Assembly (NCBI GenBank): GCA_019856515.1
Contig: CP082230.1
Location: 4,526,001 to 4,590,000, forward strand
Direction of reading: 5' to 3'
Origin: Prolixibacteraceae bacterium
GTDB lineage: Bacteria > Bacteroidota > Bacteroidia > Bacteroidales > Prolixibacteraceae
Length of the DNA: 64,000 nt
Position numbers and translations under genes: made by a program. Below, in pieces: positions 1 to 64,000 of the stretch; position 1 is the first letter of the stretch, and the number at the start of each line of letters is the position of its first letter. The notes under the pieces are model-generated. The model was given only the letters and a program-made list of their open reading frames with translations, searched no databases and had not been told where the DNA came from.

Positions 1-426
1 TTTAACGGATATCCAGACCAGTCGAAGTCAATTTCTATGGCAAAAACTATGAAAGGTAAAGTATCTGTAATTGCTTGGTTGGATCCTGATAGAGAGCCTA
101 CAAAGCATTTCATGGGAGATGTTAAGAGTTTGAAAAAGAAATTTGAATCGAAAGGTGTGGCGATGACTTTCCTTGTTCCTAAAGATAAGTTGACTTCGTC
201 GTTCGAAAGAGATCCTTTTGTAATTCCTAGTCAGGCTCAGTATGGTGTAGATCAGACAACTTTAGCACAATTTGAAGCTGCATTGAAGACCAAGTCTAAC
301 GGGAGGCTGCCTGCCGTATTTGTTGTGAATACCAAAGGAGAGATCGTTTATCAGTCTCATGGTTATCAAATCGGAGTAGGAGAACAAGTGATTAAGACAA
401 TCCAAAAATTAGAAGAGACCAAGTGA
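1..426 (+). CDS. C-terminal part of a transglutaminase-like protein with a thioredoxin-like end (partial)
   Basis: The reading frame is open from the first base of the window, so the gene starts upstream and only about 141 residues are visible. The segment resembles the thioredoxin-like tail that Bacteroidales transglutaminase-like surface proteins carry: a beta strand with WLDPDREPT where a redoxin has its active-site loop (no CxxC), then LPAVFVVNTKGEIVYQSHGY, and a final helix. An in-frame ATG at 37 is probably internal, because the sequence before it reads on as plausible protein (FNGYPDQSKSIS). The downstream lipoprotein gene overlaps its stop codon by one base, so the two are translationally linked. 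The assignment rests on recall of the family architecture; the catalytic transglutaminase part is not in view. Confidence 0.6.
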   Translation, partial: FNGYPDQSKSISMAKTMKGKVSVIAWLDPDREPTKHFMGDVKSLKKKFESKGVAMTFLVPKDKLTSSFERDPFVIPSQAQYGVDQTTLAQFEAALKTKSNGRLPAVFVVNTKGEIVYQSHGYQIGVGEQVIKTIQKLEETK

Positions 427-1655
427 TGAGAAACCATAAAATAAAATTACTACCTATAGCAAGTTTTGTACTACTGCTGTCCACTATATGGACAGCTTGT
501 ACCTCTATTAATCCTTCGGCGAGTGCGGTTAAAACCTTCGAGAAGCAGATAGAGAATAACGACATAGATCTACCTGCAGAGACTTTAGATGTCTCCTTAA
601 AACCGGTGGATGCTGAAAAAGCTGCAGATCTATATATGGGGTATTTAGATCAACAGGATAGCGAATTGTTGAAGAAAGAGTGGGCGGATACAACCTATAC
701 CTTTGATAAATATGTGATGCCTGTTAAGGTTCGATATTTCAAACCAACTGAAGGGGCTAAGAGTTTAATCATCTCTCTTCATGGAGGTGGTTCGACAACC
801 AAAGAGGCAAATGACCAACAGTGGCGTAATCAAATTGCACTATATAACAACATGAGTAATGCCGTATATGTGGCGCCAAGAGCTGCGGTAGATGCATGGA
901 ATATGTGGCACCAATCTCATGTAGATGAGTTGTTGACAAAAATTATTCGTAGTTATGTTCTGTTCGATCAGGTCGATCCGAATCGTGTTTATATCACAGG
1001 ATACTCTGCTGGTGGGGATGGCGTATATCAATTGGCACCTCGTATGTCTGATCGTTTGGCTGGTGCTGATATGAATGCTGGTCATCCTAATGAGGTGACT
1101 CCTTTAGGATTACGTAATTTGCCTTTTGCTCTTTTTATGGGAGCCGAGGATGCTGCGTATCATAGAAATGATATTGCTCGTAAGTGGAGAGTATCATTAG
1201 ATAGCTTACAAGATCTAGATCCTAATGGTTATACTCACTATGTGGATGTTGTTCCTGGCAAAGGTCACTGGATGGATCATAAAGACAGTTTGGCTCTTGA
1301 CTGGATGGTGAAATATCGTCGAGCAATCAATCCGAATCGAGTAGTTTGGATTCAAGATGATGTAAAATATGCTTCATCTTATTGGTTGGCTACTGATGTG
1401 AAAAGTAGTAAAGCTGGTGATATGGCTGATGTGGTAAAAGAGGGAAATACATTTACGGTGAAGGACAGTAGTTTTAAAACCCTTTATATCCAATATAGCC
1501 CTACCTCTATTGATCCTAACAAGCCAATTGAAGTGATATATAATGGAAAGAAAAAGAGTTATGAGCCTACCTTTACATTACGTCATTTGATCAATACAGC
1601 CAACAACACCCATGATGCAGAATTGATCTATATGGGGCGTATTGAGGTTAAATGA
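426..1655 (+). CDS. lipoprotein alpha/beta hydrolase (esterase/depolymerase-like)
   Basis: A 409-residue protein. The start is the ATG at 426, which overlaps the preceding TGA (TGATG); a GTG at 423 is the alternative. A lipoprotein signal peptide is followed by Cys in STIWTAC, so the protein is probably anchored to a membrane and exported. The hydrolase core shows an oxyanion-type HGGG loop near residue 119, the nucleophile elbow GYSAGG near residue 193, and a late GKGHWMDH motif that can supply the catalytic His. The layout resembles feruloyl-esterase/PHB-depolymerase-like hydrolases. The last ~100 residues form an extra beta-rich domain of unknown role. Substrate is unknown. Codon use matches the neighbours. 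Confidence 0.75.
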   Translation: MRNHKIKLLPIASFVLLLSTIWTACTSINPSASAVKTFEKQIENNDIDLPAETLDVSLKPVDAEKAADLYMGYLDQQDSELLKKEWADTTYTFDKYVMPVKVRYFKPTEGAKSLIISLHGGGSTTKEANDQQWRNQIALYNNMSNAVYVAPRAAVDAWNMWHQSHVDELLTKIIRSYVLFDQVDPNRVYITGYSAGGDGVYQLAPRMSDRLAGADMNAGHPNEVTPLGLRNLPFALFMGAEDAAYHRNDIARKWRVSLDSLQDLDPNGYTHYVDVVPGKGHWMDHKDSLALDWMVKYRRAINPNRVVWIQDDVKYASSYWLATDVKSSKAGDMADVVKEGNTFTVKDSSFKTLYIQYSPTSIDPNKPIEVIYNGKKKSYEPTFTLRHLINTANNTHDAELIYMGRIEVK

Positions 1656-1717
1656 ATTGGATAAGAGAGTTCGTTTCATGTACTATTGATTTTATATAGA
1701 CAAAATCAGTAAATTAA

Positions 1718-1751
1718 AAAAGGTTGGGTCATTCGTGTTACCCAACCTTTT
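1718..1751. terminator. bidirectional terminator between convergent genes
   Basis: A perfect 12-bp inverted repeat (AAAAGGTTGGGT / ACCCAACCTTTT) with a 10-nt loop is flanked by A-rich sequence on the left and TTTT on the right. It can therefore end transcription of both the hydrolase gene and the convergent channel gene. Confidence 0.85.
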
Positions 1752-1762
1752 GTTTTTCTGAC

Positions 1763-2494
1763 TTAATCTTTATCTTCTAACTCTTGGTCTATCTTCGTAG
1801 GCAACTTGTTTAATGTATGCTCTTCATCTTTGATGGTGGATGACGTAAACTTACCAATAATAATACCAACAATAACGATAGAGTAGAAGTTACCTATAAG
1901 GGTCATTAGTATCGTGTATTTTTTAGCATATACAGTGACAGGTATTATATCTCCAAAACCAACAGTGGTTAGGGTGATGAAACTAAAATATTGAAAATCA
2001 GCAATCTTATCTCCAGTAAGGTTACCCTCAAAAGAATCTGGAGTGACTGACTCTATAATCATTGCTCCAATACCGCCTGCAATACCTAGAATAATTAGCC
2101 CACACAAAACAGCTGTGATAATAGATGAACTTACTTTGGTGGTAGACCTAACCTGATGGAATAGTTCTAAAGAGAAGGTGATAAAGAACACCAAGTAGGC
2201 CAACTGCTTCAATATATTTAGTTGTTCTAATGGAATAATAATATTGATGAGTTCCCCGATAGTTAAGATGATTAAGAGACTCTTGTAGATGAGGTTCTTT
2301 TGTCTATTTCTATGTACTAGATTCCATCCTGCAAGGACTGTCAGGAGGAGCCACAACGGCCTGAAATAGGTGTAGTATATCCAATCCTCTATGGGAAAGA
2401 AAAGATCTCCAAATACTGTTAGTAATAGAGCATATAGCAATAGTCGATATCTTGATCGATAGATTTTTTTATTAAATGATTGCCACTGTATCAT
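1763..2494 (-). CDS. potassium channel family protein
   Basis: A 243-residue integral membrane protein. Several hydrophobic helices lie in the first ~120 residues. A two-helix pore module follows, with a pore loop and the selectivity filter TTVGFGD at about residues 175-181. A short charged cytoplasmic tail (~35 residues) has no RCK/TrkA-N domain, so gating by nucleotide or calcium through such a domain is not expected. The filter is diagnostic for K+-selective channels of the Ion_trans_2 type. It is transcribed divergently from the next gene and shares the preceding bidirectional terminator with the convergent hydrolase gene. Its physiological role cannot be read from the neighbours. Confidence 0.85.
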   Translation of the reverse strand: MIQWQSFNKKIYRSRYRLLLYALLLTVFGDLFFPIEDWIYYTYFRPLWLLLTVLAGWNLVHRNRQKNLIYKSLLIILTIGELINIIIPLEQLNILKQLAYLVFFITFSLELFHQVRSTTKVSSSIITAVLCGLIILGIAGGIGAMIIESVTPDSFEGNLTGDKIADFQYFSFITLTTVGFGDIIPVTVYAKKYTILMTLIGNFYSIVIVGIIIGKFTSSTIKDEEHTLNKLPTKIDQELEDKD

Positions 2495-2577
2495 ATTCGT
2501 ATGGTTTGATAATTACTTCTATTCGATTTATTTCAGAATTATACACTGCTTCATTCAAAAAGCCTTATTTTTGTGCG

Positions 2578-2585
2578 TAAATTTG
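2578..2585 (+). promoter_or_regulatory. promoter -7 element (TAAATTTG)
   Basis: The sequence matches the Bacteroidota -7 consensus TAnnTTTG exactly and lies 14 bp before the ATG at 2600. It argues against translation starting at an in-frame GTG at 2573, which would lie upstream of the transcript. No clear -33 TTTG is seen at 19-21 bp. Confidence 0.55.
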
Positions 2586-2599
2586 AAAACAGATCCGTA

Positions 2600-3886
2600 A
2601 TGGTTGATTTTAAGAAAACAGAATACCACTTAAAATCTCTTTGTTGTGATGCTTGTTTTGAAGATAAGAACTGGGTTTTAGATCACGATTGTGACTGTGG
2701 TCCATCTCTTATCCAAGCGGTCTACAAAGAGAAACAAATTTCTATTCATAATAACCATCCAGGGCTATATAAGTTCTCTGATTGGTTACCAATTCAAAAA
2801 ACATTGCCTGGTGCTGGTTCTCCTTTTACCTACAAAAGTGAGGCATTAGCCCAACATTTGGGTCTTTCTAACCTTTATGTCACTTTCAGTGGCTATTGGC
2901 CAGAAAGAGGTGGGGATATGAAGAGTGGTTCATTTAAAGAGTGTGAAGCTTATTGTGTTACTGCTAGAGGTACAGAGCCAAAAGATAAGATCTTAGTGGT
3001 AGCGTCTGCTGGAAATACGGCAAGAGCATTTGCTCGTGTATGCTCTGAGAATAAGATTCCATTGCTTTTATGCATTCCTGAGGATAACATTAATGCCTTG
3101 TATTTTGATCATGAATTAGATCCTTGTGTGAAAGTCGTAGCTGCTGCTTCTGGTGGAGATTACTACGACGCGATTCATATCTCTAATGTAGCTTGTTCAT
3201 TACCTGAATACTATGCTGAAGGGGGGGCAAAGAATGTGGCACGTCGTGATGGAATGGCTACAACGGTATACTCTGCAATCACTACTATTGGAGAGATTCC
3301 TTCATACTACTTCCAAGCTGTCGGTAGTGGAACAGGTGCCATTGCTGCATGGGAAGCGGTAGAACGTTTTAAAGAAGATGGTCGCTTTGGTTCGAACAAC
3401 ATGAAACTATTGGTTTCGCAGAATGAACCATTTGTGCCTATCCAGTTAGCATGGAGAGCAGACTCTCGTTCAATGTTGCCTCAAGATGATGACCAAGCAC
3501 GTCGTCAAGTGGAAGAGATCGATGCAAAAGTGTTGTCTAATAGAAAGCCTCCTTATGGTTTGACTGGAGGGCTATACGATGCATTAAAAGCAACTGACGG
3601 AGATGTATTGACTGCATCAAACGAAGAAGGTGCTGCTGCTGGTGAATTATTCGAGAAACTTGAAGGTATCGATATTGAACCTGCATCTGCAATTGCTTTG
3701 GCCACTTTGATTAAAGAGGTGCCACAATTAGATAAAGATGCTTTGATCATGTTGAACATTACTGGTGGTGGAAAAAATAGATTCCACAAGGATCACAAAA
3801 TATTTATGAAGAAGCCTGATATGGTTATCCCTATTGGTGTTTCGGATGAAGAGATTATTGCCCATTTAAATGGTTTGATCAAATAA
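2600..3886 (+). CDS. cysteate synthase family PLP enzyme
   Basis: A 428-residue fold-type II PLP enzyme related to threonine synthase and to archaeal cysteate synthase, which makes L-cysteate from O-phosphoserine and sulfite. A Cys-rich N-terminus (C15, C16, C19, C31, C33) resembles the zinc-ribbon-like start of this family. The PLP lysine is probably in KSGSFKECEA near residue 113, and the phosphate-binding loop in GSGTGAIAAW. In Bacteroidota cysteate feeds sulfonolipid (capnine) synthesis, so a membrane-lipid role is plausible. The acyltransferase and reductase of that pathway are not in the window, and a threonine-synthase-like activity cannot be excluded. The gene is monocistronic: its own -7 element precedes it and a strong terminator follows. 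Confidence 0.7.
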   Translation: MVDFKKTEYHLKSLCCDACFEDKNWVLDHDCDCGPSLIQAVYKEKQISIHNNHPGLYKFSDWLPIQKTLPGAGSPFTYKSEALAQHLGLSNLYVTFSGYWPERGGDMKSGSFKECEAYCVTARGTEPKDKILVVASAGNTARAFARVCSENKIPLLLCIPEDNINALYFDHELDPCVKVVAAASGGDYYDAIHISNVACSLPEYYAEGGAKNVARRDGMATTVYSAITTIGEIPSYYFQAVGSGTGAIAAWEAVERFKEDGRFGSNNMKLLVSQNEPFVPIQLAWRADSRSMLPQDDDQARRQVEEIDAKVLSNRKPPYGLTGGLYDALKATDGDVLTASNEEGAAAGELFEKLEGIDIEPASAIALATLIKEVPQLDKDALIMLNITGGGKNRFHKDHKIFMKKPDMVIPIGVSDEEIIAHLNGLIK

Positions 3887-3895
3887 TTCTATCGG

Positions 3896-3933
3896 TTACG
3901 GGAGAATAAGGCTGTTCTCCCGTAATTTTTTTT
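3896..3933 (+). terminator. intrinsic terminator of the cysteate synthase gene
   Basis: A perfect 11-bp stem (TTACGGGAGAA / TTCTCCCGTAA) with an 8-nt loop is followed by eight T residues, ten bases after the stop codon. Confidence 0.9.
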
Positions 3934-3984
3934 GATGTTTATGTTGTTGAGGACTAAAATTATAGCCATTTATCCTTATTTATT

Positions 3985-4010
3985 AGCCATTTTTAGTGGC
4001 TGTTTTTTTT
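3985..4010 (+). terminator. short hairpin with T8 tract before the tRNA promoter
   Basis: A 7-bp stem (AGCCATT / AGTGGCT, one G-T pair) with a 3-nt loop is followed by G and eight T residues. It may act as a second terminator insulating the tRNA promoter, whose -33 box overlaps the end of the T tract. Confidence 0.45.
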
Positions 4011-4038
4011 GGAACTTCAATCAAAATACATAGATTTG
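4008..4038 (+). promoter_or_regulatory. promoter of the tRNA-Arg cluster
   Basis: TTTG at 4008-4011, a 19-bp spacer and TAGATTTG at 4031-4038 form a complete Bacteroidota housekeeping promoter. The first tRNA begins 17 bp after the -7 box. Confidence 0.75.
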
Positions 4039-4055
4039 CATCGCAATTAAGAAAT

Positions 4056-4129
<74 letters not shown>

Positions 4130-4153
4130 CTCTTTTTTTGTAATACCAAGTAT

Positions 4154-4227
<74 letters not shown>

Positions 4228-4250
4228 CACTAACATATTTTTTAAGGATC

Positions 4251-4324
<74 letters not shown>

Positions 4325-4330
4325 CCTGTT

Positions 4331-4363
4331 AAGCCTAAATCATTTCTTGATTTAGGCTTTTTT
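4331..4363 (+). terminator. intrinsic terminator of the tRNA cluster
   Basis: A perfect 12-bp stem (AAGCCTAAATCA / TGATTTAGGCTT) with a 5-nt loop runs into a T tract. Confidence 0.9.
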
Positions 4364-4560
4364 ATTGCCCTCTCTCTCTTCTATTGGTAATATCTCAACT
4401 CTATTCTCTAGTAATCCTACTTTCTTTAGATCTCGATTTTATCTGAAAAGAGTTCTACTCGTCTTTGTCTATCAACACCATTACTCACGTATAAGAATCT
4501 ATTCACCCCAGATCCATTTTCGTTATTAATTCCCCACTTTTTTATATGACTTCAGAGCTA

Positions 4561-4729
4561 CCTTCCCCTGACTTTCCCCTGCCCTTCCCCTGCAATTGTG
4601 CGAGAATAGTTCGTGAATACTTCGAGAATGGTCCATCGATTTGGGCAGAATATCGGAGAATTCTCGGACAATATTCGGATATTTTTCAAGTCATTGCATA
4701 CTAAAGGCAGGGGAAGTGCAGGGGAAAGT
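4561..4729. repeat. 11-bp-period hairpin array, copy A
   Basis: This intergenic block is built of variant 11-bp units. TTCCCCTG starts at 4563, 4574 and 4585. A TTCGNGAA-type unit starts at 4599, 4610 and 4621. TCGGA starts at 4653, 4664 and 4675. CATACTAAAGG starts at 4697, and CAGGGGAA at 4708 and 4719. The first group is the reverse complement of the last, so the ends can pair into a long hairpin. A 25-bp core at 4621-4645 is identical to one in copy B (55725-55749). It is not a coding sequence: the 11-bp period breaks any reading frame. I do not recognise the family. Confidence 0.75.
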
Positions 4730-5033
4730 AGTATGGAGGTGATGTATAAGACTAACATTGCTTCTCTGGTATAACATGGCACTTTGATGTGTCGAGGAGG
4801 TTTTCAATCGGAGTTTAACTGTATTAATGAGAAAAGATTGCCTCTTCTGATATTTATTGTTTGATTTTTTTGGAGTAAATAAGGAGTTGGAGGTATGTTT
4901 TATGAGTGGATAAAATAACTTTCCTATATATAGTAATGGTTATGGTATTTGTCTTTTGAAGTTCAATAGATGTTATGGATTGTGAAAATGTGACTTTTTG
5001 GGGATGATTTAGATAAAGAGAGTAAAATACCTA
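4730..5033. other. intergenic stretch with no recognised gene
   Basis: AT-rich sequence between repeat copy A and the promoter of the first SusC gene. I see no convincing reading frame, RNA fold or repeat in it. The stretch 4364-4560, before the repeat, also holds nothing I recognise. Confidence 0.6.
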
Positions 5034-5066
5034 TTTGTCTTTTTAAATAATTACTGCCTATCTTTG
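5034..5066 (+). promoter_or_regulatory. promoter of SusC/SusD pair 1
   Basis: TTTG at 5034-5037, a 21-bp spacer and TATCTTTG at 5059-5066 match the Bacteroidota consensus. Transcription would start near 5073, giving a leader of about 155 nt. Confidence 0.65.
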
Positions 5067-5103
5067 AGACCTGTTATACAACATTCTCTGAACTGCTACC
5101 TGT

Positions 5104-5128
5104 CTTATCAGTTGATTATTCTGATAAG
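5104..5128 (+). promoter_or_regulatory. leader hairpin of SusC 1
   Basis: A perfect 8-bp stem (CTTATCAG / CTGATAAG) with a 9-nt loop lies in the predicted leader, 100 nt before the start codon. No T tract follows, so it is not an ordinary terminator. Function is unknown. Confidence 0.4.
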
Positions 5129-5228
5129 CAAGGTGGCTTTGTTTAAGAGAGATTATTAAGATTATTAATTCATTATTCATCCAGTATTATGGAGTGTGAC
5201 TGTATCAAATTAGAAAGGTTAATATTTT

Positions 5229-8200
5229 ATGAAAAAGAGTTTATTCGCCATGACGGCTATCGTCTTGGTCAGTTTAAATATTGCGCTCGGTCAGAGACCT
5301 GCAATAACTGGCCTCGTTATCTCAAAACGTGATAACCAACCAATTCCTGGAGCAACCGTTGTTGTTTCCTCTACATCTATAGGTACTGTCACAAGCTTCG
5401 ATGGTTCCTTTCAAATTTCGCCTCCTTCTGAGGCAAAGACCTTGACTGTAAGTTATATTGGCATGAAGCCTGTTGAGGTCCAAATTACCCAAAAAGAGTT
5501 TTATAAAATTGTTCTTGAATCACATAATGTTTCTGTGGATGAGGTGGTTGTGACCGCTTTAGGTGTTTCAAGGGAGAAGAAAGCACTAGGGTATTCGGTT
5601 CAGAATATTTCTGGTAGTAATGTGGGACCTGGAGATCAAGGGAATGCGGTAGCTCAGTTGTCTGGTAAGGTAGCAGGGGTACAGATTTCAGGCTCTTCAA
5701 GTGCTATTGGTGGATCTACTCGGGTGTTAATTCGTGGTGCTAATTCGATAACAGGGGAGAACCAACCTCTATTTGTAATTGATGGTGTCCCATTGGATAA
5801 TGCCAACTATAGTGAGAGTAAAGATCGACCAGGTGGTAGTGGTATTGATTATGGAAATATGTCTCAGGATATTAATCCCGAGGATATTGAAACGATATCG
5901 GTATTGAAAGGTCCATCTGCTGCAGCCCTTTATGGCTCTAGAGCTGCCAATGGGGTGATTATGATTACGACCAAGAGAGGGGGTAAGCGTCCTGGATTGG
6001 GGGTCACTATTCGTAGTGGTGTCTCTGTGGAGAAAGTGAATCGATTACCAAAACTACAGAGTCAATATGGTGGCGGTGGTTTAAGTAGCTTTGATAAGGT
6101 GACCATCGACGGAACGCCATATGCAACGGTGGCATATCATGTGGATGAGAGTTGGGGCCCTAAGTTCGATCCGAATCAACAGGTGTTGCATTGGGATGGA
6201 TTGAATCCGCAAGATCCAGATAATTATTTGAAGACAAGGCCTTGGGTGGCTCCAGAGAATGATATTGATAAGTTCTTTGATACAGGGGTGATTTTTAATA
6301 ATACGATCTCTTTATCTGGCTCGAAAGAGGATAGTGATTTTCGTCTGTCTTTTCATAGTTTGAATGCTACCGGTTTTCTACCTAATGCCTCTTCGGATAA
6401 ATATACGGTTACTTTCAATGGTCGCTCTAAGATTAGTGAGATGATTGAGATTACGGCTGGTGGATCTTTTATCAATAATCAAGTGACAGGTCGTCCTGTG
6501 ACTGGTTATAGTTCGAACAATGTGATGCTTCAGTTGACGCAGTGGGGACAACGCCAACTGGACTATGAGAGATTGAAGAACTATAAGAATGAGGATGGGA
6601 CACATAATCCATGGAACCGTACTTCTGCCTTAAATCCTAGAGCAAAGTATATCAATAATCCATACTGGATTCGGAATGAGAATTACACAGAGGAGAGTCG
6701 AAATAGATTTATTGGTAATGCTGGTGTGACTTTGAGGCCTACCAAATCATTGAGCTCAACTTTGAAGGTGTATCATGACTCTTATGTCTTTCAGAATTCA
6801 GACCGTATGGCTGTTGGGTCACGTCATACACCAAGTTATTCGGAGACCGTTAGACAGTTTCAAGAGAATAATGTGGAGTGGATCACACAGTGGCAAAAGC
6901 AAGTTGGAGACGATTGGTCTTTAGATGCTTTGGTTGGTGGAAATATACGAAAGAATAAATTCTATCGTACTTCAGGTGAAACCCAGAGTGGATTGTTTAT
7001 TTCGGGATTGTATAATACAAAGAATTCTGTTGATCCTCCTATTGTAGATGACTATGAGAGACATCGTTTGGGCTATAGTGTGTTTGGGCGTCTGAGTGCT
7101 GGGTATAAAAGAGTTTTGTATGTAGATGTTACTGCTCGAAATGATTGGTCTTCTACTCTGCCTGTGGAGAATAGGTCTTATTTCTACCCATCGGTGAACG
7201 GAAGTTTTGTGTTCAGTTCATTGCCGTGGTTCGAATCTTCGGAGGTGCTTTCCTTTGGTAAGGTGAGAGCAGGATGGGCCAAGACAGGAAATGATACGGA
7301 TCCTTACGCTTTGTCGGAGACTTACGCTATCACTTCGCCCAACTTTTCAGGGGTAGCTCAATATAGTGTGCCTGATGTTTTGGCTAATGGCGATCTGAAA
7401 GCTGAGGTGACTTATGCCAAGGAGGTTGGTTTAGAGGCAATGTTCTTTAATAATCGATTGGGTTTTGATGCGACACTCTACTGGAATCGCACAGAGGATT
7501 TGATCACCAAGGTGGCACTTTCTGGTACTTCAGGTTATTCTCATATGTTTGATAATGCAGGGGTGATGACCAATAATGGTTTTGAGTTGGTATTGAATGC
7601 GACGCCTGTGAAGACCAATAATTTCTCTTGGGATATTACGGTCAACTATGCGAAGAATAATAACAAGTTGGTGTCGTTGAAAGAGGGTATAAATAACTAC
7701 CAGATGGGGGTTGCTCCACAGAATGTTACGGTGAATGCCTTTGTCGGATCATCGTATGGTGCAATTTTGGGAACTAACTATGTGTATGATGACCAAGGTC
7801 AACGTGTTGTTGGGATTGATGGAAGATATCTTGAGACATTAGCACCAGAGGTTATTGGTAGTGTACTTCCTGATTATAATATGGGAATACAGCAGCAGTT
7901 CCGTTATAAGAATGTCTCTCTATCTGCTTTGATTGATATTCAGAAAGGTGGAAACTATTACTCTATCTCGAATCTATTCGGTATGTCTTCGGGGTTGCTC
8001 GAAGAGACAGTATATCGCAATGGGGTTGATATTCGAGAGCATGGTTTGATTCTAGATGGTGTTTATGGCAAGTTTGATGCTGATGGGAATGTTGTACATG
8101 TGACCAAAGATAATGTGACTTCAAGTGGTGCCGTTGCCAATGACACAGAGATTACTGCTCGTCAGTATGGGAAAGATTTTCGTTATGGTCCCGATGTTCA

Positions 8201-8453
8201 AAATATATTTGATGCTTCTTATATCAAGTTGAGGGAGGTTACTTTAAGTTATCAGTTCCCAAGTCGTTTGACGGGTCCTATTCAGAATTTACGTTTCTCA
8301 ATCTATGGTAGAAACCTATATACTTGGGGGCTCGATAATACGAATATAGATCCTGAAATGGCTGTTACCTCATCAGGTAACGTGCAAGGTATTGAGGGAG
8401 GGGCCCTTCCTTCGACAGCCAATTATGGTGTGAATGTTCAGTTCAGTTTGTAA
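5229..8453 (+). CDS. SusC/RagA-family TonB-dependent outer membrane transporter 1
   Basis: A 1074-residue outer membrane transporter that would import a nutrient too large for porins, powered by TonB. A signal peptide (about residues 1-21, ending ALGQ) precedes a carboxypeptidase-regulatory-like beta-sandwich (about 26-95). The TonB-box region DEVVVTALG lies near 102-110, the plug domain ends around GVIMITTKRGG (~240), and the rest is the 22-strand barrel ending in FSL. The variant ALGVSREKKALGYS groups it with SusC 3 rather than SusC 2. It is co-transcribed with the SusD gene 21 bp downstream. No glycoside hydrolase or peptidase sits beside it, so the substrate cannot be inferred. Confidence 0.92.
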   Translation: MKKSLFAMTAIVLVSLNIALGQRPAITGLVISKRDNQPIPGATVVVSSTSIGTVTSFDGSFQISPPSEAKTLTVSYIGMKPVEVQITQKEFYKIVLESHNVSVDEVVVTALGVSREKKALGYSVQNISGSNVGPGDQGNAVAQLSGKVAGVQISGSSSAIGGSTRVLIRGANSITGENQPLFVIDGVPLDNANYSESKDRPGGSGIDYGNMSQDINPEDIETISVLKGPSAAALYGSRAANGVIMITTKRGGKRPGLGVTIRSGVSVEKVNRLPKLQSQYGGGGLSSFDKVTIDGTPYATVAYHVDESWGPKFDPNQQVLHWDGLNPQDPDNYLKTRPWVAPENDIDKFFDTGVIFNNTISLSGSKEDSDFRLSFHSLNATGFLPNASSDKYTVTFNGRSKISEMIEITAGGSFINNQVTGRPVTGYSSNNVMLQLTQWGQRQLDYERLKNYKNEDGTHNPWNRTSALNPRAKYINNPYWIRNENYTEESRNRFIGNAGVTLRPTKSLSSTLKVYHDSYVFQNSDRMAVGSRHTPSYSETVRQFQENNVEWITQWQKQVGDDWSLDALVGGNIRKNKFYRTSGETQSGLFISGLYNTKNSVDPPIVDDYERHRLGYSVFGRLSAGYKRVLYVDVTARNDWSSTLPVENRSYFYPSVNGSFVFSSLPWFESSEVLSFGKVRAGWAKTGNDTDPYALSETYAITSPNFSGVAQYSVPDVLANGDLKAEVTYAKEVGLEAMFFNNRLGFDATLYWNRTEDLITKVALSGTSGYSHMFDNAGVMTNNGFELVLNATPVKTNNFSWDITVNYAKNNNKLVSLKEGINNYQMGVAPQNVTVNAFVGSSYGAILGTNYVYDDQGQRVVGIDGRYLETLAPEVIGSVLPDYNMGIQQQFRYKNVSLSALIDIQKGGNYYSISNLFGMSSGLLEETVYRNGVDIREHGLILDGVYGKFDADGNVVHVTKDNVTSSGAVANDTEITARQYGKDFRYGPDVQNIFDASYIKLREVTLSYQFPSRLTGPIQNLRFSIYGRNLYTWGLDNTNIDPEMAVTSSGNVQGIEGGALPSTANYGVNVQFSL

Positions 8454-8474
8454 TAGAAATAAAAAGATAAAGTT

Positions 8475-10133
8475 ATGTTGAAACTAAGATTTAATAGATA
8501 TATCGTGTTGTTCCCAATCTTTTTATTTCTAATTGGATGTGGAGATCAATTGACAGAGACCAATGTTAACCCCAACGCACCTAATAGGGTGCCTGTGACT
8601 ACTTTGTTGATCAAGTCGCAGAACAGTTTGATTCATCATCTTCGAGATAAATCGTATGCAGGGCGTTCGGCTTTAGTTTGGATGCAATATTGGGCACAAA
8701 CGAACTATACAAATGAAGATCGATATGTTTTTGATGAGAATACCAACGCTTCAAGATGGTCACAGATATATCTTGATTTGATGGATCTTAAAGAGATAGA
8801 AGAGATCAATGCGGACCCACAACAACGATTGGAAGCTGCACTTTATGGTGATAGTGATAACCAAGTGGCGGTGGCAAGGATATTAAAGTCATGGGTGTTT
8901 ATGGTTCTTACCGAGAGTTATGGTCCGATACCATACTACTCTTATGGAAATAAGAGTGATGATTTTCAGGCTCTAGGAGCTCGCAACAAAGTGGTGAATC
9001 CAATATATGCGGATCCTCAGTCGGTATATTTAGATATATTGAATGAGTTGAGAGAGGCTGCGGATATGATTCATGAGGATAAAATTGCTTTCTCTTCGGG
9101 AGATAATATCTATCAAGGAGATGCCAGGAAGTGGAAGCGGTTGGCTAACTCTTTGATCTTAAGAGGAGCATTGCGTATTTCTAAGGTGTTGCCTGAGGTG
9201 GCTACGGAGGCCATACAGAAAGCTTTGGATAGTGGTGTGATGCAAAGTAATGATGATAGTGCATTTTTTACTAGTGATGCGGTTGCTGCAAATGCATCCC
9301 CTTTTTATAGAGCTTTTGCGATCGATAATAGATCAGATTTTGCTGTAGCAAAACCTTTTGTAGATCTACTAAAAGGGGTGTCTGGACCATTTGCACAAGT
9401 CGACCCAAGGTTATATTATTTTGCGGCTCCGATTGAAGCAGTTGCCTTTGCAAGTTCAGGTCCTCAGATTATTCATAAGAGTTATATCCCATCAGCAAGT
9501 GATTTGTTGGGTAGTGGTACGTATCAAGTGGATAATTATGAGGGGATGCCTTATGGTTTGGAGAGTGTGTTTACATCTCGTATTGGTATTGGAGCCACTT
9601 CATTACCCAACATGCCGATCCAAGCGACCTTTAAGAATACGATTATGGGTTACAGTGAAGTGTGCCTTATTCTATCAGAGTGGAATGGATGGGATGATGC
9701 TTATTACAAGAGAGGTGTAGCGGCTTCTTTGGATCGATGGGGTGTGACAGCTTCTAATATCAATGATTATGTTGCTCTTTTATCCCCTGCAAACGAAGAG
9801 CGTGTTCTTACCCAAAAATATATTTCATTGTATATGCAGCCATTTAACGCATGGGCTGAATATCGAAGAACAGGATATCCTAAAATATTGGTAAAACCAG
9901 GGGAGGTTTCGTTTGTGGATGAGAAAGGTGTGTTGAATGAAGAGGGTGAGACAGTGAAAGGCAAGTCCTATATATTCACATCCTTGGCACCTGATGTACA
10001 AGATGATCTTCCTCGTAGGTTACGTTATTCAAATAAAGAGAGTTTATTAAACCCTTCGGGATATAAAAAAGGGCTTGCACTTTTAAACGGTCCTGATTTA
10101 ATGAGTACCGACATATGGTGGGATATTGATTAG
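8475..10133 (+). CDS. SusD/RagB-family nutrient-binding lipoprotein 1
   Basis: A 552-residue surface lipoprotein that would cap SusC 1 and bind its cargo. The signal peptide ends in a lipobox (LIGC). An early NVNPNAPNRVP motif and TPR-like helices are typical of the SusD-like_2 branch, and the late LTQKYISLYMQPFNAWAEYRRTG region matches the conserved C-terminal part of that branch. It follows SusC 1 with a 21-bp gap and is the last gene of the operon: a 163-bp repeat begins 9 bp after its stop and a terminator follows. Confidence 0.9.
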   Translation: MLKLRFNRYIVLFPIFLFLIGCGDQLTETNVNPNAPNRVPVTTLLIKSQNSLIHHLRDKSYAGRSALVWMQYWAQTNYTNEDRYVFDENTNASRWSQIYLDLMDLKEIEEINADPQQRLEAALYGDSDNQVAVARILKSWVFMVLTESYGPIPYYSYGNKSDDFQALGARNKVVNPIYADPQSVYLDILNELREAADMIHEDKIAFSSGDNIYQGDARKWKRLANSLILRGALRISKVLPEVATEAIQKALDSGVMQSNDDSAFFTSDAVAANASPFYRAFAIDNRSDFAVAKPFVDLLKGVSGPFAQVDPRLYYFAAPIEAVAFASSGPQIIHKSYIPSASDLLGSGTYQVDNYEGMPYGLESVFTSRIGIGATSLPNMPIQATFKNTIMGYSEVCLILSEWNGWDDAYYKRGVAASLDRWGVTASNINDYVALLSPANEERVLTQKYISLYMQPFNAWAEYRRTGYPKILVKPGEVSFVDEKGVLNEEGETVKGKSYIFTSLAPDVQDDLPRRLRYSNKESLLNPSGYKKGLALLNGPDLMSTDIWWDID

Positions 10134-10142
10134 TGTCTAGTC

Positions 10143-10305
10143 ATACCAATTAAGTCATGAAGTGATCTATATGATTGTGTTCTATATCGTTTATACTTCG
10201 TTAAAAAAACTCACCGTTGGGAGAGCGATGCTTCGATTTTTATGCCTTGTCTAAACAAGATATATTCGCAAGATTCGATAGTTAATTTGATAGTTCAATA
10301 GGTAT
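10143..10305 (+). repeat. 163-bp TIR element, copy 1
   Basis: The ends ATACCAATT and AATAGGTAT are near-perfect inverted repeats. The same 163-bp length and clear similarity throughout are seen at 51800-51962 (reverse orientation) and 59592-59754. Shared internal blocks include GTTTATACTTCGTTA, CACCGTTGGGA and GCCTTGTCTAAACAA in this copy. It begins 9 bp after the SusD 1 stop codon. It is non-coding and MITE-like by architecture. Confidence 0.75.
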
Positions 10306-10327
10306 TATATAGTGGTTAATAATGATC

Positions 10328-10365
10328 AGGGGGGCTGTCTTATTCTAGATAGTCCTCCTTTTTTT
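10328..10365 (+). terminator. intrinsic terminator after SusC/SusD pair 1
   Basis: A 13-bp stem with three G-T pairs (AGGGGGGCTGTCT / AGATAGTCCTCCT) and a 6-nt loop is followed by a T tract. Confidence 0.75.
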
Positions 10366-10736
10366 GGGTTTGGTCAAAAAGATCTGTTCGTGACTTTTTT
10401 GCTATTGGTTGATGTAAATGGTGATTTGGTAGATTAAAAAATGTTTCATAATCTAAAATAATCGTGAGTAAGATTAAGTGTAGATCAATTAGAGATTTCA
10501 AAATAGTTTCAATATGAGACAAATATTAATTATGAATTATTCCTTAAATTTTTAGAACAAAGCATTAGAATCCATTGTTTTTTATCCATATTTTTCAATT
10601 GAAATAGATGAAAAACACCTAATTTTCTTATGGATATGAACTCTATAAAGAAGATAAATATGGATTAAGTAAATGTAGTATTAAGTAGTATGCTATGCAT
10701 TATTCGTGTCGTAGTATCGTTTTTATTGTAGTTAAA
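10366..10736. other. upstream region of SusC 2 without a recognised gene
   Basis: About 370 bp of very AT-rich DNA. I see no convincing coding frame and no exact TAnnTTTG plus TTTG promoter pair. It should nevertheless hold the promoter and any operator of the SusCD-phosphatase operon. Confidence 0.5.
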
Positions 10737-10790
10737 AAAGGAAGGTGCGCCAACACCTTCCTTTGATAAACAAACCTGTTATCAGCAGGT
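10737..10790 (+). promoter_or_regulatory. tandem leader hairpins of SusC 2
   Basis: A perfect 11-bp stem (AAAGGAAGGTG / CACCTTCCTTT, 6-nt loop, 10737-10764) is followed by a 5-bp stem (ACCTG / CAGGT, 7-nt loop, 10774-10790) ending 29 bp before the start codon. The first resembles a terminator with a very short T run, so attenuation or mRNA protection is possible. Confidence 0.45.
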
Positions 10791-10819
10791 CTATCATTTT
10801 GAATAAGTAATACAAAGTT

Positions 10820-13800
10820 ATGAAAAAAAATGTAGTTTCTCATTTATTTGGGAAACATCTGTACTGGATAAAATTGAGAGCAATTGCTCTTTGTTTGGTC
10901 GCAATGTGTTTATCTGAGGTAACACATGCAAAATTGTTAATAAGTAGGTCTATACTATCATCATCCACTCCGCAGGTTATCGATGATAAGAATGGGGAAG
11001 TAACAGGAGTTGTTACTGGAGTCGATGGAGCTCCGATACCAGGGGTTACCGTTGCAATAAAGGGTACTTCAAGAGGAACAGTAACAGATCTTAATGGTCG
11101 ATATCTGTTAGATCGGGTTTCGAAAGATGAGATATTGGTTTTTTCCTATATTGGAATGGAGCAGTTAGAAACTCCCCTCGATGCTAAGAGTATTTTGAAT
11201 GTTGTTCTAAAGAGTCGTTATGTTGGATTAGAAGAGGTTGTTGCTATTGGGTATGGATCGGCTAAGAAATCTGACCTGTCTTCATCTATCGCAACAATAA
11301 ATAATGTTAAACAAATTAGTAGCCGTCCTGTAACAAATACTTCAGATTTTCTTCAAGGAAATACTGCTGGAGTTACGGTGGTTCAACAAGGAGGAGATCC
11401 GTCAAAACAGGCAAATGTAGTTATACGTGGTGTCGGTTCTGTGAATAGCGAATCGCCTTTGTGGGTTGTTGATGGGATGCCTTATTATGGAGGTGCGATT
11501 AATCCCAATGATATTGAGAGTATTACGATTCTAAAGGATGCGGCTTCATCATCTATCTATGGTGCTCAAGCCTCTTCTGGTGTGATTGTGGTTACAACAA
11601 AAAGCGGGAAGAGTGGCAAGCCCAAGGTTAGTGTCGATATGTATGCAGGTGTACAACAGGCAACTAATACCCCCACTCCTTTGACGGCAGAACAACAGAA
11701 TTCGGCTTACAATAATGCAGCTGATAATAGTGGTGTTGCTCGATTGGCTGTACATGATGTGGCTCAAAATCCCTGGGGGGCGGTAACTCGTACAAATTGG
11801 GTGGATGAGATTTTTAGAGATGCTTATGTGAAGAGCATTAATATCAGAGTTTCAGGTGGTGGTAATAAAGGACGCTATATGTCTTCTTTCAACTATTTGG
11901 ACAAAGAGGGATTACTTCTTGGTACTAAAATGAATCGATTTGCATTCAGAATGAAGAGTGAATATGATTTGTCTGATAAGATATCTATTGGTGAGAATAT
12001 ATATGCTACAAAAGGCTACTCCGTTGGTGCCAATACTTCAAGTAGCTATGGAGGTGCAATTATTAATGCAATATATATGCCTTCGTCAGCACCAGTCTAT
12101 GATGAGAGTGGTAATTACCATGGTGTGGCACCAGCAGGGTCTGCATTTGCAGGTTCTTATGGGGATGTATATAATCCTGTATCACTATTAAATAGGCCGA
12201 CAGTTACGAATCCTAAAACAACCTTTAATGTTAATGGTTATATCACTTATAAACCATTGAAAGGGCTAAAATTTAAGAGTTCGTATGCTGTTGATTTGAT
12301 GGGTACCGAATATAAGAAATTCACTCCAAAAATCCCAGAATCGGGAAGACGAACAGATATGAATTATTTGAATCAATCTTGGTCGAAAAGGAGTAAGTGG
12401 ATTTGGGATAACCAGATAAATTATGACTTAGATGTAAATAGGCATCATATTGATCTAACTGGGGTTTATACAGCTCAGATGACAACTTATGAAAGAAATA
12501 CTATTTATGCACAAAATTTTGCTAGAGAAGAGAGTTGGTATCAGTATTTAAGTAATGCAGGAGAGATAACCAGTTGGTCCTCTAAAGCATATGAAGATGC
12601 ATTGATTTCTTTGATCGGTAGAGTGAGATATGATTTCGATAATAGGTATTTTATCTCATTGAGTATTAGAGGAGATCGAACCTCTCGTTTGGCTCCAAAG
12701 AATAATAGTGATGTTTTTAGTTCGATATCAGGGGCATGGCGGGTTTCTGAGGAGTCTTTTATGGAGTCTATCGATTGGATCTCTTCTTTGAAATTTAGAG
12801 CATCATGGGGGGAAATAGGTAATATCCAGTCTGTGAGTTATTATGCATATAATGTTCCAATGAGTAGTCAAAAACCATATTTGGGAAAAGTGCCTGAATA
12901 TATCCCTGGTTACTATGTGAATCAACAGTCTAACCCTGATTTGAAATGGGAAAGGGCGGAGACATATGGAATCGGAATGGATGCTTCTTTATTTAACGGT
13001 AAGGTTGAGATAATCGCAGATTATTTTGTAAAAAACACAAAAGATATGATCTTAACAAATGCAGCCGATCCACATACAGGTGTGACCAATGGACCAACAT
13101 CTAATGTGGGTAATGTAATCAATAAAGGATATGAGATATCTTTGGCATATAGAAATCATGATGGGGTATTCAAATATGGTATTCAAGGAAATATATCTTC
13201 TATAAAAAATAAACTAAAAGATCTAGATGGTTATACTAGTAAATATATTTACCACTCCGATAATGTTAGATCGACATTATATCCTTTTAGGTCACAACCT
13301 GGGCAGTCATTATACTCATATCATTTGATAGAGGCGGAAGGGATTTTCCAGAATCAATCACAAATTGAAGCACATCAGAAAGATGGAGTGTTAATACAAC
13401 CTAATGCAAAGCCTGGGGATTTGAAGTTTCGAGATGCAAATGGAGATGGCAAGATTTCAGATGGAGATCGGACTTTCCACGGTAACGCCTTTCCGACATT
13501 AACTTTTGGTTTGACATTGAATATGGAGTATAAAAACTTTGATGTCTCATGTCTTTTTCAAGGAGTGTCGGGAGCTCAGGTATTTAATGGATATAAGTAT
13601 TCGACGTATAATTTATCCGAGCAGACCTATAATAGAGATCGAAGAGTTCTTGAGGCTTGGTCCCCTGCAAATACGAATAGTGGTGTTCCAATGATAAAAG
13701 TAACAGATGATAATAGAAATTTTGGAACGAATTCGACATGGTATCTTGAGGATTCTTCTTATTTAAGATTGAAGAATCTGACAGTTGGCTATACCTTACC

Positions 13801-13981
13801 TCGCTCATTGATGCATACGGTCCTCCCAGGATCTTCGTTACGTGTCTACGCTACTGTTGAGAATGTCTTTACGATAACGGACTATACAGGAATGGATCCA
13901 GAGGTTGGGAATCGGGGATTGGATGTAGGAGCTTATCCTGTTCCAAGAACTTATGCAGCAGGTATTTCGTTTAACTTCTAA
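10820..13981 (+). CDS. SusC/RagA-family TonB-dependent transporter 2 (phosphatase-linked)
   Basis: A 1053-residue outer membrane transporter. An extended N-terminus with a hydrophobic signal segment (about residues 22-38) precedes the carboxypeptidase-like domain (about 55-125, GVVTGVDGAPIPGVTVAIKG). The TonB-box region EEVVAIGYGSAKK, a plug with RGVGSVNSESPLWVVDG, and the barrel ending FNF follow. A calcium-binding-type loop DANGDGKISDGDR lies in an extracellular region. It heads a four-gene operon with a SusD, a lipoprotein phosphoesterase and an alkaline phosphatase, so the likely cargo is a phosphorylated organic compound or its dephosphorylated product. The substrate is inferred only from context. 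Confidence 0.92.
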   Translation: MKKNVVSHLFGKHLYWIKLRAIALCLVAMCLSEVTHAKLLISRSILSSSTPQVIDDKNGEVTGVVTGVDGAPIPGVTVAIKGTSRGTVTDLNGRYLLDRVSKDEILVFSYIGMEQLETPLDAKSILNVVLKSRYVGLEEVVAIGYGSAKKSDLSSSIATINNVKQISSRPVTNTSDFLQGNTAGVTVVQQGGDPSKQANVVIRGVGSVNSESPLWVVDGMPYYGGAINPNDIESITILKDAASSSIYGAQASSGVIVVTTKSGKSGKPKVSVDMYAGVQQATNTPTPLTAEQQNSAYNNAADNSGVARLAVHDVAQNPWGAVTRTNWVDEIFRDAYVKSINIRVSGGGNKGRYMSSFNYLDKEGLLLGTKMNRFAFRMKSEYDLSDKISIGENIYATKGYSVGANTSSSYGGAIINAIYMPSSAPVYDESGNYHGVAPAGSAFAGSYGDVYNPVSLLNRPTVTNPKTTFNVNGYITYKPLKGLKFKSSYAVDLMGTEYKKFTPKIPESGRRTDMNYLNQSWSKRSKWIWDNQINYDLDVNRHHIDLTGVYTAQMTTYERNTIYAQNFAREESWYQYLSNAGEITSWSSKAYEDALISLIGRVRYDFDNRYFISLSIRGDRTSRLAPKNNSDVFSSISGAWRVSEESFMESIDWISSLKFRASWGEIGNIQSVSYYAYNVPMSSQKPYLGKVPEYIPGYYVNQQSNPDLKWERAETYGIGMDASLFNGKVEIIADYFVKNTKDMILTNAADPHTGVTNGPTSNVGNVINKGYEISLAYRNHDGVFKYGIQGNISSIKNKLKDLDGYTSKYIYHSDNVRSTLYPFRSQPGQSLYSYHLIEAEGIFQNQSQIEAHQKDGVLIQPNAKPGDLKFRDANGDGKISDGDRTFHGNAFPTLTFGLTLNMEYKNFDVSCLFQGVSGAQVFNGYKYSTYNLSEQTYNRDRRVLEAWSPANTNSGVPMIKVTDDNRNFGTNSTWYLEDSSYLRLKNLTVGYTLPRSLMHTVLPGSSLRVYATVENVFTITDYTGMDPEVGNRGLDVGAYPVPRTYAAGISFNF

Positions 13982-14021
13982 GAACGACATTCTTTATTTA
14001 ATGATATTATAATTTGTTAAT

Positions 14022-15596
14022 ATGAAAAGCTTAAATAGAATTTATACAATGCTCTTGTGTCTTCTTGTGGCATCTGGTTGTACAAAAGAGTTCACAGAAA
14101 AGACTCCACTAGGGAGTGCAACCTCTGGGAATTATTGGCAAACAGAAGCAGATGCTATTGCTGCAGCAAATGCTATGTACTATTATATGAAAGATGAAGA
14201 TATGTTTTCGAGAGGTTTTTTTTGGTATATTAATGCCTCGGATGACATGGTTACAGGTCGAACAAATGCAAAAGCAGATGCTGCCGTTCATTTTAATTTG
14301 AGTGGAGATGAAAGCTATTATAGTTGGATGTATCCACAATGTTATAAGGTTATTCGACGTGCTAATGATGTTTTGGTTCATGTTCCCAAAATTCAAATAG
14401 AGCAAAAGCTAAAGAATCGAATCTTAGGAGAGGCCTATTTCATGAGAGGATTCCACTATTTCTGGTTATCTCATACTTATGGTGATAATGGTGATAATGG
14501 AGGAGTGCCAATCGTAACTGAAGAAAATATGTATTCGACAAACTTTTCTCGTCCTCAGAGTGTTATAGATAATTATAAGCAGATTGTTAGTGATCTGGAG
14601 AAAGCGGTTGAATTTTTACCTCTTTTTACCTCCTATGAGAGTAGAGACCTTGGTCGTGCCCATAAAGATGCGGCATTGGCTTATATTGCTAAGACATACT
14701 TGTATTGGGCTCAGTATGATAATAGTAAGTGGAGTGAGGTGGTTAAGTATTGTGACAAGGTGACAAATTCTGGATCAGAGAGGGCTGTGCTTAATACAGG
14801 TCACCCCGATCAAGATTATCAAGCGGTGTTTAAAGCTTCTGAGAATTATGGAAGTGAATATATTTGGTCTGTGGTATCTGGTGTAGATGCAGGGAGTAAG
14901 TTGCCTGGAGTAATGCTTGAGAATAAAGGTTGGGGGGATTATAATGGTTGGGGGTATTATCAGCCATCATTAGAACTCTACAATTCGTTTGAAATAGGAG
15001 ATCATCGTAAGGAAGTGACTATCTTAGAATATGGAAGAGAGTTTCAGTGGTTGGGTACCACAAAGCGATACGCTTCACAAAATTCTCGAACAGGTTTTCA
15101 GTTTAATAAATATATGAGTCCTTTTGGTTTTGAAGGTGCTGTAGGAACAACAGTGAACCCTAATGGTAACAGTCCTACAACAAAACTGAATGTTCCAATA
15201 TTAAGGTATTCAGAGGTTGTTCTGATGAGAGCTGAAGCACTATTAATGAAGGGGGAAAATGCAGACAGTGATATTAATAAAGTTCGAGTTAGAGCTGGGC
15301 TTACTCCTGTCGTTAATGCAGGTTTGGATGAATTAAAGCATGAGAGAAGAGTTGAATTAGCAGGAGAGTTTGCAAATAGACATTTTGATCTTGTAAGATG
15401 GAAAGATGCTGATCGTGTATATAATCAACCCTTGCATGGAAGGAGTTATAACGATCGTACAGATCCTAATTCATCATTTACAATCGTTGAGGTGCGTCCG
15501 GCTAGACCTGAATATAACCCTTTAATACATCATGTATGGGTAATTCCTAATGATGATGTGGCGATATCTGGAATTAAACAGAACATTGGTTGGTAA
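14022..15596 (+). CDS. SusD/RagB-family lipoprotein 2
   Basis: A 524-residue lipoprotein with lipobox VASGC. It shows the classical RagB/SusD layout: an N-terminal SusD-like half (SGNYWQTEADAIAAANAMYY), TPR-like helices with GEAYFMRGFHYFWL, and the C-terminal half with LRYSEVVLMRAEALL and LKHERRVELAGEFANRHFDLVRW. It begins 40 bp after SusC 2 and should form the substrate-capturing lid of that transporter. Downstream phosphatases lie in the same direction 66 bp away. Confidence 0.93.
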   Translation: MKSLNRIYTMLLCLLVASGCTKEFTEKTPLGSATSGNYWQTEADAIAAANAMYYYMKDEDMFSRGFFWYINASDDMVTGRTNAKADAAVHFNLSGDESYYSWMYPQCYKVIRRANDVLVHVPKIQIEQKLKNRILGEAYFMRGFHYFWLSHTYGDNGDNGGVPIVTEENMYSTNFSRPQSVIDNYKQIVSDLEKAVEFLPLFTSYESRDLGRAHKDAALAYIAKTYLYWAQYDNSKWSEVVKYCDKVTNSGSERAVLNTGHPDQDYQAVFKASENYGSEYIWSVVSGVDAGSKLPGVMLENKGWGDYNGWGYYQPSLELYNSFEIGDHRKEVTILEYGREFQWLGTTKRYASQNSRTGFQFNKYMSPFGFEGAVGTTVNPNGNSPTTKLNVPILRYSEVVLMRAEALLMKGENADSDINKVRVRAGLTPVVNAGLDELKHERRVELAGEFANRHFDLVRWKDADRVYNQPLHGRSYNDRTDPNSSFTIVEVRPARPEYNPLIHHVWVIPNDDVAISGIKQNIGW

Positions 15597-15662
15597 ATGA
15601 ACTTTGTAAGGATAAGATCTTATCCTTACAAAGTAATTATTAGGTGTTAATATTAAAATATT

Positions 15663-17132
15663 ATGATGAAGAATATTCTATTTTATTCACTCTTTATATG
15701 GAGTGGAATATTTATCACTGGTTGTGATCAATCGATTGATTCCTCAAAGAGTTATGGATTACGATTTAGAGAAGATAAGACCTTTATAATAGCTCAGTTT
15801 ACAGATATTCACTGGAGTAATTCATCGCCAAAATGTCACGAGACGTTGATGTCTATCCATTCAGTTTTGACAGAAGAAAAACCTGATTTAGTTATATTGA
15901 CAGGTGATATTGTTACGGATGATCCCTCTAAGAAGGGATGGGCAAGAATCGCAAAAGTGTTTGAAAAGAATCAGGTTAAATGGACAGTAGTGCTAGGAAA
16001 TCATGATAGTGAACCAGATATCAAGAGAGCCGAGATATTTAATTATTTGAAGACGAAACCGTTTTTTATTGGAGAGGTTGGTAACGTAACAGGGGTAGGT
16101 AATTTTGATCTACCTATTATTGGTTCTTCTAGCGATAAGGTGGAAGCTGTTGTATATTGTATGGATTCAAATGAGTATGGAATTAACCCTAAGATTACAG
16201 ATTACGATTGGATACATTATGATCAGATTGAATGGTATAGAAACCTGAGTGACTCATACCGACAAACAAATGGAGATAGAGCTATTCCTTCGTTGGCTTT
16301 TTTTCATATTCCATTACCTGAATATAAAGAGTTGTTATCTGACTCTTTAAAAGTTGGATTACAATACGAGGGAGTTGCAAGTTCGGATCTAAATTCAGGT
16401 TTATTTACTTCGATGATAGAAAAACAAGATGTAATGGGGGTGTTCGTTGGTCATGATCATAATAATAACTTTATCGGTGTTTATAAAGGTGTCGGTCTTG
16501 GTTATGGACAGAGATCAGGTGCAGATAGTTATGGAAAGATACCTATCGGAGGTCGAATTATTCGTTTAAATGAAGGTTCCTTTTCCTATGATAGTTGGAT
16601 CCGTACTCATAAAGGAAGGGATTTTATGTTTCATTATCCTTCTGGAATGCCTTCTATCACTGATACTACAGAGGTTTTATCTTCAATGAATCCTGGAGAT
16701 GTTGTGAATGGAATTTACTATAGATATTATGAAGGTCAATTCGAAAATGTTTCTTCTATTGATTCAGGACAATTAAAAGGTAAGGGTGTTTTGCCGAATT
16801 TTGGCATTGATAAGGCTTTAGTCAAGGATTATTATGGGTTTGTATTTGAAGGCTGGATAAAAATTCCACACAGAGCATTTTATCGTTTCTATACCTATAC
16901 TGATGATGGTTCCGTTTTAACCATAGATGATTGTGTGGTTGTTAATAATGATGGGGCTCATGGAGTTGTAAGAAGAGATGGTCTGGTTGCATTGGATGCA
17001 GGATATCATAAGATTAGGTTGGAATATTTTGAATCGTATATGGGACAGAAATTAGATGTTGGAATGTCAAGTGTCTATTCTTCGGAAATGGTTATCCCTG
17101 ATAATATGTTGTATGTAAAGAGATCGGAGTAA
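15663..17132 (+). CDS. lipoprotein metallophosphoesterase with C-terminal PA14-like domain
   Basis: A 489-residue lipoprotein (lipobox ITGC). The calcineurin-like phosphoesterase core has its metal-binding motifs in order: TDIHW (~47-51), GDIV (~81), GNHD (~112-115), a His in FFHIPLPEY and GHDH (~263). Residues from about 340 to the end form a PA14-like beta domain (FEGWIKIPHRAFYRFY, DDGSVLTIDD), often a carbohydrate-binding module. It probably releases phosphate from a phosphoester at the cell surface, possibly tethered to a polymer by the PA14 part. Its stop overlaps the next start (TAATG), so it is tightly coupled to the alkaline phosphatase. Confidence 0.88.
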   Translation: MMKNILFYSLFIWSGIFITGCDQSIDSSKSYGLRFREDKTFIIAQFTDIHWSNSSPKCHETLMSIHSVLTEEKPDLVILTGDIVTDDPSKKGWARIAKVFEKNQVKWTVVLGNHDSEPDIKRAEIFNYLKTKPFFIGEVGNVTGVGNFDLPIIGSSSDKVEAVVYCMDSNEYGINPKITDYDWIHYDQIEWYRNLSDSYRQTNGDRAIPSLAFFHIPLPEYKELLSDSLKVGLQYEGVASSDLNSGLFTSMIEKQDVMGVFVGHDHNNNFIGVYKGVGLGYGQRSGADSYGKIPIGGRIIRLNEGSFSYDSWIRTHKGRDFMFHYPSGMPSITDTTEVLSSMNPGDVVNGIYYRYYEGQFENVSSIDSGQLKGKGVLPNFGIDKALVKDYYGFVFEGWIKIPHRAFYRFYTYTDDGSVLTIDDCVVVNNDGAHGVVRRDGLVALDAGYHKIRLEYFESYMGQKLDVGMSSVYSSEMVIPDNMLYVKRSE

Positions 17133-18259
17133 TGAGAATAACTATTTTAATATTATTATTCATGCAGCTTTTATCGATGGATGTTTTTTCTCAAACAAGG
17201 AGGAGCCATGTGTACACTAGTGATAATGGATATGAGCTGGTTGATGTTCTTCCATCGAAGAAGAATAAAGTTAAGAATGTGATCTTGATGATAGGTGATG
17301 GGATGGGTTTAACTCATAGTTCTTCTGCATGGGTTGCAAACCGAGGGAAGCTAAATATGGTGGACAGAACAATGCATGTTGGATTGACTAAAACGTATTG
17401 TGAAGATCAATTGATTACAGATTCAGGTGCGGCTGGTACGGCTATTGCTACTGGTGTCAAAGCAAAGTATCATTCAGTTGGTGTGGATGTGGGTAATAAG
17501 CCTATGGATTCGCTTACGGATCTTGCAAAAGCAAAAGGGTTATCGACAGGTATTGTAGTGACTTGTGGTTTAACTGATGCTACTCCTGCATGTTTTGTTT
17601 CGAATAACAAGGAGCGTGAAAATGAGGAAGAAATTGCACTGGGATATCTTGATAGTAATCTAGATGTTGTATTTGGAGGAGGCCGTCGTCAATTTAACCG
17701 TCGATCAGATAAGAGAGATCTCCTTAAGGAGTTAGACCAAAAAGGATACCATGTTGTATCTTCGTTGGAAGAGGCAAAGATATATCAAGGAGAGAGGTTG
17801 TTTGCAGTTGTTGAAGAGGGGCAGATTCCATTAGCAATGGAGAGAAAAGATGAGTTTCAAGATGCTGTTAATATGGCAATAACTCATTTGGATAGGAATA
17901 AGAGAGGTTTCTTTGCGATGTTTGAGTCGTCTAGAATTGATGATTGTGGACATGCTAATAATGTGGGAGACCTAATAGAAGAGATATTTGATTTTGATCA
18001 GGCAGTAGGACAGGTCTTGAAATGGGCTGAATTAGATGGAGAGACTCTCGTTATAATTGTTGCAGATCATGAAACAGGTGGGTTAACATTGAATGGAGGA
18101 GATTTATCTAAAGGCGAAGTCGATGTTGATTTTCAGAATGGAGGTCATTCAGGTGTAATGGTTCCTATTTATACTTATGGTCCTATGAGTGATTCTTTCT
18201 CAGGCGTGATGGAGAATACTGATATCTTTGTAAATATTGTACGGATTTTGAAATTGTAG
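17132..18259 (+). CDS. secreted alkaline phosphatase (PhoA superfamily)
   Basis: A 375-residue enzyme, at the short end for the family. The signal peptide ends VFSQ. Metal ligands and nucleophile are visible: MIGDGMG (~52-58), the nucleophile Ser in TDSGAAGTA (~98), ESSRIDDCGHAN (~266-277), ADHETGGL (~311-318), and a late GGHSG His. It hydrolyses phosphomonoesters in the periplasm or outside the cell. Last gene of the SusCD-phosphatase operon, followed by a terminator. Induction by phosphate limitation would be expected, but I cannot identify a Pho box. Confidence 0.92.
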   Translation: MRITILILLFMQLLSMDVFSQTRRSHVYTSDNGYELVDVLPSKKNKVKNVILMIGDGMGLTHSSSAWVANRGKLNMVDRTMHVGLTKTYCEDQLITDSGAAGTAIATGVKAKYHSVGVDVGNKPMDSLTDLAKAKGLSTGIVVTCGLTDATPACFVSNNKERENEEEIALGYLDSNLDVVFGGGRRQFNRRSDKRDLLKELDQKGYHVVSSLEEAKIYQGERLFAVVEEGQIPLAMERKDEFQDAVNMAITHLDRNKRGFFAMFESSRIDDCGHANNVGDLIEEIFDFDQAVGQVLKWAELDGETLVIIVADHETGGLTLNGGDLSKGEVDVDFQNGGHSGVMVPIYTYGPMSDSFSGVMENTDIFVNIVRILKL

Positions 18260-18283
18260 ATTCTATGTAAAATTAAATGAGAG

Positions 18284-18310
18284 ACACTTACTTCGTATAG
18301 TAGGTGTTTT
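18284..18310 (+). terminator. terminator after the alkaline phosphatase gene
   Basis: A 9-bp stem with one G-T pair (ACACTTACT / AGTAGGTGT) and a 6-nt loop is followed by T residues, 24 bases after the stop codon. Confidence 0.75.
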
Positions 18311-18331
18311 TCTTTTAAGTGTAACTTTTTT

Positions 18332-18365
18332 TTTGATCTATTACGATAACATGGTATATCTTTTG
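18332..18365 (+). promoter_or_regulatory. possible promoter of the BamA-like gene
   Basis: TTTG at 18332-18335 and TATCTTTTG at 18357-18365 (one T longer than consensus), separated by 21 bp, lie about 125 bp before the start codon. Confidence 0.35.
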
Positions 18366-18489
18366 TCAGCGAATGGAGGATGGGAGATCAATGTTTGGGG
18401 GCTTGTAATTAGTATCTTTTTTTATTCGGGCTAAACTATTTTGATTCTCCTAGTGTTTAATAAGTTATAACATCTAAAGAAAAGACTCA

Positions 18490-19659
18490 ATGGTTTTACG
18501 ACGAATATTAATACTCGTTCTTTTGTGTGTCGTTGGCACTTCGTTTGCAAGTGAAAAAAATAAAGCGAAAGCAGAAAGGGACTCTACAAAGAATCTGCGT
18601 TTTAGCATTCTTGGAGGTCCTGGTTATACTCCTGATTTTGGTATTTTAATTGGAGGAAGTGCATTGTTTACTTTTCAGATGAATATGCAAGATACTATTA
18701 GTAAAAGATCTGTGGTTCCTGTTGCTTTTGCTTTCTTATTTGAGGGTGGAGTAAACTTATTGGTTAGGCCACAGCTTTTTTTTAAGGAGGATAAGATAAG
18801 GTTAATGGGTAAATATACTTATGTGAATACCACTGATAATTATTATGGTATAGGTTATTCTGAGAATAAGAGTATTACAAGATCAGATAGTACGACTTCA
18901 TACAGTAATAGTATGTTTCAGATTAATCCGATAGTGTTGTTTCGAATTCCTTCGAGTGATTTTTTCGTTGGACCAGTGTATGATTTACGTATAAATAAAA
19001 TAACAGATCCTTCAAAGGGGGTGCAAGAGGATCCTTATTATGTAGCAGATGGAGGGGAGTCCGAAGGGATAGATATGTTGACCTCTGGATTGGGGTTCAA
19101 AGTTAGTTATGATACACGAGATGTCCCCGCAAATGCCTATCGTGGTATCTATTTCGATCTGCAATTTTTACAGTATGCAACGATATTCGGTAGTGATTAT
19201 ACTTTTAATGTGACAGATTTTACCTATAGCCAATATTTAAGATTGCCTAGATTGGGAGAGCGTTCTGTGTTGGCTTGGATGGCAAAGTCTAGTTATGCTT
19301 CGGGGGATATTCCATTTACGCAGTATCCATCGGTTGGTTCTCCTTTTGATTTACGAGGTTACTATAAAGGTCAGTTTCGAGATAAGTCGGCCTCTGCAAT
19401 AATATGTGAATATAGACATATGCTCAATATTGAACCTCATAACTTTGCTACTAAAATGTTGAGTAAGCTTGGGTTTGCTGCATGGGGAGGCGTTGGGTTT
19501 ATGGGACCATCACCATGGGATATTGATGGGGTACTACCCAACTATGGTGTTGGCTTAAGAATTGAAGTACAGCCAAGAATGAATTTTAGGATGGATATTG
19601 GTCGAGATCCAATTGTTGGAAATACGCTTCTGTATTTTAACATGACAGAAGCATTCTAG
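18490..19659 (+). CDS. BamA/TamA-family (D15-like) outer membrane beta-barrel
   Basis: A 389-residue protein with a signal peptide (about 1-20, ending TSFAS). It consists almost only of a 16-strand surface-antigen D15-type barrel: SYDTRDVPANAYRGIYFDLQF, GSPFDLRGYYKGQFRDKSA (the conserved loop-6 RGY region) and a final amphipathic strand ending in Phe. No POTRA domains precede the barrel, so it is not BamA itself. Such short barrels are common in Bacteroidota, with roles in transport or assembly that are largely unknown. It stands alone between terminators, downstream of the phosphatase operon, so co-regulation with it is possible but not shown. Confidence 0.8.
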   Translation: MVLRRILILVLLCVVGTSFASEKNKAKAERDSTKNLRFSILGGPGYTPDFGILIGGSALFTFQMNMQDTISKRSVVPVAFAFLFEGGVNLLVRPQLFFKEDKIRLMGKYTYVNTTDNYYGIGYSENKSITRSDSTTSYSNSMFQINPIVLFRIPSSDFFVGPVYDLRINKITDPSKGVQEDPYYVADGGESEGIDMLTSGLGFKVSYDTRDVPANAYRGIYFDLQFLQYATIFGSDYTFNVTDFTYSQYLRLPRLGERSVLAWMAKSSYASGDIPFTQYPSVGSPFDLRGYYKGQFRDKSASAIICEYRHMLNIEPHNFATKMLSKLGFAAWGGVGFMGPSPWDIDGVLPNYGVGLRIEVQPRMNFRMDIGRDPIVGNTLLYFNMTEAF

Positions 19660-19739
19660 TTGATGTTTAATGTATAATGAAATCTATTTGTGAACTATTT
19701 CCTAATATCAAGTTAAGATAAGTTCGATATAGTGTAAAT

Positions 19740-19780
19740 ATCGTGTGTGTTTAGTTGTATAAACATACGCGATTTTTTTA
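19740..19780 (+). terminator. terminator after the BamA-like gene
   Basis: A 14-bp stem with two G-T pairs (ATCGTGTGTGTTTA / TAAACATACGCGAT) is followed by a run of T residues. Confidence 0.85.
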
Positions 19781-20089
19781 TGTCATTAAATTAATTTTTA
19801 CGAATTACTATATATCATATCTACAAAATAGGGGTATTGTTAATGAGTGTTTAGATTGTAGTAAAAGGACTTTATATGGAGTATAATGAAGATCTAAGTT
19901 AGTAATAATTAGTATTTTAAATTGAACAATTGGTGTTGTAACCTGTTAGTTTAATGTTTTAGAACATGTTGTGTTTATTTGACTGTATAAGAGTGTTTTA
20001 TGTGCTATTGTTAGGTCATGTAGATATGTTTAAATCTATAGTAGTGCCATCGTTGGGATAAGAAAATAAGAAAATGATAGCATTTCAGA
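19781..20089. other. intergenic stretch before SusC 3
   Basis: About 300 bp of AT-rich DNA with no coding frame, repeat or RNA fold that I can support. Confidence 0.55.
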
Positions 20090-20139
20090 TAGGTTTGCTA
20101 AGAGCTCTTGAGAAGTAATTAGACTCTGCTTCTTAAGAG
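20090..20139 (+). promoter_or_regulatory. -7 element and leader hairpin of SusC 3
   Basis: TAGGTTTG at 20090-20097 matches the -7 consensus, though no -33 TTTG is correctly spaced. Right after the expected start of transcription lies an 11-bp stem with one G-T pair (CTCTTGAGAAG / CTTCTTAAGAG, 13-nt loop, 20105-20139), 45 bp before the start codon. Confidence 0.5.
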
Positions 20140-20184
20140 TGAGAAAGAACAAAGTTTTATTATCATATTACTAACAACAAAAAG

Positions 20185-23100
20185 ATGAAGAAGATTCACC
20201 AATTGCAGTGGTTACGAAAATTTTCTCTTGTGTTTGTGATGCTATTCAGTGTTTCGGCACTATTTGCACAAGATAAATTTCTAACTGGTAATGTTAAGTC
20301 AGGTCAAGATCAAATGCCTGTGCCAGGAGCGACGGTTTTGATTAAAGGAACAAATATCGGTACGGTTACTGATTTTGATGGTAACTACCGTTTGAAAGTT
20401 ACTCCTGATTATCAATCTAGCTCAACAATTGTATATCAATTTGTAGGGATGAAAACACTTGAGGTTGCTTATTCAGGACAGGATGTTCAGAATGTTACCT
20501 TAGAAGCAGACTTAGAACAACTAGATGATGTAGTTGTAACTGCTCTTGGTATCAAGAGAGAGAAGAAGTCATTAGGTTATGCTGCTTCAGAAGTCGGAGA
20601 TGAGGCTTATGCAACAGCTAAGGATGCTAACGTAATGAGTTCACTTTCTGGTCGTTTGGCTGGGGTGCAGGTGAACCAAACGGGGCAAGGAGCTGGTAGT
20701 TCTTCTTCGGTTATAATCAGAGGTAACGCAAACTTAAGTGGAAGTAACCAACCATTATATGTTGTGGATGGTGTGCCTATTGCGAATAACCAATTCTCTA
20801 ACGCGGATGATGGAGACAACGGTGGTATCGATTCAGGTAATGGATTATCAGGAATTTCTTCAGATGATATTGAAAATATATCTGTATTGAAAGGTGCATC
20901 AGCAACTGCACTTTATGGAACAAGAGCGATGAATGGTGTGGTTCTTATAACAACCAAATCAGGTACAGGAGCAAAGGGTACTCAGGTGGAATTCAACTCT
21001 AACTTTACACTAGATAAAGCTCGTGTTTATTCTGATTGGCAAGATGTTTATGGTCAAGGTCGTTATGGAGTAGCGCCAACATCTCAAGCTGATGCAAATA
21101 ACAATACCTCTATGTGGGGTAATAGTTATGCTAATCAATCGAGTTATGTGGATTATCAAGGAAATGATTCAGATTATCGTTTTTATGATAATGAAAATAA
21201 CTTTTATGAGAATGGAACAACGTGGACAAATTCTGTTTCTGTAACCAATAGAGGAGACGATTCAAACGTGAGATTCTCATATAGTAATACATCGAATGAT
21301 GGATTGGTTCCAGAGACAACATATGAGAGAAATGCTTTGTCATTAAATGGTGGCGCGAAAGCTTTTGAAGGAAAATTGGAGTTGAATGCAAAGATCTCAT
21401 ATACCAATGAGAAAGCGGACGCTTCGTTGTCGGGAAATTCTGCATTTAATCCAACAGCTCAACTTCTAGGAGTCCCAAATAATGTTTCCTTAGGACAGTT
21501 GCAGAATTATAAAGATCCTGTTACAGGCTTGCCTATTGGTATTGGTCTAAATAATAGTAATCCATATTGGACATTGAATGAAGTGGAGAATAACTACGAT
21601 AAGGATCGTTTGATCTCGATGGTTTCAGCTAAGTTTAATTTTACTGAAGATTTGAGTGCACAGGTACGTTATGGTAGTGATTTAACTTATTATAATAGCA
21701 ATGCCTTGTATCCAATTGGAACACCATACTATGAGAATGGTAGGGCTAATATGGAGAAGAATCAAAATATTGAAACCAATATGGATGCGTTGATTACTTA
21801 TGATAAGGATTTCAATGAGAAATTTGGTTTGACCGTTAATGCTGGAGCTTCGAGATGGGATAAAGAGTTCGAAAGTATTGGAATTAATTCGGATACTTTT
21901 GCTGATCCTAATTTACAGGTTCCTAATAAAGGACAGAATAATACAGCATATACTGGGTATTCGCATAGACGAATTAACTCTCTATACGGAACGGCTCAGT
22001 TACGATATAATAACTTCTTATTTGTGGATGTAAGTGCTCGTAATGATTACTCTTCGACGCTTCCTTCAAATAATAATTCCTATTTCTATCCTTCGGTTGC
22101 AGCTTCTTTTGTTGTTTCTGATGCATTTGAATTGCCTGAGTTTATCTCTTTTGCAAAAGTACGTGGATCATGGGCTCAAGTAGGTTCAGATACAGACCCT
22201 TACCAGTTACTATTGCAATATAACTTAGATGATAATCAACACCCAGGTTGGGGTGGTGCAAATATGCCATCAGGTGGTATTAATGGTAGCACAATTCCTA
22301 ATGCGACTTTGAAGCCATCTACGATGACTTCATATGAAATAGGTACAGAATTGAAGTTCTTCTCTAATAGATTAGGTTTCGATTTCACGTATTACAACTC
22401 TTTGTCAGTGGATCAGATTGTACCAGTACAAGTATCAGATGCCTCTGGTTATAATTCAGCTATTGTGAATTCTGGTTCAATACGAAATCAAGGTGTAGAG
22501 ATCCAATTGTATGCTACACCAGTGAAAACAGCGGATGTGACATGGAATACAACATTCAATTTTGCTGTGAATAAGAATAAAGTTGAAGAGCTTGCTCCAG
22601 ATGTTGATCAATTGATTCTAATGAGTGGTGGTGGAGTATCTACTATTGCATCTCCAGGATTAGAGTATGGAACAATCATTGGTACTACTTATCAAAGAGA
22701 AGAGGATGGAACAATAAGTCTAGATGATAATGGACGTCCTATTGCAACTTCTAGTTATTCAGCTATTGGTTCAGGAGTTCATGATATCATGTTTGGGTGG
22801 GTGAATGCCGTTACTTATAAAGGCTTTACTTTGAACTTTGTGTTAGATGCTAAATTCGGAGGTGATGTATATTCTGCGACTGAGGCTTCTGCTTACTCTA
22901 CAGGAAAGCACAAAGGGACTTTAGAACGTGGTGAATATACGGATGGTGCAGTATGGTACCCAAGTGAGCTAGAAGGAAAAGGAACAACATCAGCACCACA
23001 GGACTTTTATGGATCAGTAGCAGGGATTGACGAAGAGTTTGTCTATGATGCATCTTATATTTCGGTAAAAGAGTTGAGTGTGATGTATAGTCTACCATCT

Positions 23101-23298
23101 AAATGGTTCTCGAATATCGATTATATACGTGGGATTAATGTAGGTCTTTTTGGTAAGAACTTAGGTTATATCTATAAGGCAACAGATAATATAGATCCGC
23201 AAGCAGCTTACTCTATTAGTAATGGTGGTCTTGGAATTGAGTCGGGTAATATGGCTCTACCTGCAAGCTTTGGTTTTAATCTAAATGTAAAATTCTAA
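20185..23298 (+). CDS. SusC/RagA-family TonB-dependent transporter 3
   Basis: A 1037-residue outer membrane transporter. The signal peptide ends LFAQ, and a carboxypeptidase-like domain spans about 33-110 (VPGATVLIKGTNIGTVTDFD). The TonB-box region LDDVVVTALGIKREKKSLGYA is close to that of SusC 1. The plug shows VIIRGNANLSGSNQPLYVVDG-type motifs and ends near GVVLITTKSG; the barrel ends in VKF. It is paired with a large SusD 8 bp downstream. No enzyme genes accompany the pair and the next operon is for corrin synthesis behind its own riboswitch, so the substrate is unknown. Confidence 0.92.
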   Translation: MKKIHQLQWLRKFSLVFVMLFSVSALFAQDKFLTGNVKSGQDQMPVPGATVLIKGTNIGTVTDFDGNYRLKVTPDYQSSSTIVYQFVGMKTLEVAYSGQDVQNVTLEADLEQLDDVVVTALGIKREKKSLGYAASEVGDEAYATAKDANVMSSLSGRLAGVQVNQTGQGAGSSSSVIIRGNANLSGSNQPLYVVDGVPIANNQFSNADDGDNGGIDSGNGLSGISSDDIENISVLKGASATALYGTRAMNGVVLITTKSGTGAKGTQVEFNSNFTLDKARVYSDWQDVYGQGRYGVAPTSQADANNNTSMWGNSYANQSSYVDYQGNDSDYRFYDNENNFYENGTTWTNSVSVTNRGDDSNVRFSYSNTSNDGLVPETTYERNALSLNGGAKAFEGKLELNAKISYTNEKADASLSGNSAFNPTAQLLGVPNNVSLGQLQNYKDPVTGLPIGIGLNNSNPYWTLNEVENNYDKDRLISMVSAKFNFTEDLSAQVRYGSDLTYYNSNALYPIGTPYYENGRANMEKNQNIETNMDALITYDKDFNEKFGLTVNAGASRWDKEFESIGINSDTFADPNLQVPNKGQNNTAYTGYSHRRINSLYGTAQLRYNNFLFVDVSARNDYSSTLPSNNNSYFYPSVAASFVVSDAFELPEFISFAKVRGSWAQVGSDTDPYQLLLQYNLDDNQHPGWGGANMPSGGINGSTIPNATLKPSTMTSYEIGTELKFFSNRLGFDFTYYNSLSVDQIVPVQVSDASGYNSAIVNSGSIRNQGVEIQLYATPVKTADVTWNTTFNFAVNKNKVEELAPDVDQLILMSGGGVSTIASPGLEYGTIIGTTYQREEDGTISLDDNGRPIATSSYSAIGSGVHDIMFGWVNAVTYKGFTLNFVLDAKFGGDVYSATEASAYSTGKHKGTLERGEYTDGAVWYPSELEGKGTTSAPQDFYGSVAGIDEEFVYDASYISVKELSVMYSLPSKWFSNIDYIRGINVGLFGKNLGYIYKATDNIDPQAAYSISNGGLGIESGNMALPASFGFNLNVKF

Positions 23299-23305
23299 GT
23301 AAGAG

Positions 23306-25294
23306 ATGAAAAGGTTAAATATTTACATAATAGCGATGATTGTAGGGTTGCTTTCATCGTGTACGAACGATTTTGAATCGATAAATACGAACCCTAACAC
23401 AGTTAATGAGATGAATCCTGGCTACCAATTTGTTGGAATTCAGTTGAGTTATGCTGGTGGTGGAGCTGAAGAGTGGCGTGGAAACTTGATTATGTCAGGG
23501 CCGCTTTCAGGGGTAATGCAAGATGCTTATCAGTCAGGTGAAGGATATTATGCTTCGAATAGCTTTTCTTCAGCAAAGTGGGGATCCATGTATACAGGTG
23601 CGATCAAGAATAGTCGCGATATGATTGCTAAAATGACAGAGGCTAATGGAGATGGATCTAATGATGCAAAGATTGCAGAAGGTCGTATCTTTCAGGTGAT
23701 TTGTTTTCAGCGATTGACAGATATGTATGGTGATATTCCTTATTTCGAGGGAGGTCATGGATATGATGATCGTGTTTTTTATCCTAAATATGACGAGCAA
23801 GAGGATATTTACAAAGATTTTGTGAAAGAGTTGATAGAGTCTCGTGATATTTTATTGAGTACCAATGCTACAACATTTGGTCAAACAGAAGATATCATAT
23901 ATGGTCATCTTGATAAAGAAGCTCGTGCAAAAGCTTGGGCACGTTTGGCTAATTCAATGTTATTGAGAATTGGAATGAGAGCCTCTGCTGCAGATTTGGC
24001 ATGGTCACAGGGTGTTGTAGAAGAAGCTGCTGCTAATGCTGCTGGGTTTGTTACTTCTTATGATAATACAGATGCTGCGATGATTACGCATAGTACCAAT
24101 GGAGGTCCATGGGGAAGTCATGAGAATGGCTCGGGATCTGCGATAAATGGTAAGTCAGGAGGATTCGCTTATTCTTATTTAGGAGATGAATATTTGCATA
24201 GAGCACAGCAGATGCAAGATCCACGTCTATTTTACTTGGGAGCTCATATCATGAGAAACAAATCTGGAGATTATGTAGCTTGGACAGGTCAGACGTATTT
24301 TAATCCATTCGAAGAGGTTGCAAGACCTGGACAGCCATGGAAACCTGTATCATTTATTTCAGCAAGAGGAGCTAATCAAGATGAAGGATGGTATGGACAA
24401 TATGTTATCGATAAGGATGGTGATATGTCGACTGAAGATGATCGAAATACTGTTAGTGCTTCATATTATATTAATGAAAGTGGGTTTGATGTAAATGAAG
24501 ATACAGGAAAAGCAGAGTACACCGCAGATTCTATTCAGTTTAATATTGTATGTGGAATAAATCCTGGAACTATTGGTTCTCGTGTGGCACCAACTATTGT
24601 TTTTGGTGGAGATGAGTCTTACTTTATTTTAGCAGAGGCTGCTGCACGTGGTTGGAGTGTTCCTGCAGGGGATGCACTAACATTGCTTAAAAATGCAGAC
24701 CGCTTGGCATTAGAGAAGTATCCTTTGGTATATCCAACAGATGGTTCACCAGAGAAATATATGACACTTTATGGAGAGTCGACAGGAGATTTGCGTTCTT
24801 ATGCTCAAATGAAAGAGGATTATTTGGTACAGGTTGTAGATGCATCTGTGGAAAATATCCAGATAGAGAGATGGAAGTCTTTAGCTATTAATGGTTATGA
24901 AGCTTTCGCTTTGTGGAATCGTACAGAGTTGAATTATACTACCAATGGTGATGTTGCAACAACTAATATTCCTTATAATTCAGTGGGGGATACTAAAGGG
25001 CATATAGACCTTCCAGTTTATGCTCTAGGTACGATAACTACTGCTGCACTAAAAGCTATTTCAACAGAGGCTACGTATGACCCGAATATATTCCCTTCGA
25101 CTACTTATGAGAATGTTCTTTCTCATGATGGTGGTGCAACAGAAGGTGTACGTCCACGTCGTTTGGATTATCCTAATAATGAGAGAACTGTTAATGCTGA
25201 TAATGTAAATCAAGCGATTCAACGTCAATATGGACAATCTGATGATTCACAGTTTATTAAGGCTAAAATGTGGATAAGTAAAGGGGATAAGTAA
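23306..25294 (+). CDS. SusD-family lipoprotein 3 (long form)
   Basis: A 662-residue lipoprotein (lipobox LSSC), about 100 residues longer than the other two SusD proteins here. The N-terminal motif FESINTNPNTVNEMNPGYQF and the ARLANSMLLRIGMR, SYFILAEAAARGW and IQIERWKSLAINGYEAFALWNRTEL segments mark the SusD-like_2 branch. Extra Gly/Asn/Asp-rich loops account for much of the added length. It is co-transcribed with SusC 3 and is the last gene before a terminator. Confidence 0.9.
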   Translation: MKRLNIYIIAMIVGLLSSCTNDFESINTNPNTVNEMNPGYQFVGIQLSYAGGGAEEWRGNLIMSGPLSGVMQDAYQSGEGYYASNSFSSAKWGSMYTGAIKNSRDMIAKMTEANGDGSNDAKIAEGRIFQVICFQRLTDMYGDIPYFEGGHGYDDRVFYPKYDEQEDIYKDFVKELIESRDILLSTNATTFGQTEDIIYGHLDKEARAKAWARLANSMLLRIGMRASAADLAWSQGVVEEAAANAAGFVTSYDNTDAAMITHSTNGGPWGSHENGSGSAINGKSGGFAYSYLGDEYLHRAQQMQDPRLFYLGAHIMRNKSGDYVAWTGQTYFNPFEEVARPGQPWKPVSFISARGANQDEGWYGQYVIDKDGDMSTEDDRNTVSASYYINESGFDVNEDTGKAEYTADSIQFNIVCGINPGTIGSRVAPTIVFGGDESYFILAEAAARGWSVPAGDALTLLKNADRLALEKYPLVYPTDGSPEKYMTLYGESTGDLRSYAQMKEDYLVQVVDASVENIQIERWKSLAINGYEAFALWNRTELNYTTNGDVATTNIPYNSVGDTKGHIDLPVYALGTITTAALKAISTEATYDPNIFPSTTYENVLSHDGGATEGVRPRRLDYPNNERTVNADNVNQAIQRQYGQSDDSQFIKAKMWISKGDK

Positions 25295-25338
25295 ATAAGT
25301 AATTTATTGATAATATTATATACAACTTTGTTGTTCTT

Positions 25339-25374
25339 AGAGGTGATTCATTTATTTGGATCACCTCTTTTTTT
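25339..25374 (+). terminator. terminator after SusC/SusD pair 3
   Basis: An 11-bp stem with one G-T pair (AGAGGTGATTC / GGATCACCTCT), an 8-nt loop and a long T tract. It separates the pair from the cobalamin operon. Confidence 0.9.
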
Positions 25375-25495
25375 GCAATTGCCTGTTTTTAAATTATGTT
25401 GTGGTAGATAATAGATCATTTATTTATGTTTCATAAATTCGGATTGGAGGGTATTATTTTTAATCATTAGAAGCTGACTTTAAGAAACAAAATAT

Positions 25496-25503
25496 TACAT
25501 TTG
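25496..25503 (+). promoter_or_regulatory. -7 element of the cobalamin operon (TACATTTG)
   Basis: An exact TAnnTTTG match just before the riboswitch aptamer. No clear -33 TTTG is seen. Transcription would begin near 25510, placing the whole aptamer in the leader. Confidence 0.55.
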
Positions 25504-25504
25504 T

Positions 25505-25690
25505 CACGTGGTGTTCATGTGTGTATTCTACTCATGATGATTAAAGGGAATCTAGTGTGAAACTAGAACAGTACCCGCTACTGTAAGCTTCGATAAAGGT
25601 ATGAATCAATCCATGGCCACTGCTCTTTATGTAAAGAGTGGGAAGGTAGATCATATTGAAGTAAGTCAGGAAACCTGCCACTCTTTGTTA
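25505..25690 (+). promoter_or_regulatory. cobalamin (AdoCbl-type) riboswitch
   Basis: The conserved aptamer blocks occur in order: a GGTG-containing start, AAAGGGAA, GTGTGAAAC, ACCCGCTACTGTAA, GCCACTG at 25616-25622 followed by a GGGAAGG segment, and the B12 box AGTCAGGAAACCTGCC at 25664-25679. Downstream, CAGTGG near 25709 can pair with CCACTG of the aptamer, and a small GGCA/TGCC hairpin (25737-25749) sits just before the start codon. Repression of cobalamin biosynthesis by its end product, probably at translation initiation, is the expected role. Confidence 0.93.
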
Positions 25691-25764
25691 TATTACTTCT
25701 CGGGTTACAGTGGTAGTATCGTTTTTCGTATTTCGTGGCATTTCGTGCCCAAAAAAAGTGGAAC

Positions 25765-26472
25765 ATGCAAGATATTTTCGTTTATGGAGTGGCTTTAGGA
25801 CCGGGGGATCCAGAGCTGATCACTTTGAAAGCATTAAAAACGCTTCAGTTGGTAGATAAAATTTATGCTCCAGGTAGTGTAAGTAGAGATGGTGAGTTAA
25901 AATCACATGCTAGGGGTATTATCGGACAATTGGATATTGATCTTTCTAAGGTGGAAGTTTTTCATATTTCTATGCGTTTTGATAGGACTGAAACAGAGGC
26001 TTTGTATCAGCAAGTTTATGAGTCCATTAAGATCGATATTCGTAATGGTAAAAAGGTTGCTTTTGTTTCAGAAGGTGATGTTTCGTTTTATAGTACTTTT
26101 GGGTATTTGATTCCTCGTTTAAATAATGATAGTATTCATTATAAGATGATCCCCGGAGTGCCTGCTTTTATTCAAGCAGGTTCTACACTAGGTATTCCAT
26201 TGACTTCTCAAAGCAATAGTTTAAAGGTGTTAGCAGCAGTAAAAGAGTTCGATGAGGTCGATGATGCAATTACAACTTCAGGCACTGTGGTGATTATGAA
26301 ATTTTCGACTATAAAAGATCGTTTAATACCTTATCTGCAAGAAAAATATAGTAATATAACTGTTCGTTACGTGGAAAAACTAGGAACTGAAGAGGAGTTT
26401 ATTACAAGCGATATAGAAGAAATTAATAAGCGTAAGAAAACATATTTCTCAATACTGATAATACAAAAATAG
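25765..26472 (+). CDS. cbiL: precorrin-2/cobalt-factor II C20-methyltransferase
   Basis: A 235-residue SAM-dependent tetrapyrrole methylase that methylates C20, the first committed corrin step. The start is the ATG at 25765, which puts the N-terminal FVYGVALGPGDPELITLKA motif in the usual place; an in-frame GTG at 25735 lies inside the riboswitch expression platform. VAFVSEGDVSFYSTF and MIPGVPAFIQAGSTLGIPLT are the other methylase landmarks. It is the first gene of the riboswitch-controlled operon, and its stop abuts the next start with no gap. Confidence 0.92.
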   Translation: MQDIFVYGVALGPGDPELITLKALKTLQLVDKIYAPGSVSRDGELKSHARGIIGQLDIDLSKVEVFHISMRFDRTETEALYQQVYESIKIDIRNGKKVAFVSEGDVSFYSTFGYLIPRLNNDSIHYKMIPGVPAFIQAGSTLGIPLTSQSNSLKVLAAVKEFDEVDDAITTSGTVVIMKFSTIKDRLIPYLQEKYSNITVRYVEKLGTEEEFITSDIEEINKRKKTYFSILIIQK

Positions 26473-27882
26473 ATGGCTCAAAGAGGAAAGATAACCGTTG
26501 TTGGACTTGGACCTGGAGATACTTCGTTAATGACAGCTCAGGCTATCGAAGCGATAAAAGGTGCAGAAGTGATTGTAGGATATAAATACTACTTTAAGTT
26601 CGTTACTGAATTGGCTGGAGAAGAGGTGATATGTGTAGATACAGGAATGAAGAAAGAGCGTGAGAGGGCTAAAATTGCTTTTGAATATGCACATAATGAT
26701 AAGAATGTTGTTGTGATCTCTTCTGGTGATTCTGGTATTTATGGTATGGCTCCTCTGATCGAAGAGATGGGGGTCAAAGATCATAATAACCAAATTGAGG
26801 TCACTGTTGTTCCTGGTATTTCAGCATTTCAAGCAGCTGCAGCAGTATTAGGAGCTCCTATTGGACATGACCTGTGTACGATATCTTTATCAGATTTATT
26901 GACTCCTTGGCCTCTTATAGAGAAACGTATTGAAGCCGCAGCTATTGGTGATTTTGTTACGTCAATATATAATCCAAAATCGAAAGGTCGTTATTGGCAG
27001 TTGAGGCGCTTTGTTGAGATTTATAAGAAGCATAGATCTGGAGATACACCCGTTGGTGTGGTTCGACAAGTTGCTCGAGAGGAGCAAAATGTTACTGTGT
27101 GTACATTGGATAGCATAGATTACGAAGCAATTGATATGTTCACCATCTTGGTGATTGGTAATTCTCAAAGTTATAGTGTTGGAGAGAAAATTATAACACC
27201 AAGAGGTTACTATAATCAGGAGGAAACAACATCTGTAGGGATTGGTCAATCTATTATGATTAAAAGTTTTAAGCAGATTCAGTCGGAGTTACGTAACCCT
27301 GAAGTGGGATTAGAGCGTTTGTGGCCATTATTGCATTTGGTGCATACTTCTGCAGATTTCGATATGGAGAATATCTTTTACTGCGATCCAGAGGCAATGG
27401 CGGAATGGAATAGTTATTTGAAATCTGGAAATGCTGTGATTATTACTGATGTAACGATGGTGAAGTCTGGGATTAGAAAAGCAGCAATAGAGAGATTAGG
27501 GATTGAGGTGAAGTGCTATTTGAGCGATGAAAGAGTTGCACAGATGGCAAAAGAGAAGAATATAACAAGAACACAAGCTGGTATTCGTTTGGCTGTAGAA
27601 GAGCATCCAAATGCAATATATGCTTTTGGTAATGCTCCAACTGCATTAATTGAATTAACGGATGCAATCAGAAAAGGGAAAGCGACTCCAACAGGTGTTG
27701 TTGCTGCTCCGGTTGGTTTTGTTAATGTAGTAGAGTCAAAGCATCGTATTAAGAGTTTTGATGATTTAAATAAGTGTATTGTTGAAGGTCGAAAAGGTGG
27801 TTCTTCATTGGCTGCAACAATTTTAAATGCAGCATTGAGTTTTGAAGATTCTGTTCAGATGATGCCGGGTCGAGATTTGTAA
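26473..27882 (+). CDS. cbiHC: CbiH-CbiC fusion: C17-methyltransferase and precorrin-8 methylmutase
   Basis: A 469-residue two-domain protein. Residues ~1-250 are a tetrapyrrole methylase of the CobJ/CbiH type (ITVVGLGPGDTSLMT, ISSGDSGIYGMA, VVPGISAFQAAAAVLGAPIG), which methylates C17 and contracts the ring. Residues ~255-469 are a precorrin-8X methylmutase (CobH/CbiC) that moves the C11 methyl to C12; the catalytic His is in LVHTSADFD near residue 291, and GNAPTALIEL and GVVAAPVGFVNVVESK follow. The fusion couples a mid-pathway step to the last ring-forming step. There is an 11-bp gap to the next gene. Confidence 0.92.
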   Translation: MAQRGKITVVGLGPGDTSLMTAQAIEAIKGAEVIVGYKYYFKFVTELAGEEVICVDTGMKKERERAKIAFEYAHNDKNVVVISSGDSGIYGMAPLIEEMGVKDHNNQIEVTVVPGISAFQAAAAVLGAPIGHDLCTISLSDLLTPWPLIEKRIEAAAIGDFVTSIYNPKSKGRYWQLRRFVEIYKKHRSGDTPVGVVRQVAREEQNVTVCTLDSIDYEAIDMFTILVIGNSQSYSVGEKIITPRGYYNQEETTSVGIGQSIMIKSFKQIQSELRNPEVGLERLWPLLHLVHTSADFDMENIFYCDPEAMAEWNSYLKSGNAVIITDVTMVKSGIRKAAIERLGIEVKCYLSDERVAQMAKEKNITRTQAGIRLAVEEHPNAIYAFGNAPTALIELTDAIRKGKATPTGVVAAPVGFVNVVESKHRIKSFDDLNKCIVEGRKGGSSLAATILNAALSFEDSVQMMPGRDL

Positions 27883-27893
27883 AATTTGATTTT

Positions 27894-29081
27894 ATGAAAT
27901 TTATACTTGTAGGAATCTCAGATACATCTAATTATGTTCCCACTAATGAAGTAGGGGATTTGATCTCTGGGAACTATTATTTCTCTGGCGGAAAACGTCA
28001 TTACGAACGAGTGAAGCATCTACTGCCACTGTCTCATGAATGGTTGAATATAACAATACCTCTAGCAGAGGTATTGTCTTCATATCAATCGTTAGATGGT
28101 TCGGTTGTGGTTTTTGTCTCTGGTGATCCTTTCTTTTATGGATTCGGAACCACATTAAAAAGAGAATTTCCTTATGCTTCGTTTGAGAACTATCCCTATT
28201 TTAATAGTCTTCAGATGCATGCACATCGTTTGAACTTGCCGTATGAAGAGATGATGTGTGTCAGTTGTACTGGAAGACCATGGGATAGATTAAATGAGGC
28301 ATTGATTCGTAATGAGGGTATTATAGGAGTATTAACAGATCGAAAGAAACGTCCTGAAGTTATCGCTCAATATCTACTTGATTCGGGTTATGATAATTAT
28401 GATATTTCGGTTGGGGAAAATTTAGGTGGTGATTCTGAGCGGTTGATAACATTGACTTTGAATGATTGTATTCATCAAGAATTTGCACCACTTAATAATA
28501 TTATATTACATCGTAAAGCAGATCGTAGTTTTCCTATCGGTGTGTCCAATGACCAATATAGATATTTGGATGGTCGTCCAAATATGATGACCAAACCAAT
28601 CTATCGTCTGCATACTATTTCTTTGATGCAGATGCATGCAAAAAAGGTGTTTTGGGATGTTGGATTTTGTACTGGATCAGTATCTATTGAGGCGAAAAGA
28701 TTATACCCAAAGTTAAAAGTGGTCGCTTTCGAGAAGAGATTGGTATCGGAAGAGATCATCAAAGATAATATGAAGAGATTCGGTGCCCCTGGTATTGAAT
28801 ACGTTATTGGAGATTTTTTGAATCAAGATATAGATGACTATGCTAGACCCGATGCCGTGTTTATTGGTGGTCATGGTGGGAAGTTAGCAGAAATACTTGA
28901 TCGTATTGATTCCATACTACCAGTTGGTGGAATTATTGCCACCAATGCGGTGAAGGAGGAGAGTGCGAGTATATTTATTCAAACTTTACTCGATAAAGAT
29001 TATCAAATAGAAGAGAAGTCTCACATTCAGCTTGATACATTCAATCCCGTGAGTGTAATCGTTATGATGAAACAAAAATAA
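27894..29081 (+). CDS. cbiET: CbiE-CbiT fusion (CobL-type) C5/C15-methyltransferase and decarboxylase
   Basis: A 395-residue fusion of the precorrin-6Y/7 C5-methyltransferase CbiE (residues ~1-190, FVSGDPFFYGFG) and the C15-methylating decarboxylase CbiT (~205-395). In the CbiT half a Rossmann SAM site reads FWDVGFCTGSVSIEA near residue 255, followed by PDAVFIGGHGGKL. Fusion in this order is the same as CobL. The first ~20 residues (MKFILVGISDTSNY) are less typical of the methylase N-terminus than in the other domains here. An 11-bp gap separates it from the next gene. Confidence 0.92.
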   Translation: MKFILVGISDTSNYVPTNEVGDLISGNYYFSGGKRHYERVKHLLPLSHEWLNITIPLAEVLSSYQSLDGSVVVFVSGDPFFYGFGTTLKREFPYASFENYPYFNSLQMHAHRLNLPYEEMMCVSCTGRPWDRLNEALIRNEGIIGVLTDRKKRPEVIAQYLLDSGYDNYDISVGENLGGDSERLITLTLNDCIHQEFAPLNNIILHRKADRSFPIGVSNDQYRYLDGRPNMMTKPIYRLHTISLMQMHAKKVFWDVGFCTGSVSIEAKRLYPKLKVVAFEKRLVSEEIIKDNMKRFGAPGIEYVIGDFLNQDIDDYARPDAVFIGGHGGKLAEILDRIDSILPVGGIIATNAVKEESASIFIQTLLDKDYQIEEKSHIQLDTFNPVSVIVMMKQK

Positions 29082-29092
29082 ATAATTAAGAT

Positions 29093-30901
29093 ATGAAGAT
29101 TGCAGTTATCTCTTCATCTAAGAGAGGCTCTGAAACAGGAGCGATTCTAGCAAAAGAATATACCAACTTTGAGTTGTTTAGTAGCTCTAAATTTGGTGAA
29201 GGCAAAAAGATAGATAGTTTATCACAATGGTTTGCGACTGAATATTCAAATTATGATGGATTTATTTTTGTTGGAGCTTTAGGAATTTGTGTTCGCACGA
29301 TAGCCCCATGTCTACAAGATAAAAAAACGGACCCTGCAATAGTGAACGTGGATGTGCTAGGTAATATTGTAACCCCTGTGGTTTCAGGACATATTGGAGG
29401 TGCAAATAATCTAGCCAAAGACATTGCTCGTGTATTAGGGGGATGGGCTGCTATTTCTACTGCAAGTGATACTTTAGACCTTTGGGCTTTAGATACGATA
29501 GATCGTCAATTCGGTTATCATTCAGAGGTTGTAGATGCTTCGTTAAATGAAATAATCTCTCTGTTTGTCAATCAACGAAAGGGTGCTTTATTATTAGATG
29601 TAAAAGATAAAGGTGCTAGCTATTTGGATCGAACAGCTCCAGATCATATTCAAGTTTTTTATAAGAAAGAGGAAATCGATCCTTCATTGTTTGAATATGT
29701 TTTACAAGTCTCACCATTTGATTATGAATGGAATATTCCAACTATCAAATGGATTCCGAGCGTCTTGCATTTAGGAATGGGATGTCATAGAGGTATTTCA
29801 CCTGCAGGGTTAATGGAGCATCTTATTGAAGAGTTAAAAGCATTGAAAATTAATCCATTTGCTATTGCATCATTAAATAGTGCAGATATAAGATCTGGTG
29901 AGCCTGCACTTAAATTTATTGCTGAAGAACTAAAGGTTCCTTTTAATACATATGATTCAGAAAAGTTAAATGGGGTAGAGATTCTTAATCCATCAGATGT
30001 CGTATTTAAGCACACTGGATTTTATGGTGTGAGTGAATCTTCATCGCTATATGATGATAATCAGAGAACATTACTTGTCTCTAAGTCAAAAGGGAAGGTT
30101 GATGAGATGGATTTTACATATGCGATCTCTATTGATGTCACAATGTTAAGGTCTGGTCATGTTGAGATTGTTGGAGCAGGTCCTGGAGATCCAGAATTAG
30201 TTTCTGTAAGAGGCAAGCGATTTCTTCAAGAGGCCGACTTAATCTTGTATGCTGGATCCTTGGTGCCTAAGGAACTCACTTATTATGCAAAAGAGGGTGC
30301 TGTGGTTAGAAGTTCAGCTTCGATGAATTTAGAAGAACAGGTTGCTTTGATGAAAGAGTTTTATGATAAAGGGATGTTGGTTGTTCGTCTTCATACTGGT
30401 GATCCATGTATCTATGGAGCCATACAAGAGCAGATGGCTATCATGGAAAAGCATGAGATGTCTTGTCATATTACTCCTGGTATATCGTCATTTCAGGCAG
30501 CAGCATCACAATTAAAGTCTCAATTTACCATTCCAGAGAAAACGCAAACGATTATCTTAACAAGAGGAGAGGGGCGTACTAAGATGCCTGAAGGTGAGAA
30601 ATTACACCAGTTGGCACGTTCTCAAAGTACCATGTGTATCTATTTAAGTGCTACATTGGTTGATTCTGTTCAAGCGCAACTGTTGGAACATTATGGTCCC
30701 GAGACACCTGTAGCTGTCTGTCATAAGTTGACATGGAAAGATGAGAAGATTTTTAGAGGATCTCTATCACAACTTGTATCCTTAGTAAAGGACAATAACT
30801 TGACTTTGACTACACTTATAGTAGTTGGAGAAGCTATTGGAAATAGAAAAGGTCTTTCTCGACTTTATGCACACGAGTTTAAACATCTTTATCGAACATA
30901 G
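29093..30901 (+). CDS. cbiGF: CbiG-CbiF fusion: cobalt-precorrin-5A hydrolase and C11-methyltransferase
   Basis: A 602-residue fusion. The CbiG part (~1-350) carries FVGALGICVRTIAP, VVSGHIGGANNLAKD and the C-terminal CbiG region (LGMGCHRGISPAGLM). CbiG opens the delta-lactone and marks the anaerobic, early-cobalt-insertion route. The CbiF/CobM part (~353-602) has HVEIVGAGPGDPELVSVRG, ADLILYAGSLVP, RLHTGDPCIYGA and ITPGISSFQAAAS, and methylates C11. These two activities act one after the other, so the fusion is metabolically sensible. The next gene starts one base after the stop. Confidence 0.93.
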   Translation: MKIAVISSSKRGSETGAILAKEYTNFELFSSSKFGEGKKIDSLSQWFATEYSNYDGFIFVGALGICVRTIAPCLQDKKTDPAIVNVDVLGNIVTPVVSGHIGGANNLAKDIARVLGGWAAISTASDTLDLWALDTIDRQFGYHSEVVDASLNEIISLFVNQRKGALLLDVKDKGASYLDRTAPDHIQVFYKKEEIDPSLFEYVLQVSPFDYEWNIPTIKWIPSVLHLGMGCHRGISPAGLMEHLIEELKALKINPFAIASLNSADIRSGEPALKFIAEELKVPFNTYDSEKLNGVEILNPSDVVFKHTGFYGVSESSSLYDDNQRTLLVSKSKGKVDEMDFTYAISIDVTMLRSGHVEIVGAGPGDPELVSVRGKRFLQEADLILYAGSLVPKELTYYAKEGAVVRSSASMNLEEQVALMKEFYDKGMLVVRLHTGDPCIYGAIQEQMAIMEKHEMSCHITPGISSFQAAASQLKSQFTIPEKTQTIILTRGEGRTKMPEGEKLHQLARSQSTMCIYLSATLVDSVQAQLLEHYGPETPVAVCHKLTWKDEKIFRGSLSQLVSLVKDNNLTLTTLIVVGEAIGNRKGLSRLYAHEFKHLYRT

Positions 30902-30902
30902 A

Positions 30903-31646
30903 ATGATTTGGATTTTTGGAGGAACCACGGAAGGTAAAAAGTGTGTCGAAGTTTTGGAACACTTGAGATTACCATATGTATACTCTACTAAAACAAAAGT
31001 AAAGATTGAACTTGGAAAGAGAGGAACATATCGTTTCGGAGCTATGACTCCAAACGATATGATTCGAGCCTTTAATGAGATTGGTGTAACTAAGGTAATT
31101 GATGCTGCTCATCCTTTTGCATTAGAATTGCATCGTAATATTTTTAATGTAGCTAATATATTAGATGTCAGATTAATTCGATATGAACGAGAGTATGTGT
31201 CCATTGAACATACTTCTGTTACTTATTTTGATTCTATTGCTGAAATTGTTTCCGCACTTACGACGATAGATGCTAAAAATGTCTTTGTGATGACTGGCGT
31301 TCAGAATATTTCAAAATATATAGAAGCTAAAATTAAGTCGAAACTCTATTATCGAATTATTGATTGTCAGCGATCAAAGTTAATTGCGGAGCAGTTAGGT
31401 GTCGCCCCATCATGTTTGCACCTCTTTCCTTCTAAAATAGATGTAGGAGAACAAGAGTTGCTGATGGAACAATTAGATATTGACATAATGATTACGAAGG
31501 AGAGTGGTTCGAGTGGTTTCTTTGAAGAGAAGCTTCAGGTTGCATCTAAATTGGGTATTAATTTGTGGGTATGGAAACGACCAAATCTTCCAAGTTATGA
31601 TCATCTTGTGACGACTAATGAAAAACTATTAGAACAACTAATCTAA
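30903..31646 (+). CDS. cbiJ: cobalt-precorrin-6A reductase
   Basis: A 247-residue CbiJ/CobK-family reductase that reduces cobalt-precorrin-6A with a pyridine nucleotide. The start is the ATG at 30903, one base after the previous stop, giving the expected N-terminal MIWIFGGTTEGKK. Earlier in-frame starts lie inside the upstream gene. Family landmarks VIDAAHPFA, VFVMTGVQNI and MITKESGSSGFFEEK are all present. It sits between CbiGF and CbiD. Confidence 0.92.
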   Translation: MIWIFGGTTEGKKCVEVLEHLRLPYVYSTKTKVKIELGKRGTYRFGAMTPNDMIRAFNEIGVTKVIDAAHPFALELHRNIFNVANILDVRLIRYEREYVSIEHTSVTYFDSIAEIVSALTTIDAKNVFVMTGVQNISKYIEAKIKSKLYYRIIDCQRSKLIAEQLGVAPSCLHLFPSKIDVGEQELLMEQLDIDIMITKESGSSGFFEEKLQVASKLGINLWVWKRPNLPSYDHLVTTNEKLLEQLI

Positions 31647-31659
31647 AAATAGTCATAAG

Positions 31660-32742
31660 ATGAAAAATAAACTTAGAAGTGGTTATAGTACTGGAACATG
31701 TGTTACGTTGGCTGTAAAAGCTTGTTTAATTCAACTTTTTGATAATAAAGAACCTTCTTCAGTTGGGGTTTTTATTCCTACGGGAGAGTTTGTGGAGTAT
31801 GAAGTATACAATCTTTATAAAGATGAAAACCTAGCCAAAGCAAGTGTTACTAAAGATGGTGGTGACGATCCTGATGATACCCATGGTTTGGAGATTGGGT
31901 GTAGTGTGACATTAATCGAAAAAAAAGAAATCGTTTTTAAAAGAGGTGTTGGAATAGGGCTGGTTACTCTTCCAGGTCTTTCGTTAGATGTTGGAGAGCC
32001 TGCAATAAATCCTACCCCGAGAGAGATGATTACAAAGCTTCTGTATAAGGAGGCTTTTAAAAATAGATATGAAGGAGGTTTTATTGTTGAGCCATTTGTT
32101 CCAGAGGGTGAGGAGGTTGCAAAAAAGACATTTAATCCTAGAGTCGGTATTGTTGGAGGTATCTCTATTATTGGTACTACTGGTGTCGTGAAACCATATT
32201 CTTCAGATGCTTTTGTTGCTTCAATAGAGCAAGGGATTCGTGTATTACAAGAAAATGGAGGTATTCATGCGATTCTTAATTCAGGTGGGAGAAGTGAGAA
32301 GTATGTTCAAAAAAGATTTCCAGATTACTCATCTTTAAGCTATGTTCAATATGGTAATTTTATTGGAGAATCATTAAAAATAATAGCTCATAGTAGAATA
32401 GAAAAAGTAACTATTTGTATAATGCTTGGGAAAGCGGTGAAGCTAGCACAGGGTCACCTTGATACACATAGTCATAAAGTACAGTTTTCACCCGAATGGT
32501 TGTCTAGTTTGGCTGAAGCTTGTGGTTATGACAAGAGAGTTCAGTCTGAGATACAAAGTATTTCACTTGCAGGACAACTCCCGTCAATAATTCCAATGAA
32601 TGCATCAAGTGTATTTTATCAACAGATTATCAGAGAGTGTTATGGTGTATGTAAACCATTATTAAATGGACAGGAGTTAGATGTAATTCTAGTTTCGAAA
32701 GAGGGTATGTTGATTGAGTGTGAAATTCCTTATGATTATTAA
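31660..32742 (+). CDS. cbiD: cobalt-precorrin-5B C1-methyltransferase
   Basis: A 360-residue CbiD. The N-terminal LRSGYSTGTCVTLAVKA motif, KDGGDDPDDTHG, the GVGIGLVTLPGLSLDVGEPAINPTPR stretch and GTTGVVKPYS are all typical. CbiD methylates C1 in the anaerobic pathway only. It is the last gene of the operon: the next gene has its own promoter. Genes for cobalt insertion, a,c-diamide formation and lower-loop assembly are not in the window. Confidence 0.93.
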   Translation: MKNKLRSGYSTGTCVTLAVKACLIQLFDNKEPSSVGVFIPTGEFVEYEVYNLYKDENLAKASVTKDGGDDPDDTHGLEIGCSVTLIEKKEIVFKRGVGIGLVTLPGLSLDVGEPAINPTPREMITKLLYKEAFKNRYEGGFIVEPFVPEGEEVAKKTFNPRVGIVGGISIIGTTGVVKPYSSDAFVASIEQGIRVLQENGGIHAILNSGGRSEKYVQKRFPDYSSLSYVQYGNFIGESLKIIAHSRIEKVTICIMLGKAVKLAQGHLDTHSHKVQFSPEWLSSLAEACGYDKRVQSEIQSISLAGQLPSIIPMNASSVFYQQIIRECYGVCKPLLNGQELDVILVSKEGMLIECEIPYDY

Positions 32743-32758
32743 CAATATAGCAAAAAAG

Positions 32759-32789
32759 TTTGCGTTATAAAATGAGGTGTTTATTTTTG
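32759..32789 (+). promoter_or_regulatory. promoter of the polysaccharide export gene
   Basis: TTTG at 32759-32762, a 19-bp spacer and TATTTTTG at 32782-32789 match the Bacteroidota consensus completely. The promoter separates the export gene from the cobalamin operon. Confidence 0.75.
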
Positions 32790-32864
32790 TTGAAATTTAT
32801 GTTATAAATCAAAGCCTTGTTTCGTACTTTAGGACTATGTGCTAAGAAATCACTAAAAAATTAT

Positions 32865-35309
32865 ATGGGAAAGAGAATATTACTTCTATTCGCTGTTTTT
32901 CTTATGACAGCAAGCATTGGCTTTACTCAAAATATTGATCCTGCATCTGTGAATGTTTCAGAATTAAGTGAAACGCAGATAACCAAAATGAAAGAGGAGA
33001 TTGCAAAGAGAGGTTTGACTATTGATCAGGCTTTGGTTTTGGCTAAACAAAGAGGAGCATCAGAAACCCAAGTTTCTGAATTAAGGATGAGATTATCAGG
33101 GATGGGAGGGACGAGTACGAATGCGTCTTCTTCTAGTTCTACAATATCCTCAAACAATTCTTCTGATAATAAAACAGAGTCTTATAATCAAGAGGAAAAT
33201 GCGAATGCATTAAGGAAGGAAAAAAGAGATAATGCTGAAGATGAAGAGTTGAGAAAGATTTTTGGAGCATCTCTTTTTCTTGCAAAAGACGTAACATTTA
33301 CACCCTCTGGAATTGTGAATGCATCAGATGATTATATTCTATCAATTGAGGATGAGGTTACAATTCAAATTTGGGGTGATGCACAAGCTACATATCAACT
33401 TAGAGTTAATACATCGGGTGCTATATTAATCCCTGATTTAGGACCAGTGTATGTTAAAGGTAAAACATTCAAAAATGCAGTCAGAACAATAAAGCAGATG
33501 CTTATTGGTATCTATTCTGGAATGAAAGGACCTAATCCAACAATTTTCTCCGATGTTGCTTTATCTTGGCAACATGATATAAAAATTATTGTTATGGGTG
33601 ATGCTGTAACTCCAGGAACTTTCACTTTACCTGCAAATTCAACTGCATTCAATGCTTTATATGCATCAGGTGGACCCAATATGAGTGGATCATTTCGTGA
33701 TGTAAGAGTTGTCAGAAATAATAAAATTATAGCACACTTAGATCTATATGATTTCTTAGTAAATGGTACTATTAATGAGGATGTACAACTGAGAGATAAT
33801 GATGTGATATATATCCCAGGCTATATTAGTAGGGTTGAACTAACTGGGGCTTTTAGAAAACCAATGAAATATGAACTGCTAGAGGGAGAGCACTTTAATC
33901 ACCTGTTAAAGTATTCTGGTGGTTTTGCTGAAAATGCTTTTACTAGTAAAGTTAAGGTGGAGCGAATTGTTGATGGTGAAAAAGAAATTCAAGTTATTGA
34001 TTCTATCGCATATAATAGCTTTGCATTAACTAATGGTGATGTAATTAATTCTGGTAAAGTTTTAAACAAGTATAAGAATAAGGTTGTTATAAAGGGAGCT
34101 GTTTTTAGACCTGGTGCTTATCAGTTGAAAGATGAAATGCAGTTATCTTCATTAATCAAAGAAGCCTCTGGTTTACGAGATGATGCTTATTTAGATAGAG
34201 GTTTCTTAACTCGTAAACGTGACAATATGGAAATGGAAAATATTTCATTTGGTCTGTTCAGTGTCTTAAATGGAGATTCTGATGTTACCTTAAGATCTGA
34301 TGATGTTATTACTATTCGTTCTCGTTTTGAAATGCAAGAGATTAAGAATGTTAGTGTTTTTGGAGAGTTAAACAATCCTGGAGAATATCCTTATGTAGAC
34401 AATATGACTTTACAAGACCTTATTGTAAGAGCAGGAGGCTTTACAAGGGATGCTGATGTCTCTTTTATTGAAGTTGCTCGTAGCTTAACAAATAAGGAGG
34501 CTGCAGTTCTTTCAGATACAATATCTCACTATTATAGTTTTAGTGTCGATCGAGATCTAAGATTGTCAAGTGAAGGGAAAGGATTCGTATTAGAACCATT
34601 TGATGTTGTTTATATTAGGAGAGCTCCAGGACGTCGTAAGTTTGGCTCTATTAAGTTAAGAGGTGAAGTGATGTATGCTGGAGATTATAGTATTATCTCG
34701 AAGAAAGATCATATTTCTGATATTATTAAAAGAGCAGGAGGAGTAACACCTGATGCTTTTGTTAATGGTGCAATGCTTATAAGAAAGACCCAATTGTCAG
34801 ATATTGAATTAGAAAGGCTACAGGATCTTGCAAAAGATGAAGAGATTGATGTTAAAGTCGAGAGAGAAAGAACTGAGATTGTTGGAATAAATCTTGATAA
34901 AATCCTTTCTACTCCGCACGGGCCATTAGATATTTTGGTGCAACCTGGTGATGAGATCAAAATTCCAAAGAATATGGAAACGGTACGTATCTCGGGTAAT
35001 GTGATGAACCCTATTGCGTCTGTTTATAAGAAGGGTTTAACAGTTAAGAAATATATTAATAAATCTGGTGGATTTGGCGAACGTTCTCGAAGATCAAAAG
35101 TTTACGTAATATATGCTAATGGAACCACAGCTGTAACAAAAAACTTTCTATTGTTCAAAAACTATCCAAGGGTAGAGCCTGGAGCTGAGATTATTGTTCC
35201 TAGAAAGCCGATTAAACAAGATCAAACAACAAAATGGATTTCTATAGGTAGTTCAGTTGCATCCCTTGCTGTTGCAATTGCAACAGTGGTTAATTTGACC
35301 AATAAATAG
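32865..35309 (+). CDS. polysaccharide export outer membrane protein with multiple SLBB domains
   Basis: An 814-residue Wza-type export protein. The start is the ATG at 32865, which begins a signal peptide (MGKRILLLFAVFLMTASIGFTQ); an in-frame TTG 48 bp upstream gives an implausible leader. After a Ser/Asn-rich linker, the polysaccharide-export domain (DYILSIEDEVTIQIWGDA, ~150-240) is followed by about six SLBB-like repeats with recurring LRDNDVIYIPG-type motifs. A hydrophobic helix (~790-808) closes the protein. It likely forms the outer membrane channel for a capsule or exopolysaccharide. Mannose-1-phosphate guanylyltransferase and a glycosyltransferase lie just downstream on the other strand. 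Confidence 0.88.
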   Translation: MGKRILLLFAVFLMTASIGFTQNIDPASVNVSELSETQITKMKEEIAKRGLTIDQALVLAKQRGASETQVSELRMRLSGMGGTSTNASSSSSTISSNNSSDNKTESYNQEENANALRKEKRDNAEDEELRKIFGASLFLAKDVTFTPSGIVNASDDYILSIEDEVTIQIWGDAQATYQLRVNTSGAILIPDLGPVYVKGKTFKNAVRTIKQMLIGIYSGMKGPNPTIFSDVALSWQHDIKIIVMGDAVTPGTFTLPANSTAFNALYASGGPNMSGSFRDVRVVRNNKIIAHLDLYDFLVNGTINEDVQLRDNDVIYIPGYISRVELTGAFRKPMKYELLEGEHFNHLLKYSGGFAENAFTSKVKVERIVDGEKEIQVIDSIAYNSFALTNGDVINSGKVLNKYKNKVVIKGAVFRPGAYQLKDEMQLSSLIKEASGLRDDAYLDRGFLTRKRDNMEMENISFGLFSVLNGDSDVTLRSDDVITIRSRFEMQEIKNVSVFGELNNPGEYPYVDNMTLQDLIVRAGGFTRDADVSFIEVARSLTNKEAAVLSDTISHYYSFSVDRDLRLSSEGKGFVLEPFDVVYIRRAPGRRKFGSIKLRGEVMYAGDYSIISKKDHISDIIKRAGGVTPDAFVNGAMLIRKTQLSDIELERLQDLAKDEEIDVKVERERTEIVGINLDKILSTPHGPLDILVQPGDEIKIPKNMETVRISGNVMNPIASVYKKGLTVKKYINKSGGFGERSRRSKVYVIYANGTTAVTKNFLLFKNYPRVEPGAEIIVPRKPIKQDQTTKWISIGSSVASLAVAIATVVNLTNK

Positions 35310-35333
35310 AGAGGAGTTCAGGATATTGTAATT

Positions 35334-35373
35334 AAAGAAAGACTGTATCATATAATGCAGTCTTTCTTTTTTT
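35334..35373 (+). terminator. terminator after the export gene
   Basis: A perfect 12-bp stem (AAAGAAAGACTG / CAGTCTTTCTTT) with a 12-nt loop runs into further T residues. Confidence 0.88.
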
Positions 35374-35417
35374 AACCAAAGTGTTATTATTAAATACTTT
35401 ACTATTAGATGAATTAA

Positions 35418-36275
35418 CTATTGTTCAGTTGGTGTAGGTACAATACTATTATTGTTAATAGAGGTATAATTATTTAAAGTAACAGTATTAATATCATCCT
35501 TTTGTTCGTCGTTAAACCATCCCCATTTATTGAAGTATTTAACTAAGCTACTTATATGAATAATCATGACTTTGTAGTTTGTATATGACTCATGTTTTGC
35601 ATAATGAGTTACAGTCGCTTTGGGATAATAGATCGTTTTATATTTAGAATGGATTCTTCTAGTCAGATCAACATCTTCTGCGTACAAGAGAAATCTTTCG
35701 TCGAAAATGCCAATATCATTGAGTGTGCTTGCCCTCAAGAACATAAAACATCCTGAGAGATTTGGTATATTCATTACTGAATTATAATTGGCATTCTCTA
35801 GGGTAAATAGTTTTCGTTTTTGTTTAAAAATAGATTTAGGTAAGAATCGTCTAGCAAATAAGTCTAGAGGACTTGGGATTAGTTTACAAAGGTATTGATT
35901 GCTACCGTCTATATTCACAATTTTGGGCATAATCTGTCCGACTTCAATATTTTGATCCATATATTCTCCAAGTTCATTGATAACTTGACTAGAGAATTCA
36001 ATATCTGTATTTAGTACTACATGATAACTATTTTTTTCCTTTAATGCCTTACGTATTGCAATATTATGTGCTCTTCCATATCCAATATTTTTACTGTTGA
36101 ATATATAAGTTGTAAAATCATCTTCATAGTCTGATTTGTCTAAAATAGGACTAGTCGAGTTGTCGATTATATATATATGTTTGAGTCTTTTTGCTCCTTT
36201 AAGTGTTGTTAAAGTCAGAGTTATTTCTGATATAGGAGTATTATATAAGACAATAGATGCCGTAATGTCTTTCAT
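35418..36275 (-). CDS. glycosyltransferase family 2 (rhamnosyltransferase-like)
   Basis: A 285-residue GT-A fold transferase. ITASIVLYNTPISEI opens the nucleotide-binding fold, IYIIDNSTS follows, LNTDIEF holds the DxD-like metal site, and GCFMFLRASTLNDIGIFDERFLLYAEDVDLTRRI carries the acidic catalytic ED region. It resembles WbbL-type sugar transferases that extend O-antigen or capsule chains. The acceptor and donor are not known. It probably works with the neighbouring mannose-1-phosphate guanylyltransferase, although a hairpin terminator separates the two. Confidence 0.85.
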   Translation of the reverse strand: MKDITASIVLYNTPISEITLTLTTLKGAKRLKHIYIIDNSTSPILDKSDYEDDFTTYIFNSKNIGYGRAHNIAIRKALKEKNSYHVVLNTDIEFSSQVINELGEYMDQNIEVGQIMPKIVNIDGSNQYLCKLIPSPLDLFARRFLPKSIFKQKRKLFTLENANYNSVMNIPNLSGCFMFLRASTLNDIGIFDERFLLYAEDVDLTRRIHSKYKTIYYPKATVTHYAKHESYTNYKVMIIHISSLVKYFNKWGWFNDEQKDDINTVTLNNYTSINNNSIVPTPTEQ

Positions 36276-36410
36276 TCAAGTTCTAATGTTGTCGTTGGTT
36301 CTATATTTTCCTTAATTAAAACGAGAAGATTATGAAAATAGTCTGTAGTTATGTTATTTTTTAATATTAGTGTAATTTAATTAAAAGTACATTGAGAATG
36401 ATTTGTGCAA

Positions 36411-36447
36411 AATATGATTAACCTATGAGAAGAAGGTTAATCATATT
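36411..36447 (-). terminator. terminator of the manC gene (minus strand)
   Basis: A perfect 14-bp inverted repeat (AATATGATTAACCT / AGGTTAATCATATT) with a 9-nt loop lies just after the stop codon of manC. On the minus strand a short TTTT follows. Confidence 0.7.
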
Positions 36448-36454
36448 CACTACA

Positions 36455-37519
36455 TTATTTATTTAGAACTTTTTCTCGAAACTCTTTGATTCTCTGTTCC
36501 TCTTCTTTTTGGCATACCATAATGATGCCATTTGCCTCCACAACTATATAGTTGTCAAGCCCTTGTAGTACTACTTGTCTTTTTTCTGGTACTGTGACAA
36601 TCGTATTGTTGCAATCGAATAGATGAACACCACTACCAACAACACTATTTCCGTCATTATCTCTGTGCCTTTTCTCCCACAAACTTCCCCAAGTACCTAA
36701 ATCACTCCATCCAAATTCCGAAGCTAATACATATATGTTATTTGCTTTTTCAAGAATACCATAGTCAATAGAAATATTCTGACATGAAGGATATACATTA
36801 TTGATGTAATCTTGTTCATCAATTGTATTATAGATATGATCACCTTTTGCAAATGTCTCTGCAATATTGGGTAGAGCATCTTCAAACGCTTTAATTATGC
36901 TCTTTGCACTCCATATAAAAATTCCCGAATTCCACAGATATGATCCTGAATGAAGATACTCTTTTGCTGTATCAATATTTGGTTTCTCTTTAAAGGAAGC
37001 TACTTTATTAATTTCACCAATTTGTATATCTTTTTGTTCTGATTGAATATACCCATAACCAGTTTCGGGGCGATGAGGATGTATCCCAAGGGTTAGAAGA
37101 ACATCTTGTTTACTTGTATATTCAAGTGCCTGTTTAATGATTGTTCTAAAACCTGTTTCATCAGTTATTAAATGATCAGAAGGGGCAACAACAATATTAG
37201 CATCAGGATTTTGACTATAAATTTTATAACTAGCATATGCAATACATGGAGCTGTATTTCGCATACATGGCTCTAGCAGAACCTGATTGTCATCTAAGAA
37301 TGGTAATTGCTGTTTGATTATCTCTTTGTAGCTGCTACTAGTTACAATAAATATATTTTGAGGAGGTATGATATCTTTAATTCGATCTACGGTTTGTTGT
37401 ATCATAGTCTTCCCAGTTCCCAATATATCTAAAAACTGTTTAGGTGTTTCAGAAGTGCTCATTGGCCAAAATCGGCTACCAATGCCACCAGCCATGATTA
37501 CGAGATAGTTATTTTCCAT
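36455..37519 (-). CDS. manC: mannose-1-phosphate guanylyltransferase
   Basis: A 354-residue GDP-mannose pyrophosphorylase. The signature AGGIGSRFWPMSTSETPKQFLDI binds the nucleotide. EPCMRNTAPCIAYAS, VAPSDHLI, GYGYIQ and VASFKEKPNIDTAKEYL with YLWNSGIFIW are all present. It lacks the C-terminal phosphomannose isomerase domain of the bifunctional form. GDP-mannose feeds capsule, O-antigen or fucose synthesis, consistent with the neighbouring glycosyltransferase and export protein. A TAnnTTTG element lies 26 bp upstream. Confidence 0.93.
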   Translation of the reverse strand: MENNYLVIMAGGIGSRFWPMSTSETPKQFLDILGTGKTMIQQTVDRIKDIIPPQNIFIVTSSSYKEIIKQQLPFLDDNQVLLEPCMRNTAPCIAYASYKIYSQNPDANIVVAPSDHLITDETGFRTIIKQALEYTSKQDVLLTLGIHPHRPETGYGYIQSEQKDIQIGEINKVASFKEKPNIDTAKEYLHSGSYLWNSGIFIWSAKSIIKAFEDALPNIAETFAKGDHIYNTIDEQDYINNVYPSCQNISIDYGILEKANNIYVLASEFGWSDLGTWGSLWEKRHRDNDGNSVVGSGVHLFDCNNTIVTVPEKRQVVLQGLDNYIVVEANGIIMVCQKEEEQRIKEFREKVLNK

Positions 37520-37544
37520 ATAAATCTTACTTAATTTATTTGTT

Positions 37545-37552
37545 CAAATATA
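37545..37552 (-). promoter_or_regulatory. -7 element of manC (TATATTTG on the minus strand)
   Basis: Exact TAnnTTTG match on the minus strand, 26 bp before the start codon. No correctly spaced -33 TTTG is seen. Confidence 0.5.
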
Positions 37553-37670
37553 TAGGAAAAATGTAACTTAATAATGTTGCAAATAAAGTTCTTTTGTTCT
37601 AGATGTTAGATAGCATGAGGATTGTATCTTTTTGCTTTAATTAGGATAGATTAATCTCATATTTATAACA

Positions 37671-37704
37671 AAAAAAGGAGAATAGACTATGTCCACTCTC
37701 CTTT
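37671..37704 (-). terminator. terminator of rny (minus strand)
   Basis: An 8-bp stem (AAAGGAGA / TCTCCTTT) encloses a shorter inner AGAC/GTC pairing. On the minus strand it runs into a T tract (37671-37676). Confidence 0.75.
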
Positions 37705-37726
37705 AGATATGTTATTTATTAAAGAA

Positions 37727-39283
37727 CTATTTTGCGTAATTAATTGCTCTTGTTTCTCTAATAACAGTAATCTTAACTTGTCCAGGATAAGTCATTTCAT
37801 CCTGAATCTTTTTCGCGATATCGTATGATAGTTTCTCTGAATCTTCATCAGTAATCTTCTCACTACCTACGATAACCCTCAGTTCGCGACCAGCTTGAAT
37901 AGCATATGTCTTAAGAACGCCTGGATAAGATAGAGCCATCTGCTCCAAATCCTTTAGTCGCTTAATATATGCTTCTACTGCTTCTCTACGTGCACCAGGT
38001 CTCGCTCCAGAGATTGCATCACATGCTTGAACTATTGGTGCAATAAGAGTTTGCATCTCTACTTCATCATGGTGAGCACCAATTGCATTACACACATCAG
38101 GCTTCTCTTTAAACTTCTCTGCTAATTTCATACCAAGGATTGCATGTGGCAATTCTGGTTCTTCATCAGGCACTTTACCAATATCATGCAACAGTCCTGC
38201 ACGTTTAGCTTTCTTCGGATTCAGGCCTAGTTCTGCAGCCATAATAGCACATAAATTAGCCGTCTCTCTAGAGTGTTGAAGAAGATTCTGACCATAAGAA
38301 GAGCGATATTTCATCTTACCAATCAATCGAATTAATTCTGGATGCATTCCATGAATTCCTAGATCAATTGTAGTTCTCTTACCAGTTTCTATAATCTCTT
38401 CCTCTATCTGTTGCTTCACTTTATTTACCACCTCTTCAATTCTAGCAGGGTGGATACGACCATCGGTAACCAGTTGGTGTAAAGCCAAACGAGCCACTTC
38501 TCTTCGCACAGGATCGAATGCCGAAAGTACGATTGCTTCAGGAGTATCATCTACAATGATCTCAACACCTGTTGATGCTTCCAGCGCTCTAATGTTACGC
38601 CCTTCTCGACCAATGATACGTCCTTTGATCTCATCATTTTCGATATGGAAGATTGTTACAGAATTCTCAATAGCTGTTTCTGTTGCAACACGTTGAATCG
38701 CCTTAATAACAACTTTTTTCGCTTCTTTATTTGCATTCATTTTAGCATCGTCCATGATCTCCTGAATATAAGACATCGCTTCAGTCTTTGCTTCATTCTT
38801 CATTGATTCTACCAATTGAGCTTTCGCCTCTTCTGCAGATAGTGCCGAAATAATCTCTAACTTCTCAACCTGCTTACGATGTGTCTTTTCCAACTCTTCT
38901 TGTTGTTGTTCAACAACCTCAAGTTGACGAGAAAGGTTTTCTCTTATCGCATCGTTCTTCTTCTTATCAGTATCAAAGTCACGTACCTTGCGATTCAGTT
39001 CATCTTTACGTTGATTCAACGTCGACTCTTTCTGTTTTAATCTGTTTTCTGAAGCAGCAATCTTTTGGTTCTTTTCGTTGACCACCTTGTCATGCTCCGA
39101 CTTCAGTTGAATAAAACGCTCTTTTGCTTGAAGAATCTTTTTGTCCTTAAGAACTTTTGATTGATTCTCCGCATCGTTAATCATGGAGTCCCGCTTCTTC
39201 TTAAGTGCGGAGTCCCATAAATAGTAGGAAATTCCAGCACCTACGATAGCACCTCCAAAACCTATAATAATTTCAATAATCAT
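37727..39283 (-). CDS. rny: ribonuclease Y
   Basis: A 518-residue endoribonuclease that starts decay of many mRNAs. An N-terminal transmembrane helix (~3-22, [22 protein letters not shown]) anchors it to the inner membrane. A long coiled coil (~25-165) precedes a KH domain ([17 protein letters not shown], ~205-225) and an HD phosphohydrolase domain with [10 protein letters not shown] and GAHHDE metal ligands. Length and order are standard. Its neighbour zapA lies 174 bp upstream on the same strand, the usual Bacteroidota arrangement. Confidence 0.95.
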
Positions 39284-39457
39284 ATTTACTTTTCTACTGT
39301 TTTACTTGTTTTACCTTGTGTCTCTAGCATCACGCTTTTATCTGAATGAATGAGACTGGTTGTGTAAGATACTACTCTTTTCCAGCTCTATAGATGATAT
39401 CTTGCGATAAAAACGACTAGAACACACATTAAATATAATAATATTGACAAAAAAGAG

Positions 39458-39757
39458 CTACTCTTTGTTCTCTTTTTCGTCAAAAAAAGACTCTAATTGG
39501 TCATTAAGATCTTCAATCTTTTCCACAAATGGAGATAAATCTTGTTGGTCTTTCAGAAGGAGCATCTCAACCACATATTGTAGTGATGTCATGGCAAGTG
39601 AATCAAAGTCGTCTTTACCAAAGCGCTGCTTATATTGAAGTACTTTTTCATTGATAAGTTTCGTTGCCATACGAATCTTTTCTTCTTCAGAACGTTCGAT
39701 TCTCAATGGGAATCTTCTCTCTGCTATATTTACACTTATCGATAATTTATCTTCCAT
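39458..39757 (-). CDS. zapA: cell division protein ZapA
   Basis: A 99-residue ZapA: a small N-terminal globular part (LSISVNIAERRFPLRIERSEE) followed by a long helix and coiled coil (KLINEKVLQYK, SLAMTSLQYVVEMLLLKDQ). ZapA cross-links FtsZ filaments at the division ring in the cytoplasm. It starts 23 bp after the coiled-coil gene and precedes rny. The acidic tail (FFDEKENKE) is typical of Bacteroidota. Confidence 0.88.
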   Translation of the reverse strand: MEDKLSISVNIAERRFPLRIERSEEEKIRMATKLINEKVLQYKQRFGKDDFDSLAMTSLQYVVEMLLLKDQQDLSPFVEKIEDLNDQLESFFDEKENKE

Positions 39758-39780
39758 AATTTGAATAGTTACTCCAGAGT

Positions 39781-40074
39781 TTATTTACTAAGCATTGCTA
39801 TACATTGATCAATCTCCTTGATCAACTGGTTGATCTTCTTCTTGGTCATCTTACTATTCTCTTCCGATCCTGTAAATGCAACAGCCATAGTCGCATTTTG
39901 ATAATCTTGAGCAAGTGACTCATTTTGATCTTTAAGATCAACAATCTGATTTTGGAGCATACGATTTACCTCATCCAATTTTCTGTATTTATCCTCCAAT
40001 TGATTATACATTGAGGTTAACCTATTTACCTTTTGTTCAAAACCTTGTAAAAGCTTAGACTCCTTTTCTGTCAT
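39781..40074 (-). CDS. small coiled-coil protein upstream of zapA
   Basis: A 97-residue, highly charged protein. Residues ~5-62 form an almost continuous coiled coil (heptads with Leu at LTSMYNQLEDKYRKLDEVN and beyond). A short Thr/Ser-rich linker then leads to a second helix (KKKINQLIKEIDQCIAMLSK). I know no enzyme domain in it. The conserved position before zapA suggests a ZapB-like partner in cell division, but this is inference from context and shape. A -7 element lies 19 bp before its start. Confidence 0.6.
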   Translation of the reverse strand: MTEKESKLLQGFEQKVNRLTSMYNQLEDKYRKLDEVNRMLQNQIVDLKDQNESLAQDYQNATMAVAFTGSEENSKMTKKKINQLIKEIDQCIAMLSK

Positions 40075-40093
40075 TGTTATTCAATTTGTTTCA

Positions 40094-40101
40094 CAAAATT
40101 A
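40094..40101 (-). promoter_or_regulatory. -7 element of the coiled-coil/zapA unit (TAATTTTG on the minus strand)
   Basis: Exact TAnnTTTG match on the minus strand 19 bp before the start codon; no correctly spaced -33 TTTG is seen. Confidence 0.5.
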
Positions 40102-40202
40102 ACATTTTCATTAAATAGAAAAAATTAAAAAATCCTTCATTTTGATTTCAAATCGTTTTTTAAAGTTATTAATTTCGATGATTCAAAACAATAAAATTTT
40201 AA

Positions 40203-42056
40203 ATGAAACGACTTACCTCCATATTTATTTTCATTCTTTTTACAATAACTAGTCTGAAAGCACAGTTTAATAATTTTGTTCAACCGGTGAAGATCCCCAT
40301 TAGGGTGGCTGGTTCATTTGGTGAACTGAGATCAAATCATTTTCATTCGGGCATTGACATCAAAACCAATGGTCGAGTTGGTTTGCCAATTCATGTTGTT
40401 GAAAATGGTTACATTTCCCGAATAAAAGTTTCTCCATCTGGATTTGGTTATGCATTATATATTAAGCACCCAAACGGATATACTACAGTTTACGGACATT
40501 TAAGTCGTTTTGCACCTAAGATTGATCAATGGGTTAAAAAGCAGCAGTACAAAAAAGAGGCATTTGCTGTCGATCTTGTACCACCGAAAACGCTTTTTAA
40601 ATTAAAAAGAGATGAAGTGATTGCTTATTCTGGAAACAGTGGAAGTTCTGGAGGGCCTCATCTTCATTATGAGATACGAGAAACGGCAAAACAAGTTCCT
40701 TTAAACCCTGCCACACGTGGGTTGAAAATTAAAGACACCCGCAAACCTTTGCTACATCGTCTTTATGTTTACCCATTAGATGCCAATAGTTGTGTCAACG
40801 GGCAGAACCATCCCGTTAGTTTCCCTCTAGTACCATCTTCAAAAGGATATGGCATAAAGGACCATAACAAGATCTATGTGGATGGACATGTAGGAGTTGG
40901 AATAGAGGTGGTAGATTATGTCTCAGGGAGTTGGTCTAAATGTGGAATTAACCATGCCTTTTTAAGAAGAGAGAATACCACGAAAGAAGACACGTTGTTT
41001 GCTTTTGATATCGACCGATTCCATTTCTATGAATCACGATATATTAATGCACACATCGACTATTCTCGAAAATGGCATACTGGACATAAGGTTCATCGTA
41101 TGTATCGCCTACCTGGCAACTATTTATCAATATATCGAAAGAAGTATTCTAATGCATCTATTTTAATAGACAAGAACCACCAAAGAGATAGTTTTAGATT
41201 AGGTGTTGCTGATAGTTGGAAGAACAGTTCATATCTTCTTTTTTCGTTAACCTACCGTGACTACTCTAAAGAGATAAAAGAGTTTCAGTCAAAAGATCTT
41301 TTCTTAAAACCGATACAACCTCTATCTTGGGGAGATATGAAAACGGGTAACGAGTATAAAGGTTCATCTGAAGACATGATCAATGAGCATTTAGGTCATC
41401 GTGATAACGTTCAACTCACTGAAGAGCTTAAATATAATTCTGCGCACTATTTTCATGACCGTTGGTTCTCTTTCAAAATAGACAATCGAACGCTGTACCA
41501 AGACACAAAATTTAAAGGTGAAATAATCAACTCCCCGATAGCAAAATGGTCACCTATATATGCTTTTTATCCAGATGATATTGCATTACATCGAAGTGCA
41601 TCGATATCATTTAAAATAGGAAATATTCCAGACTCCCTATTGAGTAAATCATATGTTGCTAAGCTCTCTAAAGATGGAAAACATCGTTATTATGCTGGAG
41701 GAAAAATAGAAGGTGACTTAGCCAAATTTAAGACTCGAAATCTAGGTAAATTTACAATCGAAGTGGACACTATAGCTCCAAAATTACGTTCACTAACTTT
41801 AGTGCATAAGAAACAGCGATTAAAGAACAAACAAGGGATTCGATTTGTGGTGAAAGAAAAAGAGACCGGAATTTCACACTATCGTGGTGAGATTGATGGG
41901 AAATATGCCTTGTTCACCTATGATTCGAAGAATCGCCTGTTTGAATACAAAGTTGATGCGACGCGATTATCGAAAACCGCTGTACATCAATTACAATTCA
42001 CCGTAAAGGATAATTGTGGAAATATCACAGAATTTAATGGCTCATTTGTCTTTTGA
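40203..42056 (+). CDS. M23-family metallopeptidase (LytM/peptidoglycan hydrolase-like)
   Basis: A 617-residue exported protein with a signal peptide ending LKAQ. The M23 domain (~35-170) keeps all zinc ligands: H48 and D52 in HFHSGIDI, H99 in VYGHL, and H153/H155 in GPHLHYE. The remaining ~440 residues are beta-rich and have no domain I can name; a large C-terminal region of this kind is usual for Bacteroidota members. The likely role is cleavage of peptidoglycan cross-links in the periplasm. It is transcribed divergently from the coiled-coil/zapA genes. Confidence 0.88.
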   Translation: MKRLTSIFIFILFTITSLKAQFNNFVQPVKIPIRVAGSFGELRSNHFHSGIDIKTNGRVGLPIHVVENGYISRIKVSPSGFGYALYIKHPNGYTTVYGHLSRFAPKIDQWVKKQQYKKEAFAVDLVPPKTLFKLKRDEVIAYSGNSGSSGGPHLHYEIRETAKQVPLNPATRGLKIKDTRKPLLHRLYVYPLDANSCVNGQNHPVSFPLVPSSKGYGIKDHNKIYVDGHVGVGIEVVDYVSGSWSKCGINHAFLRRENTTKEDTLFAFDIDRFHFYESRYINAHIDYSRKWHTGHKVHRMYRLPGNYLSIYRKKYSNASILIDKNHQRDSFRLGVADSWKNSSYLLFSLTYRDYSKEIKEFQSKDLFLKPIQPLSWGDMKTGNEYKGSSEDMINEHLGHRDNVQLTEELKYNSAHYFHDRWFSFKIDNRTLYQDTKFKGEIINSPIAKWSPIYAFYPDDIALHRSASISFKIGNIPDSLLSKSYVAKLSKDGKHRYYAGGKIEGDLAKFKTRNLGKFTIEVDTIAPKLRSLTLVHKKQRLKNKQGIRFVVKEKETGISHYRGEIDGKYALFTYDSKNRLFEYKVDATRLSKTAVHQLQFTVKDNCGNITEFNGSFVF

Positions 42057-42140
42057 CAGTAAAAAGTTCATTATTTTTCTTTTATTTTGACTTATAACCA
42101 TCGGGATAAAACAATATTAATCACGTAAAAATAAAAAACA

Positions 42141-43811
42141 ATGTTGAAAAGACTATCTAGTTTATTCTTAGGGCTTTTCATGTTAGCTACTTACAGTAGT
42201 GATGCATGTACCAACTTCCTAATCACCAAAGGGGCTTCAAAGGATGGGTCCACAATGGTTACATATGCTGCGGACTCTCACTCTCTATATGGAGAACTTT
42301 ACTTTTGGCCTGCTGCCGATCATGCACAAGGTGCGATGCGTGATGTTTACGATTGGGATTCAGGAAAATATCTTGGACAAATTCCAGAGTTATCGCATAC
42401 CTACCAAGTTGTTGGTAATATGAATGAGCACCAACTAGTCATCGGGGAAACAACTTTCGGAGGACGATCAGAATTACATGGTCAAGCAGGTGCTGTAATT
42501 GACTATGGTAGTTTAATCTACATTACTCTTCAGAGAGCTAAAACAGCTCGTGAGGCGATCAAGACGATGTCTGATTTAATGAATAAATACGGTTATTACA
42601 GTTCTGGAGAGTCATTCTCTATCTCTGATGGTAATGAAGTATGGATCATGGAAGTTATCGGTAAAGGTGAAGGCGAAAAAGGAGCTGTATGGGTTGCTCG
42701 TCGTGTTCCTGATGGATATGTTTCGGGACATGCAAACCAAGCACGTATCACTACTTTCCCTCTTAACGATCCTGACAACTGTTTATATTCGGACGATGTA
42801 ATCTCTTTTGCTAGAGAAAAAGGATTCTTTAAAGGGAAAAACAAAGACTTTAGTTTTTCTGATGTATATGCACCAGTAGACTTTGGTGCTGCTCGTTTCT
42901 GTGATGCACGTGTGTGGGCTGCATTCAATCGTATCGCTCCTGATATGAAACAATATGAGCAATATGCTCTTGGCAAAGTGAAGTACGACAAGAAAGGTTA
43001 TGCAACCAACCGTTTTCCTCTTTGGGTTAAACCAACCAACAAACTGTCTGCTAAAGACGTAATGGATCTAATGAGAGACCACTACGAAGGAACAGCATTA
43101 GATATGACACAAGATGTAGGAGCTGGCCCATATAAATTACCTTATCGTTGGAGAGGTCTTACATGGGAAGTGGATTCAGTGAAGTACTGTAATGAACGTG
43201 CCACTTCTACACAACAAACAGCCTTCTCTTTCGTAGGTCAATCTCGTGCAGATATGCCAGCTGCAATTGGTGGGGTACTATGGTTTGGAATGGATGACAC
43301 ATACTCTACTTGTTACACGCCTATCTACTGTAACATCGAAGAAGTTCCTGAATGTTTCAAAATCGGTAACGGCGACCTTCTTACATGGTCATCTACTTCT
43401 GCTTTTTGGGTATTTAATAGCGTTACAAATTTCTGTTACTCTCGCTACAGTGATATGATTGTTGATCTTAAGAAAGTACAAGATCGCATTGAGCTTGAGT
43501 CTACTGCTTTAGCTCCTGCTGTTGAAACTGCTGCTACAGCACTATGGAATGCAGGAAACAAAGAGCTTGCAAAGAAATATCTTTCTGACTACTCTATCAT
43601 GAGAGCCGAGAAAATGACAAACGAATGGAGAGAACTTGGACACTACCTTATGATCAAATATCTTGATGGTAATGTGAAAAAAGAGAAAGATGGTAAATTC
43701 TTGAGAACCAAGGATAATATGCCAGCTTCGCCAAACCATCCAGGTTATCCTGCTTCTTACTATCGTCGTGTAGTGAAAGAGACAGGCGATCATTTTAAAG
43801 TGATTAAGTAG
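42141..43811 (+). CDS. C69-family dipeptidase (Ntn hydrolase)
   Basis: A 556-residue secreted peptidase of the PepD/acylase-like Ntn-hydrolase group. The signal peptide is followed directly by C23 in SDACTNFLITKGAS, so signal cleavage would expose this Cys as the N-terminal nucleophile. GSTMVTYAADSH, VIGETTFGGR and the SGESFSISDGNEVWIMEVIGKG stretch are conserved in the family. It probably cleaves dipeptides in the periplasm. It is monocistronic between the M23 gene and rplS. Confidence 0.9.
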   Translation: MLKRLSSLFLGLFMLATYSSDACTNFLITKGASKDGSTMVTYAADSHSLYGELYFWPAADHAQGAMRDVYDWDSGKYLGQIPELSHTYQVVGNMNEHQLVIGETTFGGRSELHGQAGAVIDYGSLIYITLQRAKTAREAIKTMSDLMNKYGYYSSGESFSISDGNEVWIMEVIGKGEGEKGAVWVARRVPDGYVSGHANQARITTFPLNDPDNCLYSDDVISFAREKGFFKGKNKDFSFSDVYAPVDFGAARFCDARVWAAFNRIAPDMKQYEQYALGKVKYDKKGYATNRFPLWVKPTNKLSAKDVMDLMRDHYEGTALDMTQDVGAGPYKLPYRWRGLTWEVDSVKYCNERATSTQQTAFSFVGQSRADMPAAIGGVLWFGMDDTYSTCYTPIYCNIEEVPECFKIGNGDLLTWSSTSAFWVFNSVTNFCYSRYSDMIVDLKKVQDRIELESTALAPAVETAATALWNAGNKELAKKYLSDYSIMRAEKMTNEWRELGHYLMIKYLDGNVKKEKDGKFLRTKDNMPASPNHPGYPASYYRRVVKETGDHFKVIK

Positions 43812-43837
43812 TACCAGCGAAAAAAAGCGTTTAATGG

Positions 43838-43868
43838 TTGCTCTATTTACAAAAACATTGTAAATTTG
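43838..43868 (+). promoter_or_regulatory. promoter of rplS
   Basis: TTG at 43838-43840, a 20-bp spacer and TAAATTTG at 43861-43868. The transcript would start near 43875, 65 nt before the start codon, and leaves an in-frame ATG at 43910 usable but unlikely. Confidence 0.65.
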
Positions 43869-43939
43869 CGCCCAAATGGTGTAATCTCTGACAAGATAAT
43901 TTGTGAATATTGCACTATAACACATTAAAAAATACTGTA

Positions 43940-44293
43940 ATGGATTTAATGAAGGTTGCGTTAGACGCGATTAAAGCTGAAGGTAAAGAGCAAGAGTTGT
44001 CTTTTGGTGCTGGTGATACTGTAACTATCAACTACCGTATTGTAGAGGGTAGTAAAGAGCGTATCCAGAAGTTCCGTGGGGTTGTTATCCAAGTTAAAGG
44101 ACAATCTGGACAAGAGATGTTTACTGTTCGTAAAATGTCTGGTAATGTTGGTGTTGAGCGTATCTTCCCAATCAATTCACCTTTCATTGACGAGATCGAA
44201 GTTAACCGTCGTGGTAAAGTACGTCGTGCTCGTATCTACTATTTCCGTAATCTTACTGGTAAGAAAGCGAAAATCAAAGAGAGAAAATTTTAA
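43940..44293 (+). CDS. rplS: 50S ribosomal protein L19
   Basis: A 117-residue L19. The start is the ATG at 43940, which gives the usual [12 protein letters not shown] beginning and family length; an in-frame ATG at 43910 would add ten residues. [33 protein letters not shown] and [16 protein letters not shown] motifs are diagnostic. L19 sits at the 30S-50S interface. The gene stands alone with its own promoter and terminator. Confidence 0.96.
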
Positions 44294-44312
44294 TTTTATC
44301 TCTATACAAAAT

Positions 44313-44347
44313 AAAAAGGGGCAACACACTGTGTTTGCCCCTTTTTT
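44313..44347 (+). terminator. terminator of rplS
   Basis: AAAAAGGGGCAA and TTTGCCCCTTTTTT form a strong stem, with CACA/TGTG extending it past a one-base bulge, followed by a T tract. The A-rich left arm would also help stop minus-strand transcription from the hydrogenase operon. Confidence 0.88.
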
Positions 44348-44395
44348 GTAATGTTTTGCCCTGATAGAGCATCTGCACATTATCTAAAGATAATA

Positions 44396-44884
44396 TCAAA
44401 TCAAGCTCTTCTGATATTCACATATAATATCTTTAACCTGTTTGACCGAAACCCTTCCATACACTTTATCTCCAACCATCACTATCGGAGCTAAGCCGCA
44501 TGCACCCACGCAGCGTAGACAACTTAAAGAAAAATTGCCATCTTGTGTGGTCTCACCTACATCAATACGTAATTGTCGTTTAAACTCATCTACCAACTTC
44601 TCTGCGCCCCTCACATAACATGCCGTTCCCATACATATAGAGATCGGATGTTTTCCTTGAGGGATCATCGAAAAGAAAGAGTAGAAGCTCACCACACCAT
44701 ACACCTTTGCCACCGACATTTGAAGTTTCTGCGCAATTATCTCTTGAACCTCTGCTGGTAGATATCCCAATTTATGTTGACAGCGATGAAGTATATTGAT
44801 CAACTCATCTTCTCTATATTGAAAATCTGAACAAGCTTCTTCTACCGTCTCTATCGCAAAAGAGGATAATTTTATTGTTTTCAT
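44396..44884 (-). CDS. NuoE-like [2Fe-2S] subunit of the hydrogenase
   Basis: A 162-residue thioredoxin-fold subunit corresponding to HydC/HndA of bifurcating hydrogenases. I start it at the ATG at 44884, which follows the hydrogenase stop by 25 bp; a start at 44929 would overlap that gene. The [2Fe-2S] ligands C84, C89, C125 and C129 lie in SICMGTACYVRG and CLRCVGACG. It passes electrons between HydB and the catalytic subunit. It is the last gene of the minus-strand hydrogenase cluster, although in many operons this gene comes first. Confidence 0.88.
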   Translation of the reverse strand: MKTIKLSSFAIETVEEACSDFQYREDELINILHRCQHKLGYLPAEVQEIIAQKLQMSVAKVYGVVSFYSFFSMIPQGKHPISICMGTACYVRGAEKLVDEFKRQLRIDVGETTQDGNFSLSCLRCVGACGLAPIVMVGDKVYGRVSVKQVKDIICEYQKSLI

Positions 44885-44909
44885 ATTCTCTTGTTTTAGG
44901 TCGTTACTA

Positions 44910-46691
44910 TTACATTTCGCTATCATCAATAGTTATCTGTGATGATCTATCAAAATAACTCGTATGAAGTAAATGCTCCGCTTTTTCACTCAGAGGATGT
45001 CCCAAGAACTCTTCATACACCTTCATCACCGATGCATTCTCATGAGACTTCCTAATCTTCATCTGCTTATCTTCACTATAGATGGCCTTTTGTCTCTCCA
45101 GCAAGATCGATGTTTTATTATGATGGAACGGTTGTCCTCCACCTCCAATACATCCTCCTGGACAAGACATAATCTCAATAGCGTGATAATGACAACGACC
45201 CTCTTGAATCTCTTCTAATAGCTTTCTAGCGTGACCTAAACCGTGGGCAATACCAATCTTAATAGGCAACCCATCAAAATCTACTGTTGCACTACGTATC
45301 GCATCCATTCCTCGTAATGATTCAAAGTCAATATTCTCCAACTTTTTACCTGTCTGCAACTCATAGGCTGTACGTGTTGCAGCTTCAATCACTCCACCGG
45401 TAGTTCCAAATATCAATCCCGCACCAGTAGATTCTCCTAGAGGTTGATCAAACTCTGATGGTTCTAACTGTTTAAAATCAATATTTGAGATCTTAATCAA
45501 TCGAGCCAACTCACGTGTCGTAATGGAGAAGTTAACATCTGGATCTCCATCCACCTTAAACTCATCTCTTTCACACTCATATTTCTTTGCCACACAAGGC
45601 ATAATAGAGACCACAATCAACTTTTCTCTTGGAACACCAATCTTCTCAGCAAAGTAACTCTTTGCAATCGCACCGAAGATCTGTTGAGGGGAACGGGTGG
45701 TCGATGGAATCTCCTTCATATCAGGGAAATTCTGCTCAATAAATCGAACCCAGGCAGGACAACATGATGTCAAGATAGGAAGCTTAACTGTTTTATCACC
45801 TTCAAGATGTCGTGTTAATCGTTCCAATAACTCTGCCGACTCCTCCATAATGGTCATATCAGCAGCAAAATCAGTATCAAACACATAATCAAATCCTAGG
45901 TTCTTCAACGCTGTAACCATCTGTCCAGTCACACTTGTACCCACAGGATAACCAAAAGACTCTCCTAGTGCTGCTCTAACTGCTGGAGCTGTCTGTGCAA
46001 TCACAGTATATTCCGGGTTGGCCAAGGCCTGTATAACATCTTTAGAATAGTCCGCTTCCGATAATGCTCCCGTAGGACAAACAGCCACACATTGACCACA
46101 GAAAGTACATGACGATTCATTCAAATCCATATGAAATGCAGGACTTACTACCGCCTCAAAACCTCTCTCTACTGCCGATAGGGCATGTACCGTCTGAAAA
46201 TCACTACACATGGTAATACAACGTCTACACAGAATACATTTATCCATATCACGGATAATCGCTTTCGAGAAATCTTCTCTATAGGTCGATTTCTCTCCCT
46301 CAAAGTGAATCTCACGAATACCAAGATCTTGTGCCATCGTCTGCAATTCACACTGTCCCGATTTCGCACAGGTGAGACACTCATATGGGTGATCCGAGAT
46401 AATAAGCTCCAAAATATTTCTACGCGCATGAATCACACGAATGGTATTGGTCTTTACCTCCATACCATCCAAACACTTGGTGGCACAGGCAGGCGACAAA
46501 TTACGCTTACCTTTTACTTCTACCGAGCATATACGACATCCCCCTGGTCGGTTCTCAATATTGATATCGTCCATCTTCATGTGGCACAATGCAGGGATAT
46601 GGATACCCACCTTCTGGGCTGCCTCCAAGATGGTTGTGCCTTCAGCCACCTCTACGGCTTTATTATCTATGATTAACTGTATATTTTTCAT
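44910..46691 (-). CDS. hydA: [FeFe]-hydrogenase catalytic subunit, group A
   Basis: A 593-residue catalytic subunit, probably of an electron-bifurcating enzyme. An N-terminal [2Fe-2S] domain (C36, C52, C55, C69) is followed by a His-Cys3 cluster (H101, C105, C108, C114) and two [4Fe-4S] clusters (C152-C162 and C195-C205). The H-cluster domain has intact TSCCPAW (308-314), MPCVAKKYE (364-372) and EIMSCPGGCIGGGGQP (506-521). Ligands are C310, C366, C510 and C514, and C311 supplies the usual proton-transfer thiol. It overlaps the hydB gene by 4 bp. The maturation genes hydE, hydF and hydG are not in the window. Confidence 0.95.
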   Translation of the reverse strand: MKNIQLIIDNKAVEVAEGTTILEAAQKVGIHIPALCHMKMDDINIENRPGGCRICSVEVKGKRNLSPACATKCLDGMEVKTNTIRVIHARRNILELIISDHPYECLTCAKSGQCELQTMAQDLGIREIHFEGEKSTYREDFSKAIIRDMDKCILCRRCITMCSDFQTVHALSAVERGFEAVVSPAFHMDLNESSCTFCGQCVAVCPTGALSEADYSKDVIQALANPEYTVIAQTAPAVRAALGESFGYPVGTSVTGQMVTALKNLGFDYVFDTDFAADMTIMEESAELLERLTRHLEGDKTVKLPILTSCCPAWVRFIEQNFPDMKEIPSTTRSPQQIFGAIAKSYFAEKIGVPREKLIVVSIMPCVAKKYECERDEFKVDGDPDVNFSITTRELARLIKISNIDFKQLEPSEFDQPLGESTGAGLIFGTTGGVIEAATRTAYELQTGKKLENIDFESLRGMDAIRSATVDFDGLPIKIGIAHGLGHARKLLEEIQEGRCHYHAIEIMSCPGGCIGGGGQPFHHNKTSILLERQKAIYSEDKQMKIRKSHENASVMKVYEEFLGHPLSEKAEHLLHTSYFDRSSQITIDDSEM

Positions 46692-48478
46692 GACTGATGA
46701 AGGATTGCGTTAAACTTACATTTCTCGTAACAGATACCACACTTAATACATATATCCTGATGAATAAGGTGAGGCTTCTTCTTCTCGCCCGAGATAGCTC
46801 CTACAGGACAATTTCTTAGACATGCCGTACACCCAACACACATTTTAGCATCGATGGTATAATGTAAAAGATCCTTACACTGTCCTGCTTCACACTGTTT
46901 GTCTCTTACATGGCCTAAATATTCATGTTTAAAGTTCTTGAAAGTAGACAAGATAGGGTTCGGAGATGTCTGTCCCAAACCACACAACGAAGTGTCTTTA
47001 ATAGTGTGTGACAAATCAATTAACTTCTCTAGATCTTTCTCTGTAGCCTCTCCTTTGGTCATCTTATTAAGTATCTCCCAAAGACGTTTATTTCCTATAC
47101 GACAAGGGGCACACTTACCACACGATTCATCTAGGGTGAACTCTAAATAGAACTTCGATATAGCCACCATACAGTCATCCTCATCCATCACAATCATACC
47201 TCCCGATCCCATCATCGAACCTTCATCTAGCAGGGTCTCATAATCGATAGGCATATCCAACGAGCTCTCTGTTAAACAACCTCCCGAAGGACCACCAGTC
47301 TGTACCGACTTAAACTTCTTACCTCCTTTGATACCACCCCCAATATCAAAAATAACCTCTCTCAAAGTGGTCCCCATAGGAACCTCTATCAGTCCTACAT
47401 TGTTGATCTTACCTGCCAGAGCAAAAACCTTGGTCCCTTTCGATTTCTCTGTTCCAATACTATTAAACCACTCAGCTCCCTTAAGAATAATAGGGCAGAT
47501 GTTTGCAAAAGTCTCTACATTATTCACATTCGTAGGACAGTCAAAATAACCCTTCTCTGCAGGGAAGGGAGGTTTGATTACAGGTTCTCCTCTTCGTCCT
47601 TCCATCGATTGGATCAGAGCCGTTTCCTCTCCACAGACAAAAGCTCCAGCACCATATTTCAGTTCGATGTCAAACTCGAAATCGTTACCTAAGATTCCTC
47701 TTCCTAAAAGACCATATTTCCTTGCCTGTTCTATCGCTACCAACAACCTACCAATGGCGAGAGGATATTCGGCACGGATATAGATCAATCCTTTGTTTGC
47801 CCCGATACAGTAACCACAAATAGCCATCGCTTCAATCACTGAATGTGGGTCACCTTCTAGTATCGATCGATCCATAAAAGCACCAGGGTCTCCTTCATCA
47901 GCATTACAGACAACATATTTCTGTGTCGCCTCCACTTTACTGGTGATCTCCCATTTCATTCCTGTCGGGAAACCTGCGCCTCCGCGTCCTCTCAATCCTG
48001 ATTGTTTGATGATGTCAGTTACCTCCGCAGGGGTATAGATCGAAAGAACACGGCCCAATGCCTGATATCCATCTCTTGCAATATATTCATCAATATTCTC
48101 CGGATCAACAATACCACAATTACGCAAAGCAATACGCAACTGTTTCTTATAGAAGTTCATATGAATACTATCTGAGATCCTCTTTTTTGTCTTCGGATCT
48201 TCATATAGAAGTCTTTCTACCTTGCGTCCTTTGATGATATGCTCTTCAATAATATCACGAGCATCTTCTGGAGTAACCTGTGTATAGAAAGTTTGATCAG
48301 GAATGATCTTCACGATAGGCCCTTTCTCACAGAATCCAAAACATCCCGTTGTGGTCACCTGTACTGATTCAGTAAGAAATTTATCTTTTATTAGACTTAC
48401 CAACTCTTCCTGCACCTCTTTTGCTTGTGAAGCCCTACATCCAGTACCTCCACAAACCAATATGTGTGTATGAATCAT
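46688..48478 (-). CDS. hydB: NADH-binding flavoprotein subunit of the bifurcating hydrogenase
   Basis: A 596-residue NuoF-type subunit. An N-terminal ferredoxin-like [2Fe-2S] domain (VCGGTGCRASQAKEV, TTTGCFGFCEKGP) precedes the Complex I 51-kDa region with the glycine-rich FMN/NADH sites (GLRGRGGAGFPTGMKW, CNADEGDPGAFMDR), an SLBB domain and a [4Fe-4S] site (ESCGKCAPCRIGNKR). A C-terminal two-[4Fe-4S] ferredoxin domain (CVGCTACLRNCP, CIKCGICYEKC) closes it. This set matches HydB of the trimeric bifurcating hydrogenases that couple NADH and ferredoxin to H2. It overlaps hydA by 4 bp and follows the small 2Fe-2S gene after 11 bp. Confidence 0.94.
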   Translation of the reverse strand: MIHTHILVCGGTGCRASQAKEVQEELVSLIKDKFLTESVQVTTTGCFGFCEKGPIVKIIPDQTFYTQVTPEDARDIIEEHIIKGRKVERLLYEDPKTKKRISDSIHMNFYKKQLRIALRNCGIVDPENIDEYIARDGYQALGRVLSIYTPAEVTDIIKQSGLRGRGGAGFPTGMKWEITSKVEATQKYVVCNADEGDPGAFMDRSILEGDPHSVIEAMAICGYCIGANKGLIYIRAEYPLAIGRLLVAIEQARKYGLLGRGILGNDFEFDIELKYGAGAFVCGEETALIQSMEGRRGEPVIKPPFPAEKGYFDCPTNVNNVETFANICPIILKGAEWFNSIGTEKSKGTKVFALAGKINNVGLIEVPMGTTLREVIFDIGGGIKGGKKFKSVQTGGPSGGCLTESSLDMPIDYETLLDEGSMMGSGGMIVMDEDDCMVAISKFYLEFTLDESCGKCAPCRIGNKRLWEILNKMTKGEATEKDLEKLIDLSHTIKDTSLCGLGQTSPNPILSTFKNFKHEYLGHVRDKQCEAGQCKDLLHYTIDAKMCVGCTACLRNCPVGAISGEKKKPHLIHQDICIKCGICYEKCKFNAILHQS

Positions 48479-48489
48479 AAACTTGTAGA

Positions 48490-48879
48490 TTAAATAGATT
48501 GGTAATTCTGAGGAACTACTCCGTCAATAAGCTTACCTTTAATGATATACTCGTTAATAATATCCACTGCTCTTTTGCTATCTACTTCACCAAAAATAAT
48601 AGGCTCTTGGTTAGGTAGCGTTACTTCTACTGTTGGTTCAGCATAGCAAGCTCCCATACAACCTGTTGTGGTTATTAACACCTTCAGGTCTAAACGTTCT
48701 ACTTCAGAAATCAAAGCTTCGAAAGTCTCTTTGGCTCCCGAGGCAATACCACATGTTCCCATGGCCACACGTATCCTTGCAACAAGATCATTCCCTTCGG
48801 TGATAGTTCGCACTTGAATCTTATCTTTTAACTTGTTGCGAAGCTTTACGAGTTCTTCTAAGTTCTTCACTTTGGTCAT
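48490..48879 (-). CDS. small [2Fe-2S] thioredoxin-like ferredoxin (HndB-like)
   Basis: A 129-residue thioredoxin-like ferredoxin. Cys motifs VAMGTCGIASGA and TTGCMGACYAEPTVEV supply the [2Fe-2S] ligands in the same pattern as HndB of NADP-reducing hydrogenases. It probably relays electrons between the flavoprotein subunit and a partner. It lies 22 bp downstream of the HATPase gene and 11 bp before hydB, so it is part of the same transcript. Confidence 0.85.
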   Translation of the reverse strand: MTKVKNLEELVKLRNKLKDKIQVRTITEGNDLVARIRVAMGTCGIASGAKETFEALISEVERLDLKVLITTTGCMGACYAEPTVEVTLPNQEPIIFGEVDSKRAVDIINEYIIKGKLIDGVVPQNYQSI

Positions 48880-48901
48880 AGTCGTACATTTTATTTAGTG
48901 A

Positions 48902-49429
48902 TTAGAATCCATTCCAGTCGATCTCCACATACGCCTCTTCCACATAGGCATATAGATCGCTATATTTTATGGACAACCGTTCCTCATAATTCAAGAAGGA
49001 CGTGTCGACCAGTACATTCTCTTTCTCTTGGTAAGACAAACTAAAATCGATATCAGGGTGAGCCATGATACTTTGAACCATACTCTTTATGATATCTCCA
49101 TTTGGTGGACAATCAATATCCTTCTTTGGATATGTGAAGATCACCTTTGTCCCTTTTTTAGGTGTCGAATAGAGGTGAAACACACCGTGGCTTTGAAGCA
49201 CACTTTGTCGTGTTAATGATAGTCCTAAACCGATACGTTTAGAGGTCTTGGTCGTATAGAATGGATCTAAGGCTCGCGACACCTCTTCTGAACTCATCCC
49301 TTTACCATTATCCTCTATACAAAAAGACTTTTTGTCTCCATCATCTTTGTAGACCACAGAGATATGTTTTGCATCTGCTCTAATACTATTCTCTATCAGG
49401 TCGATAATATGGTCTGCGATCTCTTTCAT
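48902..49429 (-). CDS. stand-alone histidine-kinase-type ATPase domain protein
   Basis: A 175-residue protein made of a GHKL ATPase domain without the dimerisation/phosphoacceptor helices of a kinase. The N box is DLIENSIRADAKHI, the G1 box IEDNGKGMS and the G2 box GLGLSLTRQ. The last ~55 residues are acidic and lack a known domain. It overlaps the PHP gene by 4 bp. Such HATPase proteins accompany group A hydrogenases in anaerobes, where a signalling role is suspected but undemonstrated. Confidence 0.8.
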   Translation of the reverse strand: MKEIADHIIDLIENSIRADAKHISVVYKDDGDKKSFCIEDNGKGMSSEEVSRALDPFYTTKTSKRIGLGLSLTRQSVLQSHGVFHLYSTPKKGTKVIFTYPKKDIDCPPNGDIIKSMVQSIMAHPDIDFSLSYQEKENVLVDTSFLNYEERLSIKYSDLYAYVEEAYVEIDWNGF

Positions 49430-50133
49430 ATGATGTGAATTTGGTGGTTTCTAAAACATGTTTTAAGCCCATCAAAGCTTAAATGACTCATATGATATTC
49501 ACACCTATTAGGCTGCATATCTTTCAAGTAATGGGCATCACTATTTTGAATACAACACCATTTGGTAGAATCTATTTCTTCTGAACTGCGATAATATTCA
49601 ACCCCATCCAAAGGCAAATCATCTGGAATAAAACCGAGCGTCGAAATCAAACTATAACTTGGACGATCAACATGGGCAGCCACAACCACACCTCCCAATG
49701 AATGTACAAAGTCTGTCACTTGATAGACATCTTGAGATAGTGCCGTTAACAGGAGGTCTTCTTCATTAATCAAAATCATCTCATCTGTCGATACGACTAC
49801 CTGATCACCAAAATAACATGCCCGATTGGCCACCTTTAACCGATAGGTCTTTAAATATTCTTGTAAGGCCGCTCTAGCCATCTCTGTGGGAACATAAGCC
49901 AAGAGGTGTACCTCTTCACTACTGCATATCTCTGCACCAATAAATACCGTAATTCCCATCTGGTTACCTAGTGTCGCGATGATGGGGGCTTGCCTAGTGT
50001 CGTTATGATCGGTGATTCCAATAAAATCCCATGACAATGCTTTGGCTCTTTCTAGTATTTGCACAGGAGTCATCTCCAAGTCACCACAAGGAGAAAGCGT
50101 TGTATGGATATGTAGGTCTCCACGATAAATCAT
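49426..50133 (-). CDS. PHP-domain metal-dependent phosphoesterase
   Basis: A 235-residue PHP protein. The metal-binding motifs are GDLHIHTTLSPCGDL near the start, GITDHND (~39-45), GAEICSSEEVHLLAY, VVAAHVDRPSY and QNSDAHYL. The domain alone hydrolyses phosphoesters such as nucleotides or histidinol phosphate. Here it is sandwiched between signalling-type genes of a hydrogenase operon. It lies 2 bp after the DRTGG gene and overlaps the HATPase gene, so it is translated with both. The substrate is unknown. Confidence 0.85.
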   Translation of the reverse strand: MIYRGDLHIHTTLSPCGDLEMTPVQILERAKALSWDFIGITDHNDTRQAPIIATLGNQMGITVFIGAEICSSEEVHLLAYVPTEMARAALQEYLKTYRLKVANRACYFGDQVVVSTDEMILINEEDLLLTALSQDVYQVTDFVHSLGGVVVAAHVDRPSYSLISTLGFIPDDLPLDGVEYYRSSEEIDSTKWCCIQNSDAHYLKDMQPNRCEYHMSHLSFDGLKTCFRNHQIHII

Positions 50134-50135
50134 CT

Positions 50136-50477
50136 CTACGAATTGAGTTGTTCATATATCTGTCCAACGAGCTCGTATGTACTTAAAGAACTCGAATAGA
50201 TCGGCATCTCTCGTTTATTGGCTTCTAACAATAGATTCTCAGGAATCACTACATCATAAGGAATGACGATGGCCGCAAACTCCTTTAGTAATGCCACTGC
50301 CAAAACATTGCGGTGTGCTTGAATTGTAACAAACAACATTCCACAATCTCCTTTGGCCATTGCATGACTCATCAGATCAGTAACCATCAACGAATTCACA
50401 TCAGGATCTTCATGAAAACGTTCGTGGTCGTTCTTCAGAATCAGATTATTTCTTTCTACGATTTGGGATAACTTCAT
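50136..50477 (-). CDS. DRTGG-domain protein 1
   Basis: A 113-residue protein that is nearly all DRTGG-like domain: VNSLMVTDLMSHAMAKGDCGMLFVTI, NVLAVALLKEFAAIVIP and ANKREMPIYSSSLSTYELVGQIYE. DRTGG domains occur beside CBS domains and in phosphotransacetylases and are thought to bind a ligand. It overlaps the upstream Fe-S gene by 32 bp, which is long for an overlap; a later start would shorten a conserved-looking N-terminus. It is related in type to the protein at 52394. Confidence 0.75.
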   Translation of the reverse strand: MKLSQIVERNNLILKNDHERFHEDPDVNSLMVTDLMSHAMAKGDCGMLFVTIQAHRNVLAVALLKEFAAIVIPYDVVIPENLLLEANKREMPIYSSSLSTYELVGQIYEQLNS

Positions 50478-51771
50478 TCTTTGCTCCTTTCTTAGTACAA
50501 TCCATTTGTAAAACTTTATCTCCCCATATCTTCTCTAACTGAAGCATAGTGGTGTCAATACCAACATGGCGGTTCTTCATCCATTTTAAATCCAAAAGCA
50601 CACAATGAGCCAATCTTGCTGATCCTCTCGAAATATCTTTTGCAAGTGCCAAACAGTTCGGTGCACCACATACTCCACAATCAATGCCTGGAAGAAGACA
50701 CATTAGCTTTCGAACCCTTTCCGATCGAATTAATGCCTCTTGGAATCCCTCTTGTGGGGGCACTATTGGGGTTGAGGTAAACTCCCAAAACTCCGATAGT
50801 GATGTGATTACCCTTTGAACCTTATGGTCATGTCTCTCTTTCAGTCTAGGGGAGTGGTTGGCCTCTCTTCGACGAATAATAGATGGATATTCTGACATAT
50901 AAGAGCCATTAAAACAGCCATACTTACAGCCCTCTAAATGATAGTCGCGTCTATAATCGTCTGGCTTCAAATCATTCTTATGAACCCACTCTAACACCTC
51001 TTTAATCCCCGAAATAGATACCGAAGCCTTCTCTCTACATGAAGGAGTCATCGAAGAGGATGTATCGGGATTATCTATACCCACCTCTCGTTTCCACACC
51101 TTTTTCTGTATCTCATTAACAAGAGATACCGTAGAGACAGTCTCATCAGCAAGAAAGATATCGAGATTATGACTCCCATGATGGTAGTTCTCCGACATAC
51201 AGTGTGTCGTCATGGTGATCGATGTACGACTTCTCAAATGGTCTTCATAAAGAAGATGGATGGCACCAATAACGAGCTCCGAAACCGTTGGTACAAAACG
51301 GATATCATGTTCAGTCTCCATCTCTCCATTTTGAACCATCGTTTTGATCACATTACAGTGTGTCGAAATATCTTTCTGATCGTCATCGATATCGTTTAGC
51401 CTACTCCATAACGTTTGAAGTCTTTGATAATCACGGCAATCAATAATATGGTGATAGTCTAACTTGCGAAGAGCTTGTCTAACCTCTTCATGCTTGTCAT
51501 TAGGAAAATGGCCAAAGAAACCTTCTTGAATCACCAAGAGACGTACTTTACCTCTGTTCTCATCATTGGATTTCGGAGATACTAAGGAGATGGCATGGTA
51601 TGCACAGTCATCCAAGCATCGACCACAAAGAATACACTTTTGATGATCAATGTTGGCCACACCTCTTCTGATACGTATGGCCTCGACAGGGCAATGACGC
51701 ATACAGTGAGTACACCCATGGCATTTGGGAATAGAAACGGTGACATATTTCAGAAGCGTCTCTCTTTTCAA
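50446..51771 (-). CDS. Fe-S protein with a degenerate hydrogenase-like domain
   Basis: A 441-residue protein. Two [4Fe-4S] motifs open it (C17-C27, C46-C56). A middle region aligns in order with the hydrogenase large-subunit C-terminal domain, but the H-cluster motifs are eroded: ISTHCNV (C139), TMTTHCMSE (C191) and LEGCKYGCFNG (C282, C286). The four cysteines survive without the TSCCPAW, MPCxxKxxE and GGGQP contexts. A C-terminal Fe-S domain, LPGIDCGVCGAPNC (C365, C368, C373, C390), resembles that of RnfB. It is more likely a sensor of redox state or H2 than an enzyme. A 163-bp repeat separates it from the upstream HATPase gene. Confidence 0.8.
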   Translation of the reverse strand: MKRETLLKYVTVSIPKCHGCTHCMRHCPVEAIRIRRGVANIDHQKCILCGRCLDDCAYHAISLVSPKSNDENRGKVRLLVIQEGFFGHFPNDKHEEVRQALRKLDYHHIIDCRDYQRLQTLWSRLNDIDDDQKDISTHCNVIKTMVQNGEMETEHDIRFVPTVSELVIGAIHLLYEDHLRSRTSITMTTHCMSENYHHGSHNLDIFLADETVSTVSLVNEIQKKVWKREVGIDNPDTSSSMTPSCREKASVSISGIKEVLEWVHKNDLKPDDYRRDYHLEGCKYGCFNGSYMSEYPSIIRRREANHSPRLKERHDHKVQRVITSLSEFWEFTSTPIVPPQEGFQEALIRSERVRKLMCLLPGIDCGVCGAPNCLALAKDISRGSARLAHCVLLDLKWMKNRHVGIDTTMLQLEKIWGDKVLQMDCTKKGAKNEVIPNRRKK

Positions 51772-51799
51772 TGGATTATATCTAGTTATAGTAGTAATG

Positions 51800-51962
51800 A
51801 TACCAATTGAATAATGAAATGAGCTATAAGGCCTACGAGTATATTTTGTCTAGACAAGGCAAAAAAATGGAAGCAATACTTTCTCTAAAGTGATACCTCT
51901 TAACGAAATATAAACAGTCATAGAACGTAAGGATAAAGCCCATATCATGATTTAATTGGTAT
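51800..51962 (-). repeat. 163-bp TIR element, copy 2
   Basis: The ends are perfect inverted repeats (ATACCAATT / AATTGGTAT), and the imperfect TIR extends to about 25 bp with 21 matches. On the minus strand it aligns over its full length with the copies at 10143 and 59592. TTGTCTAGACAA forms a 12-bp palindrome inside. It begins at the stop codon of the HATPase gene at 51962 and fills almost the whole 190-bp gap in the otherwise tightly packed hydrogenase cluster. Confidence 0.8.
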
Positions 51963-52384
51963 TACGCTATCGGAACCATATGAGATAGTATAACTATAGT
52001 TCCTTCGTTCTGCTTCGTATGGATCTCCATACTATCGCTGTTTCGCTTCATATTGGGAAGTCCCATCCCTGCTCCAAACCCCATCTCTCTCACTTTGTCT
52101 GATGCTGTGGAGAAACCCTCTTGCATCGCATCCTGAATGGAAGCAATACCTGGACCTCGATCTGTAAATGTTGTTGTGATCTTCTCTTGGGTAATCTCTA
52201 GATCGACAACTCCATCATAAGCATGTGCAATGATATTGACCTCCGCTTCATAGTTCGCAATAGATAACTTACGAATAAAAGCTGGGGGTAGGTGCAAACG
52301 CTTCATGATCTTCTTTATCTCGATCGAAACAAATCCTGCATGAGAAAAGTCTCCACCTGCTACCTCAAATTGATATTTCATCAC
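51962..52384 (-). CDS. anti-sigma-factor-like ATPase
   Basis: A 140-residue GHKL ATPase of the RsbW/SpoIIAB type. N box SIANYEAEVNIIAHAY, G1 box FTDRGPGIASI and G2 box GFGAGMGLPNM are present; no kinase dimerisation domain is seen. In other systems such proteins bind and phosphorylate partner-switching regulators. No anti-anti-sigma (STAS) gene is adjacent. The stop codon TAA meets the first base of the 163-bp repeat. It lies 9 bp after the DRTGG gene. ATG codons at 52384 and 52381 are equivalent starts. Confidence 0.85.
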   Translation of the reverse strand: MMKYQFEVAGGDFSHAGFVSIEIKKIMKRLHLPPAFIRKLSIANYEAEVNIIAHAYDGVVDLEITQEKITTTFTDRGPGIASIQDAMQEGFSTASDKVREMGFGAGMGLPNMKRNSDSMEIHTKQNEGTIVILSHMVPIA

Positions 52385-52393
52385 TACTACATT

Positions 52394-52819
52394 TTAATAG
52401 ATTGCTTTCACTCCTCTGCCATATAATATGCCACAAACGCGAAACATGGTATGAGGGGAGCGGATAATCGAAATATCTAACTCCTGTGCAATCTGAATTA
52501 ACTCTTTTGGAATCGTCTTATTCCGAACGAAAATGATACAATGTATCTCTGCAATATGTGCTGTCCTGATCGTCTGCTTCGTTATAAGTCCAGTGATCAG
52601 TACCGTTTCAGTAGCATCAATAGTCAATAGATCGCTCATTAGATCACTGCAAAAACCGTAACAAAATCGGTTTGTGATCTGACTGTGATAGAGAATCTCA
52701 CCAACCTCCACTGCAAGAGAATCCACATCAAATGATCGAATTGATGATGTCATGTCGAAACTCATATTTTGTGTCTCATGTTCCTGCATATCGTAGCCAT
52801 TTAAACATTCAGAAAACAA
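52394..52819 (-). CDS. DRTGG-like domain protein 2, first gene of the hydrogenase cluster
   Basis: A 141-residue protein. After ~30 variable residues, FDVDSLAVEVGEILYHSQITNRFCYGFCSDLMSDLLT, TVLITGLITKQTIRTAHIAEIHCIIFVRNK and LAQELDISIIRSPHTMFRVCGILYG form a DRTGG-like fold. Cys residues are frequent (C5, C53, C57, C93, C128), but no cluster motif is clear. It pairs with the anti-sigma-like ATPase 9 bp downstream, and both look regulatory. A start at the internal ATG (52789) would remove the variable N-terminus. Confidence 0.65.
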   Translation of the reverse strand: MFSECLNGYDMQEHETQNMSFDMTSSIRSFDVDSLAVEVGEILYHSQITNRFCYGFCSDLMSDLLTIDATETVLITGLITKQTIRTAHIAEIHCIIFVRNKTIPKELIQIAQELDISIIRSPHTMFRVCGILYGRGVKAIY

Positions 52820-53217
52820 CTAATTCTAAATAGTAGCTGCAAAACATATGATTTATTAAAATGTTGTGCTATGCTCTAATGTATTAAATATAAGGTTTTA
52901 ATATTGCTTTTGTTCTGATATTAATCACACTTTGGACGACTCTTATTTAATTTTTATTTAGAATAAATATGAGGAGGTAAACATCTTGACATTGTTTAAT
53001 AAGATGTCAAATGTGGAAGGTGATGACGAAAAGAAATTAATATAGGTATTGGTCTTTTTAATGTATACGCCGTTGGTTTATTAATCCCGTAATTGAGGAT
53101 AGTGCGATTTTTCCCTGCGCTAAACCTATTTAACGATAGTGTGAGAGGTGTAGAGGTATGATCGATATATGGATTAAATTAGACTATAACGAAGCTCTTA
53201 TTGTAATAATATGATCT
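52820..53217. other. intergenic region upstream of the hydrogenase cluster
   Basis: Nearly 400 bp with no convincing gene. It holds an FNR-type palindrome at 52915-52928, a TATGTTTTG sequence on the minus strand (52841-52849) that may be a -7 element of the hydrogenase cluster, and an 11-bp imperfect hairpin at 52981-53014 built on TTGACAT/ATGTCAA. Confidence 0.5.
52915..52928 (-). promoter_or_regulatory. possible FNR/CRP-type operator of the hydrogenase cluster
   Basis: CTGATATTAATCAC matches the FNR consensus TTGATnnnnATCAA at 8 of 10 specified positions, with perfect TGAT/ATCA half-sites. It lies 96 bp before the first start codon and about 85 bp before a possible transcription start. Anaerobic control of a hydrogenase fits, but short palindromes arise by chance in AT-rich DNA. 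Confidence 0.35.
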
Positions 53218-54231
53218 CTAAAAGTATCCAATGAAGTCATATTTCATTGTGTCCGGAGGAATCATTATTGACCCTCTATCGTTTTTGTAATAGACTCTGG
53301 TTCCATCTTCGAATATAAATTTAAGTGTATTAACGTATTCTCCCCAATCTTTATTTTCCTTGAAGAAATCCTCAATACTGATCAACACCCAATCGGTGTC
53401 AAGATTAGAATCATACCATCGTGAAATAATCTCATCATTTTTCCTTCCAATATCCATCTTTAAGTAATGCATCTTTTCTTTTTCGTGCTCTCTTGATGGT
53501 TCTGGTGTTGGGACATAACTTTCGTATAAAGGAGGAGGGAATCCGTCTATTCTTCTACGATCGAAGTCTTCTTGTCGATAGGGATCGAAAGCTGATCCTG
53601 GAGGTAGAGGCCTATTCTTATCCATATACCATACGATCGATGAGATGTCTTTAAAACAATCAAAAGAGAAATTTATATTGGCCATTATTAATGGATGTAA
53701 AGGCCTAATAATAAGTAGCGCAAACTTTTCGTCCCTGATGAACGTAACTTCACTAAATGGCATGGTATGATTCTTCATCCATAACCACCCTGGAAAAGTA
53801 ATTGTACCATCTATACGATTAAGAATAAACTCTTTCTTTCTCAAGTAGTAACCAAGAGAACCCAAGCAAATTACGAAAATGTAGAAGTAGTAAATATAAA
53901 CACCTACTCCCATCAACTCCTTCCTCGTGAGAATCGGGGCTAAAATAAGGGATACAAATATGAATACGAATAAAGCTGCATTAAATGGTGACTTAAAATA
54001 AAGTAACGACTGATCTTTTGAGATATGCCTGCAAAGGTATTTATCATCGGCATAAAGAACTGATTTTGATTTTGGACTTACATGACCAATACTCAGAAAT
54101 TTAGGGTCAGTATAGATCTCCCTAGATAAGCTCGAAGACTCATATTCTTTTCTATATTTATGATGTGTAATGGGTCTATTCCAATGATCTTTTAACTCCA
54201 TTATAGGTAGAGTCCTTACTTTTCTTGCCAT
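53218..54231 (-). CDS. membrane protein of unknown function
   Basis: I do not recognise this 337-residue protein. A soluble N-terminus (~85 residues, rich in charged and Ser residues) precedes two adjacent transmembrane helices (FNAALFVFIFVSLILAPIL and YIYYFYIFVICLGSLGYYL, ~87-130). A beta-rich segment follows (FILNRIDGTITFPGWLWMKNHTMPFSEV), reminiscent of the pleckstrin-like parts of small bacterial membrane proteins. The C-terminal ~150 residues are soluble, with a Pro-rich, charged stretch (LPPGSAFDPYRQEDFDRRR) and FEDGTRVYYKNDRGSIMIPP. Codon use is AT-rich like its neighbours. It stands alone between the hydrogenase cluster and the IS30 element. Confidence 0.7.
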   Translation of the reverse strand: MARKVRTLPIMELKDHWNRPITHHKYRKEYESSSLSREIYTDPKFLSIGHVSPKSKSVLYADDKYLCRHISKDQSLLYFKSPFNAALFVFIFVSLILAPILTRKELMGVGVYIYYFYIFVICLGSLGYYLRKKEFILNRIDGTITFPGWLWMKNHTMPFSEVTFIRDEKFALLIIRPLHPLIMANINFSFDCFKDISSIVWYMDKNRPLPPGSAFDPYRQEDFDRRRIDGFPPPLYESYVPTPEPSREHEKEKMHYLKMDIGRKNDEIISRWYDSNLDTDWVLISIEDFFKENKDWGEYVNTLKFIFEDGTRVYYKNDRGSIMIPPDTMKYDFIGYF

Positions 54232-54358
54232 GATCTTTACTTTATCTTTTCATGAAATGATATTCCCAGCATCATCTCGAATTATTAGATTAGATATTTT
54301 TATGTTAAAATAATGCAATAATTTTATATATAAACAACAATTGTGAGAAAACGTGAAT

Positions 54359-55342
54359 TCAAGCGACAAATGCAACTTTTCTATCAAGTTTTAGCTTATT
54401 ATACATTTCAATAGGCTTATGATATCCATATCTCTTACGAGGTCTATTATTAAGCTTAGCTTGTATCCAGTCTATTTCCTTTTGTGTTAAGTTCTCAAAA
54501 GAGCTTCCTTTAGGTATATACTGTCTAATCAATCCATTTAGATTCTCATTTGCACCTCTTTCCCAAGAATGATATGGATGAGCAAAGTAGAAGTCCACCT
54601 TTAGTGATTCTGCAATATGCTTATGCTCATAGAACTCTCTTCCATTATCAGATGTAATGGTGTGTATTAGATCTTTAAAGGGGGTTAATACATCAATAGT
54701 TTGCTTTGCAAGAGCTTTGGCATTCTTTCCATTTAATAACCTTATCCAGCACAGCCCTGTAGACCTGTCGTTAATAGTGAGAATTGCCCCTTTCCGGTTC
54801 TTTCCAATAATTGTGTCTATTTCTAAGTCTCCAAAGCGTTGTTTCTCTTCCACAATTTTAGGACGCTGGTCTATACTTACGCGACCTTCCATTTTGCCCC
54901 GAAATTCGTTCTTTGCACCTCTTCTGGAGTATTTCTTATGTTTGCGTCTCAATGACTTATAAATCTCTCCACCTGCAATCTTATCCTCCCAGATATAGGT
55001 GTATATCGTTTCATGTGACACACAAGAAATCCCTTTTAATTTACTTCTGCCATTAATCTGTTCTGGACTCAAGCCTTTCTCCAAGTAATGTTTAATATAG
55101 TCTTTCATCGCTCCATCTAATACAATCTGCTTTCGCTTGTTACGATGTCTTTCTCTACATAAAGCTTCTGCATAGATCGCACAATAACATCCAGTTTCTG
55201 GATTACTATTCCTTTTTACTTCCCTACTTATTACTGACTTGTTTTTGTTGATTGCAGAGCCTATCGATTCGAAACTAGCTCCTGTTGCAAGCATCAATTC
55301 AATTAAGTATCTTTGTTTTATTACGAGTTGTCCCATTTGCAT
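54359..55342 (-). CDS. IS30-family transposase
   Basis: A 327-residue transposase. An N-terminal helix-turn-helix (LATGASFESIGSAINKNKSVISREVKRN) is followed by the LSPEQINGR second DNA-binding segment. The DDE catalytic domain has D176 (GDLEIDTIIG), D232 (TSDNGREF) and E266 (ERGANENLNG), with the D-E spacing of IS30. RQYIPKGSSF and LNNRPRKRYGYHKP complete the family signature. The protein is full-length with no frameshift. Confidence 0.94.
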   Translation of the reverse strand: MQMGQLVIKQRYLIELMLATGASFESIGSAINKNKSVISREVKRNSNPETGCYCAIYAEALCRERHRNKRKQIVLDGAMKDYIKHYLEKGLSPEQINGRSKLKGISCVSHETIYTYIWEDKIAGGEIYKSLRRKHKKYSRRGAKNEFRGKMEGRVSIDQRPKIVEEKQRFGDLEIDTIIGKNRKGAILTINDRSTGLCWIRLLNGKNAKALAKQTIDVLTPFKDLIHTITSDNGREFYEHKHIAESLKVDFYFAHPYHSWERGANENLNGLIRQYIPKGSSFENLTQKEIDWIQAKLNNRPRKRYGYHKPIEMYNKLKLDRKVAFVA

Positions 55343-55391
55343 TATTTCTTGGAGGATTTATCTGTAAATATTTGATGGACAAACTTAGTAT

Positions 55392-55413
55392 AAAGGAGGA
55401 GAAATCCTCCTTT
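55392..55413. terminator. hairpin inside the IS upstream of the transposase
   Basis: A perfect 9-bp stem (AAAGGAGGA / TCCTCCTTT) with a GAAA tetraloop and a T tract on the plus side. It lies 50 bp before the transposase start and could limit read-through into the element or hide a ribosome binding site. Confidence 0.55.
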
Positions 55414-55669
55414 TTGTTTCTTCAATATTTACACACAAATAACACTCATAGTTATAATATTGTGTTGCATTTATGATTTGAATGCAAGAAATATAATTGT
55501 GGGATGTTTATGAAGGTGTTGTAATACTGAATTTGTTTAACTGGCGTCTGCCTGTATTGTTTTGGGATACAGTGAATTGTATGGCACAGTGGTTTTGTGT
55601 GATTATTGTTGATTTCAACGATAAAATTTAGAAATAGAATTATCTAAGATAGACTTGAGAGGGGATATG

Positions 55670-55838
55670 AAGCCCCTTTCCCCTGCCTTTCCCCTGCAAT
55701 GATTCGAGAACTCTTCGGGAATGCTTCGAGAATGGTCCATCGATTTGGGTAAAATGATGGACAATTTTCGGATAATATATGGACATTTTCCATGTGAATG
55801 CAGGGGAAAAGCATACTAAAGGCAGGAGAAAGGGGCTT
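55670..55838. repeat. 11-bp-period hairpin array, copy B
   Basis: Built like copy A at 4561. TTTCCCCTG starts at 55677 and 55688. TTCGNGAA starts at 55703, 55714 and 55725. GGA recurs at 55759, 55770 and 55781. CAGGGGAA starts at 55801, CATACTAAAGG at 55812 and CAGGAGAA at 55823. The outer arms 55670-55698 and 55799-55838 (AAGCCCCTTTC / GAAAGGGGCTT) pair with a 10-nt bulge. A 25-bp core at 55725-55749 is identical to copy A. The remaining gap sequence (55487-55669 and 55839-55903) holds nothing recognised. Confidence 0.75.
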
Positions 55839-55903
55839 TGTCGTGGCTCTTGGTGGAGAGATTCTGGATGGAGGGTGGGAGTGACGAAAAGAAAAAAAGC
55901 AGA

Positions 55904-55949
55904 AAGGAGGCCGATGTTGTTTGATTAAACAACACCGTTGATGCTCCTT
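55904..55949 (-). terminator. possible terminator of the sulfatase gene (minus strand)
   Basis: An outer AAGGAG/CTCCTT pairing encloses a perfect inner 7-bp stem GTTGTTT/AAACAAC with loop GATT. On the minus strand a T-rich stretch follows. Confidence 0.5.
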
Positions 55950-56003
55950 CCTACTTGGCTTCCTAGTTAAAGTTGTCTAGGATTGTTGTTGCTTTGTTGT
56001 TTT

Positions 56004-57566
56004 TTAATAGTCTACTGCATACTTTTCGTCTAACTCTTTTTGAAGTAGAGTGGACATCTCTTTCACTACTTCAGGGTTTTCTGCATATAGATTTGTACGT
56101 TGTTCTGGATCTTTTTCGATATCGAAAAGAAGACCTTCAGTTTCGAAAGTCGTATAGTTTTTTAATTTCATATACGATTTCGGCATTTTAGATACACTTC
56201 CTGTAGAACTGTTGATGTATAACCAGTTTCCTTTGCGAAGTCCCCAATGTCCTTTTTTAGTGTTGTGGACAAGGACTTCATGAACTGGTTGATCTGTCTG
56301 TTCTCCTTTTAAGATCGGTAGAATGTTTTTACTGTCAGGAGCGGCACTCTTTGGCATGTCTATATTTGCCGCAGCAGTTACCGTTGACATAATATCTATT
56401 TGAGATATAAGTTCATTTGAAACTGCTCCTGCTTTCACATTATTAGGCCATTTCACGATAAATGGAATATGGTGTCCACCTTCCCAAACATCTCTTTTTA
56501 GACCTCTGAAATCGCCCATACTATAGTGGTCGTATTTTTCAGCGCGCTTAAATGCATATCTCTCAGGGCCGTTATCCGCACTGAATATCACGATGGTGTT
56601 TTGGTCAAATCCATTGTCTTTTAGTGCTTTCATTACTTGACCTGCAACCCAGTCAGTTTGTACCATAAAGTCACCATAGGCTCCAGCTTGAGATGTGCCA
56701 TCGAATTCGTCGTTTGGAATGATTGGTGCATGAGGTGAAGGAAGTGCAAGATAGAGGAAGAATGGTTTCTTTTTACTCTGCTTAGCAATCCACTCGGTTG
56801 ACTTGGTGCATAGGGTTGGCAATACTTTGTAAGGATCCCAATCTTTTGTTTTTGGTCCAGGACGAAATTCCCATCCTCCCTCTTTTGTTTTAAATTCTGT
56901 GTCTTTAATATTCATCATCTCCGTTGGAACTTCTACTGGTTTGTCGTTTTCAAACCATGTGTATGGAGGGAAATTGATGGTGCCATCTCCGAAGTAGTAG
57001 TCAAAACCTCGACTTGTTGGTCCTCCTGAAACGGGTTTGCTCCAATCTACATCTTTGGGCATATATGCTTTTCGTACTTTACGCCCGTGTTTTACTCTTC
57101 CTGAAGGCTCGTTATTTAAGTTCCAGTTCCACCCCATGTGCCATTTCCCAATACAGGCTGTGGCATAGCCTCCATCTTTTAGAACTTGTGGTAAGGTGAT
57201 GTCGCTATCTCGGAACATCGGTTTGTCGAATGAGTTTGAGATTCTATGCGTACGTCTCCAATGGTATTGACCTGTTAACAGTGCATAACGGCTTGGAGAG
57301 CAGATTCCTGAGGAGCTATGGGCATCGGTGAATCTAATTCCTTCTGATGCAAGTCTATCTAGGTTCTTGGTAGGAATTTTAGAATTGGGATTTTGACAGT
57401 TCAGATCGCCATACCCCATATCATCGGCGTAGATGATAACAATGTTTGGTCTATCTTGTGGTTTGTTACTTGTTGAAGAGAAGCTTTGTAGAAAAGGTAT
57501 TAGAAGTGTTGCACTGAAGAGTTTCAGGGCATGAGATGATTTTACCCTCATATCTTTCGTATTCAT
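56004..57566 (-). CDS. S1-family sulfatase (arylsulfatase-like)
   Basis: A 520-residue secreted sulfatase. A hydrophobic segment (~15-30) follows an unusually long charged start; ATG codons at residues 1 and 6 are both possible. Metal ligands D48/D49 lie in [11 protein letters not shown]. The formylglycine motif is C89-S-P-S-R93 in [15 protein letters not shown], the Cys type that needs an anaerobic maturase (anSME), which is not in the window. GKWHMGW and FSADNGPE are further active-site landmarks. It would remove sulfate from marine polysaccharide or another sulfated ester. It is an orphan, not in a polysaccharide locus, and lies between two 11-bp-period arrays and next to an IS. Confidence 0.92.
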
Positions 57567-57711
57567 AAATGGTTGTTTAATTAGTTATGTATAGTTGATT
57601 ATATCGATTGAATTTTTTAATCAAAAAGCCCAACAGAATATTTACAAAACATAAATATAATATAATTTCTATATTTTAATGTATCAAACAAGGGTTTCAC
57701 TGCCCTTTAAC

Positions 57712-57842
57712 TTACCTTTCAGTTACCCTTTCCTTACCCTTTGTTTACCTTTTAGTCGTGTGGAGGTAAACAAAGGGTAAGTTTAGGGTAACTTATCTAC
57801 GGGTTTGGTGGAGGCTTGAAGGCTGGTTGAATATTGGTTGAA
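57712..57842. repeat. 11-bp-period hairpin array, type 2
   Basis: TTACC starts at 57712, 57723, 57734 and 57745. GGTAA starts at 57765, 57776 and 57787. TTG starts at 57805, 57816, 57827 and 57838. All steps are exactly 11 bp. The arms 57721-57749 and 57765-57793 form a 29-nt hairpin (AGTTACCCT...GTTTACC) broken by one small internal loop, with a 15-nt apical loop. The sequence differs from copies A and B but the build is the same. Otherwise the gap 57567-57963 holds no gene I can support. Confidence 0.7.
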
Positions 57843-57963
57843 AGGCTTATTGATCGTGGCTTTTTATGGTTTGGTTATGGAGGTAATCTAATGGAATGGA
57901 TAAAAAAACGTTCGGTTTTGGTCAGCAAGCATGAATAATGTTTTAATAGCTAGATCTATTTTG

Positions 57964-57971
57964 TATTTTTG
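57964..57971 (+). promoter_or_regulatory. -7 element of prfC (TATTTTTG)
   Basis: Exact TAnnTTTG match 24 bp before the start codon; no TTTG is found at the right distance upstream. Confidence 0.5.
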
Positions 57972-57995
57972 TGGTCAAATTAAGTATCGTACTAA

Positions 57996-59570
57996 ATGGG
58001 TTTACAAGAAGAGATAAATAGAAGACGGACTTTTGCCATTGTCAGTCACCCGGATGCCGGTAAGACAACTTTGACGGAGAAGTTACTGCTTTTTGGTGGT
58101 GCTATTAGAGTGGCAGGTGCCGTAAAAAATAATAAGATCAAGCAAGGTGCAGCTTCCGATTTCATGGAGATTGAGCGTCAGAGGGGTATCTCTGTGGCGA
58201 CATCTGTGATGGGATTTGAGTATGAAGGCTATAAGGTGAACATTTTGGATACGCCTGGTCACCAGGATTTCCAAGAGGATACGTTCCGTACTTTGACTGC
58301 TGTGGATAGTGTTATTATTGTTATTGATGCAGCCAAAGGGGTGGAGCCTCAGACGGAGAGACTGATGAAAGTTTGTCGTATGAGAAAGACTCCTGTGATG
58401 GTTTATATCAATAAGATGGACCGTCCTACGGGGGATATGTTTGATCTTCTTGACGAAATTGAAGAGCAACTTAAGATTAAGACACGTCCTTTAAGTTGGC
58501 CGATTAATTCGGGTGCAGACTTTAAAGGGGTATATAATATTTTTGATTCGAGCTTACGCCTTTTTGATCCAAGTATTACAGAGATCGAGAGTGCAGTGGA
58601 GATTGATGATTTGTCTACTGAGAAGCTGGATGAATTGATCGGTGATGACGCGGATACTTTACGTGAAGAGGTTGAGTTGATCGAAGGGGTTTATCCTGAG
58701 TTCGATCACGATGCATATCTTGCTGGTAATGTAGCTCCTGTGTTCTTTGGTAGTGCACTGTATAATTTTGGTGTTCAGGAGCTGTTGGATTCATTTGTTC
58801 GTATTGCACCATTCCCTAAGGAGAAAGATGCAGAAGAGCGTGTGGTGATGGCCAATGAACCTAAGTTTACTGGTTTTATCTTTAAGATCCATGCCAATAT
58901 CGATCCAAATCACCGTAGCCGTATTGCTTTTGTGAAGATCTGTAGTGGTAAGTTTGAGCGTAATAAGAACTATCGCCACATGCGATTGGCTAAGAACTTT
59001 AAGTTCTCTTCTCCAACAGCATTTATGGCATCGAAGAAAGAGACCATCGAAGAGGCTTATCCAGGGGATATTATTGGTATACCTGATACTGGTAACTTTA
59101 TTATTGGAGATACGCTGACGGAAGGCGAAAACCTTCATTATAAAGGGATGCCCTCGTTCTCTCCAGAGATGTTCCGTTATATTGAGAATGCCGATCCAAT
59201 GAAGGCTAAGCAGTTGGCTAAGGGTGTGGATCAATTGATGGAAGAGGGGGTTGCACAGTTGTTTACGAATCAATTTAATGGTCGTAAGATTATCGGTTGT
59301 GTAGGACAACTTCAGTTTGAGGTGATCGAGTATCGTTTGGAACATGAGTATGGTGCAAAGTGTCGATTCGAGTCACTGCCAATGTATAAAGCGTGTTGGA
59401 TTGAAGCAGATGATCCTGCGGTAATCGTGGATTTTAAGAAACGTAAGTATCAGAAGATGGCGGTAGATAAGCAAGGGCGTGATGTCTTTATGGCGGACTC
59501 TAGTTTCCTTCTTCAGATGGCACAAACGGACTTTAAAGATATTCGTTTCCACTTTACATCGGAATTTTAG
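57996..59570 (+). CDS. prfC: peptide chain release factor 3
   Basis: A 524-residue translational GTPase that removes RF1/RF2 from the ribosome after termination. The G motifs are [15 protein letters not shown] (G1), [12 protein letters not shown] (switch region), [16 protein letters not shown] (G3) and YINKMDR (G4). Domain II and the C-terminal EF-G-like domain ([18 protein letters not shown]) are complete. Length is typical. A short hairpin with a T tract (59575-59594) and then a 163-bp repeat follow the stop codon. Confidence 0.96.
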
Positions 59571-59591
59571 TTTTATCCTCTCATAGGATTT

Positions 59592-59754
59592 TTTCCAATT
59601 ACATATTTAGATGGGCTTTACCCTCTTGTGCTATATTTTTTATACTTAGTTGAAAAATATCACCGTAGGGAAAGGTTCTGCTACTATTTCTTGCTCTGTA
59701 TAAACAAAATATCTTGGCAAGTTTTAATAGTTCGTTTCAAAATGCAATTGGCAT
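59592..59754 (+). repeat. 163-bp TIR element, copy 3
   Basis: The ends TTTCCAATT and AATTGGCAT form inverted repeats, more degenerate than in the other copies. It is again 163 bp. Shared blocks include GATGGGCTTTA, TTTATACTTAGTTGA, ATCACCGTAGGGAAAG and TAAACAAAATAT. It starts 22 bp after the prfC stop, in the same orientation relative to the gene as the other copies. Confidence 0.7.
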
Positions 59755-59768
59755 AATAAAATATAAAA

Positions 59769-59800
59769 CTACCCATAGGATGATTGAATCTTATGGGTAG
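59769..59800. terminator. hairpin between prfC and the transporter gene
   Basis: A 13-bp stem with one G-T pair (CTACCCATAGGAT / ATCTTATGGGTAG) and a 6-nt loop. The T-rich side faces the minus strand, so its role as a plus-strand terminator is uncertain. Confidence 0.4.
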
Positions 59801-59836
59801 TGTTGTATATTGTCTATACATAACCCACCCAATAGT

Positions 59837-61153
59837 ATGATTTCGATAAAGAATATACATTTTAGCAACCCAAGCCGTTGGCCTTTCTTTTACGGCTGGT
59901 TTATTATGGTGATGACCACCATTGGATTATTTGTGAGTATTCCAGGGCAGACGATGGCTGTGGCTGCTTTTACGGATTCATTGATGGAGGCACTCGATTT
60001 GTCACGTAATGAGCTGAGTGTGGTCTATATGATTGGAACTTTGATTTCGTCAATATTTCTGAAGAAGGCAGGGGTGTGGTATGATCGACATGGTGCGAAA
60101 GTGATGATGTTCGGTGCTACTTTGCTGATGTCTTTTACGATGTTAGGGATGTCCTATCTTATCCCGCTGTCGAATTTTGCTGACGACCTCTCTTTTCATC
60201 TTATCTCGGCCAAGGGGTGGAGCTTGATACTTCTTGTATTTCTATTTTTCTTGGCGCGATTGAATGGTCAAGGGATCATGAGTATGGTGGCTCGAACGAT
60301 GTTGATGAAGTGGTTTTTGAGAAAAAGGGGAGTGGCGAACGGGATCAGTAGTATGGTTGCCAATGCCAGTTTTGCTTTGGCTACTATCGGCCTCGCTTAC
60401 TTTGTGTCTCGAATAGGATGGGACCATACGTATAGGCTTCTGTCTGTGATATTGCTCTTATGTGCATTGCTGTTTCTGGGAACTTATGAAGAGAAGCCTG
60501 AAGATTTTGGTCTTTCTCCTGATGGGGATATCTCTAAAGAGAAAGAGATGAAGGGAGACAAAAAGGTGTTGGAGATTAGAGATTTTACTTATGATGAAGC
60601 GGTGAAGACACGTGCCTTTTGGTCGGTTACTTTGATCACCTCTTTCTTTGCCTGTTTTGTGACAGGGTTTACTTTTCATATCTTCTCGATACTTCGAGAT
60701 GCAGGTATTCCATGGGAGAGAGGACAAGATATTTTTATCTATTGTGCTATCATATCCACTTTCCTGTCGCTCGGAGGAAGTATCATTAGTGATCATATAA
60801 AGATTAAGTATCTAGTCTTATTGGCAGCATTGGGAGGCATTCTGTTTGGTATTGGCTTTGCTTTCCTTAAATATCATTGGGCTTTTATTGTACTCAATAT
60901 AGGTTATGGAACTATTGGTGGTCTGTTTGGCGTCTTGCTGGTGGTTGCTTACCCTCGTTATTTTGGTAAACGTCATCTTGGGGCTATCACAGGACGTAAT
61001 ATGTCATTGATTATCTTTCTTAGTGCCATCTCTCCCTTGCTTTTTAGCCTTTCAAAGAGTTACCTCGGCTCTTATCAACCTATCGCTCTACTTTTGGCAA
61101 CACTCTCTTTGGGTATATTTCTCTATGGCATGACCGTAAAAGATCCACAGTAG
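59837..61153 (+). CDS. major facilitator superfamily transporter
   Basis: A 438-residue inner membrane transporter with 12 predicted helices. I start it at the ATG at 59837; an in-frame TTG 27 bp upstream lies close to a hairpin. The N-terminal half has FYGWFIMVMTTIGLFVSIPGQTMAV and the loop 2-3 motif KKAGVWYDRHGAKVMM. A charged cytoplasmic loop (EEKPEDFGLSPDGDISKEKEMKGD) separates the halves. The pattern resembles monocarboxylate/oxalate-type members, but the substrate cannot be stated. It has no obvious functional partner among its neighbours. Confidence 0.85.
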   Translation: MISIKNIHFSNPSRWPFFYGWFIMVMTTIGLFVSIPGQTMAVAAFTDSLMEALDLSRNELSVVYMIGTLISSIFLKKAGVWYDRHGAKVMMFGATLLMSFTMLGMSYLIPLSNFADDLSFHLISAKGWSLILLVFLFFLARLNGQGIMSMVARTMLMKWFLRKRGVANGISSMVANASFALATIGLAYFVSRIGWDHTYRLLSVILLLCALLFLGTYEEKPEDFGLSPDGDISKEKEMKGDKKVLEIRDFTYDEAVKTRAFWSVTLITSFFACFVTGFTFHIFSILRDAGIPWERGQDIFIYCAIISTFLSLGGSIISDHIKIKYLVLLAALGGILFGIGFAFLKYHWAFIVLNIGYGTIGGLFGVLLVVAYPRYFGKRHLGAITGRNMSLIIFLSAISPLLFSLSKSYLGSYQPIALLLATLSLGIFLYGMTVKDPQ

Positions 61154-61192
61154 GGAAGTGTTATATGTACTAATAAATAGATGATTATTAAC

Positions 61193-61223
61193 TTGATAAT
61201 AGGTCCTAAAATCACTATTTTTA
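61193..61223 (+). promoter_or_regulatory. possible promoter of the Septu-like operon
   Basis: TTG at 61193-61195 and TATTTTTA at 61216-61223, separated by 20 bp, lie 33 bp before the start codon. The -7 box lacks the final G of the consensus. Confidence 0.35.
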
Positions 61224-61256
61224 TTTAATAATCATTGATCTAATTGAAGCTTGATA

Positions 61257-62630
61257 ATGGAATCAAAAGTAGAACAATATCTTCCGACAAGTGTGCATTC
61301 GTTTTCTGTGTCTAACTTTCAGGGAATCAAAGATGCTGAGTTAAGTGATCTTCCTGCTGATGCTCGATGGATTTTGTTAACTGGAGAGAATGGGTATGGT
61401 AAGACTTCTATATTAAGAGCTATTACTATAGCTTTATATGGACGCTTGGATCCGATGGAGGGTTCTCGAGAATTGGGGCCAGAGAGTATGAAAGTCGAAC
61501 TGAAGGTAAACTTAAACAACCAAAAAGGAGAGGAGATATTAATAAGGACTGTTACTGAGAAAGATGGGGATGGAATCTCTTTTGAAGTACCTGTGGTTGC
61601 TTATGGTCCTGTGAGAATTCCTTCAGGAAAATCTTCCAATGTATCGGGTTCTAATGTAAAGAGTCTTTTTTCTAGCGATGGAGATCTATTTCATAATGTT
61701 GAGAGTGAATTGGTTAATCTATTTCGTGATGAAGAGGTGAGTTATGAGAAGAGTAAGTCCACAGTCCTTAATACTTTTAGTACGGTAATATTATTCGGAC
61801 TTGATGAATACCCAGAGATTAAAGATGCCTGCAAAGGTATAAAGGATGAATTAGAAGGGGACGCTTTTTTTGAACAGTTTCTCTCGATCACCTCTAAGGT
61901 TGACGCAATTCTTGATTCATCTGATATGGATGTTATTTTATTAGAAAAATATAAGCGGGGTTTTAAGGCGTTAGAAAAGGTTGTTCAGGAGTCTATTGCA
62001 AAAATAGGCAGATCTAAGTACCCTGAATTAAAGTCCTTTTTGTTGAATGTGATGGATAATATTGAAGATATTGTTATTCAGGATAATAAAGTTCAATATA
62101 TAGAAACAGAAGATCCTCATAATCCTAAAGTTATTGAACAGCTTGCATCGGGTAATCGAATGATTCTCACATGGATAGGGGATATGTTGATTCGGTTGGA
62201 TTTCTTTTCTGTGGATAAAATGGAGAATATTTATGGCGTGGTTGTTATTGATGAGTTTGACTTGCATTTACATCCTAAATGGCAAAAGAGGTTACCACAA
62301 ATACTATCAGATCAATTTCCCAATATTCAGTTTATAGCATCTACCCACAGCCCTGTGGCATTGTTAGGAGCTCCAGAACATAGTGTTTTTTTGAGTGTTA
62401 AAAGAACGGAAGAGGAGGGCATTACTGTTCATCGTTGGGATGATAAATTTGACATACAGAAGATGCTTCCGAATGCGATTCTGAATTCTCCGATGTTTGA
62501 CTTAGACGATATTTTGTCTTCTTCAGTGAATTCTGATGAAGTGATGACACAAGATGACTTCAAGGAGGCGATTTATCATGAAGTATTAGAGCGTAAGATG
62601 CAAGAGTATATCGATAACCAGCAGTCGTAG
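61257..62630 (+). CDS. ptuA: AAA ATPase of a Septu-type defence system (PtuA-like)
   Basis: A 457-residue ABC/SMC-like ATPase of the OLD/PtuA group. The ATG at 61257 is preferred over a TTG 6 bp upstream. Walker A is GENGYGKT (43-50) directly after the FQGIKDAELSDL strand typical of RecF-like ATPases. Walker B is VVVIDEFDLHLHP (~328-340), followed by the switch His in ASTHSPVALL (~361-370). No TOPRIM nuclease domain follows, so cleavage must come from a partner: the HNH protein 2 bp downstream. In Septu, PtuA assembles into a ring that holds PtuB and is controlled by nucleotides. It is shorter than the Bacillus prototype. Confidence 0.85.
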   Translation: MESKVEQYLPTSVHSFSVSNFQGIKDAELSDLPADARWILLTGENGYGKTSILRAITIALYGRLDPMEGSRELGPESMKVELKVNLNNQKGEEILIRTVTEKDGDGISFEVPVVAYGPVRIPSGKSSNVSGSNVKSLFSSDGDLFHNVESELVNLFRDEEVSYEKSKSTVLNTFSTVILFGLDEYPEIKDACKGIKDELEGDAFFEQFLSITSKVDAILDSSDMDVILLEKYKRGFKALEKVVQESIAKIGRSKYPELKSFLLNVMDNIEDIVIQDNKVQYIETEDPHNPKVIEQLASGNRMILTWIGDMLIRLDFFSVDKMENIYGVVVIDEFDLHLHPKWQKRLPQILSDQFPNIQFIASTHSPVALLGAPEHSVFLSVKRTEEEGITVHRWDDKFDIQKMLPNAILNSPMFDLDDILSSSVNSDEVMTQDDFKEAIYHEVLERKMQEYIDNQQS

Positions 62631-62632
62631 TT

Positions 62633-63550
62633 ATGATTCATTGGAAGCGGAAAGATTTTAGGCAGCCCCCAAAGAAATTAGATACGCAAGGGTGTTATAA
62701 GCAAATAGAAAAGGCAGTAAAACAAAAAGATGGAGGGAAATATACAAATTCCTATTATCGATGTGATGGGGTGTTGGATGCTTTACGAGCCTATTCAATT
62801 TGTAAGAGGAGTTTTGATCCGAATAAAGACCAACCAAAGTGTTACTATTGTGAAAGTACTGGTGAACAGGGGGCTGCGTTACAAGTGGAGCATTATAGAC
62901 CGAAAGCTAAGGTGATTGATGATAATAGCCCCTCTGAGGATGGATATTATTGGCTCGGAAACGAGTGGAGTAATTTATTGTTGGCTTGTTCGAAGTGTAA
63001 TGACCGTTCTGCAAAAGGAAATAAGTTTCCTATATTGGGAGCAAGAGTGATGGATCACGATCCTATCCGTACAACATCATCTGGCAAATTTGAATACGAT
63101 AGATCGGATTGTTTAATTAATAGTCAGATGTTATCTGCAGAGCAGCCTTTGCTATTGAATCCAGAGATAGATAGTATTATTGGTCGATTCTCATTTGGTA
63201 AAGATGGACAAATATATGGTCATGATGATCGAGCGAAGGAGACTATTAAGATTTGCAATTTGAATCGAAAGCCTTTGGTTGTCGCGAGGAAGAAAATATA
63301 TGATGAATTAAAAGAGAAAGTTAAAATGATTGTGATATCACATATCGAAAGACCAAACATATACCCACTTGCTACTCTTAAAGATATGCTATCAGGTACT
63401 TGTAAAGAAATCCATAATGCAATGATAGCAGAAAAACCTTATTCTTTATATGCTCATTACTTCAATTCACATTATCAAGAGTTCTTTTTGACTGAATTAC
63501 CTATGTCTTTCCGAAAGGTGTTTAGAGAATGTTTTGCTTCTATGAAATAA
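62633..63550 (+). CDS. ptuB: HNH endonuclease of a Septu-type defence system (PtuB-like)
   Basis: A 305-residue HNH nuclease of the PtuB/retron-associated type. The zinc-finger pairs are C70/C73 (KCYYCES) and C119/C122 (LACSKCNDR). The catalytic core reads LQVEHYRPKAKV (E86, H87) with N114 in GNEWSNLLL, then KGNKFP. The N-terminal MIHWKRKDFRQPPKKLD and YRCDGVLDALRAY are family-like. The C-terminal ~150 residues are helical. It starts 2 bp after ptuA, indicating coupled translation. No reverse transcriptase or msr-msd region is seen nearby, so a retron is not supported within the window. Confidence 0.85.
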   Translation: MIHWKRKDFRQPPKKLDTQGCYKQIEKAVKQKDGGKYTNSYYRCDGVLDALRAYSICKRSFDPNKDQPKCYYCESTGEQGAALQVEHYRPKAKVIDDNSPSEDGYYWLGNEWSNLLLACSKCNDRSAKGNKFPILGARVMDHDPIRTTSSGKFEYDRSDCLINSQMLSAEQPLLLNPEIDSIIGRFSFGKDGQIYGHDDRAKETIKICNLNRKPLVVARKKIYDELKEKVKMIVISHIERPNIYPLATLKDMLSGTCKEIHNAMIAEKPYSLYAHYFNSHYQEFFLTELPMSFRKVFRECFASMK

Positions 63551-63592
63551 TGAATTTAACGATACCTAAATAACGATTATAACTGCTTTTCA

Positions 63593-64000
63593 ATGACTGA
63601 ATTTAAAATAGGCTTGGTTTGTATTATAGGAAATGTGCTTTTCCTTATAGGATATTCTATCTATTACTTTTATACACAAAGGAAGAATAAAAATAAGAAA
63701 GAAGGATCAGGTCAAGGTTTAAAGGAAAAAGAAGTAAAGATCTGGATATGTATGTTCCCCGTATTATTTACTCTTGTAATGGGAATTTGGGGGTATTGTA
63801 GTTTAGGAGAGGTTATCCCTGATTCAGAAAGTAATGAAGTGCGATTTTATGCATTGATGGTAAATAAAGGCCTGTGGACCTATATTACCCCTCATTTAAC
63901 TGCATGTGTTGGTTACGTGACTTTTTGGGCTTTCTGGGCACAGATGGAAGCCAATAAGATACAGCAACAAGGATTAAAGATTCAACAAAGACAATATACT
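63593..64000 (+). CDS. membrane protein resembling putative phage abortive-infection proteins (partial)
   Basis: The reading frame opens at the ATG at 63593 and runs uninterrupted to the window end (136 residues seen). Three transmembrane helices lie at about 6-27, 50-70 and 99-117. The third runs into FWAFWAQMEANKIQQQGLKIQQRQYT, a Gln-rich coil. This helix-plus-coil layout resembles the N-terminus of the putAbiC family of putative abortive-infection membrane proteins, whose helical cytoplasmic domain would lie past the edge. It starts 42 bp after ptuB on the same strand. The family call rests on a short motif and on context. Confidence 0.45.
   Translation, partial: MTEFKIGLVCIIGNVLFLIGYSIYYFYTQRKNKNKKEGSGQGLKEKEVKIWICMFPVLFTLVMGIWGYCSLGEVIPDSESNEVRFYALMVNKGLWTYITPHLTACVGYVTFWAFWAQMEANKIQQQGLKIQQRQYT

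What the first reader, a model, noticed from the sequence alone, without database searches (positions are those of the whole stretch)
4561..57842. Intergenic arrays of variant units with a strict 11-bp period that fold into long hairpins
Three intergenic blocks (4561-4729, 55670-55838, 57712-57842) consist of short groups of 2-4 related units whose starts are 11 bp apart, with only one or two register slips. In each, the first group is the reverse complement of a later group, so the block can fold into a long stem. The first two share a 25-bp identical core (4621-4645 and 55725-55749); the third uses different units (TTACC, GGTAA, TTG) in the same build. Eleven bp is one turn of B-DNA (or A-form RNA) and breaks any reading frame, so a phased protein-binding array or a structured RNA is more likely than coding. 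I know no named family with this build.
Basis: seen in the sequence. Interest (0 to 1): 0.8.

Follow-up and report, generated by a model that had tools for sequence, protein, structure and literature searches.

The report
Evenly spaced 11-bp phased chromosome repeats
The three blocks belong to a large, fast-changing class of short intergenic DNA elements, built from units exactly one DNA turn (11 bp) long and mirrored about a centre, which sit about one per 40,000 bases along the chromosome and look like docking arrays for an unknown DNA-binding protein rather than structured RNAs.

Summary
Lag 11 is the only lag from 5 to 30 that passes the array threshold in the window, and lag 11 and its multiples lead in non-coding DNA of about 850 kb of this genome and 400 kb of a sister species. 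The blocks are three of many: 24 arrays in 900 kb here, 12 in 430 kb of the sister. At least five unit vocabularies share one build: two arms of 11-bp units, mirrored around a centre.

Three results go beyond the finding. (1) The arms do not covary: complementarity within an element is no higher than between arms swapped among elements, and lower in some outer units, so a conserved RNA hairpin is not supported. (2) Spacing is more even than chance: mean gap 34-38 kb, P 0.0004-0.0007 against random intergenic placement (0.03 for this genome at a stricter threshold). (3) In a 163-kb syntenic block the two species carry their arrays at different sites.

I favour a dispersed duplex-DNA platform for a helically phased DNA-binding protein, organising the chromosome or limited by target immunity. 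Binding protein and transposase are unidentified. Curvature and gyrase-like phasing were not supported.

The parts
4561..4729 (.). Block 1, a family A element (outer units CTTTCCCCTGC, inner units TTCGAGAATGC)
   Evidence: lag-11 score 46.5; one of 7 near-full family A copies found in the genome
4561..4593 (+). Block 1 outer 5' arm, three 11-bp units (CCTTCCCCTGA, CTTTCCCCTGC, CCTTCCCCTGC)
   Evidence: read directly
4621..4645 (+). Block 1 centre, 25 bp identical to 55725-55749; its CATCGATTT word recurs in families C and E
4708..4728 (+). Block 1 outer 3' arm (GCAGGGGAAGT from 4708, GCAGGGGAAAG from 4718), inverse of the outer 5' units; the step here is 10, one register slip
55670..55839 (.). 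Block 2, a family A element bounded by AAGCCCCTTT (55670-55679) and AAAGGGGCTT (55829-55838); a 96% identical copy lies at G000:C1:2595720-2595888
55725..55749 (+). Block 2 centre, same 25-mer as in block 1
57695..57842 (.). Block 3, a family B element (TTACC-type units)
57712..57749 (+). Block 3 5' arm: TTACC at 57712, 57723, 57734, 57745
   Evidence: read directly
57750..57764 (+). Block 3 15-nt centre between TTACC and GGTAA, here TTTTAGTCGTGTGGA; its inverse, or close variants (TCCACACGACAAAAA type), recurs in many other copies
57765..57791 (+). Block 3 3' arm: GGTAA at 57765, 57776, 57787
   Evidence: read directly
57816..57840 (+). Block 3 outer 3' units with TTG at 57816, 57827, 57838, 11 apart
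   Evidence: read directly

Best explanation
Each block is one copy of a genus-wide class of short (about 120-400 bp) non-coding interspersed elements. An element has two arms of 11-bp units, inverted with respect to each other, around a short centre. It acts as double-stranded DNA: the units place base-specific contacts in a fixed helical step, so that an oligomeric DNA-binding protein can assemble on both arms and form a symmetric nucleoprotein complex, in the way that ParR assembles on the split parC array of plasmid R1. The elements are spread by copying and keep apart from one another, leaving about one per 35-40 kb. The favoured role is a repeated landmark in chromosome organisation. Shown: the build, the fixed step, the dispersal, the even spacing, the turnover of sites between two species, and the absence of arm covariation in the sets tested. 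Inferred: the binding protein, its oligomerisation and the chromosomal role.
For: Fixed 11-bp step across unrelated unit vocabularies. In this genome the free-spacing pattern TTACCN{4,8}TTACCN{4,8}TTACC gives 36 hits, the same number as the fixed 11-bp pattern; the backwards-read control of the fixed pattern gives 0 in all four genus genomes. Arms do not covary, so the duplex rather than a hairpin seems to be what is kept. Outer units that have lost the unit sequence still carry TT (5' side) or AA (3' side) at the same phase (clearest in family C, whose 14 + 14 rows are single-orientation, because most family B elements entered in both orientations). No strong gene-orientation preference: of 89 rows, 29 tandem, 19 convergent, 23 divergent, 12 inside predicted ORFs (11 of 91-149 aa, one of 312), 6 undetermined; four arrays are listed twice (background gaps of 200 bp or more in the two samples: 96 tandem, 30 convergent, 53 divergent). 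Even spacing: 24 arrays in 900 kb, CV 0.51 against 0.96, P 0.00035; 12 in 430 kb of G002, CV 0.38 against 0.94, P 0.00065 (threshold 20). In G002, 45 pattern sites have no gap under 20 kb where 8.1 are expected. Two families with unrelated units avoid each other in G002 (0 pairs under 20 kb, 4.2 expected, P 0.017). Block 1's slot in G001 holds a phased array of a different family.
Against: No binding protein was sought or tested. In this genome four gaps are under 20 kb, two of them about 2 kb, all between different families. With the stricter own threshold the evenness is weaker (P 0.029). Array sites differ between G000 and G002, which a mobile element with immunity explains as well. Two related genera show no lag-11 array in the sampled DNA (200 kb each of G032 and G029, threshold 16), so the role cannot be general in the family.
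Confidence: 0.42

Rival explanations
1. Selfish non-autonomous mobile element (MITE or foldback type) whose arms are arrays of transposase-binding sites. Target immunity over about 20-25 kb, close to saturation, produces the even spacing, with no benefit to the host.
For: Near-identical copies (96% over 169 bp, L001 and L002); inverted ends (AAGCCCCTTT...AAAGGGGCTT in block 2; an inverse pair of about 20 bp, AAAAGCTACCAACCTCGGA and its complement, at the ends of the L053 array); positions turned over between G000 and G002; own close pairs are between different families; gaps in the hand-selected G002 set run from 24.5 to 52.4 kb, as random filling with a hard exclusion zone would give (positions); in G002 a 22-bp motif resembling an insertion-sequence tip lies within about 150 bp of a listed array at 6 of its 14 sites (positions). 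One Y1_Tnp (RAYT-type) gene lies 1.3 kb from a family A copy in G000.
Against: No transposase was shown to belong to the elements. The RAYT candidate (PF01797) was not found in G003, which has 32 hits to the GTCCAT array pattern. Families with unrelated units exclude each other in G002. Target-site duplications were not examined.
Confidence: 0.33
2. A structured RNA or hairpin (terminator, riboregulator, RNase III substrate) whose stem is the conserved feature.
For: Strong folding of all three blocks against shuffles; long inverted repeats in many copies.
Against: Arm complementarity within elements equals or falls below that of arms swapped between elements: G002 family B units 3 and 4, z -2.6 and -2.8; own family B, z -2.4 and -3.0; the highest band, one of six in G003 C, has P 0.058. 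Families A, D, E and G002 C were not tested this way. No Rfam match over the blocks at gathering scores. No preference for gene 3' ends strong enough to suggest a terminator.
Confidence: 0.06
3. Strong gyrase-binding sites or otherwise intrinsically curved DNA: the 11-bp step phases bends for wrapping, as in the 130-bp E. coli gyrase motif with 10.75-bp GC periodicity.
For: Similar overall length and symmetry; a period above 10.5 bp; phased TT and AA steps. One of 16 units, ACAGGGGGTTA, has high roll amplitude (P 0.003).
Against: As a set the units are not built for bending or GC phasing: over 16 units (four of them close variants of one family B unit, two of one C unit), amplitude at period 11 is no higher than in column-permuted units (mean P 0.41 roll, 0.53 AA, 0.64 WW, 0.54 AA minus pyrimidine-purine steps, 0.57 GC), and GC content is stronger at 5.5 bp than at 11 bp in 13 of 16 (roll values recalled).
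Confidence: 0.08
4. Passive minisatellites: slippage duplicates an 11-bp unit and palindrome correction mirrors it, with no function.
For: Neighbouring units are most alike near the centre; unit copy number varies.
Against: Slippage gives no reason for one fixed period over many unrelated units (own non-coding segments at threshold 20: 19 at lag 11, but 1, 4, 0 and 0 at lags 9, 10, 12 and 13), for even spacing, or for low rather than high arm complementarity.
Confidence: 0.08

Closest known systems
BrickBuilt, the minisatellite-bearing MITE of Porphyromonas gingivalis (PMC4596501; abstract and passages seen)
   Same: Also of the Bacteroidota; intergenic only; tandem units within an element with inverted-repeat ends; predicted long stem loops; multiple copies
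   Different: BrickBuilt repeats one 23-nt unit and is found 19 times in strain ATCC 33277; here the step is 11 bp, the units differ from element to element, the arms are mirrored, and spacing is even
REP/BIME elements (PMC2817692 seen in a search listing only)
   Same: Short, abundant, interspersed, mosaic, palindromic
   Different: No 11-bp arrays are mentioned in the part of the abstract listed; the linked transposase (RAYT) was not found in G003, which has the arrays
parC of plasmid R1 with ParR (PMC5016525, passages seen; the 11-bp length of the iterons is recalled)
   Same: Tandem iterons in two blocks around a centre; one protein dimer per iteron; superhelical complex with the centre looped out
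   Different: parC is one site beside its own par operon; here there are many chromosomal sites, arms are inverted, and no ParR or ParM was sought
Gyrase motif and strong gyrase sites of E. coli (PMC6379681, passages seen)
   Same: About 130 bp, symmetric, two periodic flanks around a centre, wrapped by the protein
   Different: Gyrase flanks are defined by GC periodicity; these units show no such periodicity as a set
Drosophila Foldback and Galileo elements (Galileo seen in a search listing; Foldback structure recalled)
   Same: Long terminal inverted repeats made of short internal repeats
   Different: Eukaryotic, longer, other unit lengths; no homology claimed

Membership tests
MITE | short, non-coding, dispersed copies with terminal inverted repeats | tested here: met
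   a 96% identical copy of block 2; inverted ends in block 2 and the L053 array. Ends were read in a few elements only and differ between families.
MITE | target-site duplication and a known mobilising transposase | not tested
   Target-site duplications and empty sites in close strains were not examined; of transposases only PF01797 was searched.
REP/BIME | linked RAYT (Y1_Tnp, PF01797) | tested here: not met
   G000 has 2, G002 has 1, G003 and the 77%-complete G001 have none, yet G003 has 32 array-pattern hits. One G000 gene lies 1.3 kb from a family A copy.
REP/BIME | GTAG or CGTC tagged 20-40 bp palindromes | not tested
   tag not scanned for
BrickBuilt MITE | tandem 23-nt unit | tested here: not met
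   Step is 11 bp in the families read; lag 23 gives 0 and 1 non-coding segments in own and G002 samples at threshold 20.
Structured RNA | compensatory change between the arms | tested here: not met
   19 G002 B, 12 G003 C and 16 own B elements; none of 16 unit bands above arm-swapped controls at P < 0.05.
Structured RNA | match to a described RNA family | tested here: not met
   window matches only three tRNAs and a cobalamin riboswitch at gathering scores.
Strong gyrase site | periodic GC content in flanks (about 10.75 bp) | tested here: not met
   column-permutation test on 16 unit words, not on whole elements.
Strong gyrase site | gyrase cleavage in vivo | not testable with these tools
   needs Topo-Seq
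parC-type centromere | tandem iterons with cognate ParR and ParM genes | not tested
   Iteron build resembles it; par genes were not searched for.

The most novel reading that the evidence does not exclude
These arrays are a previously undescribed class of bacterial chromosome-spacing elements: helically phased docking arrays for one architectural protein, kept at about one per 35-40 kb although their sequences and positions are rewritten between species.
Probability: 0.28. Interest if true: 0.9.

Novelty: new variant of a known kind. Interest (0 to 1): 0.7.

Why it matters
An interspersed element that keeps its period and spacing but not its letters or its sites points to a physical or protein-imposed rule rather than conserved genes. 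If a protein reads the 11-bp step, it would be a candidate chromosome organiser in Bacteroidota. If the spacing comes from target immunity, it gives a natural case of an element that has nearly filled a genome. Either can be tested by one pull-down and one contact map.

Tried and rejected
Global lag-11 autocorrelation of intergenic DNA shows nothing in 400-kb samples; only local scans do. Block 2 DNA has no match in 60 relatives, in the phage collection or in the plasmid collection; these are DNA-similarity searches, which miss arrays with other units. The curvature and gyrase-phasing idea, which I held for a while, failed a column-permutation test. RAYT as the mobilising enzyme is unlikely because none was found in G003. 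A terminator or gene-end role is not supported by gene context, though convergent gaps are somewhat more frequent among arrays (19 of 71 classified rows) than in the background (30 of 179). Family zoning along this genome is nominally significant (P 0.003), but rests on a first list of 29 elements from three families; the fuller list is more mixed, so I do not press it. In the phylum scan TTACC triplets outside the genus come at mixed spacings in the rows listed; only part of the rows are listed. In the catalogue scan 28 stretches match; I read 24 of them and the single viral-contig match. By eye, those of Pedobacter nyackensis, P. hiemivivus and a Pedobacter MAG show mirrored arms, and most others do not. 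A 188-bp Prevotella repeat (PMC4755523, passages) was not compared. The alignment of the block 1 slot is not reliable outside the gene; the array in G001 was read from the sequence. The 99-100% identity of array plus terminator in one G000/G001 pair, while the sequence beside it runs 73-96%, could be selection or recent recombination.

Rows dropped or added before counts. I kept 11 of the 18 G002 lag-11 segments listed (score at least 25 and hairpin at least 12), a choice made after seeing them; without the weakest-hairpin one, CV is 0.40 and P 0.003; of 32 clusters listed at threshold 14, I used the 24 with a lag-11 segment of at least 20, dropped 8, and added one family A copy (4803 kb) that the detector had missed. 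One search repeats the tests with fixed thresholds and no hand selection; one of its 12 G002 arrays (80 kb) is AT-rich with a weak hairpin; the own set of 864 kb counts 14 kb twice (L059 and the window overlap), so block 1 appears twice among its 19 segments, and some arrays give two segments; 19 of 26 G002 B loci, 12 of 18 G003 C loci and 16 of 16 own B loci matched the centre pattern and were used. and the family B profile count most elements in both orientations.

Not in print, as far as searched: searched an open-access library for 11-bp intergenic palindromic repeats, MITEs and foldbacks in Bacteroidetes, and regularly spaced repeats; none of the titles and abstract openings listed describes this build. 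Subscription papers are mostly not held there.
Full report
What is there. The three blocks are real and at the stated places. Within each, related units start 11 bp apart and an early group is the inverse of a later one; blocks 1 and 2 share a 25-bp centre. As single strands they fold well below shuffled sequence (z -8.2, -7.6, -5.7). In the 64-kb window only lag 11, of lags 5-30, gives hits in a local identity scan. A second detector, run on about 850 kb of this genome and 400 kb of sister species G002, finds 19 and 7 non-coding segments at lag 11 at threshold 20 (block 1 is counted twice in the 19 because two stretches overlap). Lags 22 and 33 follow as multiples (8 and 5 in own; 3 and 1 in G002), and no other lag from 6 to 32 exceeds 4 in non-coding DNA; the 4 are at lag 10 in own. 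The global autocorrelation is flat: this is a matter of discrete arrays.

Whose genome. The window lies in a single 5.19-Mb contig, G000. The sister genome G001 has a contig of 151,963 bases with the same array at the same place as a record of that length titled Prolixibacteraceae bacterium isolate AH-541-J21, so the family is taken as Prolixibacteraceae. No tool named the genus.

How many and how varied. Block 2's family (A) has 7 near-full copies in this genome, block 1 among them, one 96% identical to block 2. Block 3's family (B, TTACC units) has 17 sites by the triplet pattern. Reading the arrays of 900 kb of this genome by eye gave further families: C (GTCCATGGTTT), D (TCACATATTGG type) and E (GAAGTTCATTC type), with outer units of yet other sequence (the letters are mine). 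Patterns of three TTACC or three GTCCAT words at 11-bp spacing occur 36 and 7 times in G000, 7 and 0 in G001 (77% complete), 37 and 34 in G002, 0 and 32 in G003; in the 57 other relatives searched they total 3 and 0. With the spacing left free (4-8 between words) G000 still has 36 hits, so its triplets all sit at 11 bp. Two other genera of the family have no lag-11 array in 200 kb each. Outside the family, Pedobacter nyackensis and P. hiemivivus carry mirrored TTACCCTT arrays of the same step.

Anatomy. Aligned on their centres, elements show a conserved core and arms whose agreement falls off outwards over about 55-100 bp on each side. In the outermost units the unit sequence is lost but TT on the 5' side and AA on the 3' side remain at the same phase. 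This is cleanest in family C of G002 and G003 (14 rows each, one orientation); the family B profiles are symmetric in part because most elements entered in both orientations. Centres differ in length: mirror positions relative to the last unit differ by 10 bp between species in both family B (14 against 24) and family C (18 against 28), counted by hand. This would suit helical phasing across the centre, but rests on two families.

Not a conserved hairpin. If pairing were what matters, the arms of one element should match each other better than they match arms of other elements. They do not: 19 G002 B, 12 G003 C and 16 own B elements show none of 16 unit bands above the swapped control at P < 0.05 (best 0.058), and bands three and four of both B sets fall below it (z -2.4 to -3.0). 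The inverted arms seem to come from a shared vocabulary used in both orientations; long perfect palindromes may even be avoided. Together with the lack of Rfam matches and of a strong gene-orientation preference, this argues for duplex DNA. Families A, D and E were not tested.

Not bent DNA as such. A column-permutation test on 16 unit words finds no enrichment, as a set, of bending or GC amplitude at period 11. This removes the main reason to call them gyrase sites, whose motif is defined by GC periodicity of 10.75 bp (PMC6379681, passages).

Spacing. In G002, 45 sites found by two exact patterns have no gap under 20 kb, against 8.1 expected. In contiguous DNA with a fixed detector threshold, 12 arrays in 430 kb of G002 have mean gap 33.7 kb and CV 0.38 (null 0.94, P 0.00065), and 24 in 900 kb of G000 have mean gap 38.4 kb and CV 0.51 (null 0.96, P 0.00035), the null being random choice among intergenic regions of at least 300 bp. 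At threshold 24 the own result (20 arrays) weakens to P 0.029, while the G002 result stays (P 0.00045). With hand selection the numbers are sharper (CV 0.24; 0.35 after merging close pairs), but they are post hoc. In G000 the four gaps under 20 kb all join different families. Grouping A, C and E, which share the CATCGATTT word in many centres, gives 15 elements with CV 0.28 and minimum gap 23.5 kb; this grouping was made after seeing the data. In G002, families B and C also avoid each other (P 0.017).

Turnover. G002:259-422 kb and own 4145-4336 kb are syntenic (88 of 92 reciprocal best hits). The five G002 arrays there have flanking genes whose own counterparts lie at least 6 kb from an own array, and the own arrays are likewise absent from their G002 slots, with one reservation: the G002 slot of the own 4284.7-kb array holds a weak lag-11 segment (score 16.0, at 383.65 kb) that could be a remnant. 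Outside this block, one G002 array (3581 kb) has flanking genes whose own counterparts lie about 4 kb from an own array. Spacing is similar in both genomes. Between G000 and the closer G001, sites are shared in three cases. In a fourth, block 1's slot, G001 has a phased array of what reads as family E at the same distance (about 270-465 bp, own 294-462) upstream of the conserved segment that carries the same TonB-receptor gene.

Mechanism. The build is that of a binding array: fixed step, specific units, two mirrored arms. The nearest mechanistic likeness is ParR on the split parC of plasmid R1, where each iteron takes one dimer and the centre loops out (PMC5016525, passages; the 11-bp iteron length is recalled). 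I infer an unknown oligomeric protein. Why the elements keep apart is open. A chromosomal role explains cross-family avoidance in G002, similar spacing after turnover, and the reused slot. Target immunity of a mobile element explains turnover, fresh copies and the close pairs of different families. I put these at 0.42 and 0.33.

Against known kinds. It resembles MITEs (BrickBuilt of Porphyromonas gingivalis is the closest found) and BIMEs in size and place, but fails the 23-nt unit of the first and the linked transposase of the second. I therefore call it a new variant of interspersed repeat, with a real chance that it is a class of its own.

Noticed in passing
G002:C1, 14 places, e.g. 108157, 545306, 624245, 960500, 1276654, 2083775; G003:C25:132771: A solo 22-bp motif CACTGTCN{2,5}AAAGTGNGTAA, resembling the tip of an insertion sequence (recalled likeness), lies within about 150 bp of a listed array at 6 of 14 G002 sites and beside one of three G003 sites. 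No inverted pair at insertion-sequence distance is among the 14, and the pattern has no hit in G000 or G001. It may mark one end of the element or a preferred neighbour.
   Followed up: partly
window 54359-55496: A 327-aa gene with an HTH_38 domain lies in a segment of about 1.1 kb with two further identical copies in the genome: an insertion sequence, probably IS30-like (recalled), next to block 2.
   Followed up: partly
L286:16197-16331 (G032) and L293:5167-5347 (G029): Two other genera of the family have non-coding arrays with a 21-bp period (two turns of B-DNA), without obvious mirrored arms in the part read.
   Followed up: no
L290:11860-12064, L291:1295-1879 (G029): Seven-bp period repeats beside what read like tRNA genes and in other intergenic regions of G029.
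   Followed up: no
L253:6998-7039 and L254:10279-10320 (G000 about 4.667 and 4.690 Mb): Short arrays with a 10-bp period (CATAATCATA type), the first near a Y1_Tnp (RAYT-type) gene at 4668281; possibly the repeat of that transposase.
   Followed up: no
L030 and L098, array region: Array and upstream terminator are 99-100% identical between G000 and G001 while the sequence to their left is 73-96% identical in 100-bp windows.
   Followed up: partly
L017 and L057 flanks: Diverged sequences of about 200-240 bp recur several times within a few kb next to an array (L017) and elsewhere (L057).
   Followed up: no
window 4056-4324: Three tRNA genes in tandem with equal scores directly upstream of block 1; the cluster is conserved in G002 and G003, but in G002 no lag-11 array follows it in the 1.5 kb read.
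   Followed up: partly
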